A DNA stretch of 40,173 nucleotides from Pseudomonadota bacterium (GTDB lineage: Bacteria > Pseudomonadota > Gammaproteobacteria > Steroidobacterales > Steroidobacteraceae), in contig JAKAXA010000030.1 of the NCBI GenBank assembly GCA_021816775.1, positions 1 through 40,173 on the forward strand. Direction: 5' to 3'. Each line of letters starts with the position of its first letter. The first letter of the stretch is position 1. The position numbers and the translations under genes are program-made. This document shows, piece by piece, positions 1 to 40,173 of this stretch. The notes below the pieces were generated by a model. It was not told the origin of the DNA. It did no database searches and saw only the letters and a list, made by a program, of their open reading frames with translations.

Positions 1-36
1 TTCACCCTCGGTCAGCTCTTCACGCTTCGCGTTCAT
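1..36 (-). CDS. Possible start of an unidentified gene running off the left edge
   Basis: An ATG at 36 (minus strand) is preceded at good spacing by a GGAG ribosome-binding site and opens 12 codons (MNAKREELTEGE) to the window edge. The same frame is open further upstream, back to the stop of the truncated TOTE gene, so the true start is uncertain. Too short for any family call. Confidence 0.3.
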   Translation of the reverse strand, partial: MNAKREELTEGE

Positions 37-111
37 CGCGCTCTCCGTACGCGGCAAAAGCGCCGCGACCGAGAGAATCGCCCGTTCAGCCGAAACCGGG
101 AAGCACGCGGA

Positions 112-477
112 TTACGGAGTCCTTACGCTGCATTTGCCGCCCGATTTGAGAAGGCAGAGTTCGGGGAGCCATTTATTCGAGCAAGCTGGCGCGTAGCCGC
201 CGCGGCCAGTTTTCTTGCTCACGAAACGCAGAGGGAAGACGTCCGCGCGCCCGCGGAATAGGGATTGGAATAACCTCACCTTGTCGGCAGGGGTCTGCGG
301 GGTCAGACTACCTGGCGGCGGCGCCGGATTGGGACTGATCACCGGGGAGATCGCGGCGAGTTCCATCTGGAGGGCTGCGATCCTTGCTTTGAGTTCGCCG
401 CACGTACGCTCGGCGGCGGCTAACGAAGAGCCGGCGGCTTCAAGTTCTCGCAAGATGTCATGACCTGACCGTGCCAA
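112..477 (-). pseudogene. Truncated TOTE-conflict-system primase/helicase N-terminus
   Basis: The 121-aa product has an N-terminal heptad-like Ala/Leu/Glu segment (about residues 5-45), a proline-rich linker, and the start of an archaeo-eukaryotic-primase-like module: ADKVRLFQSLFRGRADVFPLR, then GGYAPACSNKW and GGKC. These match the opening of large (usually >700 aa) TOTE primase-helicase proteins, which carry a Cys-rich motif, an AEP primase domain and a DEAD-type helicase. Here the frame stops just after the GGKC cysteine, so the primase active site and helicase are missing. The reading frame beyond the stop does not resemble the family. I read it as a decayed conflict-system gene. The family assignment rests on remembered motifs, not a search. 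Confidence 0.6.
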
Positions 478-492
478 GGCGGGACACTCTCT

Positions 493-1386
493 TTAGAACC
501 ATTGCCATTTCGCCGGGTGCCAAGTGCCGTTTTTGCCGGCGAGCACGGGGTTGATAAAGGCTGCGACAGCGGTGGTCAGTTCCTCGAGTGTCGTCCACGC
601 AAGTTCGTACTCCCTGGCCAGCTGCCCGTAGGGAGTGGACCATCTGATAGGAGGATCGGGAACTGACGAGGGCACGGCATGAGTGCCGCGAAATTCAAAG
701 GTTTGCGCCAGTGCCAGGCGCAGTCGTTCTGCGTCCAACGGTTGCATGGTGCCGAGCAGAGCAATGTCCGGAAGGTCCTTTACGCGCGTGTTGGGCCGAG
801 GACGCGGTAGCGTGTACGCGTGGAGTTTCTCAGCGAGGTGCGTTTCGATCGGATATAGCCGCAGGACCGGTGGCGCCACGCCAGCGAATGCAAGGGTATC
901 GTCGGCGCTGACGATCTCAGGTTCCCCGAGGATGGGATCGCCAAAGGCGACGTCCACCCCGAAACGTTGACCATAAAGCTTGCCCGCCAAGCGGCACTCC
1001 GTACGAAATCGGAAGCCTTCGTACCGCATACCGTCGTTTTGCAACTGCGGGTGCTCGATGTCAGGAGTGACTTCGAAAGTCATGAAATCCTTAAGATCCA
1101 GTCTTCCGGCCTGCCGAAGGTCTGCAAGTACGCTATCCGGTGAACCGATCAGCCGCAGATCGATGTCCTTGGTTGCTCGAGCGCGTTCCAAGCGCAGCTC
1201 GAGCACGAGCCCGCCCTTCAATAGAGCCGCGTCACCGAAAACAGCCATCACTCGGGCCAAGAATCGATCGAAGACCAGGAGCTGTCTTCGGCGCCCGAAG
1301 TCGACGCCGCTGCTGGATGCAGTCTTCAGGCGCTGCTCCAGGGCCTGCTTGAAGGCTTGGGGTGAGGCGTATGTCTGCACACTCAT
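493..1386 (-). CDS. abiEii: AbiEii/AbiGii-type nucleotidyltransferase toxin
   Basis: The 297-aa protein is of the DUF1814/AbiEii nucleotidyltransferase family, the toxin of type IV abortive-infection TA systems. The nucleotidyltransferase core is visible: K57-G58-G59 then a basic helix, and T72-K-D74-I-D76, the paired acidic residues expected to bind metal and NTP. A later segment, about residues 175-205 (ETHLAEKLHAYT, then RVKDLPDIALL), matches the conserved EKL..L and R.KD.YD blocks. The start overlaps the stop of the upstream antitoxin in an ATGA (1383-1386), so the two are translationally coupled in antitoxin-toxin order, as is typical for AbiE. Length is normal and there are no signs of decay. 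Confidence 0.9.
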   Translation of the reverse strand: MSVQTYASPQAFKQALEQRLKTASSSGVDFGRRRQLLVFDRFLARVMAVFGDAALLKGGLVLELRLERARATKDIDLRLIGSPDSVLADLRQAGRLDLKDFMTFEVTPDIEHPQLQNDGMRYEGFRFRTECRLAGKLYGQRFGVDVAFGDPILGEPEIVSADDTLAFAGVAPPVLRLYPIETHLAEKLHAYTLPRPRPNTRVKDLPDIALLGTMQPLDAERLRLALAQTFEFRGTHAVPSSVPDPPIRWSTPYGQLAREYELAWTTLEELTTAVAAFINPVLAGKNGTWHPAKWQWF

Positions 1387-1967
1387 CCTTTGAGCCCGCC
1401 AAAGGCCTTGAGTGCTTTCTGCACCGCGCCCATTTCTGCTCTCGTCACGAGGCCGCGCGCAAGCGCCTGTTTGGCGCCTTGGCGGAGCAGATCAGGAGAA
1501 AGACCTGCGACTGCGCAGTCGTTGAGTGTTCTGCGCACGGAGGTCACCGGCACCGCGCCGGCCCATGCTCGCTCACTAGGCGAGATATCAGCGTGGTGCA
1601 GGACGAAGCCTCGCGGCACGCGAAAGCGTCGGCGACGCCAGCTCAGGGGCAGCGTGAGATGGATCTGGGCGGGCAGAACATCGGAAAGCCCATGCAGTGC
1701 AAGCGCCGTCTGGTGGGAGAGCACGCCCTGAGAGTCAGTCCACAGCCATGCTGTGACGAGCTCTTCTTGCTCGCCGGATGGGAAGTGGACGAGGCGGTAG
1801 ATCCCGCGACGTATCCGAGCGATGCGTCCGGTCTTCTGGTGATGCGCGAGCAGCGGGGGCGAATAGCCGGCGGCCGCGGCTTGCTTGGTGGTGAAGAGGC
1901 CTTCTTGGGCGGCGGCGACGTCGTATAGTGCCTGCCAAGTCGGCTCCGTGGCGTGGTCTGAGTGCAT
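1383..1967 (-). CDS. abiEi: AbiEi-type antitoxin/transcriptional regulator
   Basis: 194 aa from the ATG at 1967. The N-terminus (about residues 10-55) is the AbiEi winged-helix domain: a GLFTTKQAAAAGYS helix-turn-helix followed by RIRRGIYRL, the wing common to this family. The C-terminal half (HQTALALHGLSD, HHADISPSERAW, VPVTSVRRTLNDCA) is the AbiEi antitoxin domain. I chose ATG 1967 because the frame upstream runs through an AT-rich palindrome and a dispersed repeat, which look like promoter and mobile DNA. AbiEi proteins repress their own operon through upstream inverted repeats, and a palindrome lies 7 bp upstream of this start. Product pairs with the toxin encoded downstream. Confidence 0.88.
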   Translation of the reverse strand: MHSDHATEPTWQALYDVAAAQEGLFTTKQAAAAGYSPPLLAHHQKTGRIARIRRGIYRLVHFPSGEQEELVTAWLWTDSQGVLSHQTALALHGLSDVLPAQIHLTLPLSWRRRRFRVPRGFVLHHADISPSERAWAGAVPVTSVRRTLNDCAVAGLSPDLLRQGAKQALARGLVTRAEMGAVQKALKAFGGLKG

Positions 1968-1973
1968 ACACAC

Positions 1974-1994
1974 AACTTGAATATTATTTAAGTT
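1974..1994. promoter_or_regulatory. Near-perfect AT-rich palindrome, candidate AbiEi operator
   Basis: A 21-bp dyad centred on 1984: arms AACTTGAATA and TATTTAAGTT, pairing at 9 of 10 positions. It ends 7 bp upstream of the antitoxin ATG and is the most AT-rich stretch of the area. Known AbiEi proteins autoregulate by binding inverted repeats upstream of their operon; binding here is inference. Confidence 0.5.
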
Positions 1995-2049
1995 TTGTGC
2001 AAGTGCTCCCAAGCCCAAAACGTGCATGCCGGCCCCTGTGACGAGGTGA

Positions 2050-2102
2050 TGTGCCAGGAATGTGTCGAGCTCAGATTGGGTGTGCCGTAATTGTGCCTGG
2101 GT
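2050..2102 (+). repeat. Partial copy of dispersed TGTGCCAGGAATGTGCC repeat
   Basis: Contains GTGCCAGGAATGTGTCGAG, a GATTGGGTGTGCC block and a degenerate second GTGCC...TTGTGCC. Same orientation as the copies near 3180, 17730 and 26700, but lacks the downstream tRNA-Phe fragment. It lies in the 385-bp stretch between the AbiE and Phd/PemK operons, which otherwise holds only the operators listed. Confidence 0.7.
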
Positions 2103-2311
2103 GGTAAGCATCCCGGCATCCCCGTCATTGCAGGGGACGACGTGACGGCATAGGGGTTCCGGCGAGGCTGTGGGCGATGGCGGCCCGGTCTCAGGCCAGG
2201 GGTGCGCGAGGGCGCCGGGCAAGGATCAGGATGGCGGCGGGAGCGGCCTCAGGCGGCGCGGCGGGCGGTGCGAAGCACGTCTGGACGGCAGACTTGACCG
2301 AATCCAGGAAG

Positions 2312-2347
2312 TTCCGTATATTACTCGTGTTCCGTGAATTACGGGTA
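2312..2347. promoter_or_regulatory. Tandem 18-bp repeats upstream of the phd-like gene
   Basis: Two adjacent imperfect 18-bp copies beginning TTCCGT: one at 2312-2329 and one at 2330-2347, identical at 13 of 18 positions. The second contains a dyad CCGT-gaatt-ACGG. They end 5 bp before the antitoxin ATG and so overlap the expected promoter and leader. Phd-type antitoxins autorepress through palindromic operators in this position, so this is a candidate operator. Confidence 0.4.
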
Positions 2348-2352
2348 ATGCG

Positions 2353-2628
2353 ATGAGTGCGGTTACAGCCACAGAATTCGCCAAAGCCTTTGGCCGATAC
2401 AAGGAAGAGGCGCAGCGCGAGCCGATCGCGATCACCAGCTACGGCCGGGTGAGCGGGTACTTCGTGTCTGCGCGCGAGTACGAGGAACTGCAGCGCTTGC
2501 GAGCGTTTGAGCGCCGCGTGCACCGGATCAAGGACCTGCCGGCGGAAGTCGCCGAGGCCATTCAGGGGTCGAAGATGAGTCCGGCGCACGACCATCTGAA
2601 TTCGCTTCTGGACGAAAGTCAGAAATAG
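2353..2628 (+). CDS. Phd/YefM-type antitoxin
   Basis: 91 aa. The first 50 residues fit the Phd/YefM fold: VTATEFAKAFGRYKEEA, IAITSYGRVSGYFVS and a following acidic helix (SAREYEELQRLR). This region would bind DNA and autoregulate. The C-terminal tail (about residues 55-91) is less conserved and would contact the toxin. The stop at 2628 is 24 bp before the PemK-like gene, so they form a two-gene operon in antitoxin-toxin order. No strong Shine-Dalgarno precedes the ATG. Confidence 0.8.
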   Translation: MSAVTATEFAKAFGRYKEEAQREPIAITSYGRVSGYFVSAREYEELQRLRAFERRVHRIKDLPAEVAEAIQGSKMSPAHDHLNSLLDESQK

Positions 2629-2652
2629 AAGGGGCTGAGGCAGTCCACGATC

Positions 2653-3123
2653 ATGGCGGGGTTTCCGGAACCGGAAGTCGGCCTCGTCATCTCGTACTCT
2701 TACCTCTGGAAGGAGGAAGAGGAACGAGGCTTGGTTGAGGGGCGAAAGGACAGACCGTGCGCCATCGTCCTCGCCGTCGATGTGCCCGCTCCCGACCCTG
2801 GTGGCCGCAAGCAGGTCGCCGTCGCGCCGATCACGCATTCACCACCCCACGACCTGAATGTCGCGGTCGAAATTCCGCCTCGGGTCAAAGAGCATCTGGG
2901 GCTTGACGGCGAGCGATCCTGGGTGGTCCTGGAAGAGGTCAATATCTTCACGTGGCCAGGGTTTGATCTGCGCCCTTTCAGGAGGGACGACACACGTATC
3001 GACTACGGGATGTTGCCGCCGAAATTCTTCGACGGGCTCATCGAAAAGTTCAAGGAACTGCGATCGCAAGGCGAGGTCGCTGGGGCTTCCCGAGATGAAC
3101 CCGCGCCGGCCGCCAAGGCGTAA
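2653..3123 (+). CDS. PemK/MazF-like toxin (probable mRNA interferase)
   Basis: 156 aa. The N-terminal VGLVISYSYLWKEEEERG and RPCAIVLAV segments follow the PemK/MazF pattern, where the early loop and the R-P-C/A-V-V strand form the endoribonuclease core; VAPITHSPP fits the next strand. The remainder is longer than a classic MazF (about 110 aa) and carries an Ala/Pro-rich tail from residue 143. Located 24 bp after a Phd-type antitoxin, which supports a TA role. Its stop codon TAA coincides with the left end of the tRNA-Phe-associated repeat, so the gene sits flush against an integration scar. The family assignment is reasonable but divergent. Confidence 0.65.
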   Translation: MAGFPEPEVGLVISYSYLWKEEEERGLVEGRKDRPCAIVLAVDVPAPDPGGRKQVAVAPITHSPPHDLNVAVEIPPRVKEHLGLDGERSWVVLEEVNIFTWPGFDLRPFRRDDTRIDYGMLPPKFFDGLIEKFKELRSQGEVAGASRDEPAPAAKA

Positions 3124-3296
3124 GATACACTCGTGGCAAAGTCACCCTGCCTCCACCCGGGACGCGAATGGGGGCAGTGTGTCAGGAATGAGCCGCGTCG
3201 AGATTGGGTGTGCCAGGAATGTGCCTGGGATAGGCTGGATTGGGGTCGGGCAAGCGCTGCAAGTGATTGATTCATAAGCCCATATGTAGCCGATAT
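3120..3296 (+). repeat. Long repeat, copy A (left of tRNA-Phe fragment)
   Basis: Homologous to 17675-17847. Shared blocks in order: GTAAGA, GACGCGAATGGGGGCAGTGTG, two GTGCCAGGAATGTGCC-like units separated by GATTGGGT, then GGATAGGC, CAAGCGCTGCAA and TGATTGATT, leading directly into the tRNA-Phe fragment. The paired GTGCC units could be recombinase arm sites, but that is speculation. Confidence 0.8.
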
Positions 3297-3345
3297 GCGG
3301 CTGAAAATCCGCGTGTCGGTGGTTCAATTCCACCCCTGGCCACCA
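3297..3345 (+). repeat. tRNA-Phe 3' fragment, att-like site A
   Basis: 49 bp corresponding to the anticodon arm, variable loop, T arm and acceptor 3' strand of tRNA-Phe. The anticodon loop CTGAAAA contains GAA; the variable loop is GTGTC; the T arm is GGTGG-TTCAATT-CCACC; the end is CCTGGCC-A-CCA. The 5' acceptor and D arm are absent, so it cannot be a functional tRNA. Such 3' tRNA ends are the usual duplicated site of tyrosine-recombinase islands. The T-stem G-to-A change relative to copy B keeps pairing. Confidence 0.8.
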
Positions 3346-3633
3346 CCAAATCAAAGATTTGGAGCCATAAGCGTCAACTCCGGGGGGAATAACGCCCCTG
3401 TCGTGGAATATTCGTGGTTCGCTGCGTTCGTGCTCCTGTAATCGTCGCGCTGCCGCGCACCAAGCCCTAGACGGGCGATGCGCGCCAAGTTCTGACGCGG
3501 CTATGTTCGCGCAATCCCGCTGACGAGTGCGCGCCAGTTTCGCGCAGAATTCAGCGAAACCAGGCTCAGTGATTTTGTGGCGGCCGCCGAGTTCCAAAGC
3601 GCCAGCTTCAATACGTCGTTCGTACGTAGACCC
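3346..3633. other. Non-coding stretch after att-like site A
   Basis: Directly after the tRNA CCA is a perfect small hairpin, CCAAATC-AAA-GATTTGG (3346-3362), without a T tract. No credible gene is seen beyond it. The minus-strand frame at 3608-3660 contains the out-of-frame continuation of the neighbouring AbiE-like toxin. Confidence 0.4.
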
Positions 3634-5025
3634 CTACTCGCCCCGGACACGGGTATCCGTTCCGCCCTTATGAGGGTTCAATGCTCCGTCCATCGATTTC
3701 CGCTCAAACGTCCTGTTGCACACCGTGCAGCGGAATACATGCGTAGGTCCTTGGTGATGGACGGAGACCGGACTCGCCCGCCGAGCAGAGGTGCGGAGTC
3801 GGCCGGCTACTCCACTGGACGAAGTGGACGCCACCGGAAGAGGACCCTCGGGCGTCAATTCGATCAGGTAACGCGGCGCGAACGATTGGCTCGTTACGGA
3901 GGCCCCTTGAACCCGGTCCACGCGGTAGGACCGATGCTGGCCAGAGTCCGACCGTATGGCGTGCAGTATGTAATTTCCTTCGCTCGACTGGCGTAGCGAG
4001 TAAGGTTCGATGCGACGGATCGAGCCATCGTAACGCAGATCGACGCAGAGCCGGTTCGCCGCTGCAAACCTGATGATCTCGAGCGGTGAGCGCGCCGACG
4101 TCGGGATGCTGATCGGGAGCACACGGCTCCGGATCGTGATATCAGTTGAGCCGGGCTCGATGCGCGCGCGCCTTGGTGCTTCCGCCCCGCTGGTGATCCA
4201 GGCGAAAATTTCAGGGAGCTCGTTCCAGAAGTCAGCGACCGGTGGCAGCACGGGGAGTTGATGGCCGAGCATGTTCTCCCACATTGCCTCGACATCCGCG
4301 CGGTGCGGTGCGAGGGCTTCGATCGTCGGTACCGCAATCGCTTTGTAGGCGCACTTCTGCTCTAATAAGTTGCGCAGAACGGATGCTGCCGGCCGGCTAT
4401 CGCCGTGCCGATAAAGATTGACGACATCGTAGAGGTCGCGCGGTCGCGTACGCTCACCAAGCGCTCGACAAACCTTCTCGCCGAAGGCCTCTTCGTAAGC
4501 GTAGCAGTTCACCCACATGCCACCGTCTGGCTTGTCGGAGTAGGGATGGAAGATTTCGCGGCGGGCTTCAGGCAGAACGAGTTTCTCATCGGCGGTCAGA
4601 TCAAGCTTGATCTTTGGCCAGCCGCCACCGGGCGGCGAGACGGGTCCGCGGTAGGCGATACGTCCTTGGCACGCGGTACGACCCCGCGGATTTGTGTAGA
4701 TATCGACGCCGATTTGATCCGTTGACATGGACAGGCCTGATTCATCTGCGACCCAGGCGACGACTTCGGCGAGTGCGCTACGCAGAAAGTCATCGGTGAG
4801 CTGATTCCCGTCGCGCAGCGTGAAATCGAGGTCTTCGGAAAAGCGGTAGGTTTCAAAGTAACACTTCTTGAGGCAGGTGCCGCCCTTGAAGATCCAGGAC
4901 TTGCCAAGGATAGGATGCGCATCGATGCCTGCCAGCATCCAACCGAGTACGTAGTCCTTCTCGACAATGTTCGGCAGGAGCCCGAGAGCCGAAGCCTGTT
5001 CCAGTATTTCTCGCTTATCGATCAT
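3634..5025 (-). CDS. AbiEii-like nucleotidyltransferase fused to WYL-like domain and Zn-ribbon
   Basis: 463 aa. Residues 1-250 are an AbiEii/DUF1814 nucleotidyltransferase: VEKDYVLGWML, F46-K-G-G-T-C, and S63-E-D65-L-D67 as the metal-binding pair, plus RPRDLYDVVNL near 195. About 303-385 resembles a WYL ligand-sensing domain (SPLEIIRFAAANRLCVDLRY, RIEPYSLR, RSYRVDRV). A Zn-ribbon start follows at 433-452 (C-T-V-C, then LNPHK). The encoded end is abnormal. A one-base shift near 3665 restores GYPCPGRVGVYVRT, which I recognise as the usual continuation of this ribbon, and would end the protein at 3608. So the last zinc ligand is lost by a frameshift (or a sequencing error). It overlaps the upstream partner by 11 bp. 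Confidence 0.8.
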   Translation of the reverse strand: MIDKREILEQASALGLLPNIVEKDYVLGWMLAGIDAHPILGKSWIFKGGTCLKKCYFETYRFSEDLDFTLRDGNQLTDDFLRSALAEVVAWVADESGLSMSTDQIGVDIYTNPRGRTACQGRIAYRGPVSPPGGGWPKIKLDLTADEKLVLPEARREIFHPYSDKPDGGMWVNCYAYEEAFGEKVCRALGERTRPRDLYDVVNLYRHGDSRPAASVLRNLLEQKCAYKAIAVPTIEALAPHRADVEAMWENMLGHQLPVLPPVADFWNELPEIFAWITSGAEAPRRARIEPGSTDITIRSRVLPISIPTSARSPLEIIRFAAANRLCVDLRYDGSIRRIEPYSLRQSSEGNYILHAIRSDSGQHRSYRVDRVQGASVTSQSFAPRYLIELTPEGPLPVASTSSSGVAGRLRTSARRASPVSVHHQGPTHVFRCTVCNRTFERKSMDGALNPHKGGTDTRVRGE

Positions 5026-5824
5026 CGGCGCCTCCGCCCCATCGCTCGGGAACCCAAAGCCGCCAGCTCGTCACGAGACGTTTGCAGGGCAGGTCCGGGT
5101 CGAGGCGGGCATAGCCTTGCGTCAGGTGCTTGCGGCACGCGGCCGCGAGCGTCGTGTCCTGGACGCGTACATCGGCGAGGAAGCCCAGGCGCTTGAATAC
5201 GGCACCATTGCCGAACTGAACCGCGTACCGGATGAGGAGGTCGCGATCGAAGTCGCGGGTCGCCAGGTAGGCGGCAAGGCAGTCGGCGACATGATCGATG
5301 CCGCCTCCAGTATCCGGCATCGCGAGCATGTCAATCAGCGTGCGCGCAGCGTCGGAGATGTTGACTCGTGTGGTGCCTCGCCAGATCGTCTTAAGCCCGT
5401 AGAGACGCTGATCGCTTGCGTGGTGGACGAGAAAAACGATGCCCTGGGCTGTCGTGCGCTTATGCGTGACACGGCGGGTTGTAAAGACGAGCGTCTCGTT
5501 GAAGAGCTGCTCGGTGAGATCCCAGTGATGGGCCGCCGTCCAGCCTCCGATGTAGCTGAGCCCGAATAGAGCCGGGGCCAGGACCCACGGGTCCTCTATC
5601 ACCTGTGTGGTCCCGGCAAGGTCGAGCGGCACGGGAACGTAGAGCCCGCGGCCGACCCGCCGAAGCCATCCCTGCTCGCGCCAGCGCGACAGGAGCTTGG
5701 CCGCCTCGCGGCGGCCAAGATTGAGCGCACCTGCAGCCGCGCTCACCGAAACGATCTGCTTGGCGGATCGGAGCACAGTCGACAAGCGGGCGCGGCCTGC
5801 GGGCAATGGGCGATTCTGCTCCAT
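5015..5824 (-). CDS. AbiEi-like antitoxin/regulator, partner of the NTase-WYL toxin
   Basis: 269 aa. An N-terminal winged helix-turn-helix (about residues 15-65: VSVSAAAGALNLGRREAAK, then LRRVGRGLYVPVP) is followed by an AbiEi-type domain (IGGWTAAHHWDLTEQLF, FLVHHASDQRLYGLKT, VNISDAARTLIDML, GGIDHVADCL). It resembles antitoxin/regulator halves of type IV systems that silence the adjacent nucleotidyltransferase. It is first in the operon and overlaps the toxin by 11 bp. The start ATG at 5824 fits; two direct repeats lie 22-59 bp upstream. Complete by length. It differs clearly from the AbiEi at 1383-1967, so the two operons are not recent duplicates. Confidence 0.8.
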   Translation of the reverse strand: MEQNRPLPAGRARLSTVLRSAKQIVSVSAAAGALNLGRREAAKLLSRWREQGWLRRVGRGLYVPVPLDLAGTTQVIEDPWVLAPALFGLSYIGGWTAAHHWDLTEQLFNETLVFTTRRVTHKRTTAQGIVFLVHHASDQRLYGLKTIWRGTTRVNISDAARTLIDMLAMPDTGGGIDHVADCLAAYLATRDFDRDLLIRYAVQFGNGAVFKRLGFLADVRVQDTTLAAACRKHLTQGYARLDPDLPCKRLVTSWRLWVPERWGGGADDR

Positions 5825-5845
5825 AGCTATACTCTATCACGCTCA

Positions 5846-5883
5846 GTTCTCAGAATATAGGAACTTCTAGGTTCTGAATATAG
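5846..5883. promoter_or_regulatory. Direct repeats upstream of the second AbiE-like operon
   Basis: GTTCTCAGAATATAG (5846-5860) and GTTCTGAATATAG (5871-5883) lie 25 bp apart, start to start, in an AT-rich leader just upstream of the minus-strand ATG at 5824. They differ by a two-base deletion. Position and form suggest an operator for the AbiEi-like regulator. Confidence 0.4.
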
Positions 5884-6131
5884 TGCGTATAGTGACCGCC
5901 GAATTGCCGACGACCCGGTACCTCACGCGCAAGCGACTGGGATCGACAGCGCGCACGTCCACCGCGCCCGCTCGGGTGATGTAATGGTTCGCCTCAAGCT
6001 GGCCCCCCGCCACCCGCGCCCGGCTTTCGGCTTGGCGCTCGGTGTCCGGGCTTCGCGATGATCCTTTCCGGCCGTCTCGATCAGTCGGTCCGAGATACTC
6101 ATGGGCGGTCGTCAGGTACGACCTGTCTCCG
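5884..6131. other. No recognisable gene
   Basis: Open frames exist on both strands but none shows a family motif or a convincing start. Likely decayed sequence between the AbiE-like operon and the hairpin at 6132. Confidence 0.3.
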
Positions 6132-6166
6132 GTAACCATCCCCCGGCTTTGCCGGGGGATGGTTAC
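6132..6166. repeat. Perfect 16-bp-stem hairpin (REP-like)
   Basis: GTAACCATCCCCCGGC, loop TTT, then its exact reverse complement. No T tract follows, so it is not a standard intrinsic terminator. The GC-rich CCCCGGC-TTT-GCCGGGG core resembles REP palindromes. It separates two decayed regions. Confidence 0.75.
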
Positions 6167-6178
6167 TCGACAACGCCT

Positions 6179-6361
6179 GCACTTATTGAGAGCGAGCAAC
6201 TCGAAGGCAAATATGCGCTCAAACGAGTCGTGAATCCTAAACGGCACGAGCGGCCTCGCACAAAGATCTATGCGGTCCGACTGCTAAAGCACCCCAACAT
6301 CATCACGCTGATCGACCATTCGGCGCTGTCTTCTCGCGTTGAGACGCAGCCGATTACATGA
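6179..6361 (+). pseudogene. Remnant of a Ser/Thr protein kinase N-lobe
   Basis: About 60 codons in frame. EGKYALKRV carries the ATP-anchoring lysine of a kinase beta-3 strand. It is followed by a basic helix (PKRHERPRTKIYAVRLL) and HPNIITLIDHSAL, which matches the alphaC-beta4 H.NI..L.D region of eukaryotic-like kinases. No glycine-rich loop precedes it and no HRD or DFG catalytic loop follows; the frame ends at 6361. The fragment starts right after the REP-like hairpin. Substrate unknown. Confidence 0.5.
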
Positions 6362-6534
6362 AGTCGGAAGGCGACACGCGCCGCGCCGCGCTTGCCGATA
6401 TTGCTCGTGCGCGTGGCTCGATGCAGCTGGCGAAAGAGACTGGCCTCAGGTGCCCAGAGTCGCGGCATGCTGGACATCAGCGCGCGCCAGGTGAATTGCG
6501 CCATCGTCCGATTTTGCAGACAATTCCGCGATGA
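6358..6534 (+). pseudogene. Remnant of a HigA-like (addiction-module) antitoxin
   Basis: A 58-codon frame starting at ATG 6358. Residues 5-30 (DTRRAALADIARARGSMQLA then KETGL) match the helix-turn-helix of HigA-type antidotes, usually written AL.DIARARGM.QLA.ETGLSRE. After KETGL the sequence diverges where the recognition helix should be, so the gene is broken. Its stop overlaps the ATG of the next gene in an ATGA, which may be chance. Confidence 0.5.
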
Positions 6535-7202
6535 ACGAAGCTGACGCAGCCACCCTACGACTCCAATGCAGCGATTTCGCGGCTATTCGTGAGCAACTCC
6601 CGCCGCTCCACCACGCCATTCTGAAGCTGCTTTCCCGCCAGGACCTATTCACGTGCGGGCGGCATCTTGGTCTGCTGCGCAAAAAGACCTTTGTATTCGA
6701 CAACGAAGCCGAGAGCATGGTATTTGCCGACTATCAGATCTACTCCTATCGGCCGCGCGGATTCAACACCGCGGAGCTTTACCTGCGCTTGAACCGGGAG
6801 CGGCTGGCCCCGCTTCCGCTCGCTTTGCTGGAACGTATGAGCGCGGCGCTCTATACGATTTTCAGAGTCGAATCTCTCGAGGAGAACGGCGTGCGCATCA
6901 GCGATCTGCTGCTCGGTACCCAGACTCTCCTTCTCGATCGCAATCTGGCGCGCTCTGGCGCGGTAGGGATGGGTGTGGCGGCGCACCTCCTGACTTTCGA
7001 CGATTTCGCCCTTCAATCCGGGGGTATGCTGCCGGTCGACGCGGACCTGCTGGGCAACGACCCTTCTTCGATACGCCTCTTCAAGGCGATGCAGGAGGAC
7101 GGTACCAAGCAGACCGATCCGGCGGCGCGTGCCAAGCTCGCGCGGACGGTTATTGCGGCGGCCATACGCCACGGTTACACGAGCCGTATCCAGTATCGAT
7201 AG
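6531..7202 (+). CDS. Conserved hypothetical protein, 223 aa
   Basis: A soluble, mostly helical-looking protein of unknown function. Visible blocks: FAAIREQLPPLHHAIL, LFTCGRHLGLLRKKTFVF, MVFADYQIYSYRPRGFNTAE, ISDLLLG, and a hydrophobic mid-section around VAAHLLTFDDFALQSGGMLPVD. I recall similar hypothetical proteins in other Proteobacteria but know of no assigned role. No signal peptide or membrane segment. It is convergent with the SNF2 helicase gene, with only 19 bp between the two stop codons, so it may belong to the same module even though transcribed oppositely. Confidence 0.6.
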   Translation: MNEADAATLRLQCSDFAAIREQLPPLHHAILKLLSRQDLFTCGRHLGLLRKKTFVFDNEAESMVFADYQIYSYRPRGFNTAELYLRLNRERLAPLPLALLERMSAALYTIFRVESLEENGVRISDLLLGTQTLLLDRNLARSGAVGMGVAAHLLTFDDFALQSGGMLPVDADLLGNDPSSIRLFKAMQEDGTKQTDPAARAKLARTVIAAAIRHGYTSRIQYR

Positions 7203-7221
7203 GCCCGGCGGTCTCGTCGGC

Positions 7222-10200
7222 TCAACCGTCCTCCCGCAAGAGGCTCGTGAGCTCCTCGATCGAGAGGGACTGGCCAAAGCCCTCGCCGCTGAAGAGTCCT
7301 TCGGCTAGGGCGCGCTTGTCGCGGTGCAGGTCCATGATCCGCTCCTCAATCGAGCCGTGAACCACCAGCCGATAGACCGTGACGGGCCGCCGTTGGCCCA
7401 TGCGGTGGGCTCGGCCCACGGCCTGGTCTTCCACGGCGGGATTCCACCACGGGTCGCAGATGACGACATAGTCGGCGGCGGTGAGATTGAGGCCGAAGCC
7501 ACCGGCACGCAGGCTGATGAGGAAAAAATCGCCTTCGCCGGCTTGAAACGCGCGCACGCCGCGGGCGCGCTCGTCCGCCGGGGTGCTGCCGTCGAGATAT
7601 TGATAGCTCGCTGCGAGCGCATCGAGCCGCGTGCGCAAGAGTCGCAGGTAATCGACGAACTGGCTGAAGACCAGGGCCTTGTGGCCGCCGGCGGCGAGCT
7701 CCTGAGCGAGCGTTGCGAAGGCCTCGAGCTTGCAGCCGGGCATTGCAGTCTCGGGCGCGACGAGCTGCGGATCGCAACACGCCCGGCGCAGCCGCATCAG
7801 CTCGGTGAGCACCTGGAAGCGGCGCTTTCCGGGGCTCAAGGTCTCATCGCCGACCGCCGCGAGCGCGCTCTGGCGCAACGCATCATGGAAGGCGCGCTCC
7901 GCTTGCGATGGATCGAGTGTGAGCACGATTTCGGTGCGCTCCGGCAGCTCGCTCAACACGGAAGCCTTGGTCCGCCGCAGTACGAAAGGCGCGATCAGCC
8001 TCTGCAGGCGGCCGCGAGCCTTCGCGTCCGCTCGGCGCTCGATCGGCACCGCAAACCGCTCGTTGAAACGCTCGCGCGATCCGAGAAGTCCCGGGTTGAG
8101 AAATCGAAACAGCATCCAGAGCTCGTCCAGGCGGTTCTCGACCGGGGTACCGGTGGTGGCGACCCGAAAATCCGCCTCGAGCTCGAGAACCGCCTGTGCG
8201 CGGCGGGTCGAGTAGTTCTTGACCGCCTGCGCCTCATCCAGTACCAGCGTGTGCCACCGACGAGCTCTCAGGTCTTCGAGCACCTGGGGCAGCAGCCCGT
8301 AAGAGCAGATGACGACATCGAAATCCCCCGCGGCAGCGATCCGCTGCGACCGATCGGCGCCGCCGAGCATCTGCACGTTGAGCGTCGGAGCAAAGCGGCG
8401 CAGCTCATCGGTCCAGTTGGAGCAGACAGAGGTGGGCGCGAGCACCAGCGCGGTGCCTCCGGTTGCGCGATGTAGGAGAAGCGCAAGCGTCTGTACCGTC
8501 TTGCCGAGCCCCATGTCGTCGGCAAGACAGGCCCCCGCGCCGCAGTGGGCGAGGCGCGCCAGCCAGCGAAAGCCATCGAGTTGGTAGGGTCGCAGCTGCG
8601 CCTGCAGGGTCGAGGGCGGATCGAGCTCGAGCGCTTGCGCCTCCTCGAACGCTCTGAGCCGGCTCGCCCATTCGGGCGCCGCTTCGAGCCCGAGCCCCTC
8701 GAGGGTATCGGCAACGGCTGCAAGCGCGAGTGCCGGAAATCTGAGCGTCTCACCGTCGAGCTCGCCGAGACCCTCGAACTCATCCAGCCGGCGCCGCAGG
8801 TCTTCGCTCAGGGCGAGAAAGCCGGCATCGCCCAGCGGCAGATAGCGCCCGCCGCTCGCGCGCGCCAGCTCGATGAGCGCGCGCATCTGCATCACCTCTC
8901 CGTCATCGAGCGACAGGCTCCCGGACACCGCGAACCAGTCCCGGTCGCTCCCGATCCTGAGACTCAGATCCGCAAGGCCGTACGTGCGGGTGACTCGAAT
9001 GGGCTTGCCGGCTGGCCACTCGACCCGCACCGCATCGCCGAGCGATTGCAGACGCTCCACGAGCTCGAGGCACGACTCAGGGTCCTCGAGACTCCATTCG
9101 GTGACTGACGCGCCGGTTTCCGGCAACGCCAATGGCTCGAGAACATGCGCGAGCCGCTTGCGCTCACTGGACAGGTCGCGGAGCGCGGCGCAGCGCGCAC
9201 CATCGATCTCCGCGACGATGCGCAGGCGCCCGGTTCCAGGAGTGCAGCACGGGCCGCGCCCACCCAGCGGCCTGACCAGGAATCGCACTCGCAGTCCCGA
9301 GCCCGCCGGCGAGAGTGCCGCGTAGATCGTCGGATCGGCGGGAACTTCCCCGACGGCTGTCTCGACATCGGTGTGGACCTCGAAGTGGCGCGTCACGTTC
9401 GCGAGCGTCCGACTGAGCGCCTCCACGCCCTGGGATGGAAAGTCCAGGCCCGGCCCGATCAGCTCCGCGATGCGGCAATGCGCTCGCGTGATCTTCAGCA
9501 CGCGCGCCCGATGCGGGCCATCTCGCAGCAGCACCAGGCGCTCGGCTGGCGTGTGCTCGATCTGGCGGTAAGCGGCGCGGTGCAGTGTTTCATAGATTTC
9601 TGTCGGCAAGTGCAGCCGTACGCCGCCGCCTGCACGGTTTTCCACCAGCAATTCAGGCAGGCCCGCCGTCAGGACCACGGGGGTGGTCAGATCCCCGGCA
9701 TAGAAGACGAGTGGGTGGCCGACGAGCGCGGCCACCGCCAGCGGAACGTGAGCGCCGAACGGATCATAATGACCCCTGCCGTGCTGCAGCGCTTCGAAGA
9801 CCCGCTCATCGTGGGCGGAGAGAAAGCCCTGGGCATGGCTTGCCGCGCCCAACGGTCTGCCGGCGCTCCACCCGCGCGCTCCGCGCTTCTGTTCGCGCGG
9901 TTCCACGCGAACGGCGCCCGAAGGCGGCGTCTCGATGACCCAGACGATCCGCGTGTCGGCCGCTTGGCCAGCCCCGTTCCGCGACTCTCCCACGAGCGAT
10001 TCCAGCGCTTCGACTGCGCGCTCCCACGGGGCTTCGTCCACGAAGAATGCCGAGAGCGTGCCGCGTTGCGTGGCGCTCAGCTCGCCGCCATGTCCGCCGC
10101 CATCTGGATCGCCAGCTCCCGGTGCAGCGCTGTCCTTCCGCCGCCCTTGTGCCATCGCCAGAGCCGCGTCGATCTCGAGTGCGGCACGTTGATAGCCGCC

Positions 10201-11442
10201 CATCCGGAACCTCTCCAGGTCCGAGGCAGCTACGCGCTCGTGCGCCTCATCCAGTGGAACTCTCGCCCAGGAGACCGCGATGAGCGTGCACAGGTTCGCC
10301 ATGGCATCGCTGTCTGTGATAGGCAGGTGCCAGGGGGGATGGCTGTTGTGCCTGCGCGCGCGTACGGCTTCCCGGATGAAATTCCAAACGCTGGAGCCCT
10401 CCGCAGCGCGGGTCTCCTTGAGACACAGGAGCTGCGCGGCCTCGACGGTTTGCAGCTCGTCGACGACGGCGAGCGCTGCGACGCGCAGAAATGCGAGCGA
10501 TGGCGGCAGTCTCGGGATGATGAGCTTGGCGCCCCGCAGCCGGCTTCCCGCGCGGGCTCGAGCCTCCTCGATCAGCAGCCGCTCGGCCCGCGCATACAAC
10601 TCGATGGCACGGCGGGGATCGGCGCCGAGCACGGCGGTAGCGCCCTGCAGCGCCACGGCTCGCGCACTCGCGTCCGCGCCCAAGATCGTGCCAAGCTCCT
10701 GCGCTCGCCCCTGCCATAACAGGTGCTCGCAGAGGCCGTATCTCAGCGTACCTGAAGCCTCCGGCGCCGCGTGCGTCTGCGAGACGAGGTCGAGCGCCCA
10801 GGCCAGCGCTGCCGGCGCCGAGGCGTTCGGTCTCCTCAGCAGATGCAGCAACACCGCCTCAGCCACAGCCTCCCGGTGCGCCGCTGGAATCAGATCGGCG
10901 ACCCGAGCGTCGAAAGGATCTCCAAATGCGGTGAAGTACACCGCGGCGGGATCGAATGGCCGGTGCCGAGTGAGCAGCTCGCGTCGATCCTGCTCGTGAA
11001 GCCCGGCGCATAGCGCAAAGCGCGTGATGGCCACCAGTCGCCCGAAACTCGACACTCGAATCGCGTCAGGCTCCGACCGGTGATCGAAGAGAGCGACCGC
11101 CGCTGATCGCCATTCCCGCAGACCTCTCTCGCCGAGCGCCATCTCACGGAACGCCGCGAACGCGTGCGCAGGCGCACACTGGAGACCTTTCCGCCCCTCC
11201 TCGATGTGGCCGCACGCCAGGCCGGCGTCCATGAGCCTTGCGATCTGTGCCGGCGTCAGCGAATTCCCCGAGTCAGACCGCAAACCAGCTGTATAGGCGG
11301 CGCGCTCCCACCGCGGCCGCTCGAGAGCGCCCCCCACGACCGCTATGAAACGGACGAGCGAAGAATAGCCCGCCGCTTGCGGCTCACGCGGCGTCCCAAC
11401 GCCAGCGGCAGGTACTGACACGATGGGTTTTACCTCTCTCAT
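7222..11442 (-). CDS. SNF2/RapA-type ATPase (DEAD/DEAH-like helicase), 1406 aa
   Basis: A full SNF2-family ATPase occupies the C-terminal ~450 residues. Visible motifs are: motif I DDMGLGKTVQTL near residue 970-980; APTSVCSNW (Ia); VLDEAQAVKN near 1065 (motif II, the bacterial DEAQ form); TTGTPVENRLDELW (III); and a helicase-C half with LVFSQFVDYL, SLRAGGFGLNLTAADYV and DQAVGRAHRMGQ (motifs V-VI, arginine fingers, about 1340). Such enzymes translocate on dsDNA to remodel protein-DNA complexes. The first ~900 residues have no motif I recognise; HSKRL-type zinc fingers are not apparent. The gene lies 58 bp after the 2OG-oxygenase gene on the same strand. Standalone SNF2 proteins are frequent in phage-defence islands, which fits the setting. 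Confidence 0.88.
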   Translation of the reverse strand: MREVKPIVSVPAAGVGTPREPQAAGYSSLVRFIAVVGGALERPRWERAAYTAGLRSDSGNSLTPAQIARLMDAGLACGHIEEGRKGLQCAPAHAFAAFREMALGERGLREWRSAAVALFDHRSEPDAIRVSSFGRLVAITRFALCAGLHEQDRRELLTRHRPFDPAAVYFTAFGDPFDARVADLIPAAHREAVAEAVLLHLLRRPNASAPAALAWALDLVSQTHAAPEASGTLRYGLCEHLLWQGRAQELGTILGADASARAVALQGATAVLGADPRRAIELYARAERLLIEEARARAGSRLRGAKLIIPRLPPSLAFLRVAALAVVDELQTVEAAQLLCLKETRAAEGSSVWNFIREAVRARRHNSHPPWHLPITDSDAMANLCTLIAVSWARVPLDEAHERVAASDLERFRMGGYQRAALEIDAALAMAQGRRKDSAAPGAGDPDGGGHGGELSATQRGTLSAFFVDEAPWERAVEALESLVGESRNGAGQAADTRIVWVIETPPSGAVRVEPREQKRGARGWSAGRPLGAASHAQGFLSAHDERVFEALQHGRGHYDPFGAHVPLAVAALVGHPLVFYAGDLTTPVVLTAGLPELLVENRAGGGVRLHLPTEIYETLHRAAYRQIEHTPAERLVLLRDGPHRARVLKITRAHCRIAELIGPGLDFPSQGVEALSRTLANVTRHFEVHTDVETAVGEVPADPTIYAALSPAGSGLRVRFLVRPLGGRGPCCTPGTGRLRIVAEIDGARCAALRDLSSERKRLAHVLEPLALPETGASVTEWSLEDPESCLELVERLQSLGDAVRVEWPAGKPIRVTRTYGLADLSLRIGSDRDWFAVSGSLSLDDGEVMQMRALIELARASGGRYLPLGDAGFLALSEDLRRRLDEFEGLGELDGETLRFPALALAAVADTLEGLGLEAAPEWASRLRAFEEAQALELDPPSTLQAQLRPYQLDGFRWLARLAHCGAGACLADDMGLGKTVQTLALLLHRATGGTALVLAPTSVCSNWTDELRRFAPTLNVQMLGGADRSQRIAAAGDFDVVICSYGLLPQVLEDLRARRWHTLVLDEAQAVKNYSTRRAQAVLELEADFRVATTGTPVENRLDELWMLFRFLNPGLLGSRERFNERFAVPIERRADAKARGRLQRLIAPFVLRRTKASVLSELPERTEIVLTLDPSQAERAFHDALRQSALAAVGDETLSPGKRRFQVLTELMRLRRACCDPQLVAPETAMPGCKLEAFATLAQELAAGGHKALVFSQFVDYLRLLRTRLDALAASYQYLDGSTPADERARGVRAFQAGEGDFFLISLRAGGFGLNLTAADYVVICDPWWNPAVEDQAVGRAHRMGQRRPVTVYRLVVHGSIEERIMDLHRDKRALAEGLFSGEGFGQSLSIEELTSLLREDG

Positions 11443-11500
11443 TCCGGGGCGAGCGCCTCGCCCGGCTCGGTGCCGGTGACGCTCGCGGCTTTTCCCGACT

Positions 11501-13837
11501 TCAGAAGCGTCCCGCCGCCGTCTCGAGCCACCGGAGGTCTACCTTCGCGGCTCGACGAGCCGTCGCGTCGTGCTTGAACAGCGTGGTGGTCTTCTCCAGC
11601 ACCAGCGTGAAGGGACTGCCCTTGCGGCGGGTGGCATGGGTCACCGGCAGACCGTAGCGATCGATTTTCTGATGCACATGTGCTCGCTCCGCCTGGGCGA
11701 GCGGCCACTCCAACCGTCGCTCGGCCGCCGCGCGCAGAAACCTTGTCAGTTGTGCGCACAGCTTGCAGGAGCAGAGCAGCGGCGTCGTGATCGACCAATC
11801 ATCGCGCGCGCGTGCCGGGGCGCGCAGCCGCGCCTCCAGCTCCTGGGCGCAACTTTGGTGTATACGCTTCAGGCCCAGCGCGCGCAGCGCCTCGGTGCGA
11901 AAACCCGCATGTGCGGTTCGCAACAGGCCGAGTTGCAGGGGCAGGGTCGCGGCAGATTGCTCCAGCAGCGCATCGATCAGTTCCCGGTGCAGCGCGGTTT
12001 GCCGCGCGGACCCGCAGCTCGCGATCAGCGCCAGCATCGGCCGGGCGAGGCCGTGAAGGGCCTTGGCGCGATCCGATTCCGAGCCTTCCCGTTTCAGGAC
12101 TTCCCTCCAGTGTTGCCGCAACCAAGTCCATTGCGCCGCGAGTACCTCGGCCGCGAGTGACTGGCCCGCCGATTCTCGCGCGACGAGCGCCCGGGAGAGC
12201 TGAGCCAACGCCCCGCCCATCCACTTCAGTCGGGTCTCGTCCGGTTCGTAGCCCCTGTCTTCGGCCGTCCACCCTCGCAGCAGGGCGCGGCACCACCCGA
12301 GACCATAGATGTCCACGAGAGCGGCCAGCCGCGGCGCCGACCGCGCGCTGAGCTCCCACAGGGAAAAGGGTTGCAGGAGCGCGGCGGCCGTCCGGGGATC
12401 GGCCAGCGAGCCGGCGACTTTCACGGTCGCCTCGAGCAGCTTGTTGTCCCGCCGAACACAGGCGGCCCAGAACGGCAGCAGCTGGCGCGCCAGCGCCGTG
12501 GCTTCGTCCGTATGCCTGGCAGTGAGCGCCTTGTCGATTCGAGCCAGCGCCCAGCGCGGGTCCGTCTTGGCTCGGATCACGAACTCGCGCGCTCGCGGCC
12601 ACAGCACCACGGCGGCGCGGTGATACCAGTGGTCCACCGTGTTGCCGGCATTGCCCGTGTAGCCCTCGTGCTCGGTCTCGAACGGCTCGAAATCCTGCGA
12701 CGGCGTGGTGTAGCACAGCTCGCGGTAGGCAACCGCGATGTGGCCCTTGGGCGCGCGGCCGGATCCGCCCTCCGGTGCGACCCAGTGCCGCAGCTCGACG
12801 TCGCTGTCGATCAGGTCCGTGAGCTCGTACGGCCCATCCGATCCGTATTCCTCCTCCTCCGCCTCCTCGTCCTTGTCGTAGTAGCGGTTCCAGCGGGAGC
12901 GCCTGAAGTCGTATTCCTCTTCGCAGTTCCACGTCTCATGCACATCCGCCAGCGCGAGGAAGATCTCGCAGTCGAGCTGCCGCGCGACCTGCCGCAGGGC
13001 GGCGGCGCGCGCCGCATCCGCGTTCTTCAGCCGGTTCCACGCGAGCGCGTGCGAGGTGTACTCATGATCGAGCAGATAGACCAGGCGGTCGGCAGGGCTC
13101 AGCTCGCGACTGCCCCTGTAAGATGCCGTCGGGGTGTCGAAGAAACGGCGGATGCGAGCGCTCAGCTCGCCCAGCGACTTCGGTACCGCCGCATCGGTGG
13201 TCCCTTCGACGATGAGGTTGTAGGTGAGGGCGAGGCGGTAGCCCGAACGGACCGGGCGCACCTCGTGATGACAATCGGCATAGAAGGCGGCGAAGGTCAG
13301 CTGCCGCGCCGAGCCGCGCACCGTCACCTGCTCCCCGATGTGCTCGATCACGAGCTCACCGCCGGTGAATCGGGACGGCAAGGCCACTACCAGCGTGCCG
13401 ACCATGTCGTCCGCCTTCTCGGAGTCCCGGTGCGAGGCGAAGAACTGCCCGCGCTCGTAGACCAGCAGGTTGTGAAGCTGGGCCCGCAGGCGGCACCCGC
13501 GTGGCAGCCCGAGTTCGCGTCGGATCCTCTCGAGCTGCGGGGCGAGGGTCTTCGCCCACCGGCGCTCATCGAGCGCAAGTCGCTGAGCCGGGATCTCCCA
13601 GGTGTCCCGCACGCTCCGGTCGAGCCGCGTCTCGTCCTTGTAGCCATGGCGCGCGGGCTGGGCGACTGCGCTCAGCTTCCGAGCCGTCGCAGGACTGACG
13701 GGCAGGGGCACCTGTCCGACGCCCTCCACCGTAAGAGACAGATCCTTCGGGCTGCGCGCCGTATGCGTTGCGAACCGGCCGCCTGTGTCGATCCGGCCGA
13801 GGAGCTTGGCGATCTCATCGAGTGTGGTGCTCATCAT
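11501..13837 (-). CDS. 2-oxoglutarate/Fe(II) dioxygenase (prolyl-4-hydroxylase type), 778 aa
   Basis: Residues about 85-215 form a P4H-type double-stranded beta-helix: LVYERGQFFASHRDSEK gives the iron ligands H136 and D138; FTGGELVIEH and FYADCHHEVRPVRSGYR give the distal histidine (H190/H191) and R201, which would bind the 2-oxoglutarate C5 carboxylate. These enzymes hydroxylate protein or nucleic-acid substrates at the expense of O2 and 2OG. The remaining ~560 residues are an uncharacterised region with an acidic patch (DKDEEAEEEEYGSDG near 330) and helical stretches. Start ATG 13837, with a second in-frame ATG next to it. Same strand as, and just upstream of, the SNF2 gene, so probably co-transcribed. 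Substrate unknown. Confidence 0.85.
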   Translation of the reverse strand: MMSTTLDEIAKLLGRIDTGGRFATHTARSPKDLSLTVEGVGQVPLPVSPATARKLSAVAQPARHGYKDETRLDRSVRDTWEIPAQRLALDERRWAKTLAPQLERIRRELGLPRGCRLRAQLHNLLVYERGQFFASHRDSEKADDMVGTLVVALPSRFTGGELVIEHIGEQVTVRGSARQLTFAAFYADCHHEVRPVRSGYRLALTYNLIVEGTTDAAVPKSLGELSARIRRFFDTPTASYRGSRELSPADRLVYLLDHEYTSHALAWNRLKNADAARAAALRQVARQLDCEIFLALADVHETWNCEEEYDFRRSRWNRYYDKDEEAEEEEYGSDGPYELTDLIDSDVELRHWVAPEGGSGRAPKGHIAVAYRELCYTTPSQDFEPFETEHEGYTGNAGNTVDHWYHRAAVVLWPRAREFVIRAKTDPRWALARIDKALTARHTDEATALARQLLPFWAACVRRDNKLLEATVKVAGSLADPRTAAALLQPFSLWELSARSAPRLAALVDIYGLGWCRALLRGWTAEDRGYEPDETRLKWMGGALAQLSRALVARESAGQSLAAEVLAAQWTWLRQHWREVLKREGSESDRAKALHGLARPMLALIASCGSARQTALHRELIDALLEQSAATLPLQLGLLRTAHAGFRTEALRALGLKRIHQSCAQELEARLRAPARARDDWSITTPLLCSCKLCAQLTRFLRAAAERRLEWPLAQAERAHVHQKIDRYGLPVTHATRRKGSPFTLVLEKTTTLFKHDATARRAAKVDLRWLETAAGRF

Positions 13838-14030
13838 TCAGCCCGATCAGCGTGCCCGCCCGCGAAAGCGATCATGATGCCACGATGCCTGATTCCCGCC
13901 ACCTCAGTACGCACTGTACGCTGTGCACGAAACGCGGATCATCGGCGAGTGGATCGCGACCATGCAGCTCACGATTCCCATTCAACGACTGTGCTTACCG
14001 GCCTGCCACGCCGCTGCTGCGAGACGTCGA

Positions 14031-14351
14031 TCAGGGCGATTTCTCACGCCTCAGCCGTTTTGTCTCGCGCCGGGCAGCCTTCTTCTGCTCCAAATGACGA
14101 GCTCGCTCCTCGATGGAGTGCACCACTTCGGGGCGATCCTTGCCGAAGCGCTTTCGGTAAAGCGCCTCGATGAAGCCGGGCAGCGGCAGCTTCCAGGGCT
14201 CCTGGTCGGCGTTATCGAGCTTGCCGAGTTTCCGGGGGTTCATGCCGAGCTCGCGAGCCACTTGCACATGGGCGTGCGAGAGATGGTGTCGCTGGCGTGC
14301 CGTGATCCATTCCTGCAGATGAGCATCTGCGCGCGGGGTCTTCGGGCTCAT
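14031..14351 (-). CDS. Small basic conserved hypothetical protein
   Basis: 106 aa from ATG 14351, which overlaps the stop of the upstream TPR gene in an ATGA (14348-14351), so translation is coupled. WITARQRHHLSHAHVQVARELGMNPRK looks like a helix-turn-helix-type segment, followed by LGKLDNADQEPWKLPLPGFI and YRKRFGK. The C-terminal 30 residues are strongly basic and helical (ERARHLEQKKAARRETKRLR). I recall this as a widespread but unnamed bacterial family; binding to nucleic acid is suggested only by charge. A 193-bp gap without a gene separates it from the oxygenase downstream. Confidence 0.7.
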   Translation of the reverse strand: MSPKTPRADAHLQEWITARQRHHLSHAHVQVARELGMNPRKLGKLDNADQEPWKLPLPGFIEALYRKRFGKDRPEVVHSIEERARHLEQKKAARRETKRLRREKSP

Positions 14352-15337
14352 GTGCCAGCCACGGCTTCTTGATCCTGATCTTCTTCCCAGCCTCGGCCAT
14401 GGCGAACGTCGTCCCAACAGGATCGCGCGCCTTGATTGTCGTTCGGGTTAAGCGACAGGAGGCGCTCAAAAGCCTGCTGGGCTTCCCGAAATTGCCCTAG
14501 GCGCCACAGGCACAGGGCATATCCGTGCTGACATCTGAGAAATGGGCGGTTGTAGATATGACCCCAGAGCAGCACGCCATCGAAACCCGGTGGCAGCCAC
14601 AGCTCCCCGATCCGCAGTCCGATCTCGTAGTGGAGGATCGCGCGCTCGGGCGAGTGATCGAATTCAAGGTTGCCGAGGTGCGCGTGTGCGTCGAGACAAC
14701 GAAGATCGGTGCCCAAGGCCTCCATGAGCAGCTCGTATGCTTCCGCTCTCAGGCCTGCCTGCACGAGCTCGGCCGCTTCGCAGGTGAGATTCTCCTCCTC
14801 GTCATCGAGGCCGGAGAGTTGCCCCCAGGCGATTGGATCCATGATGAAGCTGGGGCGTGATTTCGCTGTCAGCTTGCGCCAGAGCGGCGCGTACGGGTCC
14901 TTTCCGCGGTAGGGCTCATAAGTGGCGCGCAGGTCGATGAGTCCGTCGTCGCGCAGAATCAGTGGCTCGAGAGCCAGCTGATCGACGGCGATACGAGGAT
15001 TCTCGATCGAACCGCTCGCGTACGCGTCGCCCTTCCAGGTCCAGCGCTTCTTGATCACCAGCGTCACGACTTGTCCCGGCAGGACCCGCCACATGTCCGG
15101 GGAACGGAACGTGATCTGGCCGGCTTCCGAGAGCACGCGCACGCGGACCGACCGCTGGTTCATTTTCAGCACCGCCGCATCGAGCCTCAAGGGCTCCTCG
15201 GCAGCAGGTCCCGGGTCGTCCTGACCCAGTACGGCAGCGCGCTCGCGCATCACGTGGATGCGCGCGGCCGTATAAGACTCGCCGGTCTTCTGCTGGCGCT
15301 CGCGGATGATTCTTTTGAGATCTCGGTGGGCAGTCAT
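14348..15337 (-). CDS. TPR-like protein of unknown function, 329 aa
   Basis: The N-terminus (RDLKRIIRERQQKTGESYTAA then RIHVMRERAA) is a short helical module that I recognise from various bacterial proteins without a known role. The middle (residues 60-150) is beta-rich (VRVRVLSEAGQITFRS, VLPGQVVTLVIKKRWTWKGD). The C-terminal half carries tetratricopeptide-like helices: DLRCLDAHAHLGNLEF, ILHYEIGLRIGELWLPPGF, LRCQHGYALCLWRLGQFREA and QQAFERLLSLNPNDNQGAR. No signal peptide. It is the first gene of the minus-strand block small protein > 2OG oxygenase > SNF2 ATPase, so it may be a scaffold or adaptor for that block; this is inference. Confidence 0.72.
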   Translation of the reverse strand: MTAHRDLKRIIRERQQKTGESYTAARIHVMRERAAVLGQDDPGPAAEEPLRLDAAVLKMNQRSVRVRVLSEAGQITFRSPDMWRVLPGQVVTLVIKKRWTWKGDAYASGSIENPRIAVDQLALEPLILRDDGLIDLRATYEPYRGKDPYAPLWRKLTAKSRPSFIMDPIAWGQLSGLDDEEENLTCEAAELVQAGLRAEAYELLMEALGTDLRCLDAHAHLGNLEFDHSPERAILHYEIGLRIGELWLPPGFDGVLLWGHIYNRPFLRCQHGYALCLWRLGQFREAQQAFERLLSLNPNDNQGARSCWDDVRHGRGWEEDQDQEAVAGT

Positions 15338-15772
15338 CGCTTCTCCTCGCTCAACGCTGCCTCGGCCCCGCCCTCGGCTGCGCTGCGAAGAAACGCACGA
15401 CCAGCCAGACCGGAGGAGTCTGCTCCCCTTTGCTCCATTCGAGGGATCCCGCGGGGTGGATCCGTCGGAGTTCGGCGTCGGCTACGCCATGCGGGCGAAA
15501 CATCCCACAGAAGCCCTTACGTCGTCAACAGCGACTCGCATTGACGTGATGCACCTGATCTTTCAGCGGACGATTCTCGAGGTCGCGGTGCGATGCGCTG
15601 GGGAGGCATTGCTCTCAGCCCTCGGACAGGCGAACAGCCGGGCGAAGCAGGACGCTGTTCGAAACCGAAAGGCAGGCAGCCGTGGTGAATGCGGCGTCGG
15701 TGAAGCGCACATCGGCGCGGAATCCGCGAAGCGCTTGAATACGCACTCGAAGGATCAAGCACCATCACGGCG
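15338..15772. other. 435-bp stretch without a recognisable gene
   Basis: Holds whatever promoter drives the minus-strand block at 15337. Open frames on both strands are low-complexity or Arg/Ala-rich and lack family motifs. Nothing else seen. Confidence 0.4.
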
Positions 15773-15985
15773 CTACGACGAGGAGCGAGTTACCCGACCC
15801 AACCAATACCTCGGACTGCGGCGGTAATGTGCCACTGCGAGCACCTGAATTATGGAATCCCGCTCCCGATAGATGATCGTCAGGGGAAACAGGCGCAGCC
15901 GCACACGCCGGATGTCCGGTTGACGCTCGATCAGGTGTTGTGCCGGTGGCTCGCAGACGTTGCGGATCGTCTTCAGAAAGTGCTC
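15773..15985 (-). pseudogene. C-terminal remnant of a RelE/ParE-type toxin
   Basis: In-frame block HFLKTIRNVCEPPAQHL then PDIRRVRLRLFPLTIIYRER and VLAVAHYRRSPRYWLGR. This is the typical RelE/ParE second half: the R.R...FP..I.YR strand pair and the V.A..H..R.P.YW terminus. The N-terminal helices and start are missing; the frame upstream is unrelated. It is back-to-back with a HigB remnant on the other strand, so both lost their 5' ends at about the same point (15985-15993). Confidence 0.6.
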
Positions 15986-15992
15986 GCGATAG

Positions 15993-16352
15993 CGAGCTGG
16001 CGGCCGAACGCCGATAACTGAATGGCTCGCGGGGCTCCGCGATGCTGGGGCGCGTGCGCGCATCGTATCGAGGCTCGATCGACTGAAAGCCGGACTTCTC
16101 GGCAATTGGAAGGGCGTCGGCGAGGGCGTTTGCGAGCTGCGCATCGACTATGGTCCCGGCTACCGCGTGTATTACGCGCAGGACGGCAAGGCGCTCATCC
16201 TGCTCCTATGTGGTGGCGACAAGCGAACCCAAGCCAAAGATATTGAGCAAGCACATGCGTACTGGAAAGACTACAAAGCCCGCAAGTCCAAGCCGCCCGT
16301 TCCGAGCGGCGGAACATCTGCGAAGCGAAGCCGAGGTCGCTACCTACATTGA
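15993..16352 (+). pseudogene. HigB/RelE-type killer protein with lost start
   Basis: The frame between a stop at 15990 and the stop at 16352 encodes GGRTPITEWLAGLRDAG, RLDRLKAGLLGNWKGVGEGV, ELRIDYGPGYRVYYAQDG and LLCGGDKRTQAKDIEQA, then WKDY. These are all hallmarks of HigB-type addiction-module killer proteins (mRNA interferases of the RelE superfamily). No ATG, GTG or TTG occurs before TPITEWL, so the natural first ~8 residues are gone; the rest is intact and even extended by a Lys/Arg-rich tail. Either a non-functional relic or one needing a rare start codon. It overlaps the antitoxin remnant downstream. Confidence 0.65.
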
Positions 16353-16440
16353 GGCAATGCTCGAGGACGGTGACGCGCGCGCGGCAACCGTCCCTCACCG
16401 GCGCGCGCCTGATACACAGTCCCCGTGCGACCGCGACTGA
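16255..16440 (+). pseudogene. N-terminal remnant of the HigA-like antitoxin
   Basis: From ATG 16255, inside the end of the toxin frame: FRAAEHLRSEAEVATYIEAM then LEDGDARAA matches the N-terminus of HigA-type antidotes (L.....DVAAYLEA.LEDGD). After that the helix-turn-helix (DIARARGM.QLA) is absent and the frame ends in unrelated sequence at 16440. The missing half resembles what remains at 6358, but both retain the EDGD-like junction, so they come from different genes. Toxin-first order is normal for higBA. Confidence 0.5.
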
Positions 16441-16489
16441 AGGCCGCATGTGGAGACGCTTGGTCCGTCAAACGAATGGCGGTTTTTTT

Positions 16490-17059
16490 TCAGAGGGACG
16501 CCAAGAACGGACGCAGGGCCGATACGGTCTCGGGCAATCCGTTTGCCAGAAAAGTCTCCAGCAATTCCTCGGGCGTCTTGGGAGGTGATTTCAAATCCTG
16601 GCGCTGCTCCTGCACGACCCTCAGCACCGCGCCCATGCCGAGGTCACAGAGGTGGCGGACGAATTCGTCGGGGTGCTGGGCCTCGATATCGAACTCGCTG
16701 AGCGCGTCGGCTGGAAAATCTTTGAGGTTTGTCGTCACGATGACGGCTGCGCCGCTTTTGATCGCCGCCGCAAGTACGTGGCGGTCATCGGCGTCCGGGA
16801 GGCGCAAATTCTCGATCAGTGGCTCGTACCCCGTGACCAGGCAGTCAGGGACGGCGGAATCCATCATCCTGCGAAGCCGATCTAATTTCTCCTCGTCGAT
16901 GTCCGGTCGCTGACGCTTCAGCGCCCTCATCCATTCTTCGTGAATGTGATGGGTCCAGTGAGCCCGGAATAAGCCGGTCCTGGCAAGGCGGATCAGAAGA
17001 TCCCGGATGGGGGCCGGATAGAGCACGCAGGCATCGTATACGGCCCCGAACGTCGCCAT
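16490..17059 (-). CDS. PIN-domain toxin (VapC-like endoribonuclease)
   Basis: 189 aa. PIN fold with expected acidic residues: VYDACVLYPAPIRDLL (D9), HEEWMRALKR (E41/E42 region), LPDADDRHVLAAAIKSGA (D89-D92 region) and VTTNLKDFP (D113). PIN proteins are Mg2+-dependent RNases, usually toxins. The gene starts 6 bp after the stop of an HTH protein on the same strand, giving an antitoxin-toxin pair. The C-terminal third (FVRHLCDLGMGAVLRVVQEQ) is helical and typical of the PIN subgroup paired with excisionase-type antitoxins. Complete. Confidence 0.85.
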   Translation of the reverse strand: MATFGAVYDACVLYPAPIRDLLIRLARTGLFRAHWTHHIHEEWMRALKRQRPDIDEEKLDRLRRMMDSAVPDCLVTGYEPLIENLRLPDADDRHVLAAAIKSGAAVIVTTNLKDFPADALSEFDIEAQHPDEFVRHLCDLGMGAVLRVVQEQRQDLKSPPKTPEELLETFLANGLPETVSALRPFLASL

Positions 17060-17065
17060 GGGCGA

Positions 17066-17548
17066 TCAGTAGCCCAAGCCGAGCTCTTGCGACAGCGTCG
17101 TCAGTTCGGCCGCCGCTTGCCGGGTTTCGGTCGACGTGCGCTCCCGATACTTCAGCAGCTCGCTGAAGGCGACACGTCGGTGGGTCCCGACCCTGCGGAA
17201 AGGAATTTGCCCCGCTTCCACGAGCTTCACCAGGAATGGCCGGGACACGTTGAGAAAATCGGCGGCCTCCTGCGTCGTGAGCTCGGCGTGATACGGGACG
17301 ATGCTGACCGCATTCCCCTGGGCCATCTGCGAGAGGATCTCTACCAGCATCCGCAGCGCTGGCACGGGGATCGATAGCGGCTGATCATGGTCGCCGTGCA
17401 GGACGAGACGGGCCGAATCTCCCTTGCCCACGATCGCGGCCAGCAGGCGGCTGCTGCTCTTGGCCAGTTCGGCATCGCTTGCGCTGGGGACCACCAGGTC
17501 CGCCCGCAGAGGCGTGGTCGATGGCTGTTTGACTGCTGCCTCACTCAT
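17066..17548 (-). CDS. Excisionase-type HTH antitoxin
   Basis: 160 aa from ATG 17548 (an in-frame ATG further upstream at 17592 is possible but would overlap the operator-like repeats). C-terminal MerR/excisionase helix-turn-helix: ELTTQEAADFLNVSRPFLVKL, VEAGQIPFRRVGTHRRV and FSELLKYRER, spanning residues 90-140. The N-terminal half (SRLLAAIVGKGDSARLVL, LSIPVPALRMLVEILSQMA) would be the toxin-binding part. It precedes the PIN toxin by 6 bp. Such antitoxins autorepress; three 9-bp-spaced repeats lie upstream. Confidence 0.82.
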   Translation of the reverse strand: MSEAAVKQPSTTPLRADLVVPSASDAELAKSSSRLLAAIVGKGDSARLVLHGDHDQPLSIPVPALRMLVEILSQMAQGNAVSIVPYHAELTTQEAADFLNVSRPFLVKLVEAGQIPFRRVGTHRRVAFSELLKYRERTSTETRQAAAELTTLSQELGLGY

Positions 17549-17594
17549 GGTCGTCTGCCTGCTATCTGGTTTAGCGCATTGTACATCCATCTGA

Positions 17595-17618
17595 ACGAAA
17601 CAATCGAAACATTCGAAA
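17595..17618. promoter_or_regulatory. Three phased CGAAAC repeats, candidate antitoxin operator
   Basis: CGAAAC occurs at 17595, 17604 and 17613, exactly 9 bp apart (CGAAACAAT CGAAACATT CGAAAC). They lie 47-70 bp upstream of the HTH antitoxin start. Regular spacing suggests cooperative binding of the HTH protein. Confidence 0.45.
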
Positions 17619-17674
17619 CTGCGACATGAGGCCCTCAGGCGTAAAATGCCGCGACGTCCTGCCGTGCGAACTAG

Positions 17675-17847
17675 GGTAAGACGGTCGCCAAGAGGCCCTG
17701 ACCCCATCCAGGACGCGAATGGGGGCAGTGTGCCAGGAATGTGCCGAGTTGGGATTGGGTGTGCCAGGAATGTGCCGGGGATAGGCGGGTTTGGGGCTCG
17801 GCAAGCGCTGCAACTGATTGATTTAAAAGCCCCTGTATAGCCGGTAT
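17675..17847 (+). repeat. Long repeat, copy B (left of tRNA-Phe fragment)
   Basis: Direct-repeat partner of 3120-3296 with the same block order: GTAAGA, GACGCGAATGGGGGCAGTGTG, two complete GTGCCAGGAATGTGCC units, GGGATAGGC, GGCAAGCGCTGCAACTGATT. Closer to the apparent consensus than copy A. It directly abuts the tRNA-Phe fragment. Confidence 0.8.
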
Positions 17848-17896
17848 GCGGCTGAAAATCCGCGTGTCGGTGGTTCGATTCCGCCCCTGGCCACCA
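17848..17896 (+). repeat. tRNA-Phe 3' fragment, att-like site B
   Basis: 49 bp, same as 3297-3345 except for two T-arm changes: anticodon loop with GAA, GTGTC variable loop, T arm GGTGG-TTCGATT-CCGCC, and CCTGGCC-A-CCA end. No D arm or 5' acceptor, so it is not a tRNA gene. The distance to site A is 14,551 bp, the size of the putative excisable unit. Confidence 0.8.
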
Positions 17897-18023
17897 TACA
17901 ACTCTCTGAATTTAAACGACTTTCAATCGGACTGTGCCGCGCAAATCCGGTGGTTGTGCCGTAACTTTCCATTAACCATCGTTCGAATCCACCCGTAATG
18001 TCACATGGTATAGGATGTGACAT

Positions 18024-18455
18024 ATGGCGCTGCGGCGCGTCGTTCTGGACAGCTCTGTGGTCGCGGCGGGTCTGCTCAGTCGCCTCGGGGCGAGCAACCG
18101 GTTGCTGGAGCTGGTCGCAGGACAACGTGTGATTCCCCTAGTGACGACCGCGCTATTCCTCGAATATGAGGAGGTTCTGAAGCGCCCTGAGCAACGCCTC
18201 GCGACGGGTACGAGCGAACCGGACGACATGCGATTCCTGGCGGCCTTTGCGAGTACCGCTGAACCTGTCGACGTCCACTTCATATGGCGGCCGCTGCTTG
18301 CCGATCCAGACGATGAGCTGGTTCTCGAATGTGCCGTGAATGGTCACGCCGAGGCGATTGTCACGCACAACACCAAGGATTTCGCGCTGGCTTTTCGAGA
18401 ACTGCACGTGGCGATAGTGACACCGGGAGTTCTACTGAAAAATATCGAGCCATGA
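18024..18455 (+). CDS. PIN-family toxin (COG1569-like)
   Basis: 143 aa. VLDSSVVAAGLLS gives the first catalytic Asp (D9) of a PIN domain; LFLEYEEVLKRPE carries the conserved acidic pair; DPDDELVLECAVNGHAEAIV and THNTKDF supply the remaining PIN residues. This matches the putative-toxin PIN subgroup. The gene begins 127 bp to the right of att-like site B, outside the 14.5-kb unit, and overlaps its antitoxin in an ATGA. Unlike the PIN pair at 16490-17548, here the toxin gene is first. Confidence 0.85.
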   Translation: MALRRVVLDSSVVAAGLLSRLGASNRLLELVAGQRVIPLVTTALFLEYEEVLKRPEQRLATGTSEPDDMRFLAAFASTAEPVDVHFIWRPLLADPDDELVLECAVNGHAEAIVTHNTKDFALAFRELHVAIVTPGVLLKNIEP

Positions 18456-18697
18456 GCAAGAGCACGTATCCCTTGAAGTTGCCGACCTCCATCAAAAAGG
18501 CGGCCGCCGAGCTTGCGGCAAGCGACGGCGTTTCCCTGAACCAGTTTATCGCAGCAGCTGTTGCGGAAAAGGTGGGAAGTCTGCGCACCGCCCGGGTGTT
18601 CTTGCATGAGCGTGCAGCGTCGTCAAAGCCGAGAGATATGGTTAGGTATCTGCGTCATGCGCCGAAGGTTCCCCCAAGCGCTGACGATACGCGGTGA
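18452..18697 (+). CDS. Ribbon-helix-helix-type antitoxin, partner of PIN toxin
   Basis: 81 aa from ATG 18452, overlapping the toxin stop by 4 bp. LKLPTSIKKAAAELAASDGV then SLNQFIAAAVAEKVG is a CopG/HicB-like ribbon-helix-helix: a short beta strand, two helices, and the typical SLNQFI...A.AEK. This motif binds DNA as a dimer. The tail after residue 50 probably contacts the toxin. The start is fixed by coupling to the toxin. Confidence 0.8.
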   Translation: MSKSTYPLKLPTSIKKAAAELAASDGVSLNQFIAAAVAEKVGSLRTARVFLHERAASSKPRDMVRYLRHAPKVPPSADDTR

Positions 18698-18991
18698 AAC
18701 GCGACGACCGCCGCGTGCGATGTTGCGTCAGCACTCAGTACGTTGGCGGCCTAGCGATCAGTGCGCGTGCCCGCCCGACGTAATCCGTGTCAGCGGGCCA
18801 ACTTGGATTCTCATCACACTTCCACCACGCCTGCATCATGCGTGATACATCGGATGCCGGATATGACGTTATCAGCGCGTAGCCAAACATACATCGATAC
18901 AGAAACGGTGCCATCGGCTCAAGTGATCTGGGTCAAACGGCAACCGTGGAATTTCCTGAGCTGAGACAGTATCCCCGTCCGCCCTGATGTC
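18698..18991. other. Leader of the metal-resistance operon, no gene
   Basis: 294 bp of non-coding DNA ahead of the response regulator. It must hold the operon promoter, but I see no clear operator; a small dyad ATCA-TGCG-TGAT occurs near 18834-18845. No ORF with family features. Confidence 0.4.
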
Positions 18992-19666
18992 ATGAAAATT
19001 CTGGTCGTCGAAGACGAGCCCAAAACTTCCGCCTACCTTAAGCGAGGGCTCGAAGAGAACGGTTTCGTCGTTGATGTCGCCGAAACCGGAGAAGACGGCA
19101 GCAATCTCGCGAAAACACAGCCCTATGACGTGATCGTTCTCGATGTGCTACTGCCCGGCCGGGACGGCTGGAATGTCGTGACTGAATTACGGCGTCGCGG
19201 GATCGAAACGCCGGTGCTGTTCCTTACGGCCCGCGATGCGGTCCGCGACCGCGTAAAGGGTTTCGAACTCGGTGCGGACGATTACCTCGTGAAGCCCTTT
19301 GCGTTCTCGGAGCTCCTGGCACGAATCCGATCGCTGTTGCGTCGTGGGCCCGTCAGGCAATCGACGGTGCTGCGGCTGGCGGACCTCGAAGTCGATCTTG
19401 CCCGCCATCGGGCGGAACGGGCCGGTCGCACCCTGGACCTCACGCCCAAGGAATTCCAGCTGCTGTCCTTTCTACTGCAGCGTTGCGGTGAGGTCCTCTC
19501 GCGTACGCTGATCGCCGAGCAGGTGTGGGACATCAACTTCGATAGCGATTCCAATCTCGTCGAAGTCCACATGCGGCGGCTGCGATCGAAGGTGGACGAA
19601 CCGTTCGAGGTGAAGCTCATCCATACGGTGCGTGGCGTCGGATATGTCCTCGAAAAGCGCAGCTGA
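18992..19666 (+). CDS. OmpR-type response regulator of heavy-metal two-component system
   Basis: 224 aa, the usual CusR/CopR/CzcR size. Receiver domain at residues 1-115: acidic E7-D8, phosphoacceptor D51 in [10 protein letters not shown], and conserved VKPF lysine near 101. C-terminal winged helix at 128-222 ([41 protein letters not shown]). It would be phosphorylated by the kinase encoded next and activate the efflux genes downstream. It overlaps the kinase gene by 23 bp. The link to metal is from the operon's RND pump; the specific metal cannot be read. Confidence 0.92.
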
Positions 19667-21119
19667 GAGCAGTGTGGTCGGACGGGGTGCTAGGCAGCGG
19701 CCGCCGTCGATTGCCCTGCGCATGGCCGCGTGGTATGTGCTCTCTGCTTTCGCGTTGATCATCGTCGCGACCGGATTGCTCTATTGGGTTCTGATCAATG
19801 GGATGTATCGGGAGGATGTGCACGATCTCAGGGATAATCTCGAGAACGCATCACTGCTGCTGAGTGCCGCGAGCGTCCCGCATTCTGCTATCTCGCCTCG
19901 CGGAGTGCAGCAATTGCACGGACACCGGCCGGACATCTACGTGCGGGTCTTGGATTCGAACGGTCGAGTGCTGATGGAGACTCCGGGACTCGCCAAGCAG
20001 CTGCCTGCGCCCTCGAAGGCGCAGCTCGCGGCACTCCCCCTGAGTGGCGGCGCGAGCCGCCAGGTCCTGTCCCGGCAGGGTGAGCCATTTTTGACGCTGA
20101 TCGCGCCAATTGCCGGTGCCCAGCCGCGATTCCTGGAAGTGGCCATGGACCGGGCGCATGACGAGTTCCTCCTCGCTCGCTATCGAGAACGACTATGGTT
20201 GGTGCTCGGGGTGTCCCTCGTGCTGTGCGCGGTGGTGGGCTATCTGATTGCCCGAGGCGGAATGCGACCCATCAAGGGGATCAGTCAGACCGCCGAGCGT
20301 ATCCGCGCCACGACGCTCCACGAGCGGATCGCAACCGACGGACTACCGGAGGAACTGCGGGGCCTGGCTGAGACTTTCAACAGCATGCTCGACCGCCTTG
20401 AGCAGTCTTTCGCGCACATCTCGCAGTTTTCCGACGACGTCGCGCACGAACTGCGTACCCCGATCAATAACCTGCGCGGCGAAATCGAGGTGGCGCTGGG
20501 GAAGGTGCGCTCTGCGGAAGAGTACCGCGATGTGCTGGGTTCGTGCTTCGAGGAGTGCACCCGCATCGCGCGTATGATCCGCACGCTTCTGTTTCTGGCA
20601 CGTGCGGACACTGCTGCGGATGCCTTGCAGCGCGAGTCCGTTGATCTCGGCGAGGAACTTGCAAAGGTCGTGGAATTCTACGGAGCGGCCGCGGGCGAAC
20701 GAGGTGTGGAGCTTCGCGTCGTGGATGCTCCCGGAGTGCGCGCGACGCTCGATCGGACGCTCCTCCAGCAGGCTATCGGTAATCTGATCTCGAATGCGGT
20801 CGCTCATACGCCAGCGGGCGGATCGGTCGAGCTTGCGGCAGGTGCGAGCGGACAGGATGTTTGGGTGACCGTAACGGACACGGGTTGCGGAGTCGCGCCG
20901 GAGCATCTGCCGCATGTCTTTGAGCGGTTCTACCGCATCGAGCCTTCCCGTACCGGCTCGCAGCAGAATGCGGGGCTGGGTTTGGCGGTGGTGAAGAGCA
21001 TCGTGAGCCGCCACGGCGGACGGGTGGAGATCAATAGCTGCGTGGGCGAGGGGACCCGGGTTCAGCTCGTCCTGCCCTCAGCGGGCGTCGCCGAGCCCGC
21101 GCAGCTTACGAAATCGTAA
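19644..21119 (+). CDS. Heavy-metal sensor histidine kinase (CusS-like)
   Basis: 491 aa from ATG 19644, inside the 3' end of the regulator gene. Two membrane segments: [20 protein letters not shown] (about 26-45) and [20 protein letters not shown] (about 180-200), enclosing a ~130-residue periplasmic sensor. A HAMP domain follows, then the H-box [13 protein letters not shown] with phosphoacceptor H268, and the ATPase boxes [11 protein letters not shown] (N), VTDTGCGV (G1), FERFYR (F) and [10 protein letters not shown] (G2). The sensor lacks obvious His/Met clusters, so the ligand is unclear. It phosphorylates the adjacent response regulator. Confidence 0.92.
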
Positions 21120-21168
21120 TCTCGGCGTCAGCTCGACGTCATCAGCGCTGGCGTACCCTCTGCCGCGC

Positions 21169-22539
21169 ATGAAGGAGATTGCACGACGGACTGCGAGCGT
21201 CCTGGCTGTTCTGGTCGTTTTACCGCTCGTCAGCTGCGCTACCTATCGGGCCCGTCCGCTCCACCCCGAGGCCAGTGCGCGCTCGCTGACTGAGCGAAAT
21301 CTCCACGATCCCCGACTGCTTCGCTTTCTCGCAATCGAGGAGCACCGCGCGGGCTCACCGCGGTGGAATCTTGGGACGCTGACCCTGGTGGCCACTTACG
21401 AGCGGCCGGACATGCCACTCGTCGCCGCCCGATTGGCCGAGGCGAAGGCCGGCGAGCTCACCGCAGCGGAGCTGCCGAACCCGGTTCTGTCGTTTCGGCC
21501 CTCCTACAACACGACCACGATCGCTCCGTCGCCCTGGAAAGTCGGCCCCGTAGTGAGTTTCCTGATCCGCTCCTTCGCCGTTCGTCCCGCTCTCATCGCC
21601 AGGGCGCGGGCGCGGGCCGCAGCGGCGCGCGAGGCGATTGCCGTCACGGCCTGGCGATTGCGCGGCAAAGTGCGCGCGGCACTCGTTTCCTTGTGGTCGG
21701 CGGAGCGCACCGAAAGGCTCTCGGTGACAGCCCTTGCGATCGCACGGCGGAGTCGAACCGTGGTGAGCCAGCGCTTCAATGCAGGAATGGTGTCGGCTGC
21801 CGACCTCACTATGGCGACGCTTGCCCAAGAGCGCGCGCAGTTCGCTGCGGCCGCGAGTCACAGGCGCCTGCGCCTGGCGCGCACCCGATTGGCGACGACT
21901 ATCGAGCTGCCCGTTTCTGCACTGGATGGTGTCCGGCTTGATCTGCGGGGGATATCCCGGCCGCAACCCCCTGACAGGCTCGGTCCACTCATTCACGCAG
22001 CGCTCATCAGGCGACCGGATGTTCTGGCCGCGCTGGCGCGCTACCGCGCCGCGCAGGCGAATCTCCGTCTGGAGATCGCTCGCCAGTATCCATCGGTCAA
22101 CATTGGCCCTGGTTATCGCTACGACCAGGGTGACAACAAGTTCATGCTCGCCGTCTCACTGCCGCTTCCGATCCTCAATCAGAACCAGGGCCCGATCGCG
22201 CGGGCCCGCGCCGCCCGGCGCGTTGCCGCGGAGGAATTCCTCTCCACACAAGCACGGGTACTGGGGCAGATCGAGCGGGCTCGAACAGACTGGAAGGCGA
22301 GTAACGCTGAGCTTGCCAGCGCCCGGCGAGTCCGGGCGTCCGCTGCTGACTTGCTGGCCCGTCGCCAGGCCGAATTCGACGCGGGTGAGATTGGCCGGCT
22401 GCGGCTCCTCGGCGCCGAAGATGCCTTCGTGAACGCCGAACAGGGCGCCCTCGTTGCTTCGGTGCATCAGCGAGAGGCGCTTGGCGAGCTCGAGTCGGCG
22501 CTTTATCACCCTTTTCTGATCGCGGCAGGAGCACGTTGA
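21169..22539 (+). CDS. TolC/CusC-type outer-membrane efflux factor (lipoprotein)
   Basis: 456 aa. A lipobox-like LVSC near residue 22 follows a hydrophobic signal (VLAVLVVLPLVSC), so the protein is probably lipidated. Then come the duplicated helical hairpins of outer-membrane factors: LAEAKAGELTAAELPNPVLS, ARARAAAAREAIAVTAWRLR, RFNAGMVSAADLTMATLAQE, and in the second repeat LALARYRAAQANLRLEIARQ and RQAEFDAGEIGRLRLLGAE. It forms the outer-membrane duct for the RND pump encoded downstream. Its stop overlaps the adaptor start (TGATG). Confidence 0.88.
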   Translation: MKEIARRTASVLAVLVVLPLVSCATYRARPLHPEASARSLTERNLHDPRLLRFLAIEEHRAGSPRWNLGTLTLVATYERPDMPLVAARLAEAKAGELTAAELPNPVLSFRPSYNTTTIAPSPWKVGPVVSFLIRSFAVRPALIARARARAAAAREAIAVTAWRLRGKVRAALVSLWSAERTERLSVTALAIARRSRTVVSQRFNAGMVSAADLTMATLAQERAQFAAAASHRRLRLARTRLATTIELPVSALDGVRLDLRGISRPQPPDRLGPLIHAALIRRPDVLAALARYRAAQANLRLEIARQYPSVNIGPGYRYDQGDNKFMLAVSLPLPILNQNQGPIARARAARRVAAEEFLSTQARVLGQIERARTDWKASNAELASARRVRASAADLLARRQAEFDAGEIGRLRLLGAEDAFVNAEQGALVASVHQREALGELESALYHPFLIAAGAR

Positions 22540-23549
22540 TGCGCAGGAACCTATCGCAGTGTCTGGTCGCAGCAATGGCCGCCGCGATTGTGGCACCCGC
22601 CGCACTGGCGGCCAAGCTCCACCGGGTGACGCTCGATGCGCAGGCGGTATCGGCAGGACAGATCCGAACAATACGGCTCAAACGGCTCGAGTCGGCGCCT
22701 CTGGTGTTGGCCTACGGCAGGGTTATCGATCCCGGGCATTTCGTAACGCTCGATTCTCAGGTCATTGCGGCGCGCAGCGCTGTGCTCGCCGCACGTGCCG
22801 AGGCGGCTTTGGCGCGAAGCGCAGCCCTGCGCGCGTCAGGCCTCTACCGGGCCCGCCGCAACATCTCTCTCGCGGCTCTCCAGCGCGCACGCTCGGCGCT
22901 CGCGGTAGCCGAAGCCAAGCAGGTGTCAGCGGCCGCGACGCTCGTGCAGTTCAAGACGCGCATGCGCGCCCGCTGGGGCGCCAAGCTCTTGGCCGCCGCG
23001 CTCTCAGCTAGTGCGCCGTTGCCGGAGCTCGAAACCGGTGCAGCGGTGCTCGTCCAGGTGAGCCTGCCCCTCGGTGATTCGCTGGGGGATCCGCCAGCGC
23101 ATGCCTCCGCGATGACTCCGGACGGCGAGAGGCTACGGCTTCAGCTCGTCAGCCGCGCACCGGGCACCATCGCCGGTGTAGCAGGAGAGAGCCTGTTTTA
23201 TCTGATGCCAGCGCGGACATCTGCCCCGATCGGGACGCCGCTCACCGTGCCCCTCAGCACTTCCGCGACGGCAGACGGTGTCCTGGTGCCCCGATCCGCC
23301 GTGTTGTGGCATCGAGGCCAGCCGCTGGTTTTCCGCCAGACCGCCGCGGGCTCCTTTGCGCCGATTGTGATTCGCGGCTCCTTCATCTCGAGTCGGGGAT
23401 ACTTCGTACCTGTGAGTGCACAGTCGCTGCGCCCGGGGGACCGGATTGTCACCCGCGGGGCAGCGTTGCTGTACTCGGCCGCCGTGCAAACAGTTTCGGC
23501 GGCAAGAGCCGCGCACGCGGACCACGTCAAAGACCGGGACGATGACTGA
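22539..23549 (+). CDS. Periplasmic adaptor subunit of RND efflux pump (CusB/HlyD-like)
   Basis: 336 aa from ATG 22539. A Sec signal ends near AALA (residue 25). It has a membrane-proximal strand (LVLAYGRVIDPGHFVTLDSQ), an Ala-rich alpha-hairpin (about 75-150) and C-terminal beta-barrel elements (DGVLVPRSAVLWHRGQPLVF, RGYFVPVSAQSLRPGDRIV, TRGAALL). It is shorter than CusB (about 407 aa) and lacks CusB's N-terminal Met metal site, so it probably acts only as a coupling element. Start is fixed by TGATG overlap with the outer-membrane factor. Confidence 0.85.
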   Translation: MRRNLSQCLVAAMAAAIVAPAALAAKLHRVTLDAQAVSAGQIRTIRLKRLESAPLVLAYGRVIDPGHFVTLDSQVIAARSAVLAARAEAALARSAALRASGLYRARRNISLAALQRARSALAVAEAKQVSAAATLVQFKTRMRARWGAKLLAAALSASAPLPELETGAAVLVQVSLPLGDSLGDPPAHASAMTPDGERLRLQLVSRAPGTIAGVAGESLFYLMPARTSAPIGTPLTVPLSTSATADGVLVPRSAVLWHRGQPLVFRQTAAGSFAPIVIRGSFISSRGYFVPVSAQSLRPGDRIVTRGAALLYSAAVQTVSAARAAHADHVKDRDDD

Positions 23550-23558
23550 GGCGCCGCG

Positions 23559-26500
23559 ATGATGCGCGCCATCGTCGAGTTCTGCCTGCGATTCCGCTGG
23601 CTCGTCCTGCTCGCGGCGCTCGGATTGACCCTACTCGGTCTTCTAGCCGTCATCCATGCGCCATACGATGTGTTCCCCAATTTTGGTGAGCCGACCATCA
23701 CCGTCGTCACCAATGCGGCAGGACTTGCACCGCGTCAAATCGAGGCGCTAGTGACGACACCGGTAGAGGATGCGGTGAACGGCATTCCCGGACTTTCGGT
23801 CCTGCGCTCCCAATCGATGGAAGGACTGTCGGTCGTCACGGCGGTGTTCCATGGCGCCACCGATATCTACCTCGACCAGCAGCTCGTGTCGCAGCGGCTG
23901 GCGCCGCTGACCGCATCGCTGCCGCCGGGCGCGAAACCGGTGATCGCACCGCTGCAGTCGTCCACGGGCGTTGCTCTAACCATCGGACTGACGGCCGCGA
24001 AGCTCTCCCCGATGCAGCTGACCGAGATTGCGCGATGGACGATCCGTCCGGCGCTGCTTGCGGTACCGGGAGTCTCGAAGGTCGTGATCTTCGGTTCCCG
24101 GCCTGAGCAGCTGCAGCTGCAGTTCGATCCGGCCCGGTTGATTGAATTGCACGCAGGACTCAATCAGCTCACCATGGCCGCAGCGGCCGCGAGCGCGGTG
24201 CGCGGCGCCGGGGTGGTCAATACCCCGAACCAGCAGTTGATTCTGCTGAGCCACGGCCAGGCGACGAAGCCGTCCATCCTGGCCGCGAGCCTGTTCCTAC
24301 GCCGCGACCACCGCAGCGTCACGTTGGGCGAGGTTGCGCGGGTCGTTGAAGGGTCGCCACCACCGATCGGCAGCGCGCGCGTTGGCGCCCGGCGGGGGCT
24401 GGTTCTCGTGGTGGGCTCGCAGTACGGCGCCAATACGCTCGCCGTCACGCGGGGGCTGGATCATGCACTGTCCGCGCTCGCGCCGCTGTTGAAGCACGAT
24501 GGAATTTCTGTTCAGCCGAATGGCCTGCGTCCCGCGTCCTTCATCGAGGCCGCGTTGCGCGATGTGCGTGACTCCCTCGCCATCGGCGGTGTGCTCATTT
24601 TCCTGGTGTTGTACTTCGCACTGCGCAACTGGCGCATCGCAGTGATCTCCTTCGCCGCCATTCCGCTGTCTCTATTGGTGGCGGCGCTGATCCTGACCGG
24701 CCTCGGTTTCAGTCTCAATGCGCTCTCCCTCGGTGGACTCGCGATCGCTCTGGGCGAAGTGGTCGACGATGCGGTCGTCGGTGTTGAGAATATTCACCGC
24801 CGATTACGCGAAAATCGCACTCTGCCGCAACCGCAAAGTGCGTTTACGGTCATGCTCCGTGCGACACTGGAGGTACGCAAGGCCGTCATCTTCGCGACCT
24901 TTTCGGTGGTACTCATCTTCCTGCCCGTGCTGTACCTGAGCGGTATCGCGGGGCGGCTGTTCCGTCCTCTGGCCCTGGCGTACATCTTCGCCATTCTCTC
25001 CTCGCTGGTCGTCGCGCTGACCGTCACACCCGCAATGGCGTACCTTCTGCTGCGCCGCGAAAAGCTCGACCCCGCCGACCCGCCCTTGCTGATGCGTGCC
25101 AAGCGAATCTATAGTCAGATGCTCGTCTTGGTCGACCGGTATCCTCGCGCCGTGCCCGCTGGACTGGCACTCCTGATGATCGGTGGTCTGGCGAGCGTGC
25201 CGGCCCTGAGTACGCGCTTTCTGCCGCAATTCAACGAAAACGATCTGATCGTGCACTTCGAGACGGCACCCGGCACTTCGCTTGCGACGACAACGCAGGT
25301 GGGCGAGCGGGCGATCCGTATCCTGGAGAGAATGCCGCAAGTGGCTCATGTGGTGATGCACGTCGGCCGGGCGCATCTTTCGAACGGTAACGCGCTCACC
25401 AACAAGGCGGAAATCGACGTGGGATTGAGCGCTCGAGGTAATGCCGACAGCGCTGCGAGCGAGCGACGGATTCTGGAAGCGGTAAGAGGAGCACCCGGCG
25501 TGCGCTGGTGGGCGAACACCTTTCTCACCGAGCGGATTCACGAGACCCTCTCCGGCGTCACGGCCCCGGTGGTTGTGACGATTTTCGGCCACCGACTCGC
25601 GGCATTGAACGAGGACGCGCGACGCGTTGCGGCGGCACTCAGACAGGTGCCCGGCGCGGCGGGCGTGCGCATCCAGGCACCGTCCGGGACGCCTGAGCTA
25701 TCCATTCGTCTGAACCGAGCGGCGCTGACACGCTATGGGTTCACGACGGGCGGCGTTTTGCGCGCCATTCAAACGAGCTACAGTGGACGTAAAGTCGGTC
25801 GTGTGTACACTGCGGGACGATCCTTCCCGATCGTAGTGATCCTGCCGCCGTCACTGCGTGCCGATCCGGCTGCGATCGGTCTCGTTCCCCTGGTCAGTCC
25901 CAGCGGTCTGGTCGTGCCGCTCGCTGCATTGGCGCGCATCCGTGAACGATCGGGACAGTCGGTGATTCTGCACCGGGGGGCACAGCGGGTGCAGATCGTT
26001 ACGGCAAACGTCACAAACAGCGCCGGACAATTCGCGTCGTTGGCACGTCGCCGACTCAAACGTCTGCCATTGACGCACGGTGACTATCTGCGCATTGGGG
26101 GCACCGCGACCGCTGCAAATCAGGCGCGGTTGCAATTGGTGTTCGACTTTACGGTGGCACTGGGCGCGATTCTGGCACTCCTATTCGTCGCCCTGCGCGA
26201 CGCGCGCAGCGTCGGATTACTCACGGTGAATCTGCCGTTCGCGCTCGTGGGTGGAATTGCCGCGATTTGGATCGCAAGGCTTCCGGTTTCCTTGGGTGCG
26301 GCAGTCGGGTTCGTCACAGTGTTCGGTATCACATTGCGCAACGCCATCATGTTGCTGTCGCACTACCGTGCGCTGGTCCTGGAAGAGGGCCGACCTTGGA
26401 ATCGGGAGACTGCTGAGCTCGGAGCGATGCATCGACTGGCTCCGATCCTCATGACCGCCTCGGTGACGGCACTCGGGCTCTTGCCGTTGGCGTTGGGTGC

Positions 26501-26681
26501 GCACCGTCCCGGTCAGGAAATCGAAGGTCCGATGGCAATCGTCATTCTCGGCGGCCTTTTCAGCTCTGCCGCGCTCACGCTGCTCGTCCTTCCGAGCCTG
26601 GCACTTCGCTTCGCACGGTTTGGGACGCTGGAAGCATTTGAAGGGGAGGCATCGCCGTTGAGCGGAGCGCCGCTCGGCTGA
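23559..26681 (+). CDS. CusA/CzcA-family heavy-metal efflux RND transporter
   Basis: 1040 aa, normal HME-RND length. Twelve membrane segments are placed as expected: TM1 near 12-30, TM2-6 at about 335-490, TM7 near 530, TM8-12 at 865-1020. HME signatures: ITVVTNAAGLAPRQIEALVT, TTPVEDAVNGIPGLSVLRSQ and SMEGLSVV. TM4 carries GEVVDDAVVGVENIHRRL; acidic D403-D404 sit in the proton-relay position, where CzcA has D402 and D408. The pump moves cations from the periplasm or cytosol out through the TolC-like duct. The TM4 motif is neither the classic CusA nor the classic CzcA form, so the substrate is open. Last gene of the operon; two adjacent start ATGs. Confidence 0.93.
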   Translation: MMRAIVEFCLRFRWLVLLAALGLTLLGLLAVIHAPYDVFPNFGEPTITVVTNAAGLAPRQIEALVTTPVEDAVNGIPGLSVLRSQSMEGLSVVTAVFHGATDIYLDQQLVSQRLAPLTASLPPGAKPVIAPLQSSTGVALTIGLTAAKLSPMQLTEIARWTIRPALLAVPGVSKVVIFGSRPEQLQLQFDPARLIELHAGLNQLTMAAAAASAVRGAGVVNTPNQQLILLSHGQATKPSILAASLFLRRDHRSVTLGEVARVVEGSPPPIGSARVGARRGLVLVVGSQYGANTLAVTRGLDHALSALAPLLKHDGISVQPNGLRPASFIEAALRDVRDSLAIGGVLIFLVLYFALRNWRIAVISFAAIPLSLLVAALILTGLGFSLNALSLGGLAIALGEVVDDAVVGVENIHRRLRENRTLPQPQSAFTVMLRATLEVRKAVIFATFSVVLIFLPVLYLSGIAGRLFRPLALAYIFAILSSLVVALTVTPAMAYLLLRREKLDPADPPLLMRAKRIYSQMLVLVDRYPRAVPAGLALLMIGGLASVPALSTRFLPQFNENDLIVHFETAPGTSLATTTQVGERAIRILERMPQVAHVVMHVGRAHLSNGNALTNKAEIDVGLSARGNADSAASERRILEAVRGAPGVRWWANTFLTERIHETLSGVTAPVVVTIFGHRLAALNEDARRVAAALRQVPGAAGVRIQAPSGTPELSIRLNRAALTRYGFTTGGVLRAIQTSYSGRKVGRVYTAGRSFPIVVILPPSLRADPAAIGLVPLVSPSGLVVPLAALARIRERSGQSVILHRGAQRVQIVTANVTNSAGQFASLARRRLKRLPLTHGDYLRIGGTATAANQARLQLVFDFTVALGAILALLFVALRDARSVGLLTVNLPFALVGGIAAIWIARLPVSLGAAVGFVTVFGITLRNAIMLLSHYRALVLEEGRPWNRETAELGAMHRLAPILMTASVTALGLLPLALGAHRPGQEIEGPMAIVILGGLFSSAALTLLVLPSLALRFARFGTLEAFEGEASPLSGAPLG

Positions 26682-26694
26682 TGAAAACTGGTAG

Positions 26695-26749
26695 GACAGG
26701 AATGTGCCGCGTTCGGATTGAGTGTGCCAGGGATAGGCTGGTTGGGGTA
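26695..26749 (+). repeat. Degenerate copy of the dispersed TGTGCC repeat
   Basis: CAGGAATGTGCCGCGTTCGG, then ATTGAGTGTGCCAGGGATAGG and CTGGTTGGGGT. It matches copies A and B but lacks the second GAATGTGCC unit and the tRNA fragment. It begins 14 bp after the RND stop codon and ends about 30 bp before the DruA remnant. Confidence 0.7.
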
Positions 26750-26779
26750 AATATTGGGTTAACCCGTCGGGTGCTTCGG

Positions 26780-26995
26780 CTATTTGCGCAGTACGTCGCG
26801 GAAGTGCCGGGACAGCGGGTAGAGCCAAATGTCCTTGAGCGGCAATGCGTACTGGTGGGTCACGTCCAGCTTGCCGCGCCCTGTGGTCTGTCCGACGTGG
26901 ATCCAGTTGGCGGCCTTGTAGCAGATACCGCGTTGACGCGGGGTCTTAACGAAGGTCTCGAGTAGGACGGGGCGGGAGCCGTAGCGTTGGATGAC
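26780..26995 (-). pseudogene. C-terminal remnant of a DruA/DUF4338 protein
   Basis: In-frame block: IQRYGSRPVLLETFVKTPRQ, then RGICYKAANWIHVGQTTGRG, KLDVTHQYALPLKDIWLYPL and SRHFRDVLRK. This is the conserved end of DUF4338/DruA proteins (RYGYRPVLLETFV...Y.AANW..VG.T.GRG..D......P.K.IWLYPL). The region upstream (after about 26995 on the minus strand) does not continue the family. An N-terminal piece of the same family lies at 33576-33825 on the same strand. DruA is the defining protein of Druantia phage defence, but DUF4338 proteins are also common as stand-alone, probably mobile genes. Confidence 0.75.
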
Positions 26996-27040
26996 GACGG
27001 CGTCCTGCAATGACACCAACCCATTTGCCGTTAAGTTCAT

Positions 27041-27200
27041 CGGTCCCAGGAGAGCCGTCAGCTACATTCTTGCGCATCAACCCAAATCATTTGATTGGCG
27101 AGCCCGCGCGGCAAAGCGGCACCCTTGGGGGCAAGTCCCGGCGGAGCCCTTCGCCCTCGCTTGCGAGACACTGAATCAGATCATCGAAATTGGGGCATGA
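27041..27200 (+). pseudogene. C-terminal remnant of a MazF/PemK-type toxin
   Basis: ILAHQPKSFDWRARAAKRHP then WGQVPAEPFALACETLNQII is the C-terminal half of MazF-family mRNA interferases (H/D-Q-..S-.DWRAR...). The N-terminal G.I....P..G.EQ.G.RP.LVLS half is absent and the upstream DNA is the DruA remnant. No partner antitoxin remains nearby. Confidence 0.6.
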
Positions 27201-27285
27201 GCATGGCCGGCGCCATCCGGCCATCAGGAGACAGTAGGTCTATGAATATGCCTGCCGTTGAGCGGCCGTTCACCCCATCGTGTGT

Positions 27286-28047
27286 TCAGCTCGGAAAATC
27301 TCGAAACCCTGACTTCTCATCCCGCACGGTCGAGGGCAAGCGATCAAGGACGCGACGGAAGCTTCTGTTCATGTGGCTTTGATCGCAAAAGCCCGCATCA
27401 TTCGCAATTTCGCAATAGGTCAGGTCTGTTTCGCGCAGCAGCCGAACGGCATGTTCGACGCGTAACCGTACGGCGGTCTCCAAAATGCCTTCCCCAACGG
27501 CTCTTCTGTATGCCGTGCCCAGCCAAGACGGGTGCCGATCGACCTCTCTCGCGAGGTCGTTGACTCGTAGAGCCAAATTTTGTCTCAACCGGCGAGTCAC
27601 TTGATCGACCCAAACTGGGCGGCTCCCACGTGAGTGCTTGACGGCGATCGTCAAAAACCACCGCAGCGCCGTCGCAAATCGCTCTTCGTCCATCGTTTCG
27701 CCACAGGTGCGGACCATCGCTCGGGTCGCAGCACCAATACATCCTCCCGTCATATGGGCGACCGGCATGTCTGGGAGACCGGAAAACCGCAGCCATGCGG
27801 GATCGAATTCGATCTCGATCTGTTCAAACCCGTCAGTCGAAACGGAGTTCGCGTGGCCGGTTCCCGCGCAGTAGAGCACGGCGGACGGCCCGCACACGTA
27901 CCGCTCACCGACTTCAGTCCGATTGGAGTACGCGCCGAGCACGAAAAGCGACAGCATGGGCCAGTCGTGGGCGTGTTCCGGTACCCGCGAATGGCTGCGG
28001 TCGATGGTCCTCGAGACGACGGCCCCTGTGAATTTATGCAGCAGCAT
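27286..28047 (-). CDS. AraC-family transcriptional regulator
   Basis: 253 aa. The C-terminal ~100 residues form the double helix-turn-helix: LALRVNDLAREVDRHPSWLG (HTH1) and YCEIANDAGFCDQSHMNRSF (HTH2), with the typical F/GF..QSH...FRR signature. The N-terminal part (HAHDWPMLSLFVLGAYSN, GPSAVLYCAGTGHAN) is a cupin-like sensing domain. Divergent from the DUF3830 gene; their 125-bp spacer could hold both promoters, which suggests it regulates that gene or the hydrolase beyond. Sequence here looks visibly less GC-rich than the metal operon, consistent with separate acquisition. Confidence 0.85.
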   Translation of the reverse strand: MLLHKFTGAVVSRTIDRSHSRVPEHAHDWPMLSLFVLGAYSNRTEVGERYVCGPSAVLYCAGTGHANSVSTDGFEQIEIEFDPAWLRFSGLPDMPVAHMTGGCIGAATRAMVRTCGETMDEERFATALRWFLTIAVKHSRGSRPVWVDQVTRRLRQNLALRVNDLAREVDRHPSWLGTAYRRAVGEGILETAVRLRVEHAVRLLRETDLTYCEIANDAGFCDQSHMNRSFRRVLDRLPSTVRDEKSGFRDFPS

Positions 28048-28202
28048 TCAGGGTTCGCCAAAGGGCGTATGTTCGATTCGCTAGTCTACTGCCGCCCACC
28101 TGGTGGCACAAGGGAGTTGCTTCGCTCGACCTTGAATCCGTCCAATACAATCGCGCCGGGGCGAGATAATGCTTGAGTCCCGTCGCGACAAGTTGCCGCT
28201 CG

Positions 28203-28688
28203 ATGATCATGGAGACGACTGTGTTGGATCTGGAAATAGGCACTATGCGATTTTCGGCCACGCTTCGCCGCGATCTAGCGCCACACTCGTGCGACCGACT
28301 GATTGAAATGCTGCCCTATCACGGCACTGTCATACACGCCCGCTGGAGCGGCGAAGCCCTTTGGTCCCCTCTGGCTGCTGTCTGGCCCGCTGGGCTGCAC
28401 CTTCCGCACGAACATGCCATCTGTGAGCCGAAGGCTGGGGATGTTCTGTTGTACGCGGGTCACTTGAGTGAGCCGGAGTTCCTGATCCCGTATGGGACGG
28501 CCCGCTTCTCCAGCAAAGCCGGATTACTCAAAGGCAATCCCGTGCTGACGATCGACGATCCGCGCTCGGTTCTCCCCGAACTGGGTCGTTGCGTTCTGTG
28601 GAAGGGAGCAATGCAATTTCGGATTGAGAATCGCTCGTCACATCCGTCCGCCGCGGAGAACCTCCCTGCAGTCGTGACCGTATGCTGA
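28203..28688 (+). CDS. DUF3830-like protein (cyclophilin-like fold)
   Basis: 161 aa from ATG 28203; a second ATG at 28209 and an upstream TTG (28173) are alternatives. MRFSATLRRDLAPHSCDRLI then EMLPYHGTVIHARWSGEALW resembles the opening of DUF3830 or related cyclophilin-like proteins, where a small acidic-molecule domain is built from a beta barrel. KAGDVLLYAGHLSEPEFLIP and YGTARFSSKAG follow the G.V..Y.....E....YG pattern. Function unknown. Divergent from the AraC regulator; the next gene starts 92 bp downstream on the same strand. Confidence 0.6.
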   Translation: MIMETTVLDLEIGTMRFSATLRRDLAPHSCDRLIEMLPYHGTVIHARWSGEALWSPLAAVWPAGLHLPHEHAICEPKAGDVLLYAGHLSEPEFLIPYGTARFSSKAGLLKGNPVLTIDDPRSVLPELGRCVLWKGAMQFRIENRSSHPSAAENLPAVVTVC

Positions 28689-28780
28689 ACCAGTGTGCCG
28701 CAACCAGCCCCGGGGACGGCGTGCACGTGCATCCGATTAAATAGCATTACTCCCTCAAGAGGAGCGCTCCGGTATTTGCC

Positions 28781-29824
28781 ATGTTTTGTAGCTCAATGCG
28801 ACTCGTTCGCCTAGCCCGTATCTGCGCGTTCACACTGCTTGGCTGCCTTCTGGTCGCGGGAATCGGAGCCGCATACAACGCCTTGAGTCTTCTCTATTAC
28901 CGTCAGGTCGCGAGGGTGCCCGGCAGAATCTACGACGTGGGCGGTTATTCAATGCACCTTTACTGCACGGGAGTCGGGTCGCCAACTGTCCTCCTAAGTT
29001 CAGGTCTGGGTGACGACTTTACCGAATGGGCCAAGGTGCAGCCGGTGCTCTCGAAGCTGACGAAGGTTTGCTCTTACGACCGTGCGGGCTTTGGGTGGAG
29101 CGAGCCGCGGCCGGGGGTTCAGGATGCCAAAGCCATCGCCGCGCAGCTTCACCAGTTAGTTCAAATTGCCGATATCGAGCGCCCCTTCGTGCTGGTCGGA
29201 CATTCCATTTCCGGCATTTACATGCGTTACTATGCCGCGCACTATCCCGGCGACCTAGCTGGACTAGTTTTCATCGATGGTGCCACTCCGCTCCAGAACA
29301 GCCGCATCCCAAAGGCTCTGCTGAAAATCCAGCAAGACCAGCGGCGCGATATGCCTTGGGAAAAGCTGCTCATGACGCTAGGGTGGTACAGATTGCTAGG
29401 CGACTGCACGTCTATTCCCCCGGGCTTTGAAGCCTATAGCGCGTGGATCAAGGCGGACTCATGCGTGCCGTCGCAAATTGATGCAATTGAACAGGAACTG
29501 GACGCGGAGCACCTCTCAGGGGAGGAAACGATCAACGCGGGTCCGTTTGGCAATCTTCCGATCCTGATCCTGTCGCGTGACCCCAACGTTCTCGCTCCCA
29601 ACTGGCCAGCCTCCGTCTCAAGGGAGAACGCCGTCGTGTGGAATCAAATGCAGGAGGAGGCGAAGGGTCTGTCAAGCGATAGTCTACGAATTATCGCCGA
29701 AGGCAGCCATCATTACATTATGGACGACAGACCCCACCTGGTGAACCGGCTGATCGCCTCCTTTATTGTGATGATTAGGAATCACCAGTCGTTCGCCGAC
29801 AATCACGCGACGATCGAAGAGTGA
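28781..29824 (+). CDS. Alpha/beta hydrolase with N-terminal membrane anchor
   Basis: 347 aa. An uncleaved or signal-type hydrophobic helix (residues 12-36: ICAFTLLGCLLVAGIGAAYN) precedes an alpha/beta-hydrolase fold. The nucleophile elbow is GHSISG (S142); the oxyanion strand is LLSSGLGDDF; CSYDRAGFGWSEP is the typical strand-4 motif; the acid is probably D267 in SRDPN; and the base is H310 or H311 in GSHHYI. This looks like an exported or membrane-bound esterase/lipase; the substrate cannot be told. The stop is 6 bp before the next gene, so the two are probably co-transcribed. An inner ATG at 28796 is an alternative start. Confidence 0.85.
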   Translation: MFCSSMRLVRLARICAFTLLGCLLVAGIGAAYNALSLLYYRQVARVPGRIYDVGGYSMHLYCTGVGSPTVLLSSGLGDDFTEWAKVQPVLSKLTKVCSYDRAGFGWSEPRPGVQDAKAIAAQLHQLVQIADIERPFVLVGHSISGIYMRYYAAHYPGDLAGLVFIDGATPLQNSRIPKALLKIQQDQRRDMPWEKLLMTLGWYRLLGDCTSIPPGFEAYSAWIKADSCVPSQIDAIEQELDAEHLSGEETINAGPFGNLPILILSRDPNVLAPNWPASVSRENAVVWNQMQEEAKGLSSDSLRIIAEGSHHYIMDDRPHLVNRLIASFIVMIRNHQSFADNHATIEE

Positions 29825-29830
29825 AATTCT

Positions 29831-30811
29831 ATGATCAACAGATCGTACTTACCCTACTGTGCGGTTCGAATATTGATTGCGCTCAGTTGCGTCTTGATCT
29901 TAGCGCCGCGTGTGAATCCCGCATCGGCCAAAGTCTGGAAACCACAGACGATCCCGCAGCTCAAGCGCAATATAGATCATCTTTATCATGGATTGCTTGC
30001 GCAATTGCGAGGACCGGCGCGCGCGCAATTGATGACGGATGAGGCTCGATGGGTTGCCGATCGACAGCGCGAATATCGCGGCTCGCCGAACATCCTTAAT
30101 TCGTATGCGGCTCGGCTGCGACGCTTGCAGGAACTTGAAAGTCAACAGTCGACTGGGCCATGGCCGTTCGTCGGTGACTACGCGATCATTGAGCACAAGG
30201 AGTTTCGATATGGTGAGGCGCGTGACGCCGCGCACTATCCACAATTTGATAGTCATGAAGCGGATACGATCTCCACAAATCACTTCTTCGCGAAGTCTGC
30301 CGCGCAGCGAGTCAGATCACTGAATTTTGAAGCTGCCAGGTTATTCAATACTCCTCCTCCGCATGGAGAATTTTATCCCCCAGGCTTTGCGTACGACCAG
30401 TCATTCGACTTGTATCGACCGGGGCCGTACCTGCTGGATATTGTTCTGTTCAGATCGCGTTATACGGGGGGCGCGCAGGAGATGAGCTCCGGGGCGAGCT
30501 ATCTGATTGACCTGCACACCGATGGCATCGTCCCATTGGCAAAGGTGTTCGCAGCGAACGTGCATTGGCATCTTCGGCTGCGGGCCATTGTTCACGCGGA
30601 TTTCGCCAAGCAGTGGCCGAAGTCTATGTGGAACACTGTTGAAAGCGGGCCAATGTACATCTTTGAAGCTCACAAGCTTGATGTGGCATACACTGCGTCT
30701 GTCGGCGCTGTGGATGTGACCGTCCCGTATTCCCAGATAAAGAGTCTGTTGCGCGCCGATGGACCACTGGGTAAGGCGTTGCGTGAGGCGCGGCGAGATG
30801 CCAAGCCGTGA
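29831..30811 (+). CDS. Secreted protein with LprI-like and DUF3298-like parts
   Basis: 326 aa. The signal peptide (ILIALSCVLILAPRVNPASA) is cleaved near residue 33. Residues 40-105 resemble an LprI/DUF1311 helical domain (LRGPARAQLMTDEARWVADRQ), known from lysozyme-inhibitor-like proteins. The C-terminal half (about 185-315) matches DUF3298/RsiV-like sensors: VLFRSRYTGGAQEMSSGASY, LIDLHTDGIVPLAKVF, FEAHKLDVAYTASVGAVDVT and VPYSQIKSLL. A periplasmic, possibly lysozyme- or peptidoglycan-related role is plausible but inferred. It follows the hydrolase gene by 6 bp. Both family calls are moderate. Confidence 0.65.
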   Translation: MINRSYLPYCAVRILIALSCVLILAPRVNPASAKVWKPQTIPQLKRNIDHLYHGLLAQLRGPARAQLMTDEARWVADRQREYRGSPNILNSYAARLRRLQELESQQSTGPWPFVGDYAIIEHKEFRYGEARDAAHYPQFDSHEADTISTNHFFAKSAAQRVRSLNFEAARLFNTPPPHGEFYPPGFAYDQSFDLYRPGPYLLDIVLFRSRYTGGAQEMSSGASYLIDLHTDGIVPLAKVFAANVHWHLRLRAIVHADFAKQWPKSMWNTVESGPMYIFEAHKLDVAYTASVGAVDVTVPYSQIKSLLRADGPLGKALREARRDAKP

Positions 30812-31143
30812 GATAGGCAATGGCCTAGTCACGCGTTCACCGCCGCTGCGAAGGAATTGACGCGAGCGGACCTGCGACTTTTGCACTCTTTTCTTCTTTG
30901 GGCTCTTGACAGCAATTACGAGGTCTATTGACTGAGTCTGACTGATCGCACGAGCGAAAGTGGCGATCTGTGGCGTCGCCTTGGGGACGCCATTAAATCA
31001 AAGAGATACGGGGCGGCGCACGCCCGGTGCCGAAAAGATGTCCAGTAAGGGCGCGCGGGTTCTCAACGGTATACGGATCGCAAGCCTGTCGAGGGTTCGA
31101 CTCCCTCCCTCCCCTGGCGACAGCGCAACTCGGAACCCGTCCG
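30812..31143. other. Intergenic stretch before IS66, with a hairpin
   Basis: No gene. At about 30971-30992 is TGGCGTC-GCCTTGGG-GACGCCA, a 7-bp stem without a following T tract. A tRNA-Ser-like T-arm and acceptor remnant lies at 31088-31123 and the IS66 left end starts at 31144. Confidence 0.5.
31088..31123 (+). repeat. tRNA-Ser-like 3' fragment (possible att remnant)
   Basis: GTCGAGGGTTCGACTCCCTC is a perfect T arm (GAGGG-TTCGACT-CCCTC), continued by CCTCCCCTGGCGACA. It resembles a tRNA-Ser 3' end (TCGAGGGTTCGAATCCCTCC then CTCTCCGCCA) with changes. No anticodon or D arm is present. It could be a chance T-arm or a degraded integration site. Confidence 0.35.
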
Positions 31144-31185
31144 GTAATCCGCGTCTTGCATGACGCGTGATCCGACTCCAGATTG

Positions 31186-32715
31186 TTAAAGAGCGCACTC
31201 GCCGGCTGGGGCGGTGCTGAGAGTGGCGAACTCATCCGGCGTCGGTAGCACCACGGCCCTGTTTCGGGCGTTGCTGAGGACGTAGGTCAGATACGTGAGC
31301 GGGTTGACTTTGTTCGCCTTACACGACTCAGCGAGTGAATAATAGATTGCGGCAGCATGGCCTGCGCGCTCGGAGCCCACGAAGAGAAATGCTTTTCTCC
31401 CGACGGCCACCGCCCTCATGCAGCGCTCAGCAAAATTGTTCGATGCGTCCAGATGTCCCGCTTCGGTAAATCGGGTGAGCGCGCTCCAGTGCCTCAAGGC
31501 GTAGTGGAGCGCTTCTCCCAGGCTGTCCTTCGGCAGCACCGAGTGAACGGTGTTGTCGAGCCAGGCCTTGAACCGGGTGAGCAAGGGGACCGTGCGCTCC
31601 TGCCTCGCCCGGAGCCGCCCTTCATCGGTGAGGCCCTTGATCTGCCGCTCGATGCGGAAGAGCTCTTTGTAGAAGGCCAGTGCCTCATGGGGTCGGCCGG
31701 GGCTCTTCAGCAGATCGGCCGCCTCCACGAAGCGCCGGCGCGCGTGCACATTGCAGGCCACTTCCGTGATCTTCCCGTTGAGGTAGAGCGGATCGTAGCC
31801 CGGATAGGCATCGGCCTGCAGGTAGCCGCGGTAGTCCTTCAGGAACGTCAGCGGCGCATCCCGGGTGCGAGATTTGCAGAACCCGTAGACGATGAGCGGA
31901 GGCCCATGACGGTCGTCCTTGGCGTAAACCCAGAGCTTCGCCTCATAGGTCTTGCGCCGGGCCGGATCGTGGTTCTGCAGCGGCAGGGTCGTATCGTCGG
32001 TGTAGACATGTCCGGAATCGAGCACCTTGAGGACCATCCGCCGGTGCAGCTCCTCAAGGAGCTGCGCGCAGTCCACCAGCCACTCGGACATCAGGGTGTG
32101 CGAGAGCTCGATCCCGAGGCGGGCGAGGCGTCCAGCGATGCGATACAGCGGCAGTCCATCGGCGAACTTGCTCACAATGAGGTAGGCGAGAAGGCTCGCC
32201 GAAGCCATGCTCTTGGGGATGGGCGGCAACGCGGGCAGCTGCGCCCGCACCACCGCCCCGTGGCAGTGGCCACAGGAATACTTCAGGCGTTGCGTCTCGT
32301 GCACTTCGAGCCTTGCGGGGATGTAATGCAGTTGCTCGGAGGACTCGTGCCCGAAAGAGCTCATGCTCTCCCCGCAGCAGGGGCAGGACTTCTCACCTTC
32401 CGGCACGTCGATCTGCTCGATGACGCGCGGCAGGCCCTTGAGCACCCGCACCGCGCGTCTACGCTCGGCAGGCGGCGCAGTCGAAGCCAATTTCTTCGCC
32501 TCAGCGGCGGGCTCGGACGCAGGCACCTCGATCACGAGGCTACCGTCGGCAAAGAGCCCGAACTGATCGACGTCGAGCACCTCGCTCTTCGGTCCAAACT
32601 GCCACTTGAGGAGCCGGCGCAAGTTCGCCTTCAAGGACTCGATCAGCTGCTGCTGCTCGCGCAGCATCAGGTGCAGCGTCGGAATATCGGTCGGGAGCGT
32701 GGTGGTGGTGTTCAC
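31186..32715 (-). CDS. tnpC: IS66 transposase TnpC
   Basis: 509 aa, full length for IS66 TnpC. N-terminal leucine-rich coiled coil (LHLMLREQQQLIESLKANL); Zn-binding region with C-P-C-C and Y-S-C-G-H-C; then the DDE core: SGHVYTDDTTLPL, LQADAYPGYDPLY and ASNNFAERCMRAVAVGRKAF, with the catalytic Glu in NNFAER. This is the enzyme that cuts and joins the IS ends. It ends 42 bp inside the left terminal repeat, and starts 48 bp after tnpB. No frameshifts; likely active. Confidence 0.95.
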   Translation of the reverse strand: MNTTTTLPTDIPTLHLMLREQQQLIESLKANLRRLLKWQFGPKSEVLDVDQFGLFADGSLVIEVPASEPAAEAKKLASTAPPAERRRAVRVLKGLPRVIEQIDVPEGEKSCPCCGESMSSFGHESSEQLHYIPARLEVHETQRLKYSCGHCHGAVVRAQLPALPPIPKSMASASLLAYLIVSKFADGLPLYRIAGRLARLGIELSHTLMSEWLVDCAQLLEELHRRMVLKVLDSGHVYTDDTTLPLQNHDPARRKTYEAKLWVYAKDDRHGPPLIVYGFCKSRTRDAPLTFLKDYRGYLQADAYPGYDPLYLNGKITEVACNVHARRRFVEAADLLKSPGRPHEALAFYKELFRIERQIKGLTDEGRLRARQERTVPLLTRFKAWLDNTVHSVLPKDSLGEALHYALRHWSALTRFTEAGHLDASNNFAERCMRAVAVGRKAFLFVGSERAGHAAAIYYSLAESCKANKVNPLTYLTYVLSNARNRAVVLPTPDEFATLSTAPAGECAL

Positions 32716-32762
32716 GGCGTCATTCTATCAAACAACCAACTCAATGGATATGCCTGGACCGA

Positions 32763-33131
32763 TCATTCGCGGGACTCATGCAGCGGCGTATGCAGCACAA
32801 AAGGCGGCAATCGGCGAATGCGCGTAAAGTCAACGCCATCGAGCAGCAACGCGAGCTCCTGCTCCGTGAGTTCCATCGAGGCCGCATCGGGAGTCGGGCA
32901 CTTGTACTTGCCCCGTTCCAAACGCTTGTACCAGATCACCAGTCCCGTGCGATCCCAGACGATCGCCTTCACGCGGTCGGAACGCTTTCCCCGGAAGAGG
33001 AACAGATCGCCACCCACGGGGTTGGCTCCGAGCGTCTCGGCGATGATGGCGCACAGGCCCGAGAAGCTGCGGCGCATATCCACGGGGGCCACCGCCATGA
33101 AGATCCGCGTATCGGGCGGCAGCTTCAGCAT
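32763..33131 (-). CDS. tnpB: IS66 accessory protein TnpB
   Basis: 122 aa. The diagnostic IS66 Orf2 sequence is present: FMAVAPVDMRRSFSGLCAII, VGGDLFLFRGKRSDRVKAIV, WDRTGLVIWYKRLERGKYKC. Required for IS66 transposition by an unclear mechanism. The ATG at 33131 overlaps the end of tnpA by 7 bp. Confidence 0.95.
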   Translation of the reverse strand: MLKLPPDTRIFMAVAPVDMRRSFSGLCAIIAETLGANPVGGDLFLFRGKRSDRVKAIVWDRTGLVIWYKRLERGKYKCPTPDAASMELTEQELALLLDGVDFTRIRRLPPFVLHTPLHESRE

Positions 33132-33508
33132 CGAAGCCTCGCCAGTTCACTCACCAGCGCCGGCAGGGCGACGGGCGCGATCTCGAGCGACAATGACATC
33201 CCGTTGCCCAAGACCAGGCGCAGGGACACGGCTGCAGAGGCCGGCACCGTCTCGGCCACCGCGGACACGGACACTGGCAGCTCCGGACTCGGCGTGACCA
33301 CCACAGGCACCATACGAGTGGACGCCGCCGAAGCTCGGCGCAGCTTGCCCTTCCAGAGAGTGAAGTACTTCGGGTCCAGCCCCCGCGCACGGCAGTAGGC
33401 GGCCTGGGTCTGGCCTGATTTACCCTGCGCGGCCAGGTGCTCGGCCCACCAGGCCCGGACATCTTCCCGGCGTCTTGAGCGGGAAAGGCGGGTCGTCCTC
33501 ATCGGCAC
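33125..33508 (-). CDS. tnpA: IS66 accessory protein TnpA
   Basis: 127 aa. N-terminal helix-turn-helix: AWWAEHLAAQGKSGQTQAAY then CRARGLDPKYFTLWKGKLR, the standard TnpA/Orf1 motif that probably binds IS ends. The Pro/Ala-rich C-terminus (VVVTPSPELPVSVSAVAETV) is variable in the family. First gene of the IS, 67 bp from the right end, with a 7-bp overlap with tnpB. Confidence 0.92.
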   Translation of the reverse strand: MPMRTTRLSRSRRREDVRAWWAEHLAAQGKSGQTQAAYCRARGLDPKYFTLWKGKLRRASAASTRMVPVVVTPSPELPVSVSAVAETVPASAAVSLRLVLGNGMSLSLEIAPVALPALVSELARLRC

Positions 33509-33575
33509 ACTCCTGCGTCATTTCGTGGTGCGAAGTGTTGCCGCAGATCTGTTCAGCCGCCAGACGCGGATTTAC

Positions 33576-33825
33576 GGGCGGATACGATCAAGGCCACACG
33601 CAGGTCACCTGAGAAGATCTCGTAGCGCATCTGGCTGCCAGAGAGCGGGGTGTGGCCGAGGTAGTGGTAGCGGGTGATGTACTCGTTCCACAGCCGCGCC
33701 GGGGCGGGAGTGTTGACCGGGTGCACGGTCATGGAGGGCAGTTCGTGCACCGGTGCATTCAGCAGCGGTTGCGGATCGCTGGCCGTGGTGAGCGGCACGG
33801 GCGCACGCCGCTCCCCATGCGGCGG
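33576..33825 (-). pseudogene. N-terminal/middle remnant of a DruA/DUF4338 protein, cut by IS66
   Basis: The frame encodes LTTASDPQPLLNAPVHELPS, MTVHPVNTPAPARLWNEYIT, RYHYLGHTPLSGSQMRYEIF and SGDLRVALIVSA, the typical DUF4338 centre. After VSA the codons belong to the IS66 right end (R-K-S-A-S-G-G-stop), so the protein is truncated exactly at 33575/33576. The rest of the gene does not reappear left of the IS. Upstream the frame is fused to unrelated sequence. The C-terminal piece at 26780-26995 may come from the same original gene. Confidence 0.75.
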
Positions 33826-34052
33826 ATCAGATCCTGTCCTTGCTTTCGGACAGGCGGTCGGCCGGGTCGAGACTTCAGGCGCCACAACAGCCGCCACAAC
33901 AGCCGCCAGCCCGCGCGATGCCAGCGGATCCCGGTCTGTGGGCGCACCACCAGGGCATCGCGCCACTTGAAGAATCGCGAGAGCAATGCGAGTCTGGCCC
34001 GGGTAACTGGATCGATGCGTCGCGGCTTCACCCCGCGTTCCACGATGGCCAC
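33826..34052 (-). pseudogene. Remnant of an rve/DDE integrase-type transposase
   Basis: The frame DPVTRARLALLSRFFKWRDA, LVVRPQTGIRWHRAGWRLLW then RLKSRPGRPP matches the N-terminal helix-turn-helix region of integrase-core (rve) transposases that begin ALLSRF..WRDAL.VV.P.T..RWHR.G. A short LLWRLLWRL duplication is present. The catalytic domain is missing; the frame runs into the DruA-like remnant near 33826. Confidence 0.6.
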
Positions 34053-34698
34053 AGGACTCCCGGTTCACGCTGAAGTGAAAGGCCGTTGTCGAATCTCGCG
34101 CGATACGCAGATTCGCAGTACTGAAGCGCGGACCGATGGCCGGATGTTGCGGTGGTTCGCCACGCACCGACCCCCTCCCCTCGGGGCCTCTTGCGCGCGT
34201 GTAAGCGGGCGTGGTTGGGTGAGGCAGCCGCTCGAAGTGAGGTCCGACCTCGCACCTGGATGGCGCCAGCGTGCACGCAAGAGGCACTGCTGACACGCCG
34301 CCTGCCATCGTCAGACCTCGCTGCGCTGCGAGCTCTTTCGAAGACTCCCGGACAGTCTGCACGAGATATGGCGTGGTCCCACGTCGCGAAACGCATGGCG
34401 CAATGCCCAGGCGATCTGAGCTCGCCACTGGTGGATGTTCCGGACCGGCTCAGGACGACGGCACAGGTAGAGGTCAGCGAAATATTCGCTATTCGAAGTC
34501 CATTCACGAACACTCTCCGCGGATGCGTCTGCGGAACCGACTGCGCTGAAAGCCTCCGCTGCGCTACAGAGCCCGAGTGACGGCCCACGGTGACGTCACC
34601 GTTTGCGAGCATTCCACCAGGACGCCGCCAGGGAGCAACTGGAGAAGCCTGTGTGTCGCCGGGACGGCCGGGAGCGCCGAGTGCTACGCTCACGGGCC
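34053..34698. other. 646-bp stretch without a recognisable gene
   Basis: Open frames on both strands, all Arg/Ser/Ala-rich and without family motifs. The minus-strand frame around 34400-34540 reads LCRRPEPVRNIHQWRAQIAW, which might be a gene scrap, but I cannot place it. No terminator or operator recognised. Confidence 0.35.
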
Positions 34699-35115
34699 TC
34701 AAGGGCGCGCATCGAGGCGGCGAATGATCCGACCCTCGAGACGCGTGGCCTCGGCGACGGTGTTATAGATCGTTCCGTATTTGCGGACGTTCTGGTGCAG
34801 CAGCTCAAGTTTGTGATCATCTGCATCCGTATCGACGATCAGCTCGTAGGTGAGTGAAGTCATCTTGAGCGGGCTGTCCTGTCGCGTCCCGTAGAGCGAC
34901 ACCTCGACGCCGCCGATCTCCAGCTTGAGCAGGGGTGCTACGCGCTCGATGTTCTTGATCATGCAGTCCGCAACGGCCGCGAGGAGCAGTTCCGCGGGGT
35001 TGAACGCATCCGGTCGCCCTTTCGGGTCTGTATCAAGATCCAATCGTGCGTCCTTGCACGTGGCCTCGCTGTCGTGTGCGTCGATGCGGCGAGCGGTGAT
35101 GCGATATTCCAGCAT
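34699..35115 (-). CDS. OsmC-family protein
   Basis: 138 aa from ATG 35115. An OsmC/Ohr-type fold is indicated by PKGRPDAFNPAELLLAAVAD (FNP.ELLLAA..DC) with C in ADCMIKNIERVA, and by the C-terminal HQNVRKYGTIYNTVAEA (C/N...TL). OsmC proteins reduce organic hydroperoxides with a Cys pair; the C-terminal Cys is replaced here by Tyr/Asn, so classical peroxidase activity is doubtful. The gene lies 22 bp downstream of arsC-VOC on the same strand and may protect against arsenic-induced oxidative stress; this link is inference. Confidence 0.78.
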   Translation of the reverse strand: MLEYRITARRIDAHDSEATCKDARLDLDTDPKGRPDAFNPAELLLAAVADCMIKNIERVAPLLKLEIGGVEVSLYGTRQDSPLKMTSLTYELIVDTDADDHKLELLHQNVRKYGTIYNTVAEATRLEGRIIRRLDARP

Positions 35116-35137
35116 GAGCCCTCTTCGTTCAGACGAT

Positions 35138-35992
35138 CTACGGCGCAAGAACAATGGGCTCGTGATCCAGCGGCATGTTCGAGAGCTCCTCGTCGGTCAA
35201 CCGGGCGTAGATCTCGATGAGATTGCCGTCGGGGTCCTCGAGCCACAGTTCATGCCGTGGGGTCGCTTTCCAGGTCGTCCGCGGCGGCTTTACGAGGGTT
35301 GCACCGAAGTCGCGGGCGCGATGGTAGACGTCGATTACGGACGCTTTGTCTCCAACATCGATGCCGAGGTGATAGAGCGTGCCGTTGTGCAGTGGCTTCC
35401 CATCGGAGACCAGGAGCACGAAATTGAGATGAAGATCCTCGCGGATGAACGTAGCGTATCGATGCGTCCATTCCTTGGGCCACGTCGCGAGAAGCCATGC
35501 ATAGAATCGGGTACTGCGCGGTAACTCCGCGACCCGGATGCTGGTGTGGAACTCTATGGCTTGCGGCCCTGCGGGTAGATCGAGAAGCGCCGCCAGGACA
35601 TTCATGCGCGCTCGAATCTGGTCCCGGGCGCTGCCGAATCGCTGTCGCAATTCCTCGGGAGAGAGGGCAGGATCCGATGAGGCGGGATCGGGGATCGGCC
35701 AGTGCAGCCGGCGAGTTCCCCCTGGAAGGACCGGACAGACCTCGTCGGCGCAGAGCGTGACGACGAGATCCAACTGTGAGGTATCGATCTCGTCCACGGA
35801 TTTTGATCGGTGACCCGCGATGTCGATGCCGAGTTCCCGCATCGCCTCGATGGCGTATGGGTTGACTTTGGTGGGGTGCGACCCGGCGCTCAGCACCTCG
35901 ACGCGATTTCCGAGGAGGGCTCGCGCAAGGCCCTCGGCCATCTGGCTGCGGGCGGAGTTCGCGACGCACAGAAAGAGAATCTGCCGCGTCAC
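35138..35992 (-). CDS. arsC: Arsenate reductase (LMW-PTP type) fused to a VOC/glyoxalase-fold domain
   Basis: 284 aa from GTG 35992, which overlaps the acr3 stop (GTGA). Residues 1-137 are a thioredoxin-type ArsC: P-loop C9-V-A-N-S-A-R15-S, relay cysteines C81 and C86 (TLCADEVCP), and the acid in HWPIPDP. This part reduces As(V) to As(III), which Acr3 then exports. Residues 145-270 form a VOC domain: FHTSIRV (H148), HLGIDVG and [17 protein letters not shown], giving a His-His-Glu metal site. The usual trxArsC is about 135 aa, so this is a true fusion. The VOC substrate is unknown; an organoarsenical or thiol conjugate would suit. The longer upstream frame is a shadow of acr3. Confidence 0.88.
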
Positions 35993-37128
35993 GCGCGCTC
36001 CCTTCCACTTGGGTGCACGCTCGGGCCGGCTCGACCGGGGGGAGTGCATGGCAGCGTGCCGGACCGCTCGTACCAGCCTTTGGTGCGGTTGACGATCCGT
36101 ACGACCGAGAGCATCACGGGCACCTCGACAAGCACGCCGACGACCGTTGCGAGGGCGGCACCAGAACCGATACCGAAGACGCTGATTGCGGTGGCAACCG
36201 CGAGCTCGAAGAAGTTGCTTGCGCCGATCAGTGCTGAGGGCGCCGCGACGCAATGCGCCTCCCCCAGGGCCCGATTGAGGAGATAGGCGAGTCCGGAATT
36301 GAAATAGACCTGGATGAGTATGGGGACGGCCAGCAGGACGATCACCAGCGGCTGGGCGACGATCTGCTTGCCTTGAAACGCGAAGAGCACCACCAGTGTC
36401 GCGAGTAACGCCACGAGGGTGACCGGCTGCAGGACTGCAAGGAGGCGGCGAAGGGCCTGTTCGCCACCCCGGGCCAGCAGATGGCGCCGGACGGTTTGCG
36501 CGAGCACGACCGGAATGACGATGTAGAGGGCGACCGACAGCAGCAGCGTCTGCCACGGGACCGTGATGGCAGCGAGACCGAGCAGCAGCGCGACGATGGG
36601 GGCAAAGGCAAAGATCATCAAGACGTCGTTCAGCGCGACTTGGGAGAGGGTGAAGTGCGGCTCGCCGTTGGAGAGCTGGCTCCACACGAATACCATCGCC
36701 GTACAGGGTGCGGCGGAAAGGATGACGAGCCCGGCGATGTACGAGTCGATCTGTCCGGCAGGCAGGATGGAGCGGAACAGGTGACCGATGAATACCCATC
36801 CGAGCAGTGCCATCGAGAAGGGCTTGATCGCCCAGTTCACGAAGAGGGTGACCCCGATCCCACGCCAGTGATCCTTGACGCGGTGCAACTCGCTGAAGTC
36901 GATCTTGACCAGCATCGGCACGATCATCAGCCAGATGAGTACCGCCACCGGCAAATTGACCTGGGCGATCTGCGCCGAGGCAATCACGTGAAACAGTCCG
37001 GGCATCAGCTTGCCCAAGGCAATCCCGGCGGCAATGCACAGCGCGACCCAGAGCGTGAGATAGCGTTCGAATCGAGACAATTGCGCTCTCCTACCGGCCG
37101 TCTTCGTCGAGGCGAGCGTCCGCGACAC
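35989..37128 (-). CDS. acr3: Acr3-type arsenite efflux transporter
   Basis: 379 aa with ten hydrophobic segments (first [19 protein letters not shown], last around [19 protein letters not shown]). The family signature [20 protein letters not shown] carries the conserved thiolate Cys in TM4 that binds arsenite; [19 protein letters not shown] is the second Acr3 signature (TM9). It exports As(III) using the proton-motive force. The ~25-residue C-terminal tail is Arg/Pro-rich and unusual, perhaps because the stop overlaps the arsC start. Start ATG 37128 overlaps the 3' end of arsI by 38 bp; an internal start is possible. Confidence 0.93.
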
Positions 37129-37564
37129 TTGGACCCGTGACGGGAGCGCAGCAGGTCGATTTGACTGGCGACGCCCCCCGGCTCACATCGTGGCCGTACA
37201 TCGTGCTCTCGCCGCTCGTCAGGAATGTCTCCCAAAGAACCCCCTGGGGGTCTGCGATCCAGCTCTTGTCGCTCTGGGCGTAGCAGCAAGTGGTATTGCC
37301 TTCCTCAAGCACGGGCCGCTCGGCGCGCTTGAGGCGGGCATACACTTCCTCCAGCTCCGAATGGTTCTCGACTTGGATGCCCAGGTGCTCGATGCCCGGG
37401 GTCGCCCCTCGCTGGCTGATCGCGAAGTTCACTCGGGGATCCGCCAGCATCCACTTGGCATAGTCCGGTTTGAGCACGGTCGGCTCGGCCGCGAACAAAG
37501 CAGAATAAAAGCGAACGGACGCCGTTATGTTTTCGACAGTGACGTGGACATGCAGTCGTTTCAT
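37091..37564 (-). CDS. arsI: ArsI-type C-As lyase (VOC-fold dioxygenase)
   Basis: 157 aa from ATG 37564, preceded by AGGAG at 6-bp spacing. A VOC fold with the ArsI ligand set: H5 or H7 (KRLHVHVTVEN), H60 (GIEHLGIQV) and E112 (VLWETFL). The vicinal cysteines C93-C94 in NTTCCYAQSDKSWIADPQG bind trivalent organoarsenicals. ArsI is an Fe(II) dioxygenase that cleaves the C-As bond of MAs(III) and aromatic arsenicals, giving As(III) for Acr3. A second C-C pair in the tail (KSTCCAPV) may aid arsenic binding. CadI-type cadmium proteins share this family. First gene of the ars operon. Confidence 0.88.
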   Translation of the reverse strand: MKRLHVHVTVENITASVRFYSALFAAEPTVLKPDYAKWMLADPRVNFAISQRGATPGIEHLGIQVENHSELEEVYARLKRAERPVLEEGNTTCCYAQSDKSWIADPQGVLWETFLTSGESTMYGHDVSRGASPVKSTCCAPVTGPSVADARLDEDGR

Positions 37565-37850
37565 CCGGATCTCCTCGTCCAATGCGTCGCCTGGCGGATA
37601 GGGGGGCGAGCGTTCACGGTCTGCTCGGCCGTCAGGCACTGCAATATGCACACCTTGAAGGGCGGCGATTTGCGCCCTGCACAACAGCCTATCTCATTCA
37701 ATTTCACTATTTCAATGATATAGAATTATATTGGCCTTGCAAGCCTGGCGCCCGACCGGGCTCCTTAGGAGCGCCCCGAATGACGTTCCGGAGCGGCGGT
37801 GAGCGATCTACCTATTGCCGATGTCACGCCAGTCAGCCATATAGCCGGCC
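37565..37850. promoter_or_regulatory. Divergent promoter region of the ars operon and patatin gene
   Basis: AT-rich core at 37713-37733 containing an ATATA-gaat-TATAT dyad and flanking CAAT...ATTG, the only such stretch nearby. It shares TGATATAG (37716-37723) with the arsR leader (39285-39292). Candidate ArsR operator or promoter for the minus-strand arsI operon. No gene here. Confidence 0.4.
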
Positions 37851-37868
37851 GTGTTCTCGATCCGAGCT

Positions 37869-39167
37869 ATGTCCCTTGAGCGACAGAAAGGAACCGCAAT
37901 ACGCTCGGCGAAGTGCCGGTCGGCGTCGATTTTGAGGGCAATTTGTGCCGGTCTTTGTTTCAGCCCGTTGATGGTCGGGTGCACAGCGCTCACGCGCCGC
38001 GCCGCCCTGCCTCCTGAGTACTCAGGCGCTCGCCCGGCAGGATTTCCGTCGGACATCCGGTGGTCTGGAGAGATGACCGAGCAGGAATTTCGGCATTGGG
38101 CGGCTTCGCACCTCGCGGTGATCGAACGCTCGGCCGATGGCGCCCCCGTCAACGTCCTGGTTTTGTCCGGCGGGGGTGGCGCAGGCGCGTTCGGAGCCGG
38201 CGTGCTTTCGGGATGGAACCGGCTCGGCACACGTCCGCGCTTCCAGATCGTCACGGGCGTCAGCGTTGGGGCGCTCATCGCGCCGTTCGCGTTCCTGGGA
38301 GCGCAATGGGGCCATCGACTGTCCGTCGCATTCCAGGGCGAGAATGGTCCGCCGCTGCTCGAGCGACGAGTCTTCGGCTGGCTTGCCGCGCTCTTTGGCT
38401 GGAGTGCATTCCGCGGCGCACCACTCAGGTCGCTCGAGGACCGTAATGTGACGCCGGCTCTCCTGCGCGCTGTCGCGGCGCAAGCCGCGAGGGGTCGCCT
38501 ATTGCTCGTTGCCACGACCGACCTCGACAGCGGCGAAATCATGGTCTGGAATATGGGTGCAATCGCCGCACAGGGAGGCCAACCGGCACTGAGGCTCTTT
38601 CGCCAAGTACTGATCGCCTCGGCGAGCATTCCTGGGGTCTTCCCACCGGTCTTGATCCCCGTCAGAGCCTCGAACGAAGTCTTCGATGAGATGCACGTCG
38701 ATGGCTCGGCGAGCTCTGCATTTTTGTTCGCACCCGGGATAGTCCCGATCCTTCCGCAGGAGGTAAAGCCGCTGCACGGAGGCACGATCTACCTCGTCAT
38801 CAATGGACACTTGCGCACGCGACGGAAGACTACGCGAAATCGCACAGCCGCCGTCCTCTTGCGGAGTGTCGACACGGAGCTCGCCAGCGACTCCCGAGCT
38901 CGGGTAAAGCTGGTCCATTCGTTTGCACTGCGGCAGGGAATGAAGCTTAGGGTCACCGAGATTTCCTCGAGCTACCGGCTCGGTGGTTTCACAGTCGCTC
39001 TCGATCCGGCCAGGATGAAGGCTCTGTTTGCCTACGGCGAGCGCTGCGCCACGGAGCGCCGGGTGTGGGCCGGCGCGCTCGCGGTTCTCAATCGGGTTGC
39101 CAGCCAGCGCGCTGATTCGCCAGACAAGGCTCCCCAATGTCCCGTTCGCGCAGTTGCCGGTGAGTGA
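37869..39167 (+). CDS. Patatin-like phospholipase, probable lipoprotein
   Basis: 432 aa from ATG 37869 (GTG at 37851 would add six residues). An N-terminal basic region, then a signal ending in LMVGC, a plausible lipobox. Patatin catalytic features: oxyanion loop SGGGGAGAFGAGVLSG, nucleophile elbow GVSVG (S132 from this start), and HVDGSAS supplying the dyad Asp (DGS rather than the usual DGG/DGA). Such enzymes hydrolyse phospholipids or other lipid esters; the periplasmic/outer-membrane location is inferred. It lies divergent from the ars operon, without an obvious link to arsenic. Confidence 0.82.
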   Translation: MSLERQKGTAIRSAKCRSASILRAICAGLCFSPLMVGCTALTRRAALPPEYSGARPAGFPSDIRWSGEMTEQEFRHWAASHLAVIERSADGAPVNVLVLSGGGGAGAFGAGVLSGWNRLGTRPRFQIVTGVSVGALIAPFAFLGAQWGHRLSVAFQGENGPPLLERRVFGWLAALFGWSAFRGAPLRSLEDRNVTPALLRAVAAQAARGRLLLVATTDLDSGEIMVWNMGAIAAQGGQPALRLFRQVLIASASIPGVFPPVLIPVRASNEVFDEMHVDGSASSAFLFAPGIVPILPQEVKPLHGGTIYLVINGHLRTRRKTTRNRTAAVLLRSVDTELASDSRARVKLVHSFALRQGMKLRVTEISSSYRLGGFTVALDPARMKALFAYGERCATERRVWAGALAVLNRVASQRADSPDKAPQCPVRAVAGE

Positions 39168-39300
39168 CTGACCCGCTTCGCAAGAGGCTTGAGCGAAGTC
39201 GTTCCCGTTCGCATGGTTGGCCGGCACGCGGGGGGCTTCCTTCGGCTCGGTCGCTCGCGGCTCGGTTGCGGGCCGACGACACTTTGATATAGTTGCAAGC

Positions 39301-39669
39301 ATGAAATCAAGTGATGCAATCGCCACCCTCAGCGCTCTCGCCTCGGATGCGCGACTTTCCGTATTCAGACTGCTCGTGAAGCGTGGGCCGGCGGGCTACA
39401 CGCCCACGGAACTCACCCGGCGGCTCGGTGTGCCGGCGCCAACCCTGTCATTCCATCTGAGGGAGCTGGTCAATGTCGGTCTCGTTGCAAGTCGTCGCGA
39501 GGGTCGCAATTTGCATTACCGCGCCGAGCTTGGGCGCATGCAGTCCCTCCTGGACTTTCTGACCGAGAATTGCTGCTCTCTTGCCGACGAGGCGTGCCGA
39601 CCTGACTGCCAACCGCTCTCCGCCTCGGCGCAGGTAGCGGATCTGACGAAGCAGAAGAAGCGCGCCTAG
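39301..39669 (+). CDS. arsR: ArsR-family arsenic-responsive repressor
   Basis: 122 aa from ATG 39301. A winged helix-turn-helix is clear: ASDARLSVFRLLVKRGPAG, PTELTRRLGVPAPTLSFHL, RELVNVGLVASRREGRNLHY. The C-terminus carries C91-C92, C99 and C103 (ENCCSLADEACRPDC). A vicinal Cys pair plus a third Cys near the C-terminus is the As(III) site of AfArsR from Acidithiobacillus ferrooxidans, rather than the alpha-3 CVC site of plasmid R773 ArsR, which is absent here. As(III) binding would release DNA. TGATATAG in the leader is shared with the ars operon promoter. The second arsC follows 42 bp downstream. Confidence 0.92.
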   Translation: MKSSDAIATLSALASDARLSVFRLLVKRGPAGYTPTELTRRLGVPAPTLSFHLRELVNVGLVASRREGRNLHYRAELGRMQSLLDFLTENCCSLADEACRPDCQPLSASAQVADLTKQKKRA

Positions 39670-39711
39670 AACTCATTCAGGGACCAATGTTCACGCTACC
39701 CGGCATTGGTT

Positions 39712-40095
39712 ATGTCCGAATCCGTGTCCAACGTTCTGTTTCCGTGCACCGGCAACTCCGCCCGCAGCATCCTCGCGGAGGCGTATCTCAACCAGCGCGG
39801 CCAGGGCAGGTTCCGTGCTTACAGCGCCGGTAGTCATCCCGCGGGCAAGGTGGATCCGAGGGTCCTCGAGTTGCTGCAGCGCTGCGGAATGCCAGTAAGC
39901 GCCTTGCGCAGCAAGAACTGGGACGAGTTTGCCGGACCTACCGCTCCGCCGATTGATTTCGTGTTTACGGTCTGTGATCGTGCTGCAGGCGAAGTGTGTC
40001 CCGTCTGGCCGGGTCAGCCCGTGACCGGGCACTGGGGGGTGCCCGACATATGCGTTAACCTAAAATCCAGTCTTTCAGGAGCTCTCGCAGGGTGA
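39712..40095 (+). pseudogene. arsC: Truncated second arsenate reductase
   Basis: The ATG at 39712 opens a LMW-PTP-type ArsC: P-loop C12-T-G-N-S-A-R-S, SAGSHPAGKVDPRVLELL, FVFTVCDRAAGEVCPVWPGQ and HWGVPD. The normal protein goes on with about 35 further residues containing the last helices. Here sequence identity ends at HWGVPD (about 40047), after which unrelated codons lead to a stop at 40095. The catalytic Cys and relay region are present, but the fold is probably incomplete. It follows arsR on the same strand, so arsR-arsC was probably an operon before disruption. The full-length ArsC-VOC at 35138 could compensate. Confidence 0.75.
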
Positions 40096-40173
40096 CGGAC
40101 TGCGTTACGCGCTTGCGCTTGCCGTCATCCAAGGTTTTCTGCAACTCGCCGCTGGCAGTAGCCTCAATGAGAG
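40055..40173 (-). CDS. C-terminal end of an unidentified gene entering from the right
   Basis: A minus-strand frame open from the window edge to TAA at 40055: LIEATASGELQKTLDDGKRK then RVTQSVTLRELLKDWILG. It overlaps the aberrant tail of arsC and its stop lies about 8 bp from the point where arsC homology ends, so it may belong to the DNA that disrupted arsC. I do not recognise the family. Confidence 0.4.
   Translation of the reverse strand, partial: LIEATASGELQKTLDDGKRKRVTQSVTLRELLKDWILG

Follow-up and report, generated by a model that had tools for sequence, protein, structure and literature searches.

The window analysed here, the complete 40,173-nt stretch of contig JAKAXA010000030.1 (C33) from a Steroidobacteraceae genome, contains two copies of a 213-nt repeat at 3133-3345 and 17684-17896, which lie on the same strand, are 86% identical and are spaced 14,551 bp apart. 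When the first copy was used to query the complete genome, the second was recovered at an E value of 1.5e-68, far beyond chance. Each copy ends in a 49-nt 3' half of tRNA-Phe, located where the initial annotation had placed it (Table 1), and the shared sequence that the annotation had described before each tRNA piece is present, with a length of 164 bp rather than about 175 bp. As the annotation had also stated, the 5' half of the tRNA is missing from both copies, and ARAGORN detected no tRNA genes in the window; there was likewise no match between the window and Rfam at gathering cut-offs. Unbroken identity to the genome's own tRNA-Phe, which is found on contig C68, begins at CTGAAAA in the anticodon loop, and the GCGG immediately 5' of this motif lacks one A in both window copies relative to the C68 gene. 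Judged by their sequence, both repeats look like attR ends, in which a P arm carrying TGTGCC motifs in pairs leads into tRNA sequence that begins at the anticodon stem-loop. The window also has two truncated copies of the arm that lack a tRNA piece.

Table 1. Features located in the window, with strand and supporting matches.
Feature	Position	Strand	Remarks
Right part of element 1	1..2104		Left part, with integrase gene, on contig C68
AbiEii toxin gene, element 1	493..1386	-	PF08843, E 5.1e-32
AbiEi antitoxin ORF, element 1	1383..2222	-	PF13338, E 2.9e-13; called ORF overruns truncated arm
Truncated P arm, element 1 right end (degraded)	2050..2103	+	Model positions 2-55; no tRNA piece
Unit 2: Phd/YefM antitoxin, 156-aa ORF, attR	2104..3345		Homolog in G026
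Phd/YefM antitoxin, unit 2	2353-2628		PF02604
156-aa ORF, unit 2	2653-3123		Without Pfam match
P arm, first attR	3178..3291	+	TGTGCC-N5-TGTGCC type pairs, then GGCAAGCGCTGCAAGT; 102.6 bits
Displaced tRNA-Phe 3' half, first attR	3297..3345	+	98% to C68 tRNA-Phe, positions 27-76
Large element left end, second attachment family	3346..3561		GTGGAATATTC near 3405
AbiEii toxin with C-terminal WYL domain	3634..5025	-	PF08843, PF13280
AbiEi antitoxin	5015..5824	-	PF13338, PADLOC AbiEi
SNF2 helicase	7222..11442	-	Best PADLOC match DpdE (581 bits); ZorD models match too
2OG-Fe(II) oxygenase-domain protein	11501..13837	-	PF13640
TPR-repeat protein	14348..15337	-	
Junction, read as deletion	15990..16020		G003-element homology ends at 15997, different DNA after
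Unit 4: PIN_3 and HTH_17, own attR	16475..17896		PIN_3 16490-17059, HTH_17 17066-17707
P arm, second attR	17729..17842	+	102.1 bits
Displaced tRNA-Phe 3' half, second attR	17848..17896	+	94% to C68 tRNA-Phe, positions 27-76
Possible P' arm	17897..17965		Two TGTGCC motifs at about 17933 and 17955, 22 bp apart
Unit 5: PIN_3 (18024-18455), two-component system, outer-membrane efflux protein, more ORFs	17897..26743		
Truncated P arm, unit 5 right end (degraded)	26695..26743	+	27.5 bits
IS66 transposase gene	31186-32715		Outside the 14.5-kb unit

The cargo between the two repeats is of the toxin-antitoxin (TA) and defence-like kind that the initial annotation had recognized (AbiEi/AbiEii, a DpdE-like SNF2 helicase, PIN/HTH). 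We rejected its proposal that these 14.5 kb form one integrated island on comparisons with the relatives G003 and G006, since homology breaks near 16.0 kb and the two ends of the segment belong to different arm families: the left end has the second family (GTGGAATATTC), while the right end is that of a small unit with a TGTGCC-type arm. Positions 3301-3561 share 81% identity with DNA of G003 that comprises a tRNA-Phe piece and what follows it, beside type-2 arms, and the homolog of unit 4 in G006:C12 starts about 40 bp after an arm and a tRNA-Thr piece. These alignments show the segment to be a fusion of a large element of the second arm family with a small PIN/HTH unit, and a deletion near 16.0 kb would have joined the two parts.

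The intact tRNA-Phe and the integrase that the initial annotation proposed to look for to the left are found on contig C68, where the tRNA gene adjoins a tyrosine integrase gene. Because one element in G071 matches both C68 (98.7%) and window positions 126-2104 (about 99%), C68 and the window most likely formed one array, which was broken by an insertion, a joining of C68 to C33 that is based on relatives and not on reads. A TOTE primase gene is split in the same way, with profile positions 1-50 at 112-477 of the window and 147-228 on C68. The G071 element consists of tRNA-Phe, integrase, TOTE helicase, AbiEii, AbiEi, arm and tRNA piece, and it has a full arm with tRNA piece where the window has the truncated arm at the end of element 1. 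The layout of a tyrosine-integrase island in a tRNA gene, with tRNA gene and integrase at one end and the displaced 3' piece at the other, is on one contig in G071 and in a Burkholderiales element; here it is split over two contigs and the last tRNA piece of element 1 has been lost. The integrase on C68 belongs to another type than those with the TGTGCC pair in their own end, yet its G071 element ends in a TGTGCC arm, so that integrase genes would have been swapped or ends lost.

Relatives carry the same units in other orders or lack the 14.5-kb unit. Comparison with a relative lacking the segment, which the initial annotation had suggested as a check, was possible with G026, where the junction falls inside the same attachment repeat; about 90 bp past the tRNA piece differ from the window in both G026 and G006, so this empty-site comparison is not base-perfect. 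In G006, a homolog of unit 5 lies directly 3' of the intact tRNA-Phe and is followed by about 1 kb more and then by a full arm with a tRNA-Phe piece. Two TGTGCC motifs also follow the intact tRNA-Phe in G003:C83, arranged as in the possible P' arm of the window. We compared 34 tRNA-Phe pieces that start no earlier than tRNA position 20 and extend to position 70. Their tRNA identity begins within the anticodon stem-loop, in most cases at CTGAAAA or adjacent to it, and the upstream DNA varies. The layout is that of a tandem accretion array, in which several units lie in a row at one target and the target pieces that close them share one orientation. In G006:C12, a tRNA-Thr piece adjoins a tRNA-Phe-ended unit, which simple accretion does not predict. 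To the right of the array, neither an arm nor a tRNA-Phe or tRNA-Thr piece was found past window position 26743, and a search for the chromosome boundary in this region, which includes the IS66 transposase gene, did not find one; positions 27600-33400 match 18 of 57 other genus genomes, in pieces.

The initial annotation saw no recombinase gene in the window. This is correct for integrases of family PF00589, as none of the 19 matches listed in the genome is on C33, but the window does include the IS66 transposase gene. In the fetched genus loci, 21 of the 23 units bounded on both sides, some of them by truncated arms, had no integrase ORF by profile, and 13 of these 21 had a match to a TA family. 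Whole-genome PF00589 searches listed no integrase inside the units of G065, G069 and G076, and the AbiE element in G006 has no integrase gene. At least one such unit, in G069:C54, contains a 71-aa integrase remnant, which points to decay. Integrases that carry the same TGTGCC pair at their 3' end adjoin tRNA-Phe in G024, G065 and G070 (frameshifted), and a complete element of about 7.6 kb in Burkholderiales has the order tRNA-Met, integrase, arm, tRNA-Met piece, and its integrase shares 67% identity with the tRNA-Thr integrase across 236 aa. AbiEii genes are concentrated near arms: of 109 loci, 11 have one of the 51 arm matches no more than 5 kb away, against 0.21 expected under uniform placement, a calculation in which related loci count as independent.

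We believe that the window very probably belongs to an accretion array lying 3' of tRNA-Phe, and that many units of the array may then have become similar to CIMEs (cis-mobilizable elements). Elements with tyrosine integrases would have inserted successively at the anticodon loop of one tRNA-Phe gene, each insertion restoring the tRNA from the 3' half that it brought and displacing the previous 3' half outward. The resulting structure, a P arm and tRNA piece at the distal ends, is observed directly, and the order of events is our reconstruction; the repeat structure supports the initial view of both repeats as attR-type ends made by successive insertions. Several points count against this reading: the inexact empty-site comparison, the mismatch between the C68 integrase and the arm of its element, and the tRNA-Thr piece in G006:C12. 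Nor did any single strain show an excision product or an empty tRNA site. Many units would later have lost their integrase gene, or never had one, while keeping attachment sites and TA or defence cargo, and for this reason they would behave like CIMEs. The TA pairs probably help to hold the units in place, and units may also move in trans.

The initial annotation had allowed for the repeat being a small dispersed element that includes a piece of tRNA by chance. The arm does occur in 51 places in 23 of 58 genus genomes, on many contigs too short to include a tRNA gene, but we give this explanation almost no credence. In this genome the repeat is not scattered over unrelated loci, as matches to the arm model are confined to C33 (four), C29 (one) and, weakly, C14 (one, 34.5 bits), so that good matches are on two contigs only. 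Arms precede different tRNA 3' halves (Phe and Thr, and Met in Burkholderiales), and wherever an arm and an intact tRNA-Phe share a fetched locus the arm is downstream in the same orientation (seven arms above 25 bits, in all five such loci), with five weak matches of 15-20 bits in five further loci placed likewise. Beyond the genus, 4 of 369 genomes in a class sample matched the arm, one being this genome and the other three weak. An exact-pattern scan of viral contigs for a viral origin of the arm, with one pattern, gave no match. A more serious alternative, although we consider it on balance improbable, is that units are at present shuffled, fused and deleted through homologous recombination between the repeated arms and tRNA pieces instead of by an integrase. 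It would account for truncated arms that recur with similar end points, for the arm common to tRNA-Phe and tRNA-Thr sites, and for the arm in G026:C2 that continues without a break into the sequence of an integrase C-terminus, which looks like recombination between a P arm and a P' arm, but it leaves the origin of attachment sites with identity from the anticodon stem-loop unexplained.

It is unlikely, in our judgement, that the units are cassettes of one operon without an integrase but with a standard attachment site, which the integrases of other elements excise and insert in the manner of integron cassettes. Small units that combine a TA pair with an attachment site in about 1-2.7 kb do recur in different arrays and orders, the left ends of the PIN unit follow three different attachment sites in G006, and in three genomes RES/HTH pairs recur next to tRNA-Thr pieces, the pair in G023 being identified from its sequence alone. 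The same shuffling is explained by cis-mobilization with a neighbour or by homologous recombination between arms, however, and the G069:C54 remnant suggests decay; 1 of 11 bounded integrase-less units starting at a tRNA-Phe gene or a piece of one has TGTGCC motifs of its own within the first 100 bp (window 17897, with a spacing of 22 and not 11 bp), and no circular form came to light. We likewise consider unlikely a general tRNA-anchored system of short integrase-less cassettes, many of a single TA operon, collected and reordered in trans at tRNA-Phe and tRNA-Thr. The standard attachment site of such cassettes would be a paired TGTGCC arm, an anticodon-loop core and a tRNA 3' half.

Rows of islands in one tRNA gene are already known from other bacteria. 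A search of open-licence PubMed Central papers found analogues and unrelated work but none on this array, which may have been published elsewhere. Beyond Streptococcus and Dehalococcoides, the array adds a case of tRNA arrays made up for the most part of integrase-less units with TA genes, and here both the integrase family and the attachment site can be identified. This makes it testable whether orphan units move once the integrase is supplied and whether TA pairs hold units in place, and the attachment-site model supplies boundaries for finding more defence genes. If the cassette reading were true, the array would be a tyrosine-integrase counterpart of the TA cassettes of superintegrons.

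In integrons and CALINs, too, cassettes without an integrase stand in rows and often contain TA genes; they rely on attC sites and IntI, whereas the site here joins an arm of paired motifs to the 3' half of a tRNA. Tycheposons are integrative elements linked to tRNA genes that have tyrosine recombinases. The best match in our analysis appears to be tandem accretion with CIMEs, as in Dehalococcoides and streptococci. The Dehalococcoides ssrA islands are tandem, lie downstream of one tRNA-like gene and are bounded by 3'-end repeats, and 15 of them have no integration module and, according to their authors, might be cis-mobilizable elements in accretion (PMC3146451). The array here is similar in its tandem units behind one tRNA gene, 3'-end repeats and many units without integrase, but those islands use a serine recombinase and a 20-bp ssrA repeat, in contrast to the tyrosine integrases, tRNA-Phe and tRNA-Thr targets and TA-rich cargo found here. 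Streptococcus salivarius has att-bounded CIMEs of 1.2-13 kb with no recombination genes and variable order, derived from ICEs or IMEs, as well as gene-less microCIMEs of 130-220 bp (PMC7563491); the likeness lies in units of variable order between putative att sites and apparently without integrase, and an 89-bp spacing in G036 may be compared with the microCIMEs. In Shewanella, a HipAB TA pair on one component of a composite tRNA-Trp island was shown experimentally to stabilise the whole (PMC8978831), a role that we infer for the TA pairs of the units here.

The array at tRNA-Phe most likely extends over two contigs. The initial annotation had described two tRNA-Phe 3' pieces with a shared repeat, and both are present, the repeat copies being 213 nt long, 86% identical and 14,551 bp apart in a self-comparison of the window; a genome search with the first copy recovered the second (E 1.5e-68). 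No intact tRNA occurs in the 40,173 bp of the window, which is the entire contig C33, and neither flank is directly readable. The intact tRNA-Phe and integrase that had been expected to the left were both found on a separate contig, C68, whose adjacency to the window rests on the relative G071. On C68 the tRNA-Phe lies 4.3 kb from the right contig end, and a 430-aa tyrosine integrase ORF points toward it, ending 7 bases downstream of the tRNA. The G071 element (~7.6 kb) runs tRNA-Phe, integrase, TOTE-type helicase/primase, AbiEii, transposase, AbiEi, arm (the conserved DNA upstream of a displaced tRNA piece), tRNA-Phe piece. Its integrase is 99% identical to that of C68, its left part matches C68 at 98.7%, and the remainder matches window 126-2104 at ~99%. 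Because this element matches both contigs and the TOTE primase profile is split between them, we consider that C68 and the window most likely belong to a single array. The C68 end beyond the G071 match appears to be an insertion at the point of breakage.

Coordinates of features in the window, its genome and its relatives
Location	Feature	Observation
window 112-477 + L036:14731-16602 (C68)	TOTE conflict-system primase/helicase	linked with AbiE on the integrase element; divided between contigs (profile positions 1-50 in the window, 147-228 on C68)
L036:17076-17567	ORF in the C68 end past the G071 match	no Pfam family
window 2104-3345	unit 2	
window 3297-3345, 17848-17896	tRNA-Phe 3' pieces	
window 7222-15337	block encoding a SNF2 (DpdE-like) helicase, a 2OG oxygenase and a TPR protein	candidate defence operon; ~83-87% conserved in G003
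window 16475-17896	PIN/HTH unit	
window 31186-32715	IS66 transposase gene	parts of this region are found in various relatives
window 35138-37039	single ORF	low-molecular-weight phosphatase and glyoxalase family matches
C29:7263-7852 (L037)	second, decayed site in the window's genome	same arm, then tRNA-Thr 3' piece, then truncated, stop-containing type-1 integrase
L106:4572-4700 (G026:C2)	arm joined directly to integrase C-terminal sequence, without core or tRNA piece	looks like recombination between arm and P' arm
L070:2270-3914 (G006:C12)	small PIN unit	bounded by tRNA-Thr piece and tRNA-Phe piece; two tRNA targets in one row

The DNA between the two pieces had been read as one 14.5-kb island, a reading we do not retain, as comparison with G003 and G006 shows that it is a composite. 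A homolog in G003 spans window 6061-15997 with gaps, reaches its contig end and terminates in an arm of another family (TGTGGAATATTCC); past 15997 this homology is gone, and other DNA precedes the PIN/HTH unit, whose homolog in G006 begins ~40 bp after an arm and tRNA-Thr piece. Window 3301-3561 is matched at 81% by a tRNA piece of G003 together with its following DNA, the G003 arms there belonging to the TGTGGAATATTCC family. A relative lacking the segment does exist, since G026 joins unit 2 to window DNA from 17897 onward, but neither G026 nor G006 shares the window's sequence over the ~90 bp 3' of the tRNA piece, which counts against a perfect empty site; the window version resembles DNA after tRNA-Phe in G003. 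In G006, a homolog of window 17897-26671 directly follows the intact tRNA-Phe, with ~1 kb more, then arm and tRNA piece, and next in the row the AbiE element, here without an integrase gene.

The arm contains two TGTGCC-N5-TGTGCC pairs and a GGCAAGCGCTGCAAGT block. Among 34 tRNA-Phe pieces (all of them starting at tRNA position 20 or later and reaching at least 70), identity to the tRNA begins within the anticodon stem-loop, in most cases at or adjoining CTGAAAA, and the upstream DNA is variable. The integrases adjoining tRNA-Phe in G024 (373 aa), G065 and G070 (frameshifted) carry the same TGTGCC pair in the last part of their ORF, 57-74 bp from the tRNA, which makes this type, here called type 1, the arm's probable partner. 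The closest type-1 sequence in the window's genome is a broken copy on C29. Arms also lie upstream of tRNA-Thr pieces and, in a small number of other Proteobacteria, of tRNA-like ends, where the tRNA identities are our own assignment. A relative of the integrase is found in a Burkholderiales genome, within a complete element: tRNA-Met, integrase, ~7.6 kb, arm, and tRNA-Met positions 33-77. It shares 67% identity across 236 aa with the G029 integrase at tRNA-Thr, and a second integrase-like ORF is also present in the element.

Among fetched loci of the genus, picked for holding arms or tRNA pieces, 23 units have an attachment site at each end, with a median spacing of 2.5 kb (from 89 bp up to 14.4 kb), and an integrase profile found no integrase ORF in 21 of them; arm matches below 20 bits were dropped, and some boundaries are truncated arms. 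The first ORF of one G065 unit resembles an integrase start, and one unit of G069 retains an integrase remnant of 71 aa. Toxin-antitoxin families (AbiE, PIN, RES, Fic, Phd) were matched in 13 of the 21 integrase-less units, one PIN match being under the Pfam cut-off; three more are homologs of matched units, and the ORFs of the other five (L071, L073, two in L074, L171) lay outside the Pfam scan. AbiEii lies within 5 kb of an arm in 11/109 cases (0.21 expected under uniform placement) and within 10 kb in 12/109 (0.37 expected), although the loci are non-independent and islands are in any case where defence genes tend to cluster.

Of the 58 genus genomes, 23 matched the arm model, at 51 places, some weakly; in a class sample 4 of 369 matched, the window's genome being one of them. 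Three genomes from outside the genus but within its order (G044, G056, G057) likewise have tRNA-Phe pieces after tRNA-Phe, and the DNA upstream of those pieces is different. One such locus, G044:C150 (L078), has three short units with different arms in the 7 kb downstream of tRNA-Phe, with an AbiE pair in the first and a Fic protein in the last; no integrase is among the matches listed for that contig.

The best account is that elements would have accreted in tandem at tRNA-Phe, after which integrase genes would have been lost and units fused. Movement of units in trans, which would make the array an integron-like cassette system, is only possible and unproven: among 11 bounded integrase-less units starting at tRNA-Phe or its piece, one has its own TGTGCC motifs within the initial 100 bp. 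Arrays of such tandem tRNA-inserted elements are of a known kind, and the integrase-less units here are candidate cis-mobilizable elements (CIMEs). A composite island stabilised by a toxin-antitoxin pair has been shown before (PMC8978831), and a review of IMEs gives the general scheme (PMC5704250). Known cases are the Dehalococcoides ssrA islands (PMC3146451) and the CIMEs and microCIMEs of Streptococcus salivarius (PMC7563491).
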